Origin: Loxodes magnus | Taxonomy: Eukaryota > Ciliophora > Karyorelictea > Loxodida > Loxodidae | Length of the DNA stretch: 64,000 bases | Direction: 5' to 3' | NCBI GenBank assembly: GCA_946699065.1 | Contig: CAMPDV010000015.1 | Coordinates: forward strand, 62,001-126,000 | Shown: piece after piece, positions 1-64,000 of the stretch | Layout: the number at the start of each line of letters is the position of its first letter | Numbering within the stretch: the stretch's first letter is position 1 | Notes under the pieces: generated by a model | Told to the model about the DNA's origin: nothing | The model's database searches: none | Seen by the model: the letters and a program-made list of their open reading frames with translations, nothing else | Translations under genes and position numbers: made by a program

Positions 1-1488
1 CATCCAACGACAAATAGGAATAGGCTGAAGTTTTATAGTCAAATTACCAAAGCTTTAAAAGTATGAAACTAAGTGGTAATAGAGAAATAAAATACTTTAA
101 ATATCAGCTTTTGAAAAAGTAAGCTTAAATGATAAAAGAATGATAAGAATTTATTAATAATAAAAAAGCTTAATGGCTGTAAAATCACTTAAGTAATTTA
201 TATAAATAAACCAAAATTTTAAATTTAACAAAGCACTTACTAAATCTTAAAAAAATGCATGAATTTATCTCTAATTGTAATAAATAAAATGATGGAGTTT
301 GAAGTATCTTAAAATAAGTTAATCTTAAACTAGAAATAATAATTATTAGTTCAACTTTTAAAAATATTTATAGAAATAAAATAATTTATTGTTCTTTATG
401 AATTATAATACTAAATTTAAAAAATTAAACTGGATATAATAACTTTAATTTCACTCTATGAAATTATCTATTTAAGTTAAAGCTAGAAAGCTAAAAAATA
501 AATTCTATCATTCTTTAGCAACTTTTCCTATTTTAAAATTCATTATTCACTAAAATTATTTCTATTTTTATTCTTTTTTTAAATTAGCAGCCTAGTGAAT
601 GTAATACATATTGATAGAAAGATAATTAAGTAAAAGTAATGAAAATTATGGATATAATATTATTTATATGAAAAAATAGAAATGAAATAGAGAAAAAGGC
701 TATTAGTTAATTTCTATGCGAATGCCAGGAATTATTTTATGATATATTAAATTAATAATTTAGTAAAAATTTAAGCTTTAGAAACTATCTTTGCAATAAT
801 CAGAGATTTCTTAGTTTGAATATATTTTCATATTTTATTAAAAATAGGCACTCAAATTGATTTTAGACATAGTCTAAGATTATAATTTCTATTATTTATA
901 AATTAATAATTCTATGTTTAAAGATAACTTCATTACTAAAAGAAAATGACAAGTAGATATAGCCAATTTTTGCAATATTCTTTTATAAATTTTAAATTCT
1001 CAGTTATGTAAATTTTTATCTTATTAATCTCTTTTATTTATTTGCAAATGCATAATGTCCATATACACGATTCGGCTTTATCGGGGAAATTTTGTACAAT
1101 GGGTTGCTTGCTTATAATAATACTTTGAAAGAACTATTATTATTTATTAAGCTAGATTTTTAGTAAAGTTGAATACTTTTATAATATTTAGCCCATTTCC
1201 TTTCCTTAAAAGTTTTAAATAAGCTTATTCTAATAAACGTATACTAAAGCTTTAGTGTAGCCAATAAGAAGAAAGGGATTTTAGTTTATGATCAGATAAT
1301 ATTTTCTTTCATTATATCCTTCAATCTAGCATAATATAAAAACTCTTTAAATTGAGTTGATATGTTTAAAATGATATAAATAATTTGAAAATAATGAAGT
1401 TTAGTAAAGTGTTATTTTATTGTTGCTAAAGAAGAAACTTGCATTTTAAATATTAAATAGGTTTTTTAATATGCCCACATAATTTTAA
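1..1488. other. Intergenic, no supported gene
   Basis: AT-rich sequence without a recognisable domain or a frame with convincing amino-acid composition. A short patch of higher GC near 1066-1110 is the only compositional break; I could not fold or identify it. Confidence 0.5.
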
Positions 1489-2808
1489 ATGGAACAGACT
1501 TCTCCAGATTATAAATATTATGTGCTTAGTTTGTTTTCATCCTTTTCAATTTTTTCGCTAATGGCTCCTTATTTCCCTGAGGCAGCTCAGTAAAAGAGTG
1601 TTGAAAATTGAATAATAGGGTTAGCATATTCTTGCTATGCTATATTTGCATTAATTTCGTCTCTTTTGAGCGTAAATTTTATGAATAAATTCGGAAGGAA
1701 AAAAACTAATCTTTTGGGTGTAGCACTAGTAGGTTTTTCAACGATTGCCTTTGGATTTATATATTTTTTGGATTATTATTGGTTTGTGAGCTTAGCAATT
1801 TTAACGAGGTGCGTGAAAGGCTTCGGTAATGGATTACTAGGATCTGTCGTTTTGGCGTGTGCTTCAGACCATAGTAAGCATCTTTCTCAGAAATTAATAG
1901 GGCTAAATGAGATAATTTCTGGTATAAGTGCTATAATAGCTATTTACATAGGTGGACTTTTCTACTCTTTTTACGGGTTTCCTGGACCCTTCATCTTTTG
2001 AGGAGTTTTCATGATATTAAATTTCCCGTTTATTTACTTCGGAGTTAATGAAGTATCAGAGAAAAATGAATTACATGCTTCCTTACTTTAAGAAACTTCT
2101 ACAGAAGAGCTTACTTTCTCTTAAGCTTAATTTACAAAGCGATCGTTATTAAATTCGATGGCAATAATTATTATTGCATAAACCTTTTATATGCCAACTC
2201 CTTTCTTATAACCTGAGTTGAAAAAATATAACCCAAGCGAATTTATTATGTCGACTCTTTTTATAGTTGCTTCTCTTGGCTATACAATAGGTATTCCTAT
2301 TTTTTTATGATGCTTATAGAAGCTCGATGGAAGAATTTGCGTTACCATTGGATAATTAGGAGTTGGCATTTCAGTTATTTTATTTGGAAATGTTTTTTAG
2401 TTAAATTCTGTTAGCCTAATAGGAGCAGGACTATTCCTATGTGGAGTTTTTGCTTCTATTGGTACCATACCAGCGATTAGTGATATTAAATATGGACTTT
2501 AAGCGAAATATCCTTAATATTCTTCAGAGAAAATAGCTAACTGTGTTGGAGCTGTAACAAACGTAGCTTTTCAAGTTTCTAAAATAAAAGGACCAATTTT
2601 AGGTGGAATATTACTAGATATATGAAATTGGGCTATTCTAATACTATATGTCATCATTTGATAGTTTTCCTCTACCTTTGTATACTTGGTTTTTAATGAC
2701 CCATAGCAGACATATTAAAGTTGTTTTCGTTCAAAGTAAGACACACAAAATCTAACAAAGGAAGAGAATGAAATACACGACGAAGAAAAATAGTTCAAAA
2801 ACAATTGA
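1489..2808 (+). CDS. Major facilitator superfamily transporter
   Basis: Probable 12-helix MFS secondary transporter of 439 codons, the usual length for the family; substrate unknown. The ATG at 1489 is followed by a hydrophobic helix, and near residue 65 lies the loop 2-3 signature NKFGRKKTN, followed by helices containing GFGNGLLGSV and GFPGPFIFWG. A charged cytoplasmic loop, then a second six-helix half (for example SLIGAGLFLCGVFASIGT), ends in an acidic tail. TAA and TAG are read as Gln and at least five TGA codons as Trp, several inside helices. A single frame runs to the TGA at 2806; a TAG five codons earlier is an alternative end if TAG can stop. Transport direction and substrate cannot be read from the sequence. 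The fold assignment is confident. Confidence 0.8.
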
Positions 2809-4180
2809 AACATTTAAAATTCCTTAAACTGCGTAATATAACTAATATAGTTGAAGCTTTTACCCTTCTACTATAAATAGAAAGAAAATATCTTATTAGT
2901 AGTAGGAGAATTAGTTCAATTTATTATTTCTTTTTTAAATAATTCTAAAATTCTTCGCTGGATTTAAAGAAGATACTCTAATCTTCAAGAATGGTTTCAA
3001 ACATTTATAAGCTTACAATCTAAAATTTTATTTCTAATTTATTATATAAACTTTAGCTTTATTTCAGAACTATTGCAAAGAGTCAAGATTCAAAGAAATT
3101 TGCGATAGATGCTAAAGACACTCTGTAACTAAAGATCTTTAGTATAAAGATAGTTTTAATACCTTAGAGCTTTATATCTTGAAAATTTATTTGAATTATT
3201 ATTTTTTATTTAATTTACAACAAAGTTTAAAGCTAGAACTTAAAGAATAATTAAGGATGCTTCTATTATAGTTTTTAAATACAAATTTCAGAAATAAAGT
3301 TAAAGCATTTGCAAAAATTTACTTTATGATATTTAACTGATATAAAGCTATCAAGCTTCTTGTCTCTTTCAAATAGCTCATTGTCCTTCTGGAGTTAAAA
3401 TGATGCTAATTAAGATTTTAAAGCTGAAGGAAGAATATAATTATTTTTGAGCTTCTTTCTCTTAATAAGCATATGGTTATATCTTTTATTATATAAGTTT
3501 GACTTGAAACAATGCCTTTAGATTTAAAAAATCTAAGTGAATATATGAACGATTTATAGCAATAAAAGTACATAGTCATTCATAAGGTAGCTACTTCGTA
3601 AAATGATGCTCCTAATTTGATTTAACTTCTAATTTTAAATAAATTTACTATCTTTAATTTCAAACTTTTTTATTCTTTCTCTAAATAAAAAAATGCTTAA
3701 TAATCAGAAGCTAAAATTAGAAAATTATTAAAAGATGACAAATATAAAAGAATAAGGTTTGCAGAATAAATTATATGAGAAAATAGCAATCAGATAATTA
3801 TCTAAGGCTTATAATCATATATGTAGTAATAACTTTAGAATTATAACCTAGTCTATTAAAATAATTAAGGAATAAAATTCCTTATATAAATTTTATGGTT
3901 ATCTAGCTCATAATAAATTAAATAAGTTTATATAATCAAATTTAAATTTAAGCCCTTTAGATAGTTAAATTTTAGTTAAATTTTACTAATAATCTCTTTG
4001 AACAGATAGACAAAAATACTCAAAAAGGGTACTATTTATTAGAGATAAAAAATGTAATAGAAAAGAATGAATTTTTAAATTTTGGCAAGAAAGTGATAAA
4101 ATAATAGAAAATTGAATGCTTAGATATTTTTGCTGCTATAAATAAAATAGGTAAGTTTATTACATCTTTTTACATAAAAA
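2809..4180 (+). other. Coding-like open stretch, no start assigned
   Basis: The frame of the upstream transporter stays open here and its last part (about 3985-4170) has protein-like composition, for example QIDKNTQKGYYLLEIKNV. I see no domain, no convincing start codon and no splice signals that would join it to the RING gene. It could be a decayed gene, an exon of an unrecognised gene, or chance openness in a code with rare stops. Confidence 0.25.
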
Positions 4181-4780
4181 ATGATGATTTGCTTAAGATA
4201 CTTTGTACCACTGTCTGTGCTTACTAACATAATGTTTAGTATATTCGTACTAATACATCATAATCAAGAGTCACTTATCCTCAGCTATTTTATTACTTTT
4301 GCTCAAGTTGTCTTGGCCCTAAGTTTTAAGAGATGCATTAACTTTAATCCACTAAATCTTAATCGATATGCAGGTATGAGTTTGCTCAATTATTCTTATA
4401 CGTTTCTGGTTCTTGTAGTTGAAAGAGATTTTAATACTTTGGAAATTATCTTTATACTCTTTTTGTTTTATTATTGGATTTTAATCCTAGTTGCTGTACT
4501 TTTGTACAGCGAAGACCTAGAATTAGAAATCCTTAGATAACTTAGACAGCCTTTATAAGAGGGAATGCCTTAAGAATAAATCGATAAATTATAATGCAGA
4601 ACTAAATCACCTTACTAAGATTAAGAAGAATAGATTATTTGCTCTATTTGCTATTCTGAGATTTTAGAAGGTTAGATATACAGAGTTTTGATATGCCAAC
4701 ATTTATACCATTAGTCTTGTATTGATCTTTGGCTAGTTAAAGTAGCAAACTGTCCTAATTGCAAGAGAGAACTTGTTTGA
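4181..4780 (+). CDS. Membrane-anchored RING-H2 E3 ubiquitin ligase
   Basis: Protein of 199 residues. The N-terminal two thirds holds several hydrophobic helices; the C-terminal 50 residues form a RING-H2 finger with spacing C-x2-C-x14-C-x-H-x2-H-x2-C-x10-C-x2-C, beginning CSIC and ending CPNC. This layout is typical of membrane RING ligases that recruit an E2 to membrane substrates. The start is the first of two adjacent ATGs, just ahead of the first hydrophobic segment. Gln at TAA/TAG is needed to keep the domain open. It ends four residues after the last zinc ligand pair at TGA 4778. The target is unknown. Family-level confidence is high because all eight zinc ligands are present with canonical spacing. 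Confidence 0.8.
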
Positions 4781-4914
4781 GTACTTAAATTAATAAATTG
4801 CTTATAAGTAAATTTAATCTTCTATGATTTACCTCCTCTTAACCTATTTGCTTTAAGATACTAAACAGATTTAAAGCTTTATAGCTAAATAATTCAATTT
4901 ACCCCTAAAAATAA

Positions 4915-7900
4915 ATGAAATATCATGCTTCTTATCACTTAAATTCTTATCAATCTAAAATAAACAATTTTAAAGCCTTTTAATTAAATAATCTCATTCA
5001 AATCGCTGCTTTAGGTATTAAATGATTTTTAAATATTTTATATTAGTAAAAGTTATCCTTAATATTTGTTAGTCTATTTCATTTTATTTAGATACTTTTT
5101 CGCTTTGCTAGTAAGATAATATTCTTTTCTAGTTAAGCTGCTAATAAAGAACTCAATATTATTGAAATTAATATTCAATTAACTTTAATTCTCCTTATAT
5201 GCTTTTTTCAATCCTTTATTTTTAACTTAGAAATCTTGCTAAACTCTTTCATTTTTCTAGTTTAAGTTGCATCTAACCTTTTAATAGTAGACTTAAGAGG
5301 TTAATTATTTAATCATTTTGAAATATAAGCTATGTATTTTATTAAGCAAGTCATTTATATAAAAAATAATTCCTATTCTACTTTAAAGCTTTACCATATA
5401 TAGAAAGCTACTAGCATTCTAGGAGGCATTAACTTAATTGCCTATATAGTCTTTATTAGAAATAAGTACTTATAAGCTTCTTCTTTAGTTTTTAAGGCAA
5501 GATGTTGAGTTTACTTTTTTTCTAATAAATAAAATTGCTAGTTTAATCTCTCTAGAAATTAAACTAATTCTAATAAGGCTAGTCACTCTAAGCTAACTTC
5601 ATTAATTAGCAAAAAATTCTTTTAAGTAAAATAGTTTAAATTATTTTGCTTTATTAAAGGAAACTTAAAATAAATGTATTATATATTTGTATTCGAATGA
5701 AGATATTTCAAACTATTTGATTTACTCTTATTTAATAGCAGGAATAAAGTAAGCTATTTATCTAATTTCCATATATTAGAAGTATTTTACATTAGCACCT
5801 GCTTAAAAAAAGCTGATATCATTTACTTAGAATTAGTAGCCTAACTCTTAGATATTAGAATTAGAGATAGATAAACTTAAATAATAGATAGCACTTAAGA
5901 TCTGTAATTATATCTATAAATCTCTAATTTATTAACTGCTCCAATTGATATCTACTTTCCATTTATTTCTTAGACTAAATTTAATTCTTAGTCTAGCTTT
6001 ATTAATATTAAAATAAATAAAGTAAATACCTATTTAAATACTTTACCCTAGTCTAAAACTAACGATACAAATAGATAAAAATAAGTTATAGCATAGCAAG
6101 TTTTATTACTACTTTGTCTAATAAAAGTAATGAATAGTTAATAAGCCTAGCTTTATTATATATAGTAGACTATTCTAGTATTGTATAGAACTATCTTAAT
6201 TGGAATGAAAATAACCATATCTAGTTATAAGGTACATCTATTGAAATATTTAGTTCTAGCTAAATATGTATATAGTGCTATGGAGATGGAGAATTTAAGT
6301 AATTAGAGATAATAATAAATCAATGCTTATTTAAGAAAATATAAGAAACTGAATAAATTATAAGAGTATTAGGAAATAGGCTGAATGATAGATGATTTAT
6401 AAGAATTTGATGCCTATATAATTATTAAATAAGAGACTTCTATTATAAGCCAAGGGCTTTTAAAATTTCAATGAGTAAAAATAGCTAGAATCATAGTAAC
6501 TAAAGAATACTATAAACTAATTATCTTAGAGTTTTTAGTTATTTTTGGAAATAAATTATGAAAAAATAATTGGTAGAATAAGAAAAAATAGCTAGGATTA
6601 AATTTAAGCTTTATTTAATAATATAAATCTCTTAATTCTTAATAGCCTAAATTATGAAAATTTTAAAGTTCTATTTAAGATAAAATTAGTATAATCTTTA
6701 ATGATAGTTAAATTCATTATGCAAGTAGAAAATTCTAACGTAAATAAACTAGATTATTAGCTATAAATTGAATAAGGCTGTTATTTAAATAAAAGCTTAG
6801 ATCTTGAAGAAACCTAGAAAATTTTGCTTCTAGATAAAAAACCCTTTGTATATTTAATAGCTTAAGGTGTATAAGTTAGAAAAATGACTGATTTTTATAT
6901 TTACACATAATAAGCCAAATGAATTATTGTATATAAATTATGATAGAGATATATGCATTTTATAATATAGCTTATTATCTAGGTATTAACTTACAAAGCT
7001 TATTTTTAATTTATAAGCATGAAAAGATATAATGATTCCTAATTGTTTTTTATTCTAAAATGAAAGGAATTGTGTATGATAAAAGTAATTAGTTTGATTA
7101 TAAAAGAAGAATAAAAGGCTGAAAATTAATAATAATCTACTTTATACTCTACATTGGTTAATATCTTATTTATTTTTAAGAATTTGAGTATATAAGAAAG
7201 TGTATATTTACCAAGATAGGTATAATAATCATTAAAATATTAAGTTTTCATTAATCATCTTCAAAATAATTAGCAAAAAGGATTTTTATTTTATACTAAA
7301 ATATTTAAATTATGATGGATGAAGGTTTATAGATTTAGATATCAGTATCAATTGTTTAGATACCTTTGTTAATCTTAAGCTATTAGTAAGAACAAAGTAG
7401 ATAAGGATTTAAATTTTAATATCTGTGAAGTTTAATCTACTAAATACTATTTTTAGATTGGTTTCAAAGAAAAATAAAAGAATAATTATTTCTAATTTTT
7501 TATTTACCTTATAAGTTTCATATTTCTTGCTGTTACTCTATTATTTTTTATGAAGCATATAAAATCTTAAGAAAGCAGAAGAATGATCAGTTTAAGGATA
7601 TTTCTCAGTTTAATAAAATGATTTTCCATTATATTAAATGAATACAAAATGATCAGAACATATCCAGTTAAAATTCGTTAATAAGGGAGACATGCAGCGT
7701 ATCTGATAATATTCTTAATATAATAGATTCTTAATTAATAAGCATTAAATATAATCTGATAAAAGCACCAATAATTATAAAAGCTAGCATAATTTGATCT
7801 TTATGACTTGTATTATTGTTTATTTCAGCAGATTATAAATAATTGCTAGAATCTTGGTGGTAATTAATATACGTAAAGTGAATTATTTCATATTTTAGTT

Positions 7901-8019
7901 ATATCTATAGCTATAGTGATTCAGCTGGCTAATAGCCTTTTAAGCAAAGGTTTCAAAGATAATTCTTAATTAAAAGTAAAATAATAGCTTTGTAGTATGA
8001 AAACTGTACTAATCCTTGA
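4915..8019 (+). CDS. Putative large multi-pass membrane protein (end uncertain)
   Basis: One frame from ATG 4915 stays open for over 1,000 codons with a consistent character: hydrophobic helices at the N-terminus (about 4,990-5,500, including LTLILLICFFQSFIF), a soluble middle, a possible PAS-like strand (IIFNDSQIHYASRKF, about 6,680-6,740) and more helices near 7,780-7,900. This resembles the large ciliate membrane proteins with N-terminal helices and internal PAS domains, but I cannot name a family. TGA is read as Trp about once per 60 codons, somewhat above normal Trp use, so some could be real stops. The end at TGA 8017 is arbitrary: TGAs become dense afterwards. It may join the next two coding stretches through small introns I could not place. 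It may also be a pseudogene. Confidence 0.38.
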
Positions 8020-8527
8020 TTTCTTTCAAATTTGGAATGAAGTATATCAAAAAGTACAAAATATAAGCTAATAGCTATAATCATTTCTTACCTCTTTCCA
8101 TGACACACTTATTATACTTGCTGATATGTTTGATTTAATAGAAATATTTAAATAGTATAAATATACTGAAGCTTATTTTATAAGGAAGGAAAAGATAAAA
8201 GAGCAAAATATAAAATTAGTTGTAAAACTTTGTAAGACAAATGAAATAATTTAATAGCAGAATAAACTAATAAAATCTATAAGCAGATAATCCTTTATGT
8301 AGAATATTGCTTTATAACTATTATCCATAAATCAATACAATTTATAAAGTCTTTGTTACAGATAGATAAAAACCAAAAAAGTTATTAACGAATCGAAAGA
8401 AACAGAAGGATAAGTAATTAAAAAAGAGATGATGTATAGATGTATGAAGTATGTTTAAGTGTATTTGAATATATTTGATGTAAGGTCTTAGTATCATATT
8501 ATTGTTAAGATAATTTGATAATTAAAA

Positions 8528-9034
8528 ATGAAAAAACTCTTAGAAGCTTGCTCAATTTGCTTTAAGCCTAAAAATGAGCAGCCAGAATAAAAAGATAACA
8601 CAACATCGAAAATCAGTAGTATTAAGTAGGAATAATCAGTTGAATATGAAATATACAGTCAGGACTATAAAATACCTTAATCCTCTCCATAATCTCCTTT
8701 TTCAGTCTAAATATAGAATGGCAAAAATCTAGTTACCCAGAATCAGTTTGAAACTAGCAATGTGTTCTTTATAGGAGTTGCTAATCTTGAATAAAATATT
8801 ACAGAGTCAAGTTAGAGCAAATAAATAGAGAATAATGATATATAATAAACACCTACTTGAAATAGCACCAAATTAATTAGAAGAGAATTTTAGCAAAAGA
8901 TAAACAATAAAACTGAGAACGAAAGTAAGACTAAAACAACTTTTCTAATTATGAGATCAATTAAAGAGAAAAACGAACATCATAAACAAAAATATGAATT
9001 GATAAAGAGGAAAAGAAATAGTTAGTATTAATGA
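8528..9034 (+). CDS. Hypothetical polar protein or C-terminal exon
   Basis: 168 codons with clearly protein-like composition (rich in Ser, Thr, Glu, Asp, Gln), in contrast to the surrounding sequence. It begins MKKLLEACSICFKPK and contains the SSPQSPFSVQ and NVFFIGVANLEQ segments. No catalytic motif is seen. It looks like a cytoplasmic tail, so it may be the end of the large membrane protein upstream, in the next frame, joined by an unidentified intron. A TGA lies just upstream of the ATG. The terminal TGA at 9032 overlaps the ATG of the next coding stretch. Confidence 0.5.
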
Positions 9035-11157
9035 AATAATTTAGTTTATTTATTTATTTATTCATATTTCCTTTAGCATGGCAAATTACATTTAATTTAG
9101 TCAAAAGCTTCTACCATTACATACCCAAAATTATGAAAAATTTATCGACTGGCTTTCATAATGTTTTAGATTCATATTTTTATTATTTAATTATATAACT
9201 TATTCATATATACAGTCTTTAAAATTACTTTTGGCTACCTTTCTCTTGAGCGGCTTGAATTAAATAAAGATAAAATTAAACTTGTGATCTATATCAGAAT
9301 ATTCCTGCTCAATCCATTAGTCACAGAATAAAATGGTTTTTAATCTTCATTAGGAAGTATTGATTTTATCTTTTATATTTAATTATAATAGCTAGCTTGC
9401 TTTGTGATACTTAAAATAATTCAAAATTCAATCTGACCATTTTAAATTATAAACTAATTTTTAAAAAAGTTTTGCTTGCTCTAAATAAAATTTATTATAA
9501 TTTCTCCATACCCCTTTCCTGCTAATTCATTAAATAAAAGGAAAACGGCAAAAGTAACAAATATAAAGATTAAATAGTGTTAAAAAATTTGGTAGAATAG
9601 GACGCTAAATAGGAGATTTATGCAAATACTTAAAGGATAATTTACTTGTTCAAAATTTAAAGTTAAAATAAAGCAAAAATTTAAAAAGCCAAGTTATTAT
9701 ACCTAAAGAATCTTATAATAAAGACAAAAACTAAGATAGAAATGTTTTTAATTTAATGCCAATAGTTAGATTAGAAGTAGTAGATAAAATGATTAAAATA
9801 TAAGATATGTATAAGTTGAAACCTTAGTGTTATACCATTTATATCACTTGAGTTTTATTAAGTTTCAGATATTCATTATATTTTCCTACTTGCATTTATA
9901 TTTTAAACTATGATTATACTTCTTAAGATATCCTACCAATATCTTCAAAGCTAATGCTTCTTATCATTTCTAATATTTTAATTTCTCATACTACCTTTAT
10001 ATCCTACTATATGGTTGATTACTAATGAAGTTCTCTCTATTTGATGATTATTTTAATATACCTTTTTATATTAAATTCTTTTAATGTTAAAGAGATAAAA
10101 TGATATAGATCTTTAAAAAAGTTACTAATGTAAAAATTTAAAGAGGAATATAAAAATTAATCGTTAGAACTGAATGAGCTTAGATTATGTGCTTAGCAGC
10201 CTAAATTATTAAGGTTTAAATAATTGAGATATAAATCATCTTTGACTAAATCCAAAATATAGCGTCAATTTAGAAGTATCGGTTGGTTTAAATTAATTAC
10301 CTTTTTAGCTTAATTAAAATAAACATATCTATATTTGGCTATAATTAGCTATGTATTTTCTTTGATACCAAGCTATTTATTTTTATCTTGCTAATTTATA
10401 AATAAAGCAAAACGTAAAAGTTAGAGTAAATAGACCGAAAATTAACGAGCTTGAGATATAAGCTTATTTGTATGATAATATTGATGAAATATTACTAGTG
10501 GTTAATTATCTTAAAGCTTTATCAAATTCTCTTTATATTTAAGATTATTTTATATAGCAAGACGTTCTAGAGGAATATTTTATTATATCTGCTATACCTA
10601 AAAAAGCTATATGCTTTAGTTAATTAAATCTCACATCTCTTTTTATTAATATTAGACCTAAAAATTATATAAGCACTAATGTAGCTTTAATGAGAATAAA
10701 ATTAGAATTCTTGATTAATTTTAAAAAGCTTTGATTTAATTAAAGAAATAATTATGAAAGAAAAAATTTGGCAGCTAAAGACCAAAATTTGTTAGAGGTT
10801 TTCCAAAAAAGGAAAATAGCTAAAAAAATGAATCAAACAAAGCAAAAAAAGTGAAACAATTTAGTTTGGATCATTCATGTCAATTTTATAGTCCAGAATA
10901 ATAACTTAATAGAACAAATCATCGATAATTAATAGCCTAAAAAATCAAGAATTATTGATAATTTATAAATTATTAAATCCTAAAAGTATACAATAAATAT
11001 ATGCTTAGTTACTAAAATAAAAATTACTCTACATATAGAAATTTTCCTAGTTTTAAATAAGATTATATCAAAATTAAGTTAATTAATTATTCCAGACCCT
11101 TCTCTAAATTTTAATTTCTTTAGGATCGAGCCAAGTAAAATTGATCTCTTTCATTGA
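9031..11157 (+). CDS. Putative multi-pass membrane protein, unknown family
   Basis: Single frame from ATG 9031, overlapping the previous stop as ATGA, to two consecutive TGAs at 11155. The first third is hydrophobic (for example PFISLEFYQVSDIHYIF near 9,835-9,885 and neighbouring helices); the last third is soluble and convincingly coding, for example VRVNRPKINELEIQAY and YFIISAIPKKAICF near 10,410-10,620. No known domain was recognised. The same frame is also open upstream, so the start is a guess, and this may be the C-terminal part of one protein spanning 4.9-11.2 kb. Confidence 0.38.
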
Positions 11158-11244
11158 TGAATAGATAGTAAATTTTATTATGAAAATTGAAATGAATAAA
11201 TGCTTATTTAGACGAAGATCTTAAATTAGCTATTTTTCTTAATT

Positions 11245-11290
11245 TTTTGATAAATCAACAAAGTGCTTGTGGAGTGTTGATTTATCAAAT
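11245..11290. repeat. Inverted repeat / hairpin
   Basis: Two arms of 16 bases (11245-11260 and 11275-11290), 15 of which pair, separated by a 14-base loop. The arm reads TTTTGATAAATCAACA. It lies between the ends of two convergent genes, so it may be a 3' UTR or termination structure, or the relic of a small mobile element. Confidence 0.6.
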
Positions 11291-11562
11291 TATTAATTTG
11301 TTTAAAGAATTAAGAAATTAGTAAATCAAAATACGAATAAATTTAATCTTATTTATATGAATCTTTTTATTTGAAACCTCATAATGATGAACTCTTAATG
11401 CTATACATTTGATTTGATTGCTGGGTCAGTTTCTACTTTATGAAGATGTATTTGTTATGCGTTTTTAAATGAATTAAATTATTTAAAGTGGATAATAAAA
11501 ATTAATTAGCTTCTATAAATTTAGAAGAAAATGAAAAACTTCAAGTTTAATTTGAAATTGAG

Positions 11563-14016
11563 TTAAGTTTTGATGAACCTCTTGACGATAAAATCAAGAT
11601 TCTCTCTGCTAATGGGTTGCATTTCCAGCTAGTTAAGACCGCTTTCATGTGCTATTCTTTGGATTTCTTGATCGATAAAACTCGATAATCCTATAATAGG
11701 TACAACATATCTCACATCATTCTCAGCTTCCCAAGCCCGAACGTCAATAGCAAATTTATATGAATCTTTCAAATCGCAATTAAGCATGATTACAGCTATT
11801 TTATTGTATTCGACTGAAATCTTTTTAAATGCTTCGCCAAAGCTCTTATACCAAAGTACTTGGTCATATATAGTTGCAAAGTAACTTTAATAAAGAGTTA
11901 TTAAAATTTCTTTACTCTCTATAAAGATAATCTAAGTGCCATTTCTGAATTTATGCTAATATGTTATTATCAGTTGAGTTAAATTATTTTGATGCATAGG
12001 CTTTAGCAAAAATTCATTAGCTCCGAGTTCCTTGCTATTTAATTTAGCCTACTCATTTATGTTGCTAGTTATGACGATAATTGGTACTTTGGCCCAATTT
12101 CTCTTTTTCTCACTTCTTCTTATTTATTTTATTATTTCAAAGCCATTCATTCCTGGAAGATTCAATTCCATTATTATGAAGCTGAAAAACATCTCGCAAT
12201 TATCCTTGAAGAGACCTAGAGCTTCATTTCCATCATTTGCAATGTAGACATCGCATGCTAACATTTCAAGCTACTTTTTCAAGTTTTTAACATGCTACTT
12301 CGAGTCATCTACAATCAGAATTCTGCAGTTACCTACAAATTTAGACGAAACTGGAGCATCAAATCTAACTTGCTAGTCTCTAATTACGTCCAAAGGAAGC
12401 GATATCTCAAAAAGGTTTCCACGTTCTAAGTTAGAAACTTTAATGGTTCCTTTACCTTGCTTTACAATTCTTTGAAGAAGCCAAAGACCTTAGTGTTATC
12501 TTTCAAAAGCCTTTTCTTCAGCTACGATATTTTTATTTATATCAAACAGTTCATTAATAGAGTCTTCCTAAATTTTTTCTCCATTATCAGTGATCTAAAT
12601 TTTAATGACTCCTTTTCTTTCGTATCCATACTCGTAAAGAATTGGACAATTTTCTTAATTGAAGTCTTCTTATCTTAATACTGCTGTTGCTTCTTTTTTA
12701 TTTTCCTTAACATAGGTTATGCTTGTTTAAATAGCAACGTCCTTTACTGTGTCTCCCTCAGGATTGTAGTAAGAAATATCCTCTTCATCATATGATGACA
12801 TCTCTGCCATTATCTTTGAAGAGAAGTATCCAGATTACTCAGAAAGAGAGGATAGAGAGAGTATAGGTAGGTTTTAGAACGAGAATTTATCTTTATCCTT
12901 TGTTATGTTCAAATAAGCATAGCACGAAGTATTTTTAGTGGCTTTGATCTTTACAGGTAGCTTATCTTTATCCTCTATTGGAATGCTTGCTTATTCAGCA
13001 CTTCATAAAATTTGAATGTCTATCTATCCTTAATCAGTAAATTTGAATGCATTGTTCATTAGACAAAGGACAAGATAGATTAAATAAGCACTATCAATTT
13101 ATATGAACTTTGGAACTTATGGCATTATTTTCATGCAGACTGAGCAATTTTTATATGATAAGTGATACTGTAAAGACTGGACAACCTGATAAATTACCTT
13201 CCTTACCTAGACAGGCTCCTTTTTAAACTTCTCAATTTTACCAATGCAGAGCTTTTAGCAGATTGATAAAATAACACTTGAAGAATCTTGCAGTAATGTG
13301 ATGAGGCTCTCTGATTCAGCATCCAGGAGTTTGTTTTTAAGATTTTCTAAAATTCCTAGAACAGAGAATAAGGGCATTCGAAGATGGTACAGCATTTGCT
13401 AGTAATACTATTCCTTAATCTGTATAATTTGCTGCTTATCTTGAATCTGGTTGGTTAAATCCTCTTTTACTTTACTATACTTAATAGTAAATAGCATGGA
13501 GATAATGAAGCTAAGAAACATTGCTAGGAATACAGCTACTATAATTTGCTCTCTTTGAGGATTTAAATTACTACATTATTAAAATGCTATCAGCAGGACC
13601 TCAATCTAAAAGAAAAAGCCAAACAGCAGATTTTCAGAGTTAAGAACGTAAATGCTAGGAAGAAACGAAACAATGATCAGATTCGAAATTTTAGGTAGAC
13701 TCATACAGTTTTCTAACGTAATCAATTGCATAGTCACTAAACATGCGTTTTTTTAATTTATCTTCACGACAAAAAATCATATAACTAGATTGATAAACGA
13801 CTTTAATGTCATTAACCAACTGAACTCATGCACCAAGAGACTTATCAAAATCCAATAAATAAGTAATCCAGTGAAGCTATAGAATTAAATGATAAGCTTT
13901 CTAAATATCCAGTTAAATTGAACTTACTGTTTATTCTAGTTGAGCGATTCTTAGCCTTGATCAGGATTCTACACTTACCTATTTAAGAAGCCTTCAATTT
14001 CAGTGAATAAAATCAT
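11563..14016 (-). CDS. Membrane hybrid histidine kinase with substituted phospho-sites
   Basis: Hybrid sensor kinase with 5-6 transmembrane helices in the first ~190 residues, a DHp/HATPase core and two receiver domains, all in one frame from ATG 14014-14016. Visible motifs: an H-box reading MLYHLRMPLFSVL (residues ~208-220), an N-box NNAFKFT, a G1 box TDNGEKI after a ~130-residue insert, and a weak G2 box. Receiver 1 starts RILIVDDSKQ (acid pair 570-571) and keeps the Lys in LLKP. The canonical H of HELRTP is Tyr 210, the receiver-1 Asp is Glu 617 (IIMELNLPGMNG), and receiver 2 has Asn 746 and lacks the Lys. A degenerate, possibly non-phosphorylated, relay protein is inferred. The end at TAA 11563 sits right after receiver 2; if only TGA stops, it runs to 11326. 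Confidence 0.82.
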
Positions 14017-14755
14017 TTATAATAAAATGTCTTTAAACTTGATTTTCTATTTAAATTATATCTTCTTAAACTACTTATTTCATACTCTCAACTTAAAATT
14101 ATACCTTCTTAAACTTCACCATTCTATACCCTCTATTTAACTAGCTCTCTCCTTCTTTTATCTCTCATTATAGAACCAATCATCTCTGGTATTTCTTAAT
14201 TTAACTATTACTCTAACACTTTAATTCTGCATCTACTAACTGGTATCTTCCAGTTCTTCTCTTAACCAATTTAAATAAATAACATTACCAATCACATCAA
14301 TGAGGTGGATTTATTATTTCTCCAAATAGCTAAATTTATCAACATAAAAGAGGGAAACTTTATAAGAAACTTACTGCAAAAGAAGTTAAATAAGCATAAG
14401 CATATGATAATAGCACTTATAGGTATATGAGATAGGAAAGTAAATTTAAATAAATAAAGATTTAGGTAAATTTAAGCTAATGAGACTTATATCAGAAATC
14501 ATTTAAGGCTTAAAGTATTTAATTTTTCTTTATATGGTTGAATTGCTAAAGGTATAAAGCTCAGTCTTACGAGTATTTGGAATAATAAATCTAAAATAAA
14601 TTGCATTAAAATAAGTTAAAATAAACAATTAAAGGGTAAAAAGATAAATTAAAGAGATTAAGGGATTTTAAAATAACTACAGAGTTAAATTTAACTATTT
14701 AATAATAACTCCTTGCATCACTTTAAAAGGACTAGCTGAATCATAAAATATAGAT
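14017..14755. other. Intergenic
   Basis: Divergent intergenic region between the minus-strand histidine kinase and the plus-strand thioredoxin/CAP gene, rich in CTTCT- and TAAA-type simple sequence. It presumably contains both promoters, but I see no specific element. Confidence 0.5.
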
Positions 14756-16784
14756 ATGAAGATCGCAGTAATTCTAGTACTGTCAATTGTGATAAGCTTT
14801 TAAATTGTGTAGACTTAATCTAATTTGGAGTTCTTAGAGTAAGATTGGTTTTAGCAGTTAAATGATCTGCTAGATGCTTTACCAGAAGATTCAGATTTGC
14901 AGAATAAAGTAAAATAGCTTCTTGATGATTTAGATACGATTTTGGAACAAACTGAGGAGGAAAGATAGAATCTAGATCATTAGTATTTAACAAATGTTAC
15001 AGCTTTAACTTAATTATACAATCCTTAAATATTACAACTACAAAGTGAAGTAAATAACTTCGATTCATAGTTTTAGTAGTTGGAAAATGATATAGAGAGT
15101 CTAAAAGAATAAAGGAAGAATACTAAAGATAATAATAAAAAGAAACAGATTTAGCAATAAATAGATAGTAAAAATGAGTAAAAGAAGAAGCTTAAGGATT
15201 AAAATAAAGAGACTAATTAGAAATTAAATAATCTATAGGAAGAATATGAATAAAATTTAAAATAGTTAGATTAAGAATATGAAAAGAGCAAAAATATCAT
15301 AAACAAAAATGAAGAAAATAGTCTAAAATAGTTGGATAGCAGGTTTGAATAGCTAAAAATTGAGGTAGATGATTTCTTAGCGTAGTAAAATAATGATGCA
15401 GATGAAGAAAAACCAGATGAAACAACTGATTAGACACCATATGAAACTGATCAAACCCCAGATGAAACAACTGATTAAAATACATATGAAGATACACCAG
15501 ATGAAACAACTGATTAAAATACATATGAAGATACACCAGATGAAACAACTGATTAAAATACATATGAAGATACACCAGATGAAACAACTGATTAAAATAC
15601 ACCAGATGAAACAACTGATTAAAATACACCAGATGAAACAACTGATACATATGAAGATACATATGAAGATACACCAGATGAAACAACTGATTAAACACCA
15701 GATGAAACAACTAATTAAACACCAGATGAAACAACTGATTAAACACCAGATGAAACAACTGACTGATTAAAATACATATGAAGATACACCAGATGAAACA
15801 ACAAATTAAACGCCAGATGAAACAACAGAATAAACGCCAGATGAAAACTAAAATAATGAAGAATAAACTTGCAATGCAAAGCCTATTTATTATAGAGAGC
15901 CAGTTACAAAAATAATTGGAAGCACATTTAATAAGAAGGGATACAATCAATGGACTTATGATAACTTTCAATTTGTAGAGGCTATTACTATTTATTTCAC
16001 TGCTTCTTGGTGTGGAGCTTGCCAATCATTTACTCCTTAACTAGAATAATTCTATATATAAGTAAATTCAGGAGGATGCTTCAAATACGAAAATGTAGCA
16101 AGTCTCTATGAATATTAATAGTCTACTTATGATACTTATTCACAAGAAATGTCTTTCGCTCGGCAACCTTTTGGATAAAATTCAGTATATAGTACATATG
16201 GAGTTAGTGGACTTCCTACTTTAATACTTATCAATAAAGATGGAACTGAAGCAAATAGAAATGGACGTAGCGATGTTACTTATAAAGGAACTTCTTGCTT
16301 CAATGAATGGGTATAATAAGTAGCAGCTTATTCTAATCCATAATATGAATAATAGACAACTCAGCAATAGACTGACGGAAAACCTTCTAATGTAGATGAT
16401 GTTTCATGGACTGCCTTTCTAGAATCTAATAAATTCCGTAATTCCCAAGGAAAAGATAACTAAGTTTGGGATAACTTACTATACGAACTATGCGTAGGGC
16501 ATAATAGTTACTAAATAAAGGCAGGAACAATTTCACATGATGGATTCAGTAACCGATGTACTTCAATTCCTAATTGGTCAAGTTGTGCAGAAAACGTTGC
16601 TTATAATTATGATGCAACAAATCCAGGAGCAAAGGCAGTAGACTAGTGGATTAATTCAGACGGACACAGAAAGAACATTTTATCCGACAATCACTACATG
16701 GCAGTAAGTGGTGTTAAAGACGATTCAACTGGAAGATGGTATTTCTGCTAGTTCTTTGCGAATAAGTCTTAACAATTATTTTGA
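14756..16784 (+). CDS. Secreted coiled-coil / repeat / thioredoxin / CAP fusion protein, frame break at TGA
   Basis: N-terminal signal peptide (MKIAVILVLSIVIS), then a charged coiled coil (residues ~30-215), then tandem acidic repeats built on PDETTDQ and NTYEDT (15413-15840). Beyond them is a thioredoxin fold with active site FTASWCGAC and the cis-Pro strand GVSGLPTLILI, then a C-terminal CAP/SCP domain (CVGHNSYQ, CAENVAYNY, AVDQWINSDGHRKNIL). CAP domains occur mainly in secreted proteins; the WCxxC site suggests disulfide chemistry in the secretory pathway or outside the cell. The two halves are in different frames. In the last repeat a 4-nt excess creates TGA at 15764, and reading resumes at +1 from GAT 15765. 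Either a +1 frameshift at TGA, a truncated allele or a sequencing error in the repeat explains this. Ends at TAA 16770 or TGA 16782. Confidence 0.8.
15413..15840 (+). repeat. Tandem coding repeat PDETTDQ / NTYEDT
   Basis: About fifteen copies of a degenerate unit encoding PDETT followed by DQ, NQ or EQ, several spaced by NTYEDT. The nucleotide repeat CCAGATGAAACAACTGATTA is very uniform, suggesting recent expansion by slippage. The 4-nt insertion that breaks the frame lies in this array at about 15761-15766. Confidence 0.9.
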
Positions 16785-17420
16785 TTTAAGATTTTATTTC
16801 CTTTTTTAATCCACTTTATATATAAATTCTCTCTCTATTATTAAAATAAGTTAAGCTATAAAGTCTCTTTAATAATTTATTAATTACTTAAAGCTATCTT
16901 TATGATAAATTCTCTTATTATATCAATCATAAACTTCTTTAAATATATATTTATTTATCTTTTATAATATATAAAACTTTTAAATCTAATTAAGTGTATT
17001 TGATAAACCATTCTATTTTTTTGTTTCTTACTTAGATCTGAAGCATAATTAATCTTTTAATTCAACTTCATTGGGTATTTTTCTACTACTGCTCTATTAA
17101 TAAAATTATTTATTTATTTAGCTGACATTCTATCCAGAATTTAGATGATAATGAAATCCTAAAAATCTTAAGGCAATTAATATTTTTCATAATTAGGTTA
17201 GTATTTTGTAATACCTCATTAAAGTTACCTTACCACTTATTATTTAGTCAATTACGTAAAAGAAAAGCTGGAAGCTGTTGATTATATAGATTTTATATAC
17301 TCTTAAATGATTACTTTTCATAATATTCCTTATACCATAAACCTGAGAATTAATAAAGCATAAAATCTATTTACAAGGTAATTAAACATTAAAGCTTCTA
17401 GCTATTTTTGTAAAAATATA
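16785..17420. other. Intergenic
   Basis: Nothing recognisable; AT-rich spacer before the helicase gene. Confidence 0.5.
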
Positions 17421-19982
17421 ATGAAATTAGAGGGAAATTAAGATAAACTTCCTAAAGATAAGAAAGAGAAGAAAAAGTAGCAGAAGGAAAAGCAAATGAA
17501 GGATAAAGCTAAAGAAATTTTGAAGTAATACTATTAGAAGAAATAAAAAAGTCACATCCAATAAAACTAAGAGTAATTGAAGGAAGAAGAACTAAAGAAG
17601 CAATAAGAAATGCAGCTAATTAAAGTTAAAAGAGAGAAAGAAAAGTAATACTAGAAACAGGCGGAGGAAAAGAAATGAAGGTATGAAAATAGAAATAATT
17701 TAGCGGATCTGTTTTAGTTCGTTCTCTCCTATAAAATTTTTGATCCTATTGAAAATTATATGCAAAGAACTGAGGTTATACCTTCTGCTTTCAAATCTGC
17801 TTAGGAGTATATTAAATATTTTAGGCCTGCTCTTCTGAATGAAATTCTAGGGTAAATATTTAATGAAAGTAGTTAATTAAACCTAAGAAGGAGATATTAC
17901 TGTGAACTGCTGCTTCTAAAAACAGAGGGAAATTTTACACTACTAAAAGTATTTTCTGATTTATACGGAAATTTTATCCCTTTTTAAAGCGATGTATAAT
18001 AAGATGATTTAGTAGTATGCATTGAAACTTTATCCTAAGGATAGAAAGCAAATAACATATATGAGCTTAAATAATAGCTAAATAGTAAAGAAATAGTATC
18101 TTTTTAAGGTATTGTAGAAAGAGACGTGAATGGCCAGCATTATATTCGTTCATATGTTAGCGCTAACTTATTCACTCATAGTTCTAATTATATGATTTAC
18201 AATATTACCAACCTAACCACTTCTATAAGAGAGTATAAAGCTCTTAATAACGCTGAATTTATTTCTCACTTTCAAACTGTTCTAAATCCTACTATTGAAT
18301 AGTAAAAGCAATTCTAACTACCTGTACCATAAGAATACTTTACTAATATATAGACTAATACCAATACTAGTCAGTAGGAAGTTATTGATACTATTTTTAA
18401 ACAAAATCAAGGAATTTTTTTAGTTCAAGGGCCTCCTGGGACTGGAAAAACTCATACACTACTATCTATTTTAGGAGGATTCATTAGTATTACAAATGAG
18501 TATTTAAGACCTAGGATTTTAGTATGCGCTCCCTCAAACGCAGCAGTAAACGAAATTACTAGAAGAATCCTTTAGAACGGATTAATAACTCATAACTCCT
18601 TTAATTTCAAGCCTGATATAGTAAGATTAGGAAATTGAAGACAAGAGGATATACAATATAGAGATATTAAAATGATGGTAAAACCTAAAGAAATAGAGCA
18701 TGTTTCACTAGAGTTTTTGGTAGATTAGTACTTGTTTTACTAGCATGGAATAATGCTAGCCAAGTATAACAAAAAGAATTAAATTCTCAAAGCATAGCTG
18801 GATAAGCTGATTAAGAAGGGAGATCAAGAAAGCTTGAATGTAGTTTTAAAAAAGAAAGCTATTATTTAGGAAAAAATACAATAATAGTATAAAAAGTATC
18901 CTGATGCTAGTAGTTTAAGATAATAAGCTATTAAAAAAATCTTGAATAAAGCCTAGATTATTCTCACAACTCTATCAGGTTCTAATTGCTCAGACCTAAT
19001 CTAAAATCAAGTTCCCTTTTAATTCTTACTAATAGATGAAGCATGCTAATCTTCGGAAATTTCTACTTTAATTCCTTTTCAACTTAACACAAAGTATATA
19101 GTAATGGTAGGAGATCCATAGTAGCTTTCATCTATAATGCTTAATGCCAGCAGCCTTTAAATTAACTACAATCGCTCTTTGTTTCAGAGATTCCGATAAA
19201 AAAAGTTCTAAAACTTCTAGATGTTAACAATATAGTACAGAATGATCCCTCAAATTAGAGAATTTCCAAGTATTTTCTTCTACTAAAGCTTACTCTAGGA
19301 TGACAGTAGCATTTTAAAAAGAGAAGAGCATCCTTTTATAAAGCTTATTAAGGATAGAGTTATATTTTTTAATATGAAATGTGGAAAGGAGAAATAAAAC
19401 GAGTCTAATTTTAGTATCTATAATGAGCAAGAAATTCTAATAGTGTATGAAATGATTTCATACATTTATAAGATAATTGAATAAAATAAGTGGTAGATCA
19501 CTAATAGCATTGGGATTATAACGCCTTACAAGTAGCAAAGAAAACTCTTAAAGTAATATTTAAGTGATAATTTACCTTAGTAGTATCTGGATAAAAATAA
19601 TAGGCTGTTTGAAATAAATACTGTTGATGGATTCTAAGGATAGTAGAGAGAAATGATTATACTTAGTCTTTGTAGAACTGAAAGTATAGGATTTCTTTCA
19701 GAGTATAGAAGACTTAATGTGGCCATTACCAGAGCTAAAAGCGTACTATGAGTAATTGGAAACTGTAATTTATTTTCTTAATGTGATGACATATTACAAG
19801 ACTATGTAAGCTGAATGTAGCAATAGAACTTCGTCAAAGATATAGATTCTTAAGAACAAATCTAAAATTTATTTCCTTCACTTTTTAAAGAATGAGAATA
19901 AAGAGAAAATGTAGTTTAAAAAATTGATAAGGAAGAAAAAATAGAATTTTCAAGTGAATTAGAGGAAGGAGAAATTAGATAA
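17421..19982 (+). CDS. SF1 RNA/DNA helicase, Sen1/UPF1-like
   Basis: 853 codons in one frame. A Lys/Glu/Gln-rich N-terminal ~95 residues is followed by an unrecognised region and then the superfamily 1B helicase core: motif I VQGPPGTGKTHTLLS, Ia ILVCAPSNAAVNEI, II LLIDEACQSSE, III MVGDPQQLSS, IV QYRMIPQIREFPS, V NTVDGFQGQQREMIILS, VI RRLNVAITRAK. The order and sequences match the UPF1/Sen1/DNA2 group, with closest feel to Sen1 or ZNFX1-type helicases. Such proteins unwind RNA-DNA hybrids in transcription termination, decay or small-RNA pathways. TGA sits at the Trp of LWVIGN just after motif VI, strong evidence for TGA=Trp. The acidic tail reads ELEEGEIR before TAA 19980. An in-frame TGA at 19893 would cut about 30 residues; the next TGA is only at 20400. 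Confidence 0.88.
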
Positions 19983-20456
19983 AACTAACAGTTAATATTT
20001 AACAATATTCATTTAATCTTATCAAAGCAGACTAACTGTCACTTCCTACCTTTTACTTGTTATTAAGCATTAAAAAAGTAAGCAATCAAAATTTATTTAT
20101 TAATAATTTAAATAGCTAAATACACTTAAAGAGATGAAGTTATTTAATGTATTCAATTGTTTAAAATATATAACAATTTTAAATCTTAATAACTAAAAAG
20201 TAGAAGGGTAATAATTAAAATATTGCAAAGTGCTATTTTAGACTTCGTATGTTGGTAATAATTATTTTAATAAGATCTTGCTTATTTATCCCTCCAATTT
20301 CTTTGCTTATCTTCAATTTTGTATAGTATAATATTAGATAAAAATAATAGAAATAAAATTTTATTTGTTGAGATATATAGTTTATATAAGAGACCTTGCT
20401 GAAATATTAATTAATAGTGAATTTAATTTTATAAGCTAAGAAATTTTATAAACATA

Positions 20457-21609
20457 TCAACTAATTTTACGATTTGCTATATTAAAGATAACTAGCAAAA
20501 TGCTTTGTTTTTTCATAGCTTATCTAAGATATAAATCTGATTGCTATCAAGGTTATTCAATAAAGAAAGCATTACGAAACTGGTTTATTTATTGACTGAT
20601 TAATAGAGAAGTGCCAGGAAGTTTTAATATTTCATAAATATCTTAAGACTCTATTGCTATTTGAGAAAATACGAAGTTTTTATATAAATCTAATCTCATC
20701 ACTCTTAATATATTTCTAAATTTAGACTAACCAAAAGGCTTTTAATTTAAGATTTTTTATTTTTCAAGCAAATAAGATAAATATACTAAAGAGTCCGTTA
20801 GATTATATAGAATCAAGAGTAATCCTATACTTCAAATATCATAATCAATAGTATAATTAATAGAATAATTCATAGCAAAAGCGCTTGATATAACAAACCT
20901 TTTAAGATATTACCTTACATTAATGACAAATTAGTGTAATAATGCTTTATAAATTATAGCATAACTTTGTAATACAGCAAGAAAGTAATTAATAGATTAT
21001 TATAATTAATGAGATATTATGCAAAAATAGAATAATTTCATTGTAATAAGCATAAAACTAACCATCACTATCTAAAATATTCAAGTTAACAGCCATTGGA
21101 TGAAGTTCTAGCACATTACTTTTTGGTATATAATCGTTAGAATAAATAGGTTTAAAGGATTCTTTTAACTTCTTCTTGATTATTTTTATTCTTTCAAATT
21201 CAGGAAAAAATTTAGATAAATGAGGCTAAATTTTTAATAGATTACTTAGATGTGAATAAGCTTAATCTTTAATCTATTTAAAATAGATAAGATGCGTTCT
21301 CATTTATACAAGCAAGCTTATCTAATTTTAGTAGGGCTTATATAAAAGCATCTAAGTAAGTCTCTTTAATAGAAAAATAATTTCTTGCTGCTTAGAAAAT
21401 GAGAAAATAAATGAAAGTCTATTTTATATTCCTTTCTTAGTTTTTTAGATATTTAAAGCATATTATATCATTAGCTACTTAAACGCTTTTAAAAATAGTA
21501 TGTTTAAAGAAGTTATAGCAACAGGAGCAAACCTCAATTATCTAATACGTTTTAAATAAAAATATACATAAAATAATTATCTAAGTATGGGTAAGGCACT
21601 AGGATTCAT
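20457..21609 (-). pseudogene. Degenerate protein kinase (pseudokinase or pseudogene)
   Basis: From ATG 21607-21609 a frame reads MNPSALPILRQLFYVY and continues through a plausible N-lobe to VLELHPMAVNLNILDSDG. That segment aligns with a kinase catalytic loop (HRDxKxxNILxDxDG) in which the catalytic Asp and Lys are replaced. Further on, in the +1 frame, comes TIDYDIWSIGLLL, the conserved helix-F motif of kinases with TGA as Trp, then C-lobe-like sequence to TGA 20457-20459. No clear DFG is seen, and the frame change between the segments lacks a good GT-AG intron. Either an intron of unusual form or decay explains it. The region from about 19,983 to 20,456 holds nothing else recognisable. Confidence 0.5.
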
Positions 21610-21790
21610 AGAGGAAGATAGAAGAATAGAAGGTTTAAGTTAAGGTAATAATAAATATTTGAAAAAGAGTAAATTAGGAGTTCATTAAACTTGAATTAAA
21701 CCTAAAGTTACTAAAGTTTTAATAACTATTTATATTTTATAGTTACAGTAACAAATACTCATTTAAACGATTTCATCAAGAGATTTAATT

Positions 21791-24705
21791 ATGAAATCTG
21801 AGGAAGACAAACTTTTAGACATCGATTACGCTTTCAAAATTTCTCCTGAGACTATTTCAAATTTCTTTGTAGAAGACAAAATTAGAAACGGCGAAAGCAA
21901 GCAAATGCTAGATGAAAGAGGTGGTGTTGAATAGTTGTTGGTTGAATTAAAAGTAAACAAGTAAGAGGGATTGACCGACAAAAATATTTGGGATCTGAAT
22001 TCTAGAAAGAAACATTTTGGAACTAACGATAGGAAAATTATTCCTGCCAAGAAATTCTTCAGCTTACTGCTTGACGCACTTTCGGAACCTATAATTATTA
22101 TGCTTTTGATTGCTGCTGTAGTTAGTGCCGTAGTAGAGTCAACTTAAAATCCTACGAACGCATGAATGGATGCAACTGGTATTCTCTTTGCAGTTATAGT
22201 AGTATCAACAGTAGGAGCTGGAACTGAATACACTAAAGATTAACAGTTTAGAAAACTTCATGCGAGTGCAGAAGAGAGATATTGTATGGTAAAAAGAGAC
22301 TTTGAATATATTAAAATGTCAGTATATGACTTGCTAGTAGGAGACATTGTTGCCATCAAAGATGGAGAAAAAATTCCTGTTGATGGAATATTATTATCAT
22401 CCCAATCTTTATCAGTTGATGAATCTTCAATCAACGGAGAATCTGAGGCTGTGTATAAAAATACAGAAGCTAGTTGCTTTGTTCTATCAGGTACTAATGT
22501 AATTGAAGGAAGCGGAAAGTTTGTCGTTTGTGCTGTTGGAAAATATGCTTTCATAGGTAAAGCTTAATAATTGGTGGATTCAGTTTAGGAAGAGGAAGAA
22601 GGAACTCCTTTATAATAAAAGCTAGAAAATGCTGCTGTTTAAATGGGCTGGTTTGGTTTGATTCTTGCAGCATGTCTGTTTGCCATACTTATTCTAAAAA
22701 TGGTTCTTAACTTAAGTGATAGTCGCGAAATGGGCCACGACGAATCTTAGTTTATTATCGATGCTTTGATCGAAGCCATTCTTTTAGTAGTTATCATAGT
22801 CCCTGAGGGTTGGCCTTTAGCTGTTACGTTATCTCTAGCTTTTAGTGTTAATAAAATGAAAGAAGAGCAAAATTTAGTTAGACATCTGCATGCTTGTGAA
22901 ATTATGGGAGCGGCTTCTGAAGTTCTTTCTGATAAAACAGGAACACTAACAAAAAATAAGCTTTATTTAGTCAATTATCATCTATGTGGCACTAACAACA
23001 TTAAAGCCCTAGACCAAAATGTATAAGATATAGTTTTTGAAGGCATCGCAATAAATTCAACTGCTATTGTATCTTCGACTAATTCAAAACAGAATTCAGG
23101 TAATCCAATAGAGCAAGCTCTACTCAAATTTGCCATATCAAATAAATACGAACATTATGAACAACTGAGAGAAACTAAACTTAGTAACTAAAATAAGATA
23201 TGGATAAGACCTTTTAACTCAGCAATTAAAATGTCAAGTTGTTGCATTAAGAATAACGGAGGTGGAAGAATTTATTGTAAGGGAGCACCAGAAATTATAA
23301 TAAAGCTATGTACAAGAATTCAAAATGGATCTCAAATTTCTGAATTTACTGAAAAATAAAAAGAAAATGTTTAGTCTAGCTTTGATGGAGTGTACAGAAA
23401 TATTGCTTTAGCATACAGCGATATAAAAGATGATGTGGAGAACTAAGATCTTAGTTAGCATAATTTAATCTTTTTGGGGTATGTAAATCTTGAAGACCCA
23501 GTAAGGCCTGGAGTTAAAAATGCTATTCAATAGCTTACTTATAAAAACTACATTAAGGTTAGAATGGTAACTGGAGACTCTGTGCAAACAGCAACTGAAG
23601 TTGCACTATAAGTGGGAATAATTCCAGATAGGGAGACAATCAAAAAGTATCCAAATACAATAATGACTGGAGAGAAATTTAGAGAAATAGTTGGAGACTT
23701 TGTTTATAAGGATAAAGATAATTCTAGTATTCCAACGGGAATCTAAAATTAAAAAGAATTCTAAGAAATTGAGCCTCATTTATTGGTTCTTGCAAGATCA
23801 AGTCCTATGGATAAATTTAAATTTGTTCTAGCGTTAAAAGAGCTTGGAAGAGTAGTTGCAGTTACAGGAGATGGAACTAATGATGCTCCTGCCTTAAGAA
23901 GAGCTGATGTTGGATTTAGTATGCATATTGTAGGTACTGAAATAGCAAAAGAAGCTTCTGATATTATCATGCTAGATGATGATTTTCAATGTATAGTAAC
24001 TGCCACTAAATGGGGAAGAAACACAATCTATTCAGTCAGAAAATTTTTAACTTTTTGGATGTGTACAACTCTCACTTTCCTTTTCGTAGTCTTCCTCGGA
24101 ACAATAGCAGACTCTGGTTCACTTTTCACTCCTGTATAAATACTATACGTTAATATGATTCAAGATAGTGTAGCAGCTTTAGCTCTCGCCACTGAAAAAC
24201 CTTCAGAAGACTTATTGAAAAAAAGACCGGAAGGTAGAGGAGAAAAATTATATACTATACATATGTGGAGACATGTAGTTAGCTAAGTTATTTATCAATG
24301 CCTTTGGCTTACGTTTATTTACGTAGAGATGGAATTATTTGTTGATACCTTTGTTCATCCTGATAGAGAAGCAACCTTTTACTTTAACGTGTTCATGTGG
24401 ATGAATATCTTCAATCTTTTATACTGCAGAAATGTGTTATCTAGCAATCCAAATTTCTTCTCAAATATGAGTCAAAACGTATTATTTTGCTGTGTTTTTG
24501 GTTTAGAATTAATTTTACAGCCTTTCATTATTGAATACGGAGGGTAAGATTTTTAATATTTAGAACTGTACTCGAATGCTACGGCTTGTCATTTTTCCAG
24601 CACTTAATTGGATTTCTAATAGGAATAGGAGGGTTGTGCTTCTCAACTGCAGTAAGATTAATACCTCTGAAAACTTTTTCGATGCTAGACGATATTTATA
24701 TCTGA
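21791..24705 (+). CDS. P-type Ca2+-transporting ATPase (PMCA-like)
   Basis: P2B-type calcium pump of 964 residues in two exons. In order: an N-terminal segment, M1-M2 ([18 protein letters not shown]), actuator domain ([11 protein letters not shown]), M4 with [16 protein letters not shown] (PEGLP in most homologues), the phosphorylation motif SDKTGTLT with Asp 381, KGAPE in the nucleotide domain, [20 protein letters not shown] in the hinge, and C-terminal helices ending in LIPLKTF. It pumps Ca2+ out of the cytosol or into contractile-vacuole or cortical stores; localisation is not readable. A TGA is Trp in TNAWMDATG ahead of M2. A 20-nt intron (24544-24563) must be removed to give the standard C-terminus. 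No calmodulin-binding tail is obvious. Ends at TGA 24703. Confidence 0.93.
24544..24563 (+). other. 20-nt spliceosomal intron
   Basis: GTAAGATTTTTAATATTTAG. Removing it joins IIEYGG to [16 protein letters not shown], restoring the conserved last helices of the Ca2+ ATPase; leaving it shifts the frame. Confidence 0.9.
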
Positions 24706-25320
24706 GAAAATACTTTTTCATTTATATAATTTTTGGATTTTAATCTCTTCTATCTTAACTCTTCCTACCTTCCCTTATAATTATCAACATACTCAATTCC
24801 TTATGAAATAATACTAAGGAAAATATAGAGTCTAATATAGTTTCTATCAAAGTTAATTTTATTTCTTCTACCTAGTATAAACAAACTAGATAGAGTATAA
24901 AACTGGACTATATTAGATTAAGGATTAAATAGACTTTGATTAAATTAATAAGCATAAGATAAGGGCAGCTATCAGTAGCAAATAGAATGAATGCTAGCAA
25001 TTTATAAATATAAAAGGTAAATTAAAATGAGATATATTAATTGGTTCTTACTGATATCATAGATAATAAAGTCTTTATCTTCTAATTTTTACACTAAAGT
25101 TACTTTAGTTTCATTTAATATTCTTATATTAATAGCTTAAGATAGATATCATTATGTAGCTTCACAAGTATTACTGAGGTGATTAAAGATTTAGAAATAG
25201 GATATATTAAGCTATTTAACTGTATAATCCTAATCTTCTAATTATGGCTTGTATAATTTAAGCAATCAGATAAGTTAATTCAAATAATAGGAAAAAACTA
25301 ATAATTAGAATACTAATTAA
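24706..25320. other. Intergenic with an imperfect inverted repeat
   Basis: No supported gene. Arms TCTAATATAG (24831-24840) and CTATATTAGA (24908-24917) pair perfectly, and the flanking bases (AAAGTTAATT versus GATTAAATTA types) pair loosely, giving an imperfect hairpin of roughly 130 bases. Confidence 0.4.
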
Positions 25321-26073
25321 ATGAGACTAAAAGGCCTTAACTTTAAACTACAACGGAATCAGTTAGAAGCTCATAATTTTAAAAGTTACTCTAGCATACC
25401 TTCTAGTTATTTTCTCAAAGCTCTTTATACGTTTAAGCATAGACTATCTATTTGTTTCTTATATTATATGCTTATTATTTATAAAGTTAGTAGAAAACTC
25501 TATTAGCAAGTCAATCAAAGCGATATATATCTCATTATAAATTAAATTGCTTAAAAAATAGAAGGGATATAAGTAGATTAAGTCTTATTTATCTACTAGA
25601 ATTTTAGTATTAATAAACTCATTAAAAATTATAGTATGTCTAATCTATAATTAAAGACAATGCAATATAAAAGGTTGCTTAGTTACTTAGTTGTAATTAA
25701 TAAAATTAAGTTTATCGTAAATAAAATTCCTTATACTTTAAATTTATTAAGACTGCTATATAAATTAGACCTAAGTCATAGTGAACTGTCTAGAGATTCC
25801 TTCTTGATAATTATGCAATCGAAGTCGCAAAAAATATAAAAAAAGTTTGAAAAAAACATATCTATTTGAGTTGTTTACAAAGGTACTAATATTATATCTG
25901 ATTTTTGTAAGAAAAGTATAATATTGATTTATAAATTTGAGGTATAAAGTAGAAATAAAAGATAAAAGGGAAATAAAAAGCATTACTAAATGTTAAATAA
26001 TTAAAGAAAGAATCCTTTTAATAAGTAATCATCACTTATTAATTACCTTTCTAAGCAAATATCTACTTATTGA
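25321..26073 (+). CDS. Hypothetical protein, weak
   Basis: Open frame from ATG 25321 to TGA 26071, 250 codons, starting MRLKGLNFKLQRNQLEAHN. The composition is protein-like, including KLDLSHSELSRDSFLIIMQ. No domain, signal or conserved motif was recognised, and about 20 Gln codons are TAA/TAG. It may be a chance frame. Confidence 0.25.
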
Positions 26074-26126
26074 AGTGAGAGTTATTAAAGAGATTTTTAA
26101 TATAAGAAGCATAGAAAAATAAATAA

Positions 26127-27263
26127 ATGGAGAAAGGAAATTAATGTACTTTATGCTAATAAAATTACTCTTAGTAAAGCATTGCTAAAGTTATGAAATG
26201 TGGACATACTTATTGCTCTCAATGTGCTTAGTAGAACAATGGAAGTGATATTTATTTTATTTGTCCTATAGATAATTTAATTGACTATAGCAGTACTAAT
26301 TATATAGAGAAAAGCTACAATTAATAACTATTTTAAGAGTACCCTAATAACCCTGTATAGCTGCATTTATTTGATCAAGAAATATGCTAAGAGCATTAAC
26401 TTAAGAAGATGATATTTTGTAAAAGTCATAAATAAGTAATTTGTCCTCTCTGTGCATTTGAGACACATAAACCATGCGAATCTGAAAAACTAGACAGCTA
26501 TATTTGTAAACTATAGCAAGATTTGAGAGAATAATTGTAGTTACTAAAAGAAAAGGAAGAAGTATAGTAAAGGAATATATTAGAGCTAAACGACTAAATC
26601 AAATTAATTTTAGCAAACGATGAAACATTTAGAAAAGAACTAAGCATCTAATAAGAAAACTTAATTCAACAAATTAAGACTAAACATTCCTAAGAAGTAG
26701 AGTAGTTTCTTAAACAGGCAAAGACAGAAGTAGAAAGTGTTTGTCTATCTAAAAATGGATTATAATAGGATTTATAGTAAATACAGGGTATTAAGAAAAA
26801 AGAAACTGTATAGGATATTTTCTAGCTATAAAAGCTAGTAGAACAAGCAACAAATCTTAACTCTCTAAATATTGAAATTGGATACTCATCTTTCATTTAG
26901 AATTTCGAAGAAATGCTATAGCAGTTCAAAAATAGAATTGAGAAATAGTTTACTTCAAATAAGCATAGAGAAAGTTAATATGTGGAACTAATTTAACAGC
27001 AGTAAAGTGAAATAGAAGAATGGAACTAAAAAATAAAATTAATAGAGTTATAAAATGAAGAAAAGCACAAGCAGAATATGTAGCTGAAAAAGCAGAACGC
27101 TTAACTTAAATAAGCAAATTAAGAGTAGGAGTCAAAAATTAAATAATTTCAATCATAACTATAATCCTCAGAAATTCAAGTTAATTTATCAAACTCTGAA
27201 GACCAGCAACAGAAATTCAAAACCAAGCAATATCGTAGATCACAAAATTATTAAAATAATTGA
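26127..27263 (+). CDS. TRIM-like RING / B-box / coiled-coil protein
   Basis: 378 codons. Residues ~7-50 form a RING finger (CTLC, then KCGHTYCSQC, then ICPID). Residues ~90-120 form a type-2 B-box with spacing C-x2-H-x7-C-x7-C-x2-C-x4-H-x2-C (from ICQEHQLKK to THKPC). The remaining ~250 residues are a long Gln/Glu/Lys-rich coiled coil. This RBCC order is that of TRIM ubiquitin ligases, which dimerise through the coiled coil. There is no C-terminal substrate domain such as SPRY. The start is the ATG nine codons before the first zinc-binding Cys. Ends at TGA 27261. Targets are unknown; a structural scaffold role is possible. Confidence 0.83.
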
Positions 27264-27812
27264 TTGCAAAATTTAAATACTTTAATCTTAAATTTTTTTG
27301 TTAAGGTTCTAATAATTCAATTAAATAAGCATAAGCTGTAAATTAATTCAAAAGCATGAGCTTTAATTTTAAATCTTTTTAACTACATCTATAAAAGAAA
27401 AAACTTTGTCACATCAATAAAAAGCTTTAATTATAAATAATTTTATCATAAGAATAAATTAAAGAAAATCAACCTTTAAAAGCAGAAACTTATTTACTTC
27501 AATATACTTATGATTTTTCATCAAATCTAAGAAAACTAGACTGATAAAAATTATTCTTATAAATTAATGCTTTTTTTATTTGTAATGCATGAAAATAATT
27601 AAATTATAAAGTTTAATATCATCAGAGAATTCTCATTGAGTTTTCTAATTGAGTACTTTCATCAAAAATTAATTATCTAGATATAAGCATAGACTAAATT
27701 ATTTTAGTAGTTAGATATTATTTAAGAAAAATCTATTAATTATTTATAAAGGATAAAGCTAGAAAGACAATGTTATTTATGCTTCATAAACTATAGTAAT
27801 CTAAGATATTAA
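27264..27812. other. Intergenic
   Basis: AT-rich spacer between the TRIM-like gene and the tRNA; nothing recognisable. Confidence 0.5.
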
Positions 27813-27885
27813 GGGGAACTAGCTCAAATGGTAGAGCGCTCGCTTTGCATGCGAGAGGCAACGGGATCGATACCCGTGTTCTCCA
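27813..27885 (+). tRNA. tRNA-Ala (anticodon TGC)
   Basis: Full cloverleaf of 73 bases: acceptor GGGGAAC/GTTCTCC (one G-T pair), D arm AGCTCAAATGGTAGAGC, anticodon stem CTCGC/GCGAG with loop TTTGCAT, T stem ACGGG/CCCGT with loop ATCGATA, discriminator A. No intron and no encoded CCA. The D arm and T arm contain plausible A and B box promoter sequences. It is far more GC-rich than its surroundings. Confidence 0.97.
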
Positions 27886-28782
27886 TTATTAAGTTTAAAT
27901 AAAAAATTTAATTTTGATAACTTATACTAGAATAAAATTACTATTCATAAGATATCGTATTTAGTCCAATGAATATATCTCTAAACTGTATATCTTTATA
28001 AACTTAATATTAAGATAGATTATTTTTTAATACATCCATTGTATGTTTTAAGCAAGCTATATTAAATGTATAATCAATTTACATTTATTATTTTAATCCT
28101 TAAGAAAGTGTTGTATATGTAACTTTATTCCTCCCATTTTCTATTTCAAATTTCTTCTAATCTAATTAAATCCAAATAATACATGTGAAAAAGTTCAAAA
28201 AAAATGATTTTTCAGCTTATTAAAATATGAAATTTAAATAGTAAGAATAAACATTCTCCTAGCACACCTTGGTGTTTTTCTATTAATAGCTAATTAGATT
28301 AAGAAATAATTTTATTTAGGCTTAAAATTATTATTATCACTTAAATAAAAAGGTTATTTTTACATATATTTAGAATATAAAATAATTTTAATAAGTGTTT
28401 GCAAACATTCTTTTTAGTTTGCTTTTAGTCTGTGAGAGATAAAAAAATTGAATAGAAATATAAAAACAAATAATTAGCTGATTTTAGCGAAAATTATATC
28501 TCTATTTAATCTTAAATTTAATACTTTTATCACTAAAATTATGACAATTTTTAGTAATAGTAAAAATATTTATTATTTGCTTGATTTGAATTAAACCTAA
28601 AAGCATATGTTTAAAGTTAGATTTAAAAATTTTATTTTAGATTTGAAAAAATTGATTAAAGAATAATTATTAAGAATATATATGCACTTAATGAGTGCTG
28701 TTATATCTTGACTTATTATTTTTTAAGTTATTAATTGTTAGAGGAAAAATAACTTAATTATAAGAAATATTATTAAAGAATG
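27886..28782. other. Intergenic
   Basis: No supported gene; 3' flank of the minus-strand RBR gene. Read in that gene's frame it contains no TGA for more than 400 bases after the TAA at 28783-28785. Confidence 0.5.
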
Positions 28783-30451
28783 TTAATCTTGTGGATGATT
28801 CAGATAATATGTCCAATCTGTTTTGCTTTTTGCTGCATTTTCATCGTCTAAACCGTCAATCGTGTTACATTTCTTTCTAAAAGGACCGTGAACTCCAAAA
28901 TGAGAAAACTCCCATTCTTTTTTAAGCTTTTTTCCACATAAATAGCAGAAAAAGGTCTTTGCTTAGCATAGATTTAAGCATTTCATAAAATTGCATCCTT
29001 TACTTCTTATAGTTACTGCTTAGCAAACTGGACATCTTTGTGCTTTGTTATCTATTCTTCACTTCTCAAATCTAAATTAAATATTACAGTTAGTTTTATT
29101 AATCGTCTTCCTATTTCTTTTTCCATTCTTAACAATTCATATCTTAATGGTTTGCCCTGCATGATAAGCAATAAACTTTCTTGCAAATACTACAATTAAA
29201 CTCTAAAATTCCTTCTCCAATTAAAAGTATATTTGGACAGTCAGGTGTTAGGCATTGCTTTGCTCCTTAAAAATCTCTCATTTATAAATAATTAAATTTA
29301 TCAAAAACATCAGGAGCACAAAGTTCTTTAACTGCTTAAGAAGGAACTGGAATTTTGCACTTACAACAACATAACTAATCTGGCTAAATTTTTCCAGTAT
29401 TAATAGATTCTGTCAAATACAAAGAGTAGCAATCTTTATCCCAAATCATATCACAAGTCTCAGATACGCATTTATATGCTTTATTTATAGGCCATTCCAT
29501 ATAGCACAATTAGCATAAGAATTTTTGTTCGAAAAAATCCTAATCAACTTCCTTGAAATTCTATAGGAGTTATTTGTGAGCTTCATTCTACTTAATCTTA
29601 AACTCTTTTTATCCCCCAAATGCATTTATGATAATACCTAAATCTATTATGATTTAACACTTGCACTTTATATTTCTACATTCATTTAGATATAATGATT
29701 AATCTGTATCCTAATATGCCTTCTATACTAAGCATAGCTAGCATAAGAAACACTTTTTACAATTCATCTTATATAGTTAAGTCTAAGCTTATTAGCAATT
29801 TTAGCATTTTTAGCTTTTTTATTACCATTCAATTAGAAATTACTATCCTCCAAAGGCTTGTAAGATTATATCAGGTTATATCAATATTTAGCATGGACAT
29901 TTTACAGAGAAATCATATATATTGTAAGTAGAATAAGTATCACTGCTAACTTTTTGCTATATGCATTTATCACATAAGAAGCATCTCTTACAATTGAGAC
30001 TCAAAACTTTATCTTGACTATTACAAATCTTACACTTTTAGATTTCCCTTTATCCTTACTTGAAATTTAAATATCCTCCCCAAGCATCAACTATTCTTTA
30101 ATCAGGAATCTTAACTCCACATGGGCATTAGATGTTATAGTTAAATATCTGTAATGTTTATTTGGTGTCTTAATAGACTTTTTATTTTAAGTCTGCAAAG
30201 CAATAACCATGGAACTTTGGACAGTCTATTTCCACTAACTCTACATTACTTTAGTTACATATCGAGCAAGATATCTATCTAATAAAGCTATCTATCTTTA
30301 TCTTAAAGCCTCCATGCTTTAATTTAGGATAAATTAGTTTCATAACTTCTATCATTTCTAGATGAGAAAGCGGACTTTCCTTTTAAATCATCTGCTCTAA
30401 AATTAGCATACACTTGGATATATCGCATAAAACAAACTAGTTTAACTCCAT
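28783..30451 (-). CDS. RBR-type E3 ubiquitin ligase, copy A
   Basis: 550 residues, two exons. An N-terminal helical region is followed by repeated Cys-rich modules (CSIC, CPKFHGYC, CPCG, CKRCFLCDKC, CKKCFLCQLC), a RING1-like part, an IBR (CSICKKVYCLSCRANH), then the linker FEKWRIDNKAQ and RING2 (RCPVCQAVTI, GCNFMKC, FCYLCG). RBR enzymes carry ubiquitin on the RING2 cysteine, present here in GCNFMKC, but the usual following His (CxHM) is Phe. The linker Trp is encoded by TGA. A 16-nt intron separates IBR from RING2. The natural end HPQD is followed by TAA, and no in-frame TGA occurs for over 400 bases. Nearly identical to the copy at 44,366-46,022 except for the last ~20 residues. Confidence 0.88.
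29072..29087 (-). other. 16-nt intron in RBR copy A
   Basis: GTAATATTTAATTTAG on the minus strand. Its removal restores the conserved IBR-RING2 linker; the same intron is at 44643-44658 in copy B. Confidence 0.88.
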
Positions 30452-30617
30452 TATATAAATAAATTAAACAAGAGATAAACTTTAAAAGGTATGAATCATA
30501 AATCTATTCTTTTAAATTTTATTTACCAAGCTTTACATTTCTATTTATCATAGTTTAATTATGATAATTATACAATTTAATTAATTAATTAATTTTAATT
30601 ATAAGGGTTAGGGTCAT

Positions 30618-30651
30618 CTTTAATTAGAGGAAATGTTTCCTCTAATTAAAG
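30618..30651. repeat. Perfect hairpin in the CZ1 3' region
   Basis: Arms CTTTAATTAGAGGAAA (30618-30633) and its exact complement (30636-30651) with a 2-base centre. A related half-site, TTCCTCTAATTAAA, occurs near 42141-42154. Confidence 0.85.
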
Positions 30652-30677
30652 ACAATAAAAGTTTTTATATTCAATAC

Positions 30678-31529
30678 TCAACTGTACATGTCTTCATCTG
30701 AATCAATTTCCAACTAAGATAATTCTTCTTTCTCTTCAATAAGCTCATAGAATTGTTCTTCCATCTTCTTTTAATTTTTCTCCAGCTTCTCTAAACAAAT
30801 TCTAAGGTCATTGTTGTCCTTTTAAAGCTATTTATTCTGTTACTATTAATTACCAAGATTCTGCTTGATTAGTGTCACACTTGAATCGTCTATCATCAGC
30901 TTCTTTCTGTAAATACCTCCAGAGTAGTTACAATATAGCCTCCTCGATGTCCCAAATTCTTTACGGTGCTGCTCAGGCACTCTTCTTCACTTCGGACATT
31001 ACCTCCAAAAATGTCCAGCCTTTTGACAACAATAGCAACGTTTTATGAAGGGCTTGAATTAAAATTTTTATTCTGTTTACATTTTTTCAATTTCAATCTT
31101 TTCTGATTGAAGTTAGTTTTTTTTGATTGGTAATCGAATTTCTTCTTTAATTTTCTATTGATTTGCTTTTAGGTTTTTTTCTAATAGTTCAAATTAGGAA
31201 GTTAAGGCTTCAATTTAAAACTAAACTTTACTTACCAAGTCTTGATCTTCCTTTTTTCTATCTTACAAAAGAAGTCGAAGATTCAAGTTTTCCGCCTTCA
31301 GGATCTATATTTCGGTATTCATTTTCTCAATTAATGAATAAAGCTAAATAATGTCTTGCTCGTGGGGTTTCTCAAGCTTTTTCAGTTTGCTAGGAAATTC
31401 CGTATTTCTCAATCCTTAACAGGAGTAAATTTATCTTTTTTGAATTCTAGGTTCTTGTTAGTTAACTGAGACTTAAGATTGATCTTTAAGGTTAGAATTC
31501 AAGGTTTAGATTCCCGGGTTTTTTTCCAT
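30678..31529 (-). CDS. CZ1 coiled-coil zinc-knuckle protein (gag/ORF1-like)
   Basis: 283 residues, one intact frame. A polar N-terminus (MEKNPGIQTLNSN) is followed by a coiled coil (residues ~60-165), then a CCHC zinc knuckle CYCCQKAGHFWRQC (spacing C-x2-C-x4-H-x4-C). Next comes the family motif RLYCNYSGGIYRKK and a second acidic coiled coil ending DEDMYS at TGA. Zinc knuckles with coiled coils are typical of retroelement nucleic-acid-binding proteins (gag or LINE ORF1), so RNA binding and particle assembly are inferred. There is no enzymatic domain. Several TAA/TAG codons are Gln and the codon after the knuckle's CPK is TGA (Trp), as in relatives. Confidence 0.85.
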
Positions 31530-31590
31530 GTTTATCAATTTATTTTAATTATACAATTTATAAGAATCTTTAGTTTATATTGTTATAGTA

Positions 31591-32047
31591 GTTATGAAAT
31601 TTTTAATTGATAAAGTTTATTTTACTCTTTATAAATTAATTAATTTTTACCTAAAAAAGCTTTAAGATATGAAATAAATACTAAGTATATAATTCTTTAT
31701 TCTTATTTATTAAAGTTTTATCTCATAAGATAGAAAATTTTATGTCCAATTTCTTTTATCTGGACAACAGCAAAAAATTTATGATTTACTTAATTTAACC
31801 CTATAAGGCTTGTTTAAACATGGACTTAAAAACCCTCACTTTAGATAGCCTTATAAATTTATACTAACTAGCTCAAATATTTTCTTTGCTTAATTGGCTG
31901 AAATAATATGGGCATCAATTTAGAATGGTTTATAAAGGAATAAACAAATGTTTCAAAATAAAATAAACTAACTTTAAAAATGAAGAATATTTTATTAATT
32001 TGATATTATAACTATTGGTAGTAATTATATAGTTACTATTTACCTTT
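31591..32047. other. Intergenic
   Basis: AT-rich spacer between CZ1/duplication A and CZ2; no supported feature. Confidence 0.5.
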
Positions 32048-32463
32048 TTTATATTATATTTTTAATAATAATAATAATATGAACTAAAAGTTAAGTGTTT
32101 GGAGTTCCCTGGGTTTCCAACTAGTTTCGCTCCGCTATTTTTTTATACGTGGATGTATATCACGACCTCTTTTTGTATGGTGGAGGTTACCACGGATGAT
32201 TTTCGGTGTTTCTTATGTTCAACTTCTGCCTGTATATACCAGTTTTAGTTAATCATAATTTGTTAATATTTCTTCACATTCTTTTTTCTTCTGATATTTT
32301 GAATTTTTTCCATTCTTGACATTCCCGCAAAATGTGATTATCTTAATTGCAGTATCAACATTTCTTCTTTTGATTTTACACATATATTTTTTAAAATATT
32401 TTGTATTCAATTTTTCAATTCTCTTTATTATAATTGTATCTAGAGTTAAATCATTTTAATTAT

Positions 32464-33299
32464 AAAATAAAAAAAAAAATGGAATAATCTATTCGCCTTT
32501 CCAAAAACCAAATTAAGAACGCAAAAAGGAAAGCTGCGAAACAAATGCAGAGACAACAACAAGAAGAAGATAAATCAAGTTCCTCCTCTGAAGGAAAAAT
32601 CATAATCGGAACAATAGAATCGAATCCAGTAAAGGTATAAAAATAATCCGAAATATAAATATAGCTTGACCAAATGAAAACAATAATACAAAATTATTAG
32701 GAAACAATTTACAACCAAGGGGAAAAAATAAGAGAACTAATGAATACTATCGAAGATTAAAATAACGAGCTTCTAATAATTAGACGATAATTGATTTAGA
32801 ATAATCTAGTCACGGAATAGTAACTATATGAATAATCTCAATCGAATTTTAAGCAAGAACAAAATATGATTATCGAAAATGTTTCTACATAAGCAAACGA
32901 TTAAGAAAAATAGAATGACTAAAAGATTAATATAGATTTAATCAAAAGAATCGATTAACTTGAAAAAAAAGTATTTCTGAAGAGATTCAAGAAAAAACAA
33001 GGCAAACAATGCTATTATTGCAAATCAAAGTGACACTTATTACAAAATTGCGATTAGTGAAGATAAATTTAGATAAAAGAACAATAAAGAACGTTAAGCA
33101 TACTCAGCAGACTCTGAATAACCTAAACAGGGATTTACAAGAGAAAACTATTCACATAAAAGACAGAAGATCCTCTGTGGTTCCATCCACATAAAAAAAT
33201 GGCGTGGTATCCATCCACGCTAAAAAAATGGTAGCAAAAACCTGGTTGAAAATCCAGGGAATGCTAAACTTTAATTACTTTTAGTTTACTATTATTATT
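32464..33299 (+). mobile_element. CZ3 retroelement nested in CZ2
   Basis: 836 bp on the plus strand, bounded by 14-bp duplications ATCATTTTAATTAT (32450-32463 and 33300-33313). An A-rich 5' end leads directly to the ATG. The 3' end has two CATCCAC-type blocks, the hairpin CTGGTTGAAAATCCAG and a (TTA)n tract. It must have inserted after CZ2. Confidence 0.92.
32479..33249 (+). CDS. CZ3 coiled-coil zinc-knuckle protein
   Basis: About 251-256 residues in one intact frame. A basic N-terminus (MEQSIRLSKNQIKNAKRK) is followed by a Ser-rich acidic stretch, a coiled coil (residues ~60-165), a CCHC knuckle CYYCKSKWHLLQNC, then TGIYKRKL and a basic tail rich in Trp, Pro and Lys. Trp at TGA occurs within the knuckle (KSKWH) and just after it. 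It ends at TAG 33232 or TGA 33247. A nucleic-acid-binding role is inferred, as for CZ1. Confidence 0.82.
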
Positions 33300-33771
33300 A
33301 TCATTTTAATTATTTTTTTCTTATTTTTAGAAAGGAGCATTTTCAATGTCCATTTTTTGAGCTTATTTAAAGTTTGATTAAGACTATTCATATAGTTACT
33401 GTTCTGTAACCAAATTGTTTTAGATTAATTGCCGTCTTAATATCAGTAGTTCGTTGTTTTAGTCATCTATATTATTCATAAGTTCTCTGATTTTTTCTCC
33501 TTGATTATAAATAACTTCCTCATAATTAGATATTTACTTCCTCATTTTTGATAGTAGATCTTACAGTTGTGGGTCATTGTCAGATTTAGATTCATTCATT
33601 TCAACTGTACTGATCATAATTTTTCCTTCAGGTGAAGAACTTGAATGCTCTTTCTTTAGTTATTTTTTCAATAATTCTCTAGTGGCTTTCTTTTTAGCGT
33701 TTTTAATTTGGTTTCTTGAAAGTCGAATGTTTTGCTCCATTTTTTCCTAGGATTATTTATATTATATTTTT

Positions 33772-34586
33772 TTTTTTGTATTTAATTGTTTAATTTTATT
33801 AAAAAGGGTATTTCATAATTATCTTATGCTCATTAGTTTCCTTTATTTACTTAGATATGTTTTATTTTTTAATTAAAACGAAAATTTTTTATTAGCTTAT
33901 TTATTCACACTTTTATGCTTAATGCAATATTAACTTCTTTATTAACTTCAATGCTATATCTTTATTTATGAATTACTTAAAGACTAATTTATTTTAAACA
34001 TTAAACTTTAATTTTATTTCTTACTTTTATATAATATATGTATTATTAGTCCAAGAGTCATTATTAATTCAATCTTATCACTTTTTATCATTAAGTTATA
34101 TACATAAACTATGTCTTTTATAGTTAAATACTTAAGTTTCTATATCTCATTTATAATATTTAAGTATCTAAGAGCAAGTTTTTAAGTGAGTGCCTTTTTT
34201 ATCGCTAAAGTGATTGCATTATAAATAACTATTTAATTTTTTGCTTTTAACTATCATTATTTTAATTTACTAGATAAGTGACATAATTATACAAAGATAA
34301 CTTGATAAGTCCATATTATCTTGGAATTTCATCTGCAGCTTCTTTTATTTTCTTCCAGGATTATTCTGGATGATTTTTCGGTTTTATTCAGATTCATAGA
34401 GGATTTCTCTTTTTCTACTTTAATAATAATAGCATTATAATTAAGCTGTTAATTCTAAAAGAAAGCAAAATCCTTCATAGTATAAAATATAAGTCATATA
34501 AATATCCTTATCTAATAGTAAGTTTGTAGCAAATGATTATAGAGGTTTATCTACTTTAAATTAAAAGAAAATTATAAAAGTATTAT
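33772..34586. other. Intergenic
   Basis: AT-rich spacer between CZ2 and CZ4; nothing supported. Confidence 0.5.
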
Positions 34587-34601
34587 ATCTTATATATACT
34601 T

Positions 34602-35566
34602 TAAATCATTAAAATAACTGTTCGCCTTCCGGTTTAATTGAAGTTTTAAATGTATCAAATCTCCTTTCCTGCATATTCGTTCCTTGTGCTCTTTTTCCTG
34701 GACTTCTCTCTTTTTAATAGTAAAGTTAAGAATTTGTTTTTTTTTCCAGATTTTCCCATTTCCCGATGGGAAGAATTCCGTCGCTCGCCACTTCAGTTGC
34801 TAATAGTTAATATTACTCCAAATATTCATTCTTATTCTTATCTATTGGGGACATTTTCGCCATAGATGTCAAGTGCTATTGCAAATGTAACATCTTTTCC
34901 TTGCTCTAGGAAATATCTTTTCTTGTTTCTCTATTTCCATTGAAATTCCTTAAGAAGGTTTCTACAGGTTTTCTTCTATTAATTTAAGTCTGGAATCTAA
35001 TTTTACTCAGTTTTTCTCGTCTTGCTCTTGCATTACTCAAATATCATTCTCTAAATTTTAAATTGACTCATAGACTCCGACTTTAGCTCTTCAGTCTACC
35101 ATATGGACTTCGTCATCATCTTCATGGTTTATCAGATCCTGACTTATTGTAAACATTTCTTCCTTCTGGGAGTTTAATTCCTCTTCGAGTTTTTTTATGT
35201 TTCTAATAAGTAGATGAATCAGCTGTTTCATCTATTCAGAGTTCATTTGTTCTATTTCAATGTTGTCTAAATCAAAGGTAATAGGATCTTTATTAAATTA
35301 TCGTACTTTACCTTCTTCGTTTATTTTTTATTTCTTCGTTATTATTTTTATCGATTCAGTTGAGTGGTCTCTTTTTTCAGTTTTCAATGGAGGCGTTGAG
35401 AGCTGTGTCAACTTTTCTGTTCCGAATTTTTGTCTCAGTTCCTGCTTGTCCTTTGATGGAAGAAGTCCGTTTTATTTTAATTTGTTGGATTTAGTATTTT
35501 TTATGAGTTCTTCTAATTTATTTTGTTGTTCTGGTTATTTTTATTAAGAAGAGCGTTAAGTTGAAG
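34602..35566 (-). mobile_element. CZ4 retroelement, possibly 5'-truncated
   Basis: 965 bp between 15-bp duplications ATCTTATATATACTT (34587-34601 and 35567-35581). The coding frame is open right to the 5' boundary without an upstream ATG, suggesting a small 5' truncation. The zinc knuckle is CYICNSTWHLWRKC (near 34,845-34,890), with TGA as its Trp. After it comes FFPSGNGKIWKKK, the counterpart of the family G-x-I-Y-[RK] motif. A coiled coil with MKQLIHLLIRNIKKLEEEL precedes the knuckle. No triplet tail is obvious at the 3' end. Confidence 0.85.
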
Positions 35567-35581
35567 ATCTTATATATACTT

Positions 35582-36260
35582 AAATTACTTAAACTCTATA
35601 AAATATTAAAAAGCTTATTTATTTTTAATTAGATTTAATAAATTATTCTATCTTTTCTTCCTTTCTTACCCTATTCTCGAAAATTTTCATCGGATATTAA
35701 AATTCAGTTTGATGCTTGAATTTCTCGCTGGTCTTTCTTAGTCCTATAAATTTTAGGATGCTGCTTGTTTCCTATTTTTTGAACAGTGAGAAGATATTTG
35801 ACTATGGCTTTAGCCATATTTTTTATACAACTCTTCTAAATTAAAAACTTAATTATAAATTAATGATAAGCAATCACTTATTAAACTTAAATCTTTAGGA
35901 AATCTGAGATTAAGAAAATAGTTCTTATTCAATCGATAAATAGCAAAATATAATAATTAGTAAAACTTTTATTGCTATTTCTATGAATAAAAATATTTTA
36001 CTGTTTCTATTTATATATAACAAATTACCAAAATTTAAGTAATAGATAGATATTCCTAATCCTTTCCTTATTTATTTTTTCTCATAAGTTGGTAGCTAGC
36101 AAGACGCAATTGTTAAATTCAAATGTAATATTTATTGATACCCAGTAAATTAAAAAAATCTAACTAGAATCAAAAAAACAGAGACTTTTTACTAATATAC
36201 TTATATCACTTGTGAGTATATTGGAATTTCAAAAATAGATATAAAAAGGATAAAATTAAG
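35582..36260. other. Intergenic
   Basis: AT-rich spacer; no supported feature. Confidence 0.5.
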
Positions 36261-36269
36261 TTTATAGTC

Positions 36270-36954
36270 TTAGAAAAGAGCTCCAGGGTTCACTTGTTTT
36301 TGTTCCTGCTCTTGTTGGTCATATTCTGAAAAGTTAGTCTAATATTTATTACTTGTTAATTTTTTCAATTTCTTGTTCCTTCCAGCATTTTTTCCAGCAA
36401 TGATTTTTCTAGCATAAATAGCACCGAATCTTTTTGCGATAATAATTGATCTTATTTATTTCTTATTATTAGAATTCCGATTCGATTTCCATTGGGATAT
36501 TTGATTATCTTTTAATCTTATTAATCTTATTAATCTTATAATTTTTAAATTATTACTTGTTATTATTCTTGTTTTTCTTAAAGTTGTTTTATTTGATATT
36601 CAATTTAAGAAAAATGAAATTGGAACATTTGAGGGACTTCGTTAAATTATTTATCAATTTATTCCAATTTAATTAATATTTACGATTAGATTTTATCTAA
36701 TGATTCATCTATGGATGGGAATTATAGGTTTAATTATTCCATTAATTTTTCTAGTAAGTTTTCTAAATTTTCTATTTTTATCTTTGCTTTTTCAAGTCAT
36801 ATTGGATATTTGATATCCTTTGCTGAACTGATTATACAAAGGATTCCTTAGATTATTAATCTTTATCTTATTAAGGCTATTCTTCAATTAAATTAGGTTA
36901 TTCTTATTTTTTCAAGTATTCGTTAATAGAGGTCTATTATTTCTTAGGTACCAT
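36270..36954 (-). pseudogene. CZ5 zinc-knuckle element, frame-broken
   Basis: Starts MVPKKQQTSINEYLKKQ at 36954. After ~50 codons the homologous reading moves to another frame (LMEQLNLQFPSIDESL, then QMFQFHFSQIEYQIKQLQ) and then to a third for a knuckle CYLCQKNHCWKKC (spacing C-x2-C-x3-H-x4-C, one residue short). No GT-AG introns fit the breaks, so it is a decaying copy. It matches CZ7 in the coiled-coil region. No clear target duplication was found. Confidence 0.65.
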
Positions 36955-37479
36955 TTTATATATAATATAATATAATATATTTAAATAAGTGAATGTATTA
37001 TTCTTTTGTTCATGCTTAATTATTGAGAAATCCTCAGAGACTATCTCAAGGACGAATTTTAAGAATCTTACTAATAATAGAATTATTGTTTGAATTTTTT
37101 ATTTTAAGTTATAAGTCCTAAAGATATACCACAGCACTTATTTTAATTATTTTTATCTTTTTATTCTTCTTTTATTAATTCCATTTAGTGCCTTTTTTAG
37201 TTCAATGAGGAAAAATATTGATAAATTATGAAATAGCTTAATTTAATAACTTTTATTTGCTTCTATTGTTACTTGTTTTCATCAAAAAGACCCCATTTCT
37301 ACTCTTTTTTCATTTTTACATGCCTTCATTAAATACTGAAGTAACTTGTTTGAAATGAAATCTTAACAGAAGAACAACTGTGGTGTTAATCTAAGACATT
37401 TAAGTTTAGGAAGTCCCAATGCTCATTGAAGAAACTTAGAATTATATCGTGACTATCAATTAACTGATTAATCAGAAAT

Positions 37480-37771
37480 TTAAAGAAAAAGAGGTGCAGA
37501 TAATAAAAAAATCTAATAAAAACAAAATTGCTTACAAATTATTAAAAAACAGGAGATTTAAAGAACATGAAGTAATAATCAAAATTTTTATAAATAACAG
37601 TAGAATTAATAAAAAAATAATTAAAACATAATAGATCTGAGTTAGATTAAGAGGGAGTAGTAACCATCCACATAAAGTTTAAAGAATCCAAACTCAATAA
37701 AATTGGATAACAAGAATTGGTTGAAATTTCAATGAAAGCAAACATTTTTTAGTTTGTAATAATAATAGTAA
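37480..37771 (+). mobile_element. CZ6 remnant with 3' tail
   Basis: The 3' end matches CZ2/CZ3: a CCATCCACATAAA block (37664), a hairpin around GGTTGAAAT, AAACATTTTTTAGTTTG, and a (TAA)n tract (37757-37771). The coding part upstream is too degraded to read. Confidence 0.6.
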
Positions 37772-38229
37772 ATTTTTAAAGTTTTGGAGATGATATATTG
37801 AAATAGCTAATTAATAATAACTCTCCTTTTAATTCTAAAGCTATACTCATATTTAGTTAAAGAATCTAAAATATAATTAGATAATTTATTTTTTTGGAGA
37901 GTATTTTGAATTAATATAAATCTTAATTTATTATCACTTAAAATAAAGTCTGTTTATCTTTACTAATTGTAATAAAGGCTTAGTTTTAAATAAATTAAAT
38001 CATTTCTATTTGAATATCCTTTCTTTAGCTTTAAAAACTTTCTTATAATTTAAGATGTTTTAATGCTTTAATTATAGCTTAAATGAATCTAATATAACTA
38101 CTTAAGTAACTTAAAATCTGATTTGAAAGGTGTTTTGTTCTACTGGATTCCAACTGATAAAATTTAAAGATTTAAAGAAACTTAATTAAGTAGATTAATT
38201 AGCATATCTGCTAGCTAGTTATTTTTTTA

Positions 38230-38720
38230 ATAAAATAGAACCTAAGAAATAACAGATTTCTCTCAACAAATATTAAAAAAATGAGAGAAATAATCTAATT
38301 TAATTGAATAATCACTTTAATAAGATAAAGAACATCAATCTAAGATTATTTTTCATAATCAGAGACTTAAAATAAAACCTACATTATGAATTGAAATAAT
38401 AAAGGTAAGTATTTTAATAATTAGAATTGAAACTAGATCAATTAGTATAAAGTTTAAATCTTTAATTTCCATCTATAGAGATGACACTCAATAATATATA
38501 ATCTCGAATGGGTATAAACTAGATGAGAATGGCAAACAGTTTAATTAAATTCCTCGAATGTTTTAATTCCAGTTTCATCAGCTTCAGTAGCAAATTAAAG
38601 AAATCTAATAAAAGTAGGTATTATAATAAGAAAATATTTAAAAGATAAATGACTAAAATGAAGCATATATATGGAAATTGAGGAAAATAGTTTATTTAAA
38701 AAAATGTTATTATAGAGTGC
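38230..38720 (+). pseudogene. CZ7 element, cut within its zinc knuckle
   Basis: Coiled-coil sequence resembling CZ5: TDFSQQILKKWEKQSNLIEQ, LNLQFPSIEM, then in another frame QIPRMFQFQFHQLQQQIKEI. It runs to LKKCYY, the first half of a zinc knuckle, and breaks off at about 38717 into unrelated GC-richer DNA. A probable 20-nt intron GTAAGTATTTTAATAATTAG lies at 38405-38424. The frame change downstream of it shows decay. Confidence 0.6.
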
Positions 38721-38965
38721 GTAGCCCTTCAGAAGGGCTCATCTCTTTAAAATTTCAATTTCTAAGTCTATCTAAATCCCAATATTCCCAAGCATTTTCT
38801 CTTCTAATTGCGGGCAAAGTTGCGGTTCCAATTCTCCAAAGCACAGGACGCCAGCAGGCAATTACAGGTAGATTTCCAACCCATGATAAGGAGATTAATC
38901 TGGTCCAACATTTAGAAAGCTTGTTTCTCAGTCAGTTCATCTTTGGGAAATTTTTCTCGTAACCT
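38716..38965. other. GC-richer island of unknown origin
   Basis: About 250 bases with visibly higher GC than the flanks. They start with a 7-bp hairpin (AGCCCTT/AAGGGCT) and are free of stops under this code on both strands; the minus strand reads, for example, STCNCLLASCALENWNRN. No family was recognised. The junction falls exactly inside the CZ7 zinc-knuckle coding sequence. Confidence 0.5.
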
Positions 38966-39935
38966 TTAAAGGTAAGGTCTACTCTATTTAAATTAAATTA
39001 TATAAAATAAAGCATAAGAAAAAAGCTGGCTGCTATATAAGTCGAAAGCAGCATCATTATCAAAGATGCTGGTATAGAACCTAGTCTTAAAAAAATAAAA
39101 AAGACATATTTAAGGAATTATTTTATATATTTCCATTTCCAATTATACAAGTTAGTATATAGGAATAATTTTATGATAATAAAATAAGAAATTTAAAAAT
39201 AATGCTTTCAATGTAATAGACTTAGCTGTAAAATTTAAATCATAAACAAGGATGGATGACTAACGAAGTTCAAAGCTATCTTTAACTCAAGAGTTGACAT
39301 TTTAAAGATTACTGGATATAAGGACCAACTTTTTAAACTTTAAACTCTTTTGAACTTGAACTTTAACAAAAATTTCCAGACACTAAATATAGCTTAAATT
39401 TAATTGTTTTTAATATAATCAAGTAGTCAAAGTAAACTAGTTATCTATTTCACAATTTGCCTGAAACATTTATACGACTATATCTTAGAGAATTGCTTAT
39501 TACTTCTTAAGTTGTTATTCATAAAACTTGCAAATTTTAAAAGTTCTCTCTATTATTTACTAAACATGGCTTGCTGATATTAAAACCCTTATTTTATAAA
39601 AATGGATTAGTCAGATACTTATTATTATTTTTGTTTTGAGCATACTCAAAAGGCTAAAATTAACAATATAAAGCTTAAGATTTGGTATTTTTTAATATTT
39701 TTAAAACTGTAAGTGAAAATTAAAATTCAAAGCTTCATATTATTCTACCAAAATATTTACTTACTATAACTATTATCATATTAGTTAAGTTTTACCACTC
39801 ATTACATTTTAATAAATTTTAATGTATTAAGTTATTTTACTAGATTATTTGGATATATTGATATAAGCTTTTTCTACTTATTTTAGTGATTTTCACTTCT
39901 TATGAATGTTGTTATTATATTATAAAATAGATGTT
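38966..39935. other. Intergenic
   Basis: AT-rich sequence with nothing supported, leading up to the structured RNA candidate. Confidence 0.45.
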
Positions 39936-40100
39936 GGCCACGTCAGTCAAATTAGTAGGTAATCTGGTGCAGTGTATACTGCATTGCGAGTAATCTCGCA
40001 CTAGATACCACCACGGGGAAGAGTGAATAGGCTCTGTTGAGACGTACCTAACTTACCCCGAGGGTTCTCTCTAGTAGTATGAAAGTTTGACTGACGGGCC
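39936..40100 (+). ncRNA. Structured RNA candidate (unassigned family)
   Basis: A 165-nt, GC-rich block closed by a long stem: GGCC (39936-39939) with GGCC (40097-40100), and GTCAGTCAAA (39942-39951) with TTTGACTGAC (40086-40095). Inside, a stem (39958-39968 with 40000-40009) encloses two perfect hairpins, GCAGT/ACTGC and GCGAG/CTCGC, forming a three-way junction. A further stem CGGGG/CCCCG (40014-40018 with 40056-40060) continues with AAG/CTT. I compared it by eye with 5S, U1-U6, SRP, RNase P/MRP and tRNA and found no match. The strand is assumed: perfect pairing exists on both. It could also be a terminal-inverted-repeat mini-element. Confidence 0.6.
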
Positions 40101-40449
40101 TTCTAAATACCAACTTAATAACTATCTCTTATTTGGACCTTATTCAAGAAGACTGAAGCATTTGACTCAAGATTTTAGAATAATTTTTAATAAGAAGATT
40201 CCCCATTTGGAGAAGTTGACATAACTCATCGGACCTCTAGAATTTAACAAGAATCATGAGAACATTTTTAAATATTAATATTGAAAGAGCTGCGTGCCAT
40301 CGAGGTGCTACGTACTCTATAATCATTTTTATTTATTTATATCTAATTCAGCTATTGCTTTAATTTATTATTTGCTATGAAAAATCTTGCTAAACAAATA
40401 AAGTTGCCTAATTTAAATAGCATAGAGTTTATATGATTCTAATTCTTTA
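40101..40449 (+). other. Short coding-like stretch, unidentified
   Basis: About 40125-40330 reads LLFGPYSRRLKHLTQDF and IPHLEKLTQLIGPLEF in one frame, with codon variety above the background, followed by a GC-rich patch at 40290-40320. No family was recognised; possibly a fragment of a decayed gene. Confidence 0.3.
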
Positions 40450-42075
40450 TTTTTTTAATTATTTGTTTGCATTATAATCAAAAGCATGGAACAAGATATG
40501 GATTTGTCCGATTATATCTCTTAATCTTAGAGAAATCTCTAGCTGAATATGGGATATTGAAGAAAATTCATCTTTAAATTATCTGATCTTGGAAGGGGCT
40601 TGAAATTAATGCTGATAGAGCATGTATTAATTATTTTTGATATTTTCCGTTTGCAGAAATTGAACAGCAGAATATCCCACTATGTTCATTTGGAAATTTC
40701 TCAGATAAATAAATCTGTACTGAGAGCTTAAGTAACAATTCAAATTTATTTTTACTATTTGCATCAAAATTAATTCAAGTTTATCAAATGACTATAAACG
40801 CTTATCCCACTCAGAATTTAATACTCCTTATTCTAGTACAGGACTTTACTTTATCTAAATTAGTTAGTTTTTGCTGTTAGAAGCTATTTAACTATATTAA
40901 TTTCATACAGATAACATTTAATTTTAGAATCCTTTTTTCATCTTTTTTACATATTTATCCCGTTATTCTAATTATTTCAAAAGTGAGGTAAAATGTATAC
41001 AAAAATTAGAAAAAATGATAGGAGAAATCCCTGCAAAAAGAGAAGCTACCAGAATTTTCATCGTCACATAAAAAAATAGCTTCGATGAATTTAAAGTAAT
41101 ATTTCTTTCTTAGGAGCAAAGGATTCATTTATGAGTAAGGCTTAAAATCATTTAAGTTCTCAGTTAGTAAAGCGAGCTAATCTATAATCTCTCAGAGAGA
41201 AATAAGAGAGTTAATAAAATATGTTTAATATCCAATTTAGAAATTACATACTTACGTGAGATATTTTCGAAATGAAATCACAGCGAAATAGCTTCATCAT
41301 TAATAATTAAAGAATTTTCTGCCATAGCTGACATAGTGACAATTATAGTAAAAGCAAAATAAACTTAAAGATCTGGAATTGAAGGAAGTTTAGAAAAACT
41401 TGAAAACTTTAATCTTAGAAAAAATATGCAAACTAAAATAAAAAGAAATGCTTATACAAATTCTTTCCAACCTCAATACTAAAGCTGTAAAATTTTTAAA
41501 GACTTAAATATCAAAATGATCTAATAACTAAGATAATTTTCAAGAATATAATAAATAGCATATGCTTTTCATTAAATACAGATCTTGATAAAAATTTCAA
41601 CCAAAATGAAGGAAGAAAGGTTTTTGTTAGTATAAAAAAGAGAACCTAATAATTATAAAAATTGGACAGCTGAAATTAATTAAAATTAGTAAAAAAGCAA
41701 ATTTATAAATAAATATCTCATTAATTATTAGTATAAAATAATAAGATGGAAGTTCTTGAGCTTTAGCTTGCTTTAGTGAGTGGAACCTCCGAAGGATCTT
41801 AAACCATTAAATGAGGGATGAAGAAAAGGATAGCTTCATCAGAGGTAGAAGAATTACCCATAATCAATTATATGTTCCACTGCTTTGACTTATTCTAGGG
41901 ATCTGGAATGGAATAATCTTCAGTTGTGGCGGTTATTTTACCTGGAATCTGAAGTGGAGTGATATTTAGGCACTACTTTGGTAATCGTAAGGAAAGCAAC
42001 ATGCCATGATTCCATTTTTCAAGTTGGATCTATTTACTCTTGATTAACCTGATAATGATAAAGCCATGTTAATTT
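40450..42075 (+). pseudogene. Decayed sensor histidine kinase
   Basis: Fragments of a kinase appear in changing frames. A membrane/sensor part holds GLEINADRACINYFW and IPLCSFGNFSDKQICTE. A weak H-box, NHSEIASSL, lies near 41,280. An N-box-like LIQILSNLNTKAVKFL lies near 41,455, and a G2/C-terminal-like YLESEVEWYLGTTLVI near 41,940. A GT-AG segment of 22 nt (40988-41009) could be a real intron. The need for further frame changes with no introns suggests a pseudogene. The better-preserved kinase at 11.6-14.0 kb shows such genes exist in this genome. Confidence 0.42.
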
Positions 42076-43156
42076 AATCTATATATTCAAATTTTAATTA
42101 TTAAGTAAAAAGAATTTTTACGTCTTTAATTGCAAGAATTACTTCCTCTAATTAAAAAAATTAGCAAATGTTTTTTTAATTCATCTTGATCTCATCATTT
42201 TACTTGAACTCTTGCTTTTCTCTCATTTTTGATTCTTACTTTTAAACTAATTATATTTTCAGCAATTCAAGTTAGAGTTATGTGTAATGTTTTTATTTTA
42301 AAATCTAAGTATTCCAATTAAACATTGGAACTTATTTCATATTTCCTTGATCATTAATATTGAACGACTAAAGTAATTCTCTTATATTAGATAGTAAATT
42401 AACCCAAAAAATTTGCTCAATTACCTCATAATCTCCAGACATAAAACATGACTATCAATAGGATATTTGGCGATAAAAATATCTTTAAAAAGTAAGATTT
42501 GTTTCAAAGTTGATATTTGCTTATTATTTATCATCAATTATATATATTCAACTTCATATAATTATCTTTTGGAAATTTCTAAATATTTCAATTATTCTAT
42601 ACAAATTCTAGCTGTTTTCATTCTTTTTAATTTTAAATAATTAATTATATAAGCAATGCTGTAATTTTTTGCTTTTTATATCTAGTTATATTTTAGATTG
42701 GTACTATTCTAAGAATTCTTTAGATCTACATTAATTGTATCAGCATATTGTTAACTTAAGCATAGTATTTTTCCAGTTACTATCATAAACAGAATCTATT
42801 TTTGATTAAGAAAAATTAAATCTTTTTTATTTCATTCTATAGCATTTTAAAAACTTTAGAACTATAATTTGCTTTAAAAACACGAATCAAATCTATATAA
42901 AATGACTAATTAAAAGTTAAATCAGCTGTTTTCAAAGTTTTTCTTAAAGTTGTTCTCTTGCTTGAATTTAATTCTATTAAAAACTCCAGTTGCTCCTTTT
43001 TTTAAAATCCATGAAACTAATTTCCTCATTATTATACTTTAGGTAGTGATATTTCTATATACTTGAATCTAATGAAATTTAAATAAAATAGATAATTCTT
43101 TTTAATATTAAATATAATACTTTCATCAAATTAATTTTGAATACTAATAGTTATAG
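42076..43156. other. Intergenic
   Basis: AT-rich with a half copy of the CZ1 hairpin arm (about 42141-42154). No supported gene. Confidence 0.45.
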
Positions 43157-43171
43157 TAGAACTATGTTAGT

Positions 43172-44121
43172 AATAATAATATTAATTTTAAGTTTTAGGG
43201 ATTTCCAACCCCGTCAGGGATACAGCAGTTCATACTCCCTGCTGTTAAATATAAAAATTCGGGTCGCCCAATTTTAGCGAGATTGGGAACTCGGATTTTT
43301 CCAGGTTTTCCCTCCTTTAACTTGCCTTGGTTCCTTCTTAATCTTGTATATTGAACCATCCGGGTTGCAATAAATTCTTTTCATTCTTGCTTCTTCTTTT
43401 TTCTTCTTTTTTGTTCTTTTATCCAATAGTTTCTTTATTTCTATTAGAATTTCTAACACTTCCGATAAAAATGTCATACGCTTCCACAGCAGAAATATTT
43501 CTTTTTTATTTTGAAATATTTTCCTTGATTTGTTTGCTCTTTCTAGGCTTCGATTTCCATTTGTATAGCTCCAGTTTCGCTTTACTCTTTCTTAAAGGTT
43601 TACAATTTCTCTTCTACTTTTCCGAGTCTGTTATCCAGTTCAGTCTGTTTCTAAAGCTAATTTTAGAATTCGTTAGTCTGACTTTGTGAGATATTCCAAA
43701 AAGCGTTAAGATCTCTTTCCTAGGACATAATTCTTGACTCAATTCCTTTTGCTTGGTCTAACTTTGCCATCAGCATATCATTGTCCTTCTTCAATCTCTT
43801 GACCTCTCCCTGGAGGTTCAGTACCACTTTGATGAGCTACTCCATGCTCATCTGACCAGAAGGGTTGAACTCTGATACCTCCTGGTTGAGAACAGACTTC
43901 ATCTGTTTCTCACTTGAGGTTGAAGTTTCCTCGTGTATATTCTTCAAGGTTGGTTTTCGTTCGTTTTGTTAGATTCAAAGTTGTTAATTCAGTGTTGGTT
44001 AAGGTTGTGATAGAGAAGATTGTTAAGATTATTAAGACTTGGTTTCTTGCTTCCTCCCTTCCTTTTTGGCTTAGGAAGAGGTGGTATAGAAGCCTGACTT
44101 GAAACCTTCAATCATTTTTTT
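43172..44121 (-). mobile_element. CZ8 retroelement
   Basis: 950 bp, minus strand, between 15-bp duplications that differ at one base (TAGAACTATGTTAGT at 43157-43171, TAGAACTAAGTTAGT at 44122-44136). The 5' end is only 6 bases from the ATG at 44113-44115. The 3' end has a GGGGTTGGAAATCCC hairpin and (ATT)n. Confidence 0.88.
43274..44115 (-). CDS. CZ8 zinc-knuckle protein, possible -1 frameshift
   Basis: Starts MIEGFKSGFYTTSSQAKK. It has a Gln/Ser-rich region, a conserved block FNPSGQMSMEQLIKVVLNLQ, a coiled coil, then a degenerate knuckle KYFCCGSVWHFYRKC in which the first zinc Cys is Tyr. The family motif RIYCNPDGSIYKIKKE follows in the -1 frame. The switch can occur at an in-frame A_AAA_AAG heptamer about 20 codons after the knuckle. 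Otherwise the copy reads as intact. It ends at TAA 43274-43276 in the shifted frame or at TGA further on. Whether the shift is programmed or decay is undecided. Confidence 0.7.
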
Positions 44122-44348
44122 TAGAACTAAGTTAGTTAAATTCATTTTACACTGTTAAATTTAGATTCAAGTTGAAATAAATATTTAATCTGCTTATAAA
44201 TATTTGATATCTCTATAAAAATTATTAAAGTTATATATTAAAGAAAATTTACATGCTTGATTATTTCCTTATTTAATTTATTCTTTTTTAATTAGTAATT
44301 GAAGTAGGAAAAGTAAATTCAATATATCTTAAATATAATTGTAGATTG

Positions 44349-46180
44349 TTAATCTTGTGGATGAATCAGATAATAATACATCTTTCATCTTATTTTTTTT
44401 ATTCTTCTTTTTCATCGTCTAAACCGTCAATTGTGTTACATTTTTCTTTATAAGGACCATGTACTCCAAAGTGTGAGAATTCCCATTCTTTTTTAAGCTT
44501 TTTTCCACATAAATAGCAGAAAAAGGTCTTTGCTTAGCATAGATTTAAGCATTTCATAAAATTGCATCCTTTACTTCTTATAGTTACTGCTTAGCAAACT
44601 GGACATCTTTGTGCTTTGTTATCTATTCTTCACTTCTCAAATCTAAATTAAATATTACAGTTAGTTTTATTAATCGTCTTCCTATTTCTTTTTCCATTCT
44701 TAACAATTCATATCTTAATGGTTTGCCCTGCATGATAAGCAATAAACTTTCTTGCAAATACTACAATTAAACTCTAAAATTCCTTCTCCAATTAAAAGTA
44801 TATTAGGACAGTCAGGTGTTAGGCATTGCTTTGCTCCTTAAAAATCTCTCATTTATAAATAATTAAATTTATCAAAAACATCAGGAGCACAAAGTTCTTT
44901 AACTGCTTAAGAAGGAACTGGAATTTTGCACTTACAACAACATAACTAATCTGGCTAAATTTTTCCAGTATTAATAAATTCTGTCAAATACAAAGAGTAG
45001 CAATCTTTATCCCAAATCATATCACAAGTCTCAGATACGCACTTATATGCTTTATTTATAGGCCATTCCATATAGCACAATTAGCATAAGAATTTTTGTT
45101 CGAAAAAATCCTAATCAACTTCCTTGAAATTCTATAGGAGTTATTTGTGAGCTTCATTCTACTTAATCTTAAACTCTTTTTATCCCCCAAATGCATTTAT
45201 GATAATACCTAAATCTATTATGATTTAACACTTGCACTTTATATTTCTACATTCATTTAGATATAATGATTAATCTGTATCCTAATATGCCTTCTATACT
45301 AAGCATAGCTAGCATAAGAAACACTTTTTACAATTCATCTTATATAGTTAAGTCTAAGCTTATTAGCAATTTTAGCATTTTTAGCTTTTTTATTACCATT
45401 CAATTAGAAATTACTATCCTCCAAAGGCTTGTAAGATTATATCAGGTTATATCAATATTTAGCATGGACATTTTACAGAGAAATCATATATATTGTAAGT
45501 AGAATAAGTATCACTGCTAACTTTTTGCTATATGCATTTATCACATAAGAAGCATCTCTTACAATTGAGACTCAAAACTTTATCTTGACTATTACAAATC
45601 TTACACTTTTAGATTTCCCTTTATCCTTACTTGAAATTTAAATATCCTCCCCAAGCATCAACTATTCTTTAATCAGGAATCTTAACTCCACATGGGCATT
45701 AGATGTTATAGTTAAATATCTGTAATGTTTATTTGGTGTCTTAATAGACTTTTTATTTTAAGTCTGCAAAGCAATAACCATGGAACTTTGGACAGTCTAT
45801 TTCCACTAACTCTACATTACTTTAGTTACATATCGAGCAAGATATCTATCTAATAAAGCTATCTATCTTTATCTTAAAGCCTCCATGCTTTAATTTAGGA
45901 TAAATTAGTTTCATAACTTCTATCATTTCTAGATGAGAAAGCGGACTTTCCTTTTAAATCATCTGCTCTAAAATTAGCATACACTTGGATATATCGCATA
46001 AAACAAACTAGTTTAACTCCATTATATAAATAAATTAAACAAGAGATAAACTTTAAAAGGTATGAATCATAAATCTATTCTTTTAAATTTTATTTACCAA
46101 GCTTTAAATTTCTATTTATCATAGTTTATTTATGCTAATTATACAATTTATAAGAATCTTTAGTTTATATTGCTATAGTA
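44349..46180. repeat. Segmental duplication, copy B (empty CZ1 site)
   Basis: Counterpart of 28783-31590. It contains the uninterrupted CZ1 target TAATTATACAATTTA at 46136-46150, followed by the same flank (TAAGAATCTTTAGTTTATAT). Confidence 0.92.
44366..46022 (-). CDS. RBR-type E3 ubiquitin ligase, copy B
   Basis: 546 residues after removal of the same 16-nt intron (44643-44658). Domain content is as in copy A (Cys-rich modules, IBR, RING2 with GCNFMKC). The last ~20 residues differ: a net 5-nt length change near 44,385 shifts the frame, so copy B ends KKQDERCIII at TGA 44366-44368, while copy A ends HPQD at TAA. Upstream of this point only scattered differences were noticed. With TGA available, copy B does not need TAA as a stop. 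Confidence 0.87.
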
Positions 46181-47740
46181 AGAGTGTAAAATTATGATAA
46201 TTTGCCCTTCAAATAGTTTTAAAAATTAATAGCTTCTCTTTAAGTAAGCAAGTTTTATTCAAAATCTTAGGAAATAATTCAGTTAGGCATGCATATTCAT
46301 CTTTTATCAAGCATATTTGTTTATTTTATAAATAAAGAGTCAACATAAATTAGATTAAATAAAATTTATTAAGTTATTACAATTATATCTAATATACCTC
46401 TTTAATAATAAATCTCCTTCATCATCTATTTTAAAAAATAAAGAAAAGCAAAAGTTAATTCTTTTATAATTTTCTTATTTATAGTAAAGTTTTACTCTTT
46501 CATAAATAAATTATTTATAAACATTTCTAAATAAAATTATGTTATAATTAATTTTCTTTTGCTTAAGGATAATCCTTTGATTCTTTATAATTAAAGTATT
46601 AGTTATTTATAATTATTTTTAATATTATATAAGTAAATAGTTTCTATTTAATAAATTTATAATATCTAAATATTAATAGTTCATAATACTCTTTCACTTT
46701 AATATGCTTATAAAATTATAAGGTTATTCTCTGTATTTCTTTATAATGATAATATAATCTAGCCACTTACTGCTATTTATTCAACTAAGTAAATTTTCTG
46801 GGCTATATTTTATATTTTATCCTAAGTTTAAAGTTTTCTAGCAGTTTTCATTCGATTGAAAGTCTTATATTTATAAAGATAATGCCAGAGATAGATTATC
46901 TTTATCTCTAAATATGTAATCGAAGAGATTGTTTCTTAGAGTATTATGATAAAAATTAAATGAAATAGTCCTTTAATTAAATTTTTCCCAATATTACATC
47001 AATATCTTTTAATATTTCTTTAACATTCTAGTCAATGATAAGCAAATGTAGCTTTAATGATATAAACGAATATAGATTTATTTAAGTGTTAGCTATATTA
47101 ATGCTTATAGGATTAAACTAAATATAATTTCTTATATATTTTGTATTTTATTTAAAGCTACTATAATTATTACAATCCTAGTCATTATTTATCTTTAGAG
47201 CTATTCTATTTTATCTAATTTCAACTTTTAAAATTATTAGATTTTCTTCTTTTAATATGCTCTCTTTCTCATTTTTTTGGTTTATTCTTTTAAAATTTTA
47301 GAAGTTGTTTATAGATAATTAGATATTAATTAATTTAAGGTACATAATAAATTGTAGTAAGTTTATTGAAAATGTGGTCATATAATAAAGCTAGAAATCA
47401 ATCTATAATCAGGTTAATTTAATGATTAAGAAATCAGAAACTAAATCATCTGATTTTAAGTAAATAAAGAGAAATCTAATAAAGTAAAGGTAAATAAATA
47501 TAAGTACACTTTTATATTTAACTAGTTGCTTATAGCCTTTAAGAGATGCTTTAGTATTTCATACATTTTGATAATTGAATTATTTATTTTCTAATATATA
47601 TTAAGATTAAAGAAGATAATATATGAAGAATTGATATTCTAATATTTACAACATTTATATAGATATTAAAACTTATTTCCATTTACATTCAGGTATTTAT
47701 ACTTTTAACTTCATCTTTGAAATTATTATTTGATAATTGT
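46181..47740. other. Intergenic
   Basis: About 1.5 kb of very AT-rich sequence; nothing supported. Confidence 0.5.
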
Positions 47741-47755
47741 TAATATAAAAAAAAA

Positions 47756-48691
47756 ATGGAATAAAGTTTCAGGAAAGGCTTCTATACCACCTCTTCCTAA
47801 GCCAAAAAGGAAGAGAGGAAGCAGGAAACTATCTCTTCTCTGTCTTCTTAATAATAGCCTTAATCTTCTTCTTAATAAAAACCTGAAACTTAACAAGATT
47901 AACAAAAGATAACCTTAAAGACAGCCCATACGGAAACCCCAACCTCAAGTGAAAAACTGAGGAAGCAGATGAAGTCTGCTCTCCACCAGGAGGTCTCTTA
48001 ATTTAATCCTTCTGGCCAGATGAGCATGGAATAGCTCATAAAAGTAGTACTAAACCTCCAGGAAGAGGTTAAAAAGCTTCGCAAGGAGAACACGAAGTTG
48101 ACAGAGCTGATCTCTCATGGAATTTAAGATACACTTGATCTTAGAATGGCCAATTAGGAGAGGGAACTCGACGCTCTTTGGAATTACTAACGAGAGTAAT
48201 TTGGTTAGACGAACTCCTAAGTGCAAAAGATTCAAGACTAGAGCTAGCAGATCGAAAATATCTTACAAAGTCAGAAAAGCTTCCAAAGTTAGCAAATTCC
48301 ATTGGAGTAAATTCTATCTGATAAGATGGAGATCGAGAAGAATCCTTAAGTTAAGATGAAAACTAATCAAAAACCTCGGATTGTGAAACTGTGCTACTAT
48401 TGTAAAAGTAAATGGCACAAATGGAAGAACTGCGGTGAGTTTCGTAAAGTAAAAGAAATTACATGGAAAAAACAAGTCTAGCAAAGAATAAGAAAGAGCA
48501 AGAACCAGATCTGATGTAGAACAAATGGAGAAGTCTACAGATTGAAAAATAACCTTGAACTGGAAGAATTTGGAGATAGAGCTAAAATGAAATATAGTGG
48601 GAGATGAAAGATCAGAGGAACAAGACTCAAGAATCCTAGAACTAGAAACTAACAAGATAAAGATAACTTTAAAACTTCTTTTTAGTGGTGA
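47756..48691 (+). CDS. CZ9 coiled-coil zinc-knuckle protein, intact
   Basis: About 309-311 residues in one frame. MEQSFRKGFYTTSSQAKK is followed by a Gln/Ser-rich tract, FNPSGQMSMEQLIKVVLNLQ, a coiled coil (residues ~90-190), a complete CCHC knuckle CYYCKSKWHKWKNC, then IWCRTNGEVYRLK (TGA as Trp) and a basic C-terminus. It is the best-preserved member of the CZ8/CZ9/CZ10 subfamily. An A-rich tract abuts the ATG. After the end (TAG 48683 or TGA 48689) lies a GTGG...CCAC hairpin. A short possible target duplication TGTTAATAT flanks it (about 47739 and 48737), so the element spans roughly 47750-48737, but no triplet tail is present. Confidence 0.82.
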
Positions 48692-48737
48692 CTAATTGGC
48701 GCCACAAAACAATTTAAATTTATCCTATTTATAAATG

Positions 48738-49533
48738 TTAATATTAGCTAGACTTAAAGTTAGGTATCGCTCTAATAACATTATTTTTATTTTTGCTTAA
48801 ATTATTGATGCTTCATTTGAAATAAAAATTTAAATGCCTTTTTATAATCTTAAGTGTAGAAAAAATGATAGAGTATGAATGTATATTTTAAGTTTGATTG
48901 CATGATAAATCTAATTTTAATCTTATTTTTATAGCTTAATTTACATACTTGAAATGGATGCATATTTAAAAAATTATTTATTTTAGTATAATTAGTATTT
49001 TTATACCCTAGTAATTGATTCTCTATTAATGAAGATAGTTATATAATAAATAATATAGTAATATATTTATAATATAATTATAGAGATATTTAGCTATAAT
49101 TAATTTTAATCCTTAAATCTTCTAAAGTAATAAACATGCTACTTAGATTTTATATTTTAAAGAATTAAAGCTAAAAATTCCCTTAATTGATAATTAAAAC
49201 TAAATATTTTCATTGTTTTCACTAAATCGGCTAAACTGATCTTTATTAGCAATCTAGATTTCGTTATCGCTAATTTCAATAATAAGCAATTTTAATAATT
49301 CTTTTTAATCGTTTGAAAAATGACATCTATATAGATAGCAAGCAATGAAAATAGTTAGTTAATATCAATAATAAAATTTAAAGATATATATATATATATT
49401 AAAAACTTAGAAAGGTATCTTATTACAAACAAGCTATATATTTGAATTCTAAAAATTACATCAGTTATTAATTAATTAGGGTATAAAATAGATTAATAGA
49501 GAAAAACTATTTTACTTTAATTAAGTTAATAAA
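48738..49533. other. Intergenic
   Basis: AT-rich, with a short (TA)n tract near 49385-49400. No supported gene. Confidence 0.5.
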
Positions 49534-49550
49534 GCATAAAGGAATTATTA

Positions 49551-50510
49551 TTATTATGAATAAAATTGTTTGACCTTCTTGTACTCATTTCAACTTATTT
49601 CTAGCCTGCCTCCAGATTGCTCCGGAGGCTAAAATTAAATATTTGATCTCTATCTCCATCCACTGTCCTGTCTTGCTTGTTCTTGAAATCTTCAGTTTCT
49701 CTTCCATTACTAATTGCATTTTTTCTTTTATATATTCCCAAGAGTGTTTATCCATAACTGTTCTCTATTCCTTCTTATTTGAAGCTGTTGCTACCTCTTC
49801 CTTTTTTCCTACTGTTATCTTTGCTTTTTCCAGTAACTCTGTTTGAAATTTAGGAATTTCTTACACTTCTTTCACAAATGTTCTCTTGAGCCACAGTAGT
49901 ATCAGGATTTTATTTCTCTCTCGTATAAAGACTTGTCGACTTTAATTTCTTCTATTTCCATCTTATCTTATTTCTAATCCCTTGATTCAATTACTTTTCC
50001 AATGTTTGCTGATATTCTAGTAGCTGTGCTATCTTATCATCGATTTCTCTGTATTTTTAATCTTGATTCTGGGATTAAGTGTTCTGACTCTGAGATATGT
50101 TCCAGAAAGCGCTTAAATCTCTCTCCTGAGACATGAGTCTTGATTCGATTTTCTCTTGCTTGTTCAGATTCTCCATTAGTTTGTCATTGTCCTTTTTCAG
50201 CTTCCTGACCTCTTCCTGGAGGTTCAGTACCACTTTGATGAGCTATTCCATACTCATCTGGCTAGAAGGATTAAACTATGAAACCTCCTAGTGAAGAGCA
50301 GACTTCATCTGCTTCCTTGGCTTCTCTTATGAGGTTGGAGTTATTGCATGTGTTGTCTTCTGAATTTGTTTCTGTTCCTCTCCAGGTTATTAGGATTAAG
50401 AAAAAGGATAGGGTTAAGGGAAAGAAGACTATCCAAGATTGGATTCAGGTTTCTTCTCCAACTTTTTGGAGGTGGTGTAGAAACCTCTTTTGTTTCCTTC
50501 CATTTTTGAT
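49551..50510 (-). mobile_element. CZ10 retroelement
   Basis: 960 bp, minus strand, between perfect 17-bp duplications GCATAAAGGAATTATTA (49534-49550 and 50511-50527). The 5' end lies 7 bases from the ATG at 50501-50503. The 3' part has a GCCTCC/GGAGGC hairpin and a (TAA)n tract next to the target. Confidence 0.92.
49640..50503 (-). pseudogene. CZ10 zinc-knuckle protein gene, one frame break
   Basis: Starts MEGNKRGFYTTSKKLEKK, with the subfamily block FNPSSQMSMEQLIKVVLNLQ and a coiled coil. A single indel-type frame change near 49,975 precedes DKMEIEEIK and the knuckle WYYCGSREHLWKKC, where the first zinc Cys is replaced by TGA (Trp). The second TGA in the knuckle is at the usual Trp. The frame change and lost ligand suggest recent decay. 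Confidence 0.75.
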
Positions 50511-50693
50511 GCATAAAGGAATTATTAAACTAAATTTAGTATAAAATTCAGTTTTTTAATTATTTTAGCTTTAACTAATTTTTGAAAAGTAAATATAATG
50601 AAAATGATATATTTTTAATTATTATATTTTATAATTTGGTATTCTCTTAATGCAGTAGGACTTGGAAAGGATTTTCTGGTTCTGAAGGAGAAA

Positions 50694-51410
50694 ATGAGTA
50701 AAAGAAAGGAAGCATCTCTTTTTTAACCCTCTTCGGAAATAAGAAAAATGCTAATACTCTTCTGGATAGACTGAAGAAATAAATATTAATAAATAAAAAA
50801 CTTTATAAACCCAAAAAATAAAACTGTTTAAAGCTTATAATGAAGATTTTACTAGCTTGAATATATCGAAGATTAAAATGACACATATGATGTAGAAGAA
50901 TCGCGCAAGATGATTGGTGTTCTAAGATACGAAAATACGCTATTATAAGAACGAGTGAGCTAAATTTTTTAAGAACCGATTGAATTTCAAGACATACAGG
51001 CGTCAATAAATTACATAAATGAAGAATTGAAAAAACTAAAAGGATTGAAAATTGAATTTCAAGGAGTCAACAGTCGAATTAAAGCCTAAAATACCTGAAG
51101 TGGAAATTATTCAGGAATCAAAAATGCAGGCATCTTATCCATGCTGCACAAAACCTATATTAGCTATAGTAAAACATCCAAGAAAAAATGTTATTATTGT
51201 AGTTCTATTTATCATCTTCTAAAATTATGCTAAGGATTTAAAATTTTTAATAACAAAAATCGAGAAAAATAATTAAGATAATTATGACAAGAAATGAAGC
51301 ACCTATATTACTCAAAAGGCAATTTTTATAGAAAAAATTCACAAGAATACTCAAGAGAACCATTTCCTTTTAATAAATGCAAACAGATCTCTCTCAGCTC
51401 TTTAGAATAA
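50694..51410 (+). CDS. CZ11 zinc-knuckle protein
   Basis: 238 codons in one frame. MSKRKEASLFQPSSEIRK is followed by an acidic part (YIEDQNDTYDVEESRKM), a short coiled coil (INYINEELKKLKGLKI), the knuckle CYYCSSIYHLLKLC and the family motif YYSKGNFYRKN. It is the most divergent apparently intact copy. The end is TAA 51408, since no TGA follows soon in frame. Target duplication and 3' tail were not identified. Confidence 0.65.
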
Positions 51411-52031
51411 CATGGGAGTTTAAAATATTCATTTAATTAAAAAAAATAATTTGGTAACTATAAATACTTGATTTTAATATACATCAAAGCATAAGTGAAA
51501 TATATACTAAAGGATATCAATATTTTGCTTATCTAGTTTATTTTAATTTTTATTAATATAGTAAAAAATAAAAAAATCAAGCTTTATATTTAAAATTAAT
51601 TTTGCTAAGATTTTTAATTTTATTCCTGAGCTATTCATAGTAAACTTGACTAAATTATTAATAATTATAAAGCATAAAAAAACATTTTAATAAATTTTTC
51701 TATTGGATTGAATGCTAAAGAAACTACTTAAAATTTAGATAAGCGTTTATATAATTGTATCAGAAGACTAAATACAACCTTTATAAATGACGTTCTATAA
51801 ATTTTTGATTACTTAACTTATTTTAGCTCAAGTTTTTTCTTAACTTTAATTCAGTTTCTAATGCTGTAATTATCTTAGAGTTCTAGTTGATATATTGACT
51901 TTAATTTAAATTTATTTTTTAGTTGGAGATTTAAAGGTTATAACGCATAAAATAACTATTGGTATTACATTAATATTTTCTTTAATAAGTTAATTGATAT
52001 ACTAAATAATATATAGCTAAATGTTGTTTCT
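51411..52031. other. Intergenic
   Basis: AT-rich spacer between CZ11 and the kinase gene's 3' end. Confidence 0.5.
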
Positions 52032-53816
52032 TCAATTATCTAGCATTATTTTTTTAAATTGATCTAATGTTATATTTTCTTGATTATCAAAATGTATCTC
52101 TTGGATAATATCTTATATCTGTTCTTCATCCAATTTCTCTTTAAAAAACTCATAAAAGAACTGCTTATTTATTTATTTCTTCTTTTTTGGTGCTAAAATT
52201 TTAATTACCAAATCAAGCTTTTTATCTTGCACTAAAATTTTATCTCATTATAAGCATACAATCAGAAACTTGTCTCATTCTAAAAATCCACTATTGTTAA
52301 TATCTAAAATGTAGAAAATTTATTTAGCCTCTATTTTGCTTACTTTGAACTTTTAGAATTTTTAAAAAGACTTTACCAAATCTCTTTGAGATATTCTTCC
52401 ATCTTAATCTTAGTCTATTACTATAAAGCCTTCTTTTAATTCAGCAACTTCCTAGTAGTCCATTAATTATGAAATAATATATCAATAAATTGCTATTTTA
52501 ATTGATTTTTTCACTGAAAATTATAATAATTTTTCCAAATATTTCTCTAGTATGTTTTACCGATTTTTTTTCGATTCATTGAACCATTCATGTCTTAAGC
52601 ATTTTTTTGCAGTAAATCTTTGTTTAGAATCAACTTCCATCATTTTTTATAGCAGATCCTAGACTAGCTCTGAAACTTATCCTCATTTTTATTTTGAGAA
52701 ATCAATTTTAAATTTATCGTTGTTTGCCTATCTATCTCATTGACTTGCTTTATTTTAATTATTTTTTATGTAATACTATAATTCTTCTTAGCTAAAGGGA
52801 AAGTCTTTGATTAAAAGTAGATATAATATTACACCACAGCTTCATATATCACTTTTATTTGAATAATATCCTGTGCATGATTCTGGAGATAAATAGAGCA
52901 GAGTTCCTATGATTTTTTAACTTTCCATTACCAATTTATTAATAGAAAGTCCGAAATCTATTATTTTAACTTAGAGCTCGTCGAAGTTATCCACATTCTA
53001 GCAAATAATATTCTCAAGTTTAAGATCTCTATGCAGAACTCCTACCGAATGACAATATGATACACCTTGAAGGATTTACTTCATAATAATCTTTATTTTT
53101 TCCTCGTCTAACTAATGATTTAGGTTCGCAACATCAAGCAAATTTTACCCTTCTATGAGTTCGTTAATGAACAAAGTCTAATTTTCCTCTTCGTAGACTT
53201 CATATAACTTCAAAACATTAGGGTGATTCTAATATAAAATACTTACTAGTAGTTTAAGTATCTAATACTCGCTTTGAATTCATTGACTATGCTTTTTAAC
53301 GCTCATTATTTTCACTGCAACATTTTATTGGCTTAACTTGTTTTTTGCTAAATATACTCTACCAAAACTTCCTTATCCAATTTAGTTCTTCAAATCATAA
53401 TTTTCAGAAAATTTGCAGCCATTTTTTTGGACAAATCTTGAGCTGTTTATTTAAAGCTTTATAGAATCCATAGAGTATGGACTTTCTGATCTTTAGCTGA
53501 AATTATTATAAGTAACAAATTTATTAGATCAATCATTTTTTTCACTCAATCTACTAAGCCACTGATCTTAGTTAGTGTTCTATCTTAATTCTGAGACATC
53601 TGTTTAAGGAGTAGTCAATTAAGTTACCTCCTTTTTAAAAGGTTTTAAATCTATCGTATTTCCATTAAACTATTTAAATTCCTGAGAAAACTAGGTCTGA
53701 ATAGCTATTATCTGTTCTGCTATTTGATCTGCTTATAGTTACTAGTTTTGTTCAGTGTGTGAACTGAAGCAACCATTAAAGTTACTATCTTATTGATTGC
53801 ATTTACTATTTCCCAT
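52032..53816 (-). CDS. Calcium-dependent protein kinase (CDPK)
   Basis: 588 residues after removal of an 18-nt intron. The N-terminus MGNSKC fits N-myristoylation (Gly2) with a nearby palmitoylatable Cys, suggesting membrane targeting. Kinase domain: IGQGSFGRVYLA, VAVKIM, LHRDLKLENII, IIDFGLS, SPES and SDIWSCGVILYLL (Trp from TGA), all catalytic residues present. C-terminal EF-hand region: IDQDQDGRISQRD is close to canonical, DINNSGFLEWDK has Lys at position 12 in place of Glu, and the last hand (FDNQENITLDQF) is degenerate, so Ca2+ control may rest on one site. CDPKs phosphorylate Ser/Thr in response to Ca2+, in ciliates often at the cortex or cilia. Ends at TGA 52032-52034. Confidence 0.92.
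53229..53246 (-). other. 18-nt in-frame intron in the CDPK gene
   Basis: GTAAGTATTTTATATTAG on the minus strand. Because 18 is divisible by 3 and TAG is Gln, retention would only insert VSILYQ. Removal restores ILKLLNHPNVLKLYE, the standard kinase spacing. Confidence 0.8.
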
Positions 53817-56800
53817 ATTAGACTAATAAAAAATAATAAATACATCAATCAATTCTATAGTAATAATAAGCTTTTAGTTTGAATAGATAATCAGTTACTG
53901 TCGATTTAATACAGGTAACTCCAGTTAGCATCTAGGATTCAAAAGTTTAAAGAGCAACAACTTTTAAGAGTCTCAATTAATAAACTTGATCTAATAACTT
54001 TTTCCTAATGCTAAGAGATTTATTATCTAGCAATTTATAGCCTCTTGTATAGACATTATATAATAGCCTTTATTATGGAATCGAAAATAACTTTATTTAT
54101 TAAAGTTAAGCTACTAAACATTATTAGCAAAAGCTAGTTTATCTTATGCAAATAAAGCTTTTAAATTTAAATTTTTAGTCCTTAATTTTTTGTTTTTCTC
54201 CTTTTAGTAAAAATAGCCAAGAAATAAACTTTTGATCTAGCCTGCTTGAATCGTTTGCCTTATTTTAGGTAACTATTCGTCACTACCTAAGTATGGAAGA
54301 ATAATAAGAATATATGACATATTTGGCTATAGATGAATCAACAATTAAAAGCCCTTTTATCTGAAAATATATAACACTCTTAAGAAAGAATATTGCTATT
54401 AGTCTTTATATAATTGTAATCTAAATTACTGAGATTTTTACCTTAAAAATGTAAATTTATTATAATCTAAAATTCATCTTTCAATAGATAAATATTCAAT
54501 AATATCATATTTAATAAAGAAGCATTCAATATCTAAGTTAATACTTAGATTAATATATATAAGAAATTCCTAAACTAACCAAAGGCTGTTTAATAAAAAT
54601 TTATCCAGATTTTGAGATTTTAAACTTAAACCTCAGTAAGTACATAGAAATATATTTAAGATATTATCCTTAAATTAAATTTAAATTACAAGAGATTAAA
54701 TGAAATATTAAAGATTAAATAGAGCTAATTTATAAAATACTAAATTTGTTGTATAAACAAAGAGAAACTAACTTTTATAGATTCTTCTATGCCAGATTTA
54801 GTTCTTAAGAAAGACACTTTTTTGATTTCTATTTTTAAATCATTTAATTTATTAATTAAAAAATCAAAAATTTCTTTATTTAGCAAGCAAAGGTTTAAAT
54901 AATTACTAGTTAGTTGCAACTATATTTCTTATAATTTTCTTCTATTATTATTTATATATTTTGCCAAATAAAAAGATTTAGTAATGCCAAAAAGTTAGAA
55001 ATGAATAAATTTTAAATAAATTAGAGTGGATAAATAAAAATATCTTTATAAATTTTCTATTCTGACTAATTTTTTCAATCTTATTGTAAGACTTTTTTTA
55101 GTATACGAAGTCAAATGAGTTAAAGATTGCAGAGCATATAATGATATTACTATTAATGAAATACTGTTATTTTCTTGGCTATAACTCTAATGATTTAAAT
55201 AGCAGAATGTTTATTAATTTTTCATGCAAGTGTAACTATTAAATTTTACTACAAAAGTTAAATGAAATGATATATAATATAAATATGAAAGAAAAAAGCT
55301 TTAGTTCTTAAAAAATTTTAATTTGATTATAAAGGAAATATTTATTTTATTGCAAAAATAAATTAATAAATGTTGCTTACTACTAGCAAGAGTCTTTATT
55401 GAATTTTCATAATATATTTGATGAATTTTTAATGTTATAGAAATAAAATTAAGGATATAAAATATATAAACTTTTAAAATTAATAATAAGAGTAGAGTAT
55501 TATCTTTATGAAAGTTTTACTAAAATTTAGATTAAAGGAATCATTATTTAGATAAATAAGTTACTAAAAAATTTTATTTTCAAAGAGGTAATGCCTTTTT
55601 AATAAGATTTAGTATAAAAGACTGAGGAAATTAAAAATAAATTATAAGGAAAAATTAAAGCATTTAATAATAAGTATTAATTTGTTCATGAAAAAGAAAA
55701 GCAGATACACTAAGATTTTAATTATATATAAGCATCTAATTAAAATTTATGAATAAGCAAAATGAGAAACTATAATTATATTGTTTCTTATTAAAAACAC
55801 ATACTTTAGCTAAATTTAAATGGACTTCTCATATAAACTTAAAAAGATAGTAAATAAATTTAATTTAGAGATTTATACTAAAATAAGTCAATGAAATGAA
55901 AAGTAATGAAATATTCTTTTCTGATATCAACTTAAACTGCGAAAATAAAAATTTAATTCCTTTAGATTAATATGTCTAGTTATTAAGAGTAAAAATTAAA
56001 AGTATCATAATTTAATTTAGCTTAAATTATTTTTTATTGTAAAAAATGTTAATCCAACCAGTTTTATATGCTGCTATTATTATTTCTAAAAGCATCAATA
56101 AAAGAAGTTAGCTGTTTATAGTTCATAATTTTTTTTAATTTTTTGTCTAACCTTTTTCGTATGTTAGGATATAGAAACGATTATTAAGAAAAAGTGATTG
56201 AAAATAAACATGAATAATTTCTTATAATTTTGTTCTATTACTAAATAACAATATAAAAGATTATATCCCTTATATTTTGAAAAATAATAAAGATTTTAAA
56301 TTCTTTTACTGATTTTTATTTTGCTTAATTTTGCTAAAATATTCTAAATTTTTTTAATTAAATTTCTGATAAACAATTTAGTTATTTTTAGGCTATATAG
56401 AGAAAAGCTTGTTTCACAGAGTTAAAGTTAAATTTTAAGCTATATATTTTTTGATTTTTAACATTATTTAAAAAATTTTAATTCAGTAGTGACTTAGAAC
56501 CAATATAAGCATTGGAATCTAAGCAATAGCTATTAGTTTAATAATTAAGTAAATTTGTTTATGACAAAGATAGTAGTTATAAAATATCCAAAAAGGATAA
56601 AGTCAATGTATGGTAAATATAAAAGAGTTGCTTATTTTTTCGTTTGCATTTAAACTTAAATTAAAAAATAGAAATTTTAGATTAGAAAAAACCAATACAT
56701 TCCATAAATTCTACTCAAAAACTTTAAAGCTTGTTAAATTTTAACTTAACACAACTATTTAAAACTAAGAGAACTTTCCTTAAAAATAATTTCCAGCAAG

Positions 56801-56860
56801 CAAGGAATTACTATGTTTAATCTTAATCAGATAATTTGCAAAAATAAATAAATCTAAAAC
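53817..56860. other. Intergenic, about 3 kb
   Basis: Very AT-rich. A short coding-like stretch at 54,275-54,362 (HYLSMEEQQEYMTYLAIDES) ends at TGA but has no supported start. Otherwise nothing recognised. Confidence 0.45.
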
Positions 56861-57590
56861 ATGTTTAGGAAATATTTCTTTTATGATTATTAAATACGAA
56901 ATTGGACCAAACATAATTCAATATAAGATATATTAGGTGCTATTACTTATAAGCAGTTGCTTGAAACTTTACACAATCATTTTTAAAAAGATCTACCTTA
57001 GATAGGTGATCGTAGATTTATATGAAGATATAATAGAAGAATAAATACCAATGAAATTCTCATTTATAGACTTACTTACCAAATCATAAAGTATATTAGA
57101 TAAGATAACTTTATGATATAGACCTTAATTAATGCTATGCTTATAATATATGAAATTACAACTGAAGAAAATCAAAACATTTATCAAAAGCTTTAACTTT
57201 AGTTATGAGATTTCTAGCAATTATAAAATTAGTCAAATATTTGGAGGAAGCTCTTAGCTATAATCTAATGTAGAATTTAATGATTATGAATTAATTTTAA
57301 ATGAATTAAATCAAAATTTGAGCTAATTTTCATGTCCTACTCAACTTTCTGGTCCAACCAAAACAAATCAAGACGTTATTTTATTTGATTAAAACGGGTA
57401 ACTACGAGCAACTTACATTTTTGACTAGAAGAACATGACCAGGCATGGAGAAACTTTTCAGATGGCTTATGGATATAAGTGATAACTTCCTCTTTGTTAA
57501 AATTTTTTTATTTATGAACCTAATAAAGCAGCTGAGCTATTAAAGTATTATTGGAATAATACTAAATGGATAATTTGCCTTTAGATTTGA
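56861..57590 (+). CDS. Unknown protein with a frame break
   Basis: From ATG 56861, MFRKYFFYDYQIRNWTKHN continues through GDRRFIWRYNRRINTNEI and YEITTEENQNIYQK. The coding signal then moves to the +1 frame (SYEISSNYKISQIFGGSS, DVILFDQNGQLRATYIF, EPNKAAELLKYYW) and ends at TGA 57588. The switch lies near 57190-57215. No GT-AG intron of the usual 16-22 nt fits, so this is a frameshift, an atypical intron, a sequencing error or a young pseudogene. No family was recognised. Both halves have clear protein-like composition. Confidence 0.45.
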
Positions 57591-59652
57591 TCTTTTATTT
57601 CTTTTAGAGTTACATCTAGTGCTTGATTTATTAATTTTTATATCCTTATATCACCTTTTATTTCTAATATTTTTATTAATATTTAAATCCTTTATTAAAT
57701 AGAGAAATTTGCTTAAAACATAATAATAATAGTAATAATCTTGATAATAATAAAATGATTACTACCTAATACTTATTTTATTAATTCTTTCATTCATATT
57801 TTATTTTTTAAGTTTCTAAGTATTTATATTTTATAAAATGAATATCGAAAATTATATTCCACTATTTTTTTATAAGGTTATAAATAGATATTAATAGGTA
57901 TATAAAGTTCTTAGATTTACAAAAATGATGAAAGGCATTAAAATTAAACTAAAACTTTGAAATTAATTAATATCTCTATACCTTCTATTATTTCGAGAGG
58001 GATTGGAATCTATAAATTTTATAATATATATTTAAATTTTTATACTTTAAGTTATACTTATAACAAGATACCTATTTTATCTAATTTATCTAAGTTAACT
58101 TTAAAATAGAAGAGATTTATTATTATTTTATATTTTTTCATAGTTATCGAGTAAGTTAATTAAGAATAAATCCAATATATAATGAAATATTTCTATATAC
58201 TTCTTGATATATTTTTAAGGTAAATATTTATATAAAGAGTAGAGCTATCTATTAAATTTTATTATTCTTATTATTATATTTTCTTCTTACATGAAATAAC
58301 ATACTTTATAACCCTTTTAGATTATCAAGTAACTTAAAATTTTATATGAACTTTTCTTTAATTTAAAGCATTTAATATTATAATACATTTAAGTTAATAC
58401 AAAATAGATTTTTATCTGTTGCTTTATTTATTATTTTTATACTTCTAGATACTCATTAAATTAGTTAATTTTGACTAGCAACAAGTTAACTAATTATATC
58501 TATTTAGTTAAATAAAAGCTTTATAATTTCTATAGAAGCTATTTTTATTTAGCAAAAGTAAAATATTATAAATAATAACTTAATTCCCTTATTCTTAATA
58601 ACTTACTTTAAATAAACATTCTTATTTCAATCATTTTTAACTCTTATAATCTATCACCTGATATAAAGAAATCAATTTTCAAATAGCATCTAAAATTTTA
58701 TTTTATAGATGATTGAAAATAGTTTTTAAGATATTTTACTATAAACCTTTTTTTAGCTAACTTAAATTACTAATTAATTTGTAATTTTTAAGCTCTGAGA
58801 TTGTCTTTTATAACTATTTTAAATCTTTCATTGAATTATTTTATAAGCTTTATATCTTTAATTAGCTTATTTTTAAATTACTTTATCTAGGTTTAAATTA
58901 AATTCAAATGAATCAAATATTATTAAACATAATTAAGAGCATTGTTTGTACTACTAACTTTAATGATTTAATATGCTTATAAATTCTATTTATAGTGACT
59001 ATTAAACTTTTTTGTTTATCTTTTAAATAAAAAATGTAGCTACTATTATTAAAACTTACATTGAGCAAAAGTAATTATTTTGTATTATTGTCTATAATCT
59101 ATTAAATAGCTATTATTAATTTGAATGCAACTATAATCTAAATAATCTGAATAAGCTCATTTATTAAGCAGTCTTTTAATATCTTTAAATACTTTATTAA
59201 AGATAACTCTTAATTAAAGAAGGTATCAAAGCAAACAGGTTAAACAATTAGGATCTTAAGATTATTTCTTTTGCTTGATTATATAATAAAATATTAAGCT
59301 AAAGCCAAAAGTAGAAAGTAACCTTAGTCCTTTATTACACTTTTAAATTATTTTTCCTTATTAGCTTCTCTATTTATACTCTAGAGCTATTATCTCTTAT
59401 AGCTTAAGCATTTAAATAAATATTAGTATGAATTATGAATAATAAAAAGTCATCATAGATAGTACCTCATACTAAAAGAAAGAATTAAGTATAAATTTAA
59501 CTAGGTAAATGATTTAAATTACGCTTTGTAATAATTTATCTAAAGCTTTGAAATTAAAAAATTAGATTAGAACTATTAAGAGATAAAAAGCTAGTTGCTG
59601 CTTTTTAAAATGATTAAGTTCTAATTTTAAATAAGGCTGCTAGATATTATAA
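57591..59652. other. Intergenic, about 2 kb
   Basis: Very AT-rich; nothing supported. Confidence 0.5.
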
Positions 59653-61776
59653 ATGGCTTCTCCATATATTTTTAAAAATTCTCCAGTTCATTTGATTAAA
59701 TTCTAATCAGCTTGGAAAGGTCTTACGTAGAAAGAATAGCTATATGCTTATTATTTCTAGAAAGCTTGCTGGGAGGGAGCAAAAATTGCTATTTGGTAGA
59801 GAAGTTTTGAGTCGCCAGGACTTTTCATGCTCTTATGCTAAGTATTTAAAGGATAGACTTTTTAAGAATATAAATAAAGAGTAGTTGAAAAACTTGGAGA
59901 TACCGAAATTTGGGATAACTTTGTAGCTTATAGTGCTGGAGTTTTTGATAATATGGGAAATTATTTTGAGTTCGGAAATTATAAAATGTTTCCTAAAGAT
60001 ATCAATAAAGACCAATTTGAAGAAATTGTTAAGCTTTCTTAATGTCCAAATAAAGAAGAAGTTCTATAAGTTTGGAGTAGAATAGGAGAATGGATTTTCG
60101 ATACAAATTATCCAATGGTTGACTTCTAAGATTAAAAAGGTCTTAGTAGTTATTATTCTCCAAACGTAACTAAAAATGAAGCTGAGTTGGTAACAAAGTT
60201 TTTACAAGAAGTTGGAGGAGTTAGATAAGCATTGAATACAAGACTTTTTAAAAATAGTTAAAATGAATTGATAGTTAAAATCCCTAGCTTCGAGAATCAT
60301 CATTTATATAGGAATTAAAAATTAAAGGCATAATAATATGAAGGCTACTAAATCAAGTTCGAAAAATAAGATTTTGTAGTTTTCATGGAAAGAATAGTAA
60401 AATACCTTACTTAAGCCCTTCCTTATGTTGCTAACGAAAATTAGTAATAAATGATAGTCGAATACATTAAACATTTCATTACTGGAGATAATGAGTACCA
60501 TTTCACTAGTTAGGAATATTGGGTCAAAGATAAATCACCTACAGTTGAAACTATGATTGGGTATATTGAGAACTACTAAGATCCTTTGAGACTAAGAGCA
60601 GAATATGAAGGATTTGTTAGCATTGTTAATAAAGAAAAAAGTAAAGCCTACGCAAGACTAGTAGATATGGCTAACGAGCTAATATAGCTATTCCCATGGC
60701 CAAAAGAATTTGAAAAATCTCAGTTTTAGGCTCCAGATTTCACTGGTTTAGATGTTGTAGCTTTTGCAACATCAGGAGTTCCTATTGGAATAAACCTTCC
60801 CAATTATAAGGATATACATGAAAGTATTGGATTCAAAAATGTAGTTTTAGAGAATGTTAGTCCACCCTTTAAGAGAGAATTCCTAGACTTTTTGAAAGAA
60901 GAAGATATTGAAGTCTTAATAAGTAATGAAGAACCCATTAGTGCTTTATCGACAGCACTACACGAGTTAATTGGACATGGATCAGGAAAAATGCTATCTT
61001 AAAAAGAAGGATAATTCAATTTTGATCCAGAAAAAACAATTAGCCCAATAACAAATCAACCAGTAACTACCTGGTATATAGATAATTAAAATTTTGACAG
61101 TTTATTCGCAGAAATGAAGTCTGGGTTTGAGGAATGCAGAGCTGAAGTAACATCTCTTTATATGAGTTGCTTTGACCAAGTATATTCCGCCTTTTAAATT
61201 TCAGATCCTTAAAAGATTAAATAAGTTCGTGAAGGAATTTGGATTGAAATGATTTATGCTGGAATAAAGAGTCTTAAATATTACCATGCTGAAAACTAGA
61301 ATTGGGGCCAAGCACATTGTAGAGCGAGATTTGCAATTCTTAAAGTACTTATGGAGGAGCCAGAATTTTTAAAAATAGAATTTAATGAAAGTCAAGATTA
61401 TTTCTATATGAACTTGTAGAAAGATAAAATTCTGAGCATTGGAAAAGCTAAAATATCTGATTTTCTTTAAAAACTACACATATATCGTTGTTCAGCTGAT
61501 GTTGAGAATGGAAAATCGTTTTTCAACAAATATTCATAAGTAGATGAGATTTTCCTTAAAATGAGATAAGTCATCTTAAAGAATGAGAAGCCAAGAAGGT
61601 TAACTTGCTAATGCCACCTATACATGAACGAGAATAGTGAAATAGAAATTATGGAATTCCCTGAGACTCACGAAGGAATGGTATTGTCATATGTTAATAG
61701 ATACTCTGACTTTGATCAAGAAGCATTTAAACTGTGGACAAGTGAATGGGATGCCTTCAAGCCTCTAATAGGTTGA
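59653..61776 (+). CDS. Dipeptidyl peptidase III (M49 metallopeptidase)
   Basis: 707 residues, single exon, close to the usual ~700-740 residues. Family hallmarks are the zinc motif HELIGHGSGK (His 437; consensus HExxGH) and the second zinc-binding motif EECRAEVTSLY (493-498), with downstream NWGQAHCRARFAIL. M49 enzymes release N-terminal dipeptides from short peptides in the cytosol, and no signal peptide is present. The start ATG gives MASPYIFKNSPVHLIKF, matching the expected N-terminal length. The frame contains many TAA/TAG Gln codons but essentially no internal TGA and ends at TGA 61774. No sign of decay. Confidence 0.94.
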
Positions 61777-63575
61777 GTCTAGCTCACATAAATTAGAAAT
61801 TTTATACTAATCTTATATTAAAAATCATTTTATCTCTTTCTTTAAGAGTAGCTATTTCAAATTTCTGATCTAACTATCTATAAACAACTAAATAAACGAT
61901 AGACAAATTATACTAGTTTACATCTTTTAAATTTAAACAGCTCAAATTAATATTTGGAGCCTTCTTTAGTTATACAATTTTAAATTAATTTTAGCATCTA
62001 AAATAATCTTAATTTATAATTTCATCTTTGCTAAATTAGATAATAGATATGCTATATTTTTAAATTTATTTGATAAATATCTTAATATATTAAAGCGAAA
62101 TAAAGATAAAAGATAGAAAAAATTCTAAGTGCTTATTATATTTAACTAGTTTGTTTTATCATATTCTTAAAAAATAAATTTAATAGCTAAAATATCTGAA
62201 AGTGTATGTCTAAACTTTTTTTATTGTAATATTTGCTAATATTCTTAAGAAGTATTTCAATCATTCTATTACTAAAGTTGTTAAGCAATAAAATTTTAAT
62301 TTTGTTATTTATTAGAAAAATTATTCATACAGACGGCATTTTTTAATTCAAAGCCTAAGAATTTTTCTCTTATTTTTAATTATCATTAACACCTTTGTTA
62401 GAATTAAGATTTTCTGTTTTCAGATTAGCTTTATTATTAAATTTAAATCATGATTATTTTTAATGATGAAAGTTAAAATAGAAAGGATAAAATAAAAAAT
62501 TTAGAATATATTTAATAAATAATTCAAATGCTTTAATTTTTAACCCTTAATAAAATTTTCAATTAAAGTCAAAAAAATTTAAAATTAGCAAAGCTATTTA
62601 TCTAATATAATAGATACTTAACTAACTTCCTAGAAATATCTTAATCTTTATTTAAGAATATCAATATTTTTCGCCAATAAATAAAAACAAAATTTTTCAT
62701 CTTTATCACATCTAATTTCTAAAATATCTATTTTTTTATTTAAAATTGTCAATTTTTAATGTGAGCTTCATATCTATTAAGCTTTATGAATCAAATTTAG
62801 CTTATAATTTTTTAATATATTAAGTCTAAGGAAATAAAAAATTGATAAAGCAAATTCATGAAAAGGTTATTATAATTAAGATTTTTTAATTCTGGCTTTG
62901 AAATAAAATTTATTTTATATGCAATTCTTCTGCTAGTTTAGGATAATTTGCTTTATTAAAGTTTATTAAATTTGAAGCTTTATAATTAATTTTATTTTCT
63001 TACTTTTTGAATAATTTTCCCTAAAGAATCAAATGTCTATGTGTTATAATAAATTTTAGTCTTCTTCATTTTTTATTTTAATAACTAATAATTTTAAACC
63101 AAAAAATTACCTTCTCAGATAATTTTCAGATAGCTTTTCCAAGATCCACATTGAAACCTATTTTATTTAATTTTTAAAAATTCACAAAGTTATGATAAAG
63201 GAAAATGAAAATAGATAAAGTATTAATTATTAATATGAAACACTAAAAGCTCTAAAGGATTAATTATTATAGATACCTATACAACTTTAAGAGATATCTA
63301 AAAGATAGCCTTTAAAAAGTTCTAACATTTATACAAAGCATATTAGCTAGAATATTTCAATGATGCTTATAATTTCTATTAAGAGTCTGTATAGAAGACA
63401 AGTTTAAAATTAATCGTAAGCAATATATATTATAATTGCCATACTCTTATAAATTCTCTATTTATGACTATATTAGTAGATTATTATTTGCTAGTCATAT
63501 AGTTATAATGCTGAATGATAACAATATTAAATCAACTTGCTTGCAAATTATTAAGTCAAATATAAATTTTAAAAA
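61777..63575. other. Intergenic, about 1.8 kb
   Basis: Very AT-rich. A stretch at 63,230-63,420 is open in two frames but neither is convincing. Confidence 0.45.
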
Positions 63576-64000
63576 ATGTCAAAAAAAACTAATGATATTA
63601 TAGCTTAAATTATCCGTTTGGAGTAAGAAAATGCTGAACTTGAGTCTCGTTTACTAATGGTTGAACAAAGTTAAATTAAAGATCCTAAGCAAACATTGCT
63701 AGATTAATTAACAATGATAGAAGAAGTCGAAAAAGATATTGATGTGATACAGACTGAAATTCTAACCTTAGAATATGAAAATTGGAATGTAAATAACGAT
63801 TTGAATAATTTGACACCTTAAGCTTTCGAAATATTTTGCTAATTAGAAATACCTTTTTTTAAGGTATAAGATGATCAATTTATGAAAAAGCAAGATTAAA
63901 CAAATAAAAGCAAAGTAAATTAGATCCCTTTTGCTGATCCTCCTTAAATTGAGAAAAAGAAAGAGTAGTAAGTGTAATAATCTACAGAATCAGCATAAAA
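63576..64000 (+). CDS. Coiled-coil protein, 5' part (runs off the window)
   Basis: Starts MSKKTNDIIAQIIRLEQENA and forms a predicted coiled coil over residues ~8-75 (LLDQLTMIEEVEKDI and so on), followed by a short hydrophobic patch and a polar Lys/Gln-rich stretch (NQIPFADPPQIEKKK). Beginning with a heptad-rich helix is reminiscent of prefoldin-like or structural proteins, but no family can be assigned. The 3' end lies beyond the window. Confidence 0.6.

What the first reader, a model, noticed from the sequence alone, without database searches (positions are those of the whole stretch)
30580..51410. Dense family of short retroelements that encode only a coiled-coil/CCHC zinc-knuckle protein
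About eleven copies (CZ1-CZ11) of a 0.8-1.0 kb element lie in 21 kb, on both strands, at different stages of decay. Four full-length copies are 950-966 bp. Each encodes one protein: polar N-terminus, coiled coil, CCHC knuckle (C-x2-C-x4-H-x4-C), then a conserved G-x-I-Y-[RK] motif. They start almost at the ATG, create 14-17 bp target duplications and often end in triplet repeats. No reverse transcriptase, LTR or terminal inverted repeat is seen. This looks like a gag/ORF1-only retroelement family that borrows its polymerase, in a ciliate germline-like or unreduced region.
Basis: partly seen in the sequence, partly recalled or inferred. Interest (0 to 1): 0.88.

Follow-up and report, generated by a model that had tools for sequence, protein, structure and literature searches.

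The report
Protein-coding parasites of ciliate LINE retrotransposons
A ciliate genome carries very many copies of a tiny jumping gene that makes only one RNA-binding-type protein and most likely borrows the copying enzyme of larger elements, a known lifestyle but here in a large, diverse family for which we found no earlier description.

Summary
About ten insertions of 0.83-0.97 kb units, each coding for one coiled-coil-like/CCHC protein, lie in 30.5-51.4 kb (CZ2 and CZ4 are one element split by CZ3). The genome is almost certainly Loxodes magnus, a karyorelict (705.7 Mb; TAA/TAG=Gln, TGA=Trp or stop). All 64 codons can be sense, so open frames prove nothing; codon-level selection does: omega 0.22 between CZ3 and CZ2/4 against 0.89/0.86 in other frames, though recent CZ9 copies show no such signal. 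The units are true insertions: target duplications (20 of 23 scored copies) and three empty sites; no reverse transcriptase, LTR or inverted repeat; CZ3 is rarely 5'-truncated (62 of 68). Autonomous LINEs (A-E) abound. CZ1 shares its 3' stem-loop with LINE E (0 of 10,000 shuffles), LINE E makes similar duplications (2 of 2), and CZ8-10 share ~45 nt of 5' end with LINE A. CZ proteins show no detectable relation to the sampled LINE ORF1s, Pfam, PDB or a 5.8-billion-protein database. Best reading: ORF1-only non-LTR elements mobilised in trans by LINEs; like HAL1 and TRE5-A.2 in lifestyle, but a separate protein family. Trans-mobilisation is inferred.

The parts
30580..31545 (-). CZ1, full-length element; CDS 31529-30678 (283 aa plus TGA); 3' stem-loop around 30617-30652; (TTAA)n tail
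   Evidence: 40 scored genome copies at 95-100%
30565..30579 (.). target duplication of CZ1, copy next to the element's 3' end (TAATTATACAATTTA on +)
31546..31560 (.). target duplication of CZ1, copy next to the element's 5' end
46136..46150 (.). unoccupied CZ1 target site in the second copy of a 1.87 kb segmental duplication (97.3% identical)
32064..33755 (-). CZ2 and CZ4: 3' and 5' parts of one element, interrupted by CZ3; flanked by TTTATATTATATTTTT at 32048-32063 and 33756-33771
32464..33299 (+). CZ3, full-length element; CDS 32479-33249 (256 aa plus TGA); stop codon inside the 3' stem-loop; (TAT)n tail; duplication ATCATTTTAATTAT at 32450-32463 and 33300-33313
   Evidence: 40 scored genome copies at 98-100%
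34602..35566 (-). CZ5, diverged element; duplication ATCTTATATATACTT at 34587-34601 and 35567-35581 (read by eye)
36250..36960 (-). CZ6, decayed copy with a knuckle-like motif; ends not determined
38230..38656 (+). CZ7, decayed fragment, 69% identical to CZ6 over 436 nt
43172..44121 (-). CZ8, full length but frameshifted after the knuckle; duplication at 43157-43171 and 44122-44136 (one mismatch); 5' end like LINE A
47747..48727 (+). CZ9, full-length element (3' end approximate); CDS 47756-48691 (311 aa plus TGA); AAATTT-type tail; weak duplication (score 11) in this copy
49551..50510 (-). CZ10, full length, frame disturbed; exact 17-bp duplication at 49534-49550 and 50511-50527; 5' end 81% like LINE A over 42 nt
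50690..51430 (+). CZ11, diverged copy with knuckle and GNFYR motif; ends not determined
42085..42200 (-). remnant of a LINE E-type 3' end, intermediate in sequence between LINE E and the CZ1 3' stem-loop
   Evidence: score 79, 0 of 300 shuffles; a protein-level search did not reach E 1
39925..40345 (+). SINE-like repeat ending in the LINE A 3' stem-loop; not a CZ element, but shows 3'-end sharing in this genome

Best explanation
CZ elements are non-autonomous non-LTR retrotransposons that code for one protein only. Shown: each complete unit is about 0.83-0.97 kb, with a run of A and an ATG at its 5' end, one protein (polar N-terminus, coiled-coil-like stretch judged by eye, CCHC knuckle, G-x-[IVF]-Y-[RK] motif), a TGA stop near or inside a terminal stem-loop in CZ1, CZ3 and CZ9, and a short microsatellite tail; it sits between target duplications of mostly 14-20 bp; and in CZ1 and between CZ3 and CZ2/4 the protein has evolved under purifying selection. 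Inferred: the RNA is packaged by its own protein, and the ORF2 endonuclease and reverse transcriptase of resident LINEs, most likely LINE E/D-type, recognise the 3' stem-loop and tail and copy the RNA by target-primed reverse transcription. CZ1 would have gained its stem-loop from a LINE E-type 3' end, and CZ8-10 their 5' end from LINE A or the reverse.
For: Target duplications: 11 of 14 CZ copies and 2 of 2 LINE E copies reach score 12, against 5 of 240 mismatched flank pairs, 11 of 12 copies (7 of 7 CZ3, 4 of 5 CZ9), against 7 of 132. Three copies (CZ3 and CZ9 of the window, L043) are in both sets, so 20 of 23 distinct CZ copies; CZ5 in addition by eye. Empty sites: CZ1 against the window duplication and a CZ copy inside LINE A against another LINE A copy, CZ3 inside CZ2/4. 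Dispersion on both strands in near equal numbers. Few 5' truncations in CZ3: 62 of 68 3' tags have the 5' tag at 696-767 nt. CZ1-LINE E 3' homology: score 39, 0 of 10,000 shuffles; on eight chosen stem-loops 91.2% of cells pair (0 of 500 shuffles) and 5 of 19 pairs change on both sides (31 of 500 shuffles; slid versions at most 2). LINE E copies have 16-20 bp duplications, and one copy starts with the same kind of A-run and ATGGA. 5' ends against LINE A in a small set: CZ10 81% over 42 nt (E 7e-8), CZ9 76% over 46 (1e-5), CZ8 74% over 46 (4e-4). Selection: CZ3 against CZ2/4 omega 0.22, other frames 0.89 and 0.86; CZ1 omega 0.31-0.32, other frames 0.63 and 1.05, 5 of 500 permutations as low.
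Against: No donor protein and no mobilisation was observed. Among 8 CZ9 copies there is no codon-position bias (19, 19, 16 variable columns; omega 0.49 against 0.50 and 0.72 in control frames), so recent CZ9 copies show no selection on the protein. A shared 3' end is established for CZ1 only: of 80 CZ-by-LINE comparisons, besides CZ1-E only CZ8-D' and L034-D2 were reached by none of 300 shuffles; retested, CZ8-D' gave 4 of 10,000 (marginal after 80 comparisons) and L034-D2 0 of 10,000 but not at corresponding positions; CZ-epsilon (the L029/L038/L039 subfamily) against LINE A was not significant (1,052 of 10,000) although the bulged hairpin has the same shape. CZ1, CZ3, CZ4 and CZ5 show no 5' match to LINE A. 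Duplications fell below the threshold in CZ1_L008, CZ9 of the window and CZ-epsilon_L029. No coiled-coil predictor was run and the structure job did not finish.
Confidence: 0.85

Rival explanations
1. Same lifestyle, other origin: CZ elements are internally deleted remains of one or more autonomous LINEs whose ORF1 was the CZ protein and which are extinct or not yet sampled (HAL1-like origin). This rivals the origin, not the mechanism.
For: ORF1-only derivatives are known; CZ8-10 share the 5' end with LINE A and CZ1 the 3' end with LINE E, as expected if CZ units arose by deletion or recombination in LINEs.
Against: A profile of seven CZ proteins finds no ORF1 region of LINE A, B, C or E even at E 10 without filters, and the CZ family is itself very diverse (24-34% identity to CZ9). 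LINE D ORF1 was not recovered.
Confidence: 0.4
2. CZ units are processed retrocopies of a host gene family that coded for a CCHC protein, made by LINE enzymes.
For: Target duplications, coding to near the end.
Against: No poly(A) tails in the copies read; the subfamilies have different 3' stem-loops and microsatellite tails; CZ1 stem-loop homologous to LINE E; three subfamilies with 40 scored copies each at 95-100% identity; no homologous protein in the searched database. A source gene was not specifically sought.
Confidence: 0.07
3. Locally duplicated host genes.
For: They are clustered in 21 kb; a real 1.87 kb segmental duplication lies in the same region.
Against: Target duplications and empty sites; tagged copies number 208 to 1,066 and the first 100 places listed for each tag lie on dozens of contigs, on both strands.
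Confidence: 0.01
4. CZ elements are mobilised by an unknown enzyme, not by LINEs.
For: Only CZ1 has a clear shared 3' end with a sampled LINE.
Against: The footprint (duplication length, microsatellite tail) equals that of the two LINE E copies scored; the Loxodes paper reports a paucity of DNA transposase domains (PMC11441545, passages read).
Confidence: 0.06

Closest known systems
HAL1 (half-L1) of mammals
   Same: Encodes ORF1 only, flanked by target duplications, depends on the RT/EN of full-length LINEs (PMC5322556 and PMC5753468, passages read).
   Different: HAL1 is a derivative of L1 with a poly(A) tail (same passages); CZ proteins show no relation to the ORF1s sampled here, end in a stem-loop plus microsatellite, and form many subfamilies.
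TRE5-A.2 of Dictyostelium
   Same: Lacks ORF2 and is mobilised in trans by the ORF2 protein of TRE5-A.1 (PMC5633606, passages read).
   Different: TRE5-A.2 is a variant of its own autonomous partner and lands upstream of tRNA genes; CZ protein has no such partner among the LINEs sampled; tRNA targeting by CZ was not tested.
HeT-A of Drosophila (recalled; titles and abstract starts in the listing only)
   Same: Gag-like protein with knuckles and no reverse transcriptase (recalled).
   Different: HeT-A attaches to chromosome ends and has long UTRs (recalled); CZ inserts internally with target duplications and has almost no UTR.
SINE/stringent-LINE pairs; zebrafish L2 elements as the studied case (PMC4176376, abstract and section list read)
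   Same: ORF2 recognises a 3' stem-loop; CZ1 and LINE E share such a stem-loop.
   Different: SINEs code for no protein (recalled); CZ does.
Type I LINE ORF1 proteins (PMC4120745, passages read)
   Same: Gag-like CCHC knuckle thought to help RNA binding and packaging.
   Different: Type I has an RRM next to the knuckle; the Pfam scans of five CZ proteins gave none, and the fold was not tested.

Membership tests
non-LTR retrotransposon insertion (TPRT product) | target-site duplication of variable length | tested here: met
   20 of 23 distinct scored CZ copies; 5 copies (L004, L007, L068, L069, L070) fell out of the automatic scoring because start or end patterns did not match
non-LTR retrotransposon insertion (TPRT product) | no LTR, no terminal inverted repeat | tested here: met
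   ends of CZ1, CZ3, CZ8, CZ9 and CZ10 read directly: A-run plus ATG at one end, stem-loop plus microsatellite at the other; no systematic scan was run
non-LTR retrotransposon insertion (TPRT product) | variable 3' tail | tested here: met
   tail lengths vary between copies
autonomous LINE | own reverse transcriptase and endonuclease | tested here: not met
   duplications flank the 0.83-0.97 kb unit directly; no LINE A-D coding match in the window
HAL1 | one ORF1-like protein, no ORF2 | tested here: met
HAL1 | ORF1 homologous to the ORF1 of L1 or of a resident autonomous LINE | tested here: not met
   no profile hit to LINE A, B, C or E ORF1 regions at E 10; LINE D ORF1 was not recovered and not tested
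HAL1 | poly(A) tail | tested here: not met
   stem-loop plus TTAA, TAT, ATA or AAATTT tails
stringent-type LINE parasite | 3' stem-loop shared with an autonomous LINE | tested here: inconclusive
   met for CZ1 and LINE E; not established for the other subfamilies
functional ORF1-like protein | coding frame under purifying selection | tested here: inconclusive
   met for CZ1 and CZ3 against CZ2/4; not seen among CZ9 copies
any of the above | RNA binding by the CZ protein and use of LINE ORF2 in trans | not testable with these tools
   needs biochemistry

The most novel reading that the evidence does not exclude
CZ is not a set of LINE deletion products but an old, independent lineage of protein-coding LINE parasites: its own RNA-packaging protein evolved apart from every LINE ORF1 in the genome, and the lineage persists by swapping on the 5' or 3' ends of successive LINE families (LINE E for CZ1, LINE A for CZ8-10).
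Probability: 0.4. Interest if true: 0.75.

Novelty: new variant of a known kind. Interest (0 to 1): 0.6.

Why it matters
The Loxodes genome paper leaves most interspersed repeats unclassified (757,000 copies, 366 Mb; PMC11441545, passages read). Protein-coding CZ elements are likely part of that class (not checked against its repeat table) and would be missed by RT-based annotation. They offer a natural test of why a parasite of LINEs would keep its own ORF1-like protein when SINEs manage without one, and of how elements fare in a genome with no dedicated stop codon, where the stop has to lie near the RNA end. They also show trans-mobilised-type elements living in an unreduced macronucleus.

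Tried and rejected
Host gene duplication: rejected by duplications, empty sites and dispersion. CZ as ORF1 of LINE A, B, C or E: no profile match. Remote homologues: none in Pfam above cut-off (zf-CCHC 12.2 bits against 20.8 for CZ1 only), none in PDB for CZ9 at E 1, none at E 0.1 in a database of about 5.8 billion proteins with CZ9 or with the seven-sequence alignment (this search needs shared 5-residue words). RNA family of the GC-rich block at 39.9-40.1 kb: none near a gathering score. 3'-end similarity of CZ-epsilon to LINE A/B: shape only, not significant by sequence. CZ8-LINE D' and L034-LINE D2 3' matches: not accepted (80 comparisons; positions do not correspond). LINE A as the maker of CZ insertions: LINE A copies showed no comparable duplications (1 of 6 reached score 11, none 12, with the stricter score; LINE B 9 and 8), which points away from LINE A and towards LINE E. 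The first duplication run missed 7 of 8 CZ1 copies through a faulty pattern and was repeated. Fetched loci L055 and L056 held no LINE end, and L046 and L051 gave none that I could use.
Full report
What genome this is. The window lies in G000, 705,730,643 bases in 7,843 contigs. The Loxodes magnus macronuclear assembly is 706 Mbp, and karyorelicts use NCBI table 27, in which UGA is the only stop and also Trp (PMC11441545, passages read; that table 27 reads UAA/UAG as Gln is recalled and fits the frames). In-frame TGA in the CZ knuckles stands where relatives have TGG. I take the host to be Loxodes magnus; the species name is an inference from size and code.

Consequence for the evidence. With no dedicated stop codon, an open reading frame is expected anywhere, so intact ORFs are not evidence. 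I used codon-level substitution patterns and frame controls instead.

Anatomy. CZ1 is 30580-31545 (minus), CZ3 32464-33299 (plus), CZ8 43172-44121 (minus), CZ9 47747 to about 48727 (plus) and CZ10 49551-50510 (minus). CZ2 and CZ4 are two halves of one older element at 32064-33755 into which CZ3 inserted with a 14-bp duplication. CZ5 (34602-35566) is diverged but carries a 15-bp duplication. CZ6, CZ7 and CZ11 are decayed or have undetermined ends. A profile from seven CZ proteins unites the subfamilies; identities to CZ9 are 24-34%. The coding frame starts close to the 5' junction (usually 6-16 nt, up to 31) and in CZ1, CZ3 and CZ9 ends in a TGA near or inside a terminal stem-loop. Host 3' UTRs are also short (median 41 bp, PMC11441545).

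Insertion footprints. In one search, 16 elements were scored: 11 of 14 CZ and 2 of 2 LINE E copies had a duplication score of at least 12, against 5 of 240 mismatched flank pairs. In one search, 11 of 12 CZ3/CZ9 copies did, against 7 of 132. Three copies are common to both, which leaves 20 of 23 distinct CZ copies. L004, L007, L068, L069 and L070 were dropped because start or end patterns did not match; read by eye, L004, L069 and L070 also have duplications, L068 and L007 less clearly. CZ1_L008, CZ9 of the window and CZ-epsilon_L029 fell below 12. Scored lengths run from 12 to 29 bp, mostly 14-20; the longest include tail letters. Empty sites exist for CZ1 (the second copy of a 97.3% identical 1.87-kb duplication), for a CZ copy inside LINE A and for CZ3 inside CZ2/4.

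Abundance. First-look candidates were 1,531, 5,187 and 3,239 for CZ1, CZ9 and CZ3, of which 40 each were scored, at 95-100%, 98-100% and 98-100% identity; candidates are not confirmed copies. Exact tags: 208, 591, 448, and 1,066 for a degenerate knuckle motif; all four reversed controls were 0. Of 68 listed CZ3 3' tags on contigs up to C109, 62 have the 5' tag 696-767 nt upstream, so 5' truncation is uncommon in CZ3. Of 100 listed 5' tags, 62 have an exact 3' tag; the other 38 may be mutated or end differently and were not examined.

Selection. CZ3 against CZ2/4: omega 0.22, other frames 0.89 and 0.86. CZ1: seven of eight fetched copies, dN/dS 0.31; six gap-free copies 0.32, other frames 0.63 and 1.05, and 5 of 500 permutations as low. 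CZ8, CZ9, CZ10 and the L035 copy, four pairs: 0.23-0.39 with saturated synonymous sites and 67 to 128 codons out of phase. CZ3 within-family: five variable columns, four at third positions. CZ9, eight copies: no signal (19, 19, 16). So the protein mattered in the history of CZ1 and of the CZ3 group; recent CZ9 copies give no such sign.

The autonomous elements. [quoted passage not shown] From fetched loci I distinguish LINE A (5.5 kb), B (5.3 kb), C, D and E (about 6 kb, if L057 and L050 belong to one copy). The six LINE ends folded each form a stem-loop, and they are followed by a microsatellite or T-run. The Loxodes paper describes two 5-6 kb LINE families; I did not match mine to them. LINE A, B and C have a CCHC motif upstream of the reverse transcriptase; the LINE E ORF1 region gave no Pfam hit.

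Links between CZ and LINEs. One search compared ten CZ ends and the window remnant with eight LINE ends. CZ1-LINE E stands out (score 39, 0 of 10,000 shuffles), and the remnant at 42085-42200 matches LINE E with 79 and CZ1 with 47. On eight chosen stem-loops (four LINE E-like, four of eight CZ1 copies) the structure is 91.2% paired, with 5 of 19 pairs changed on both sides; 31 of 500 shuffles reach that second figure and the sequences are few and related. LINE E has the same duplication length (2 of 2 copies), and its one complete 5' end the same start context. CZ8-10 share about 45 nt at the 5' end, coding for GFYTTS, with LINE A; CZ1, CZ3, CZ4 and CZ5 do not. A 421-bp SINE-like repeat in the window (39925-40345; 4,121 candidates, 40 scored at 93% or more) ends in the LINE A stem-loop, so sharing of LINE 3' ends goes with multiplication in this genome. 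Stringent LINEs recognise such stem-loops through ORF2 (PMC4176376, abstract).

Interpretation. The simplest account is trans-mobilisation of an ORF1-only element by LINEs. ORF1-only elements mobilised in trans are known: HAL1 (PMC5322556, PMC5753468) and TRE5-A.2 (PMC5633606). CZ works like these but is not a HAL1: its protein matches no sampled LINE ORF1 and it has no poly(A) tail. I therefore call it a new variant of a known kind. I saw no description of it in the listings, which search an open-licence library only; the supplements of the Loxodes paper were not readable here.

Limits. One genome, incomplete sampling of LINE families, no LINE D ORF1, no expression data, no finished structure model, and no direct test of trans-mobilisation.

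Noticed in passing
window 39925-40345 (+): A SINE-like repeat with a GC-rich head without Rfam match and the LINE A 3' stem-loop as its tail; 4,121 first-look candidates, 40 scored at 93% or more.
   Followed up: partly
L059, L062 and other CZ3 copies: The A-run before the ATG varies from 8 to 31 nt among nearly identical CZ3 copies, and CZ1 copies carry differing short filler there. Slippage, untemplated addition or variable RNA starts could explain it.
   Followed up: no
window 28713-30579 and 44278-46150: A 97.3% identical segmental duplication of about 1.87 kb that covers a cysteine-rich open frame; one copy has CZ1 inserted at its edge.
   Followed up: partly
G000 contigs C5131 and C20: LINE A-type reverse transcriptase domains recur with periods of 2,504 and 2,532 bases, i.e. 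tandem arrays of a LINE piece.
   Followed up: no
L039 and L029: Read by eye: LINE A appears inserted into a CZ copy (L039), and a CZ copy lies next to a LINE A 3' end and a tRNA-like sequence (L029); with L035, nesting goes both ways.
   Followed up: no
L070: One CZ9 copy appears to have a duplication of about 30 bp, longer than the rest (read by eye).
   Followed up: no
L049/L050/L052 and window 42085-42200: The LINE E terminal stem-loop overlaps what reads as the last ORF2 codons (QLKEAILAIKDV), so coding and RNA recognition may share the same bases.
   Followed up: partly
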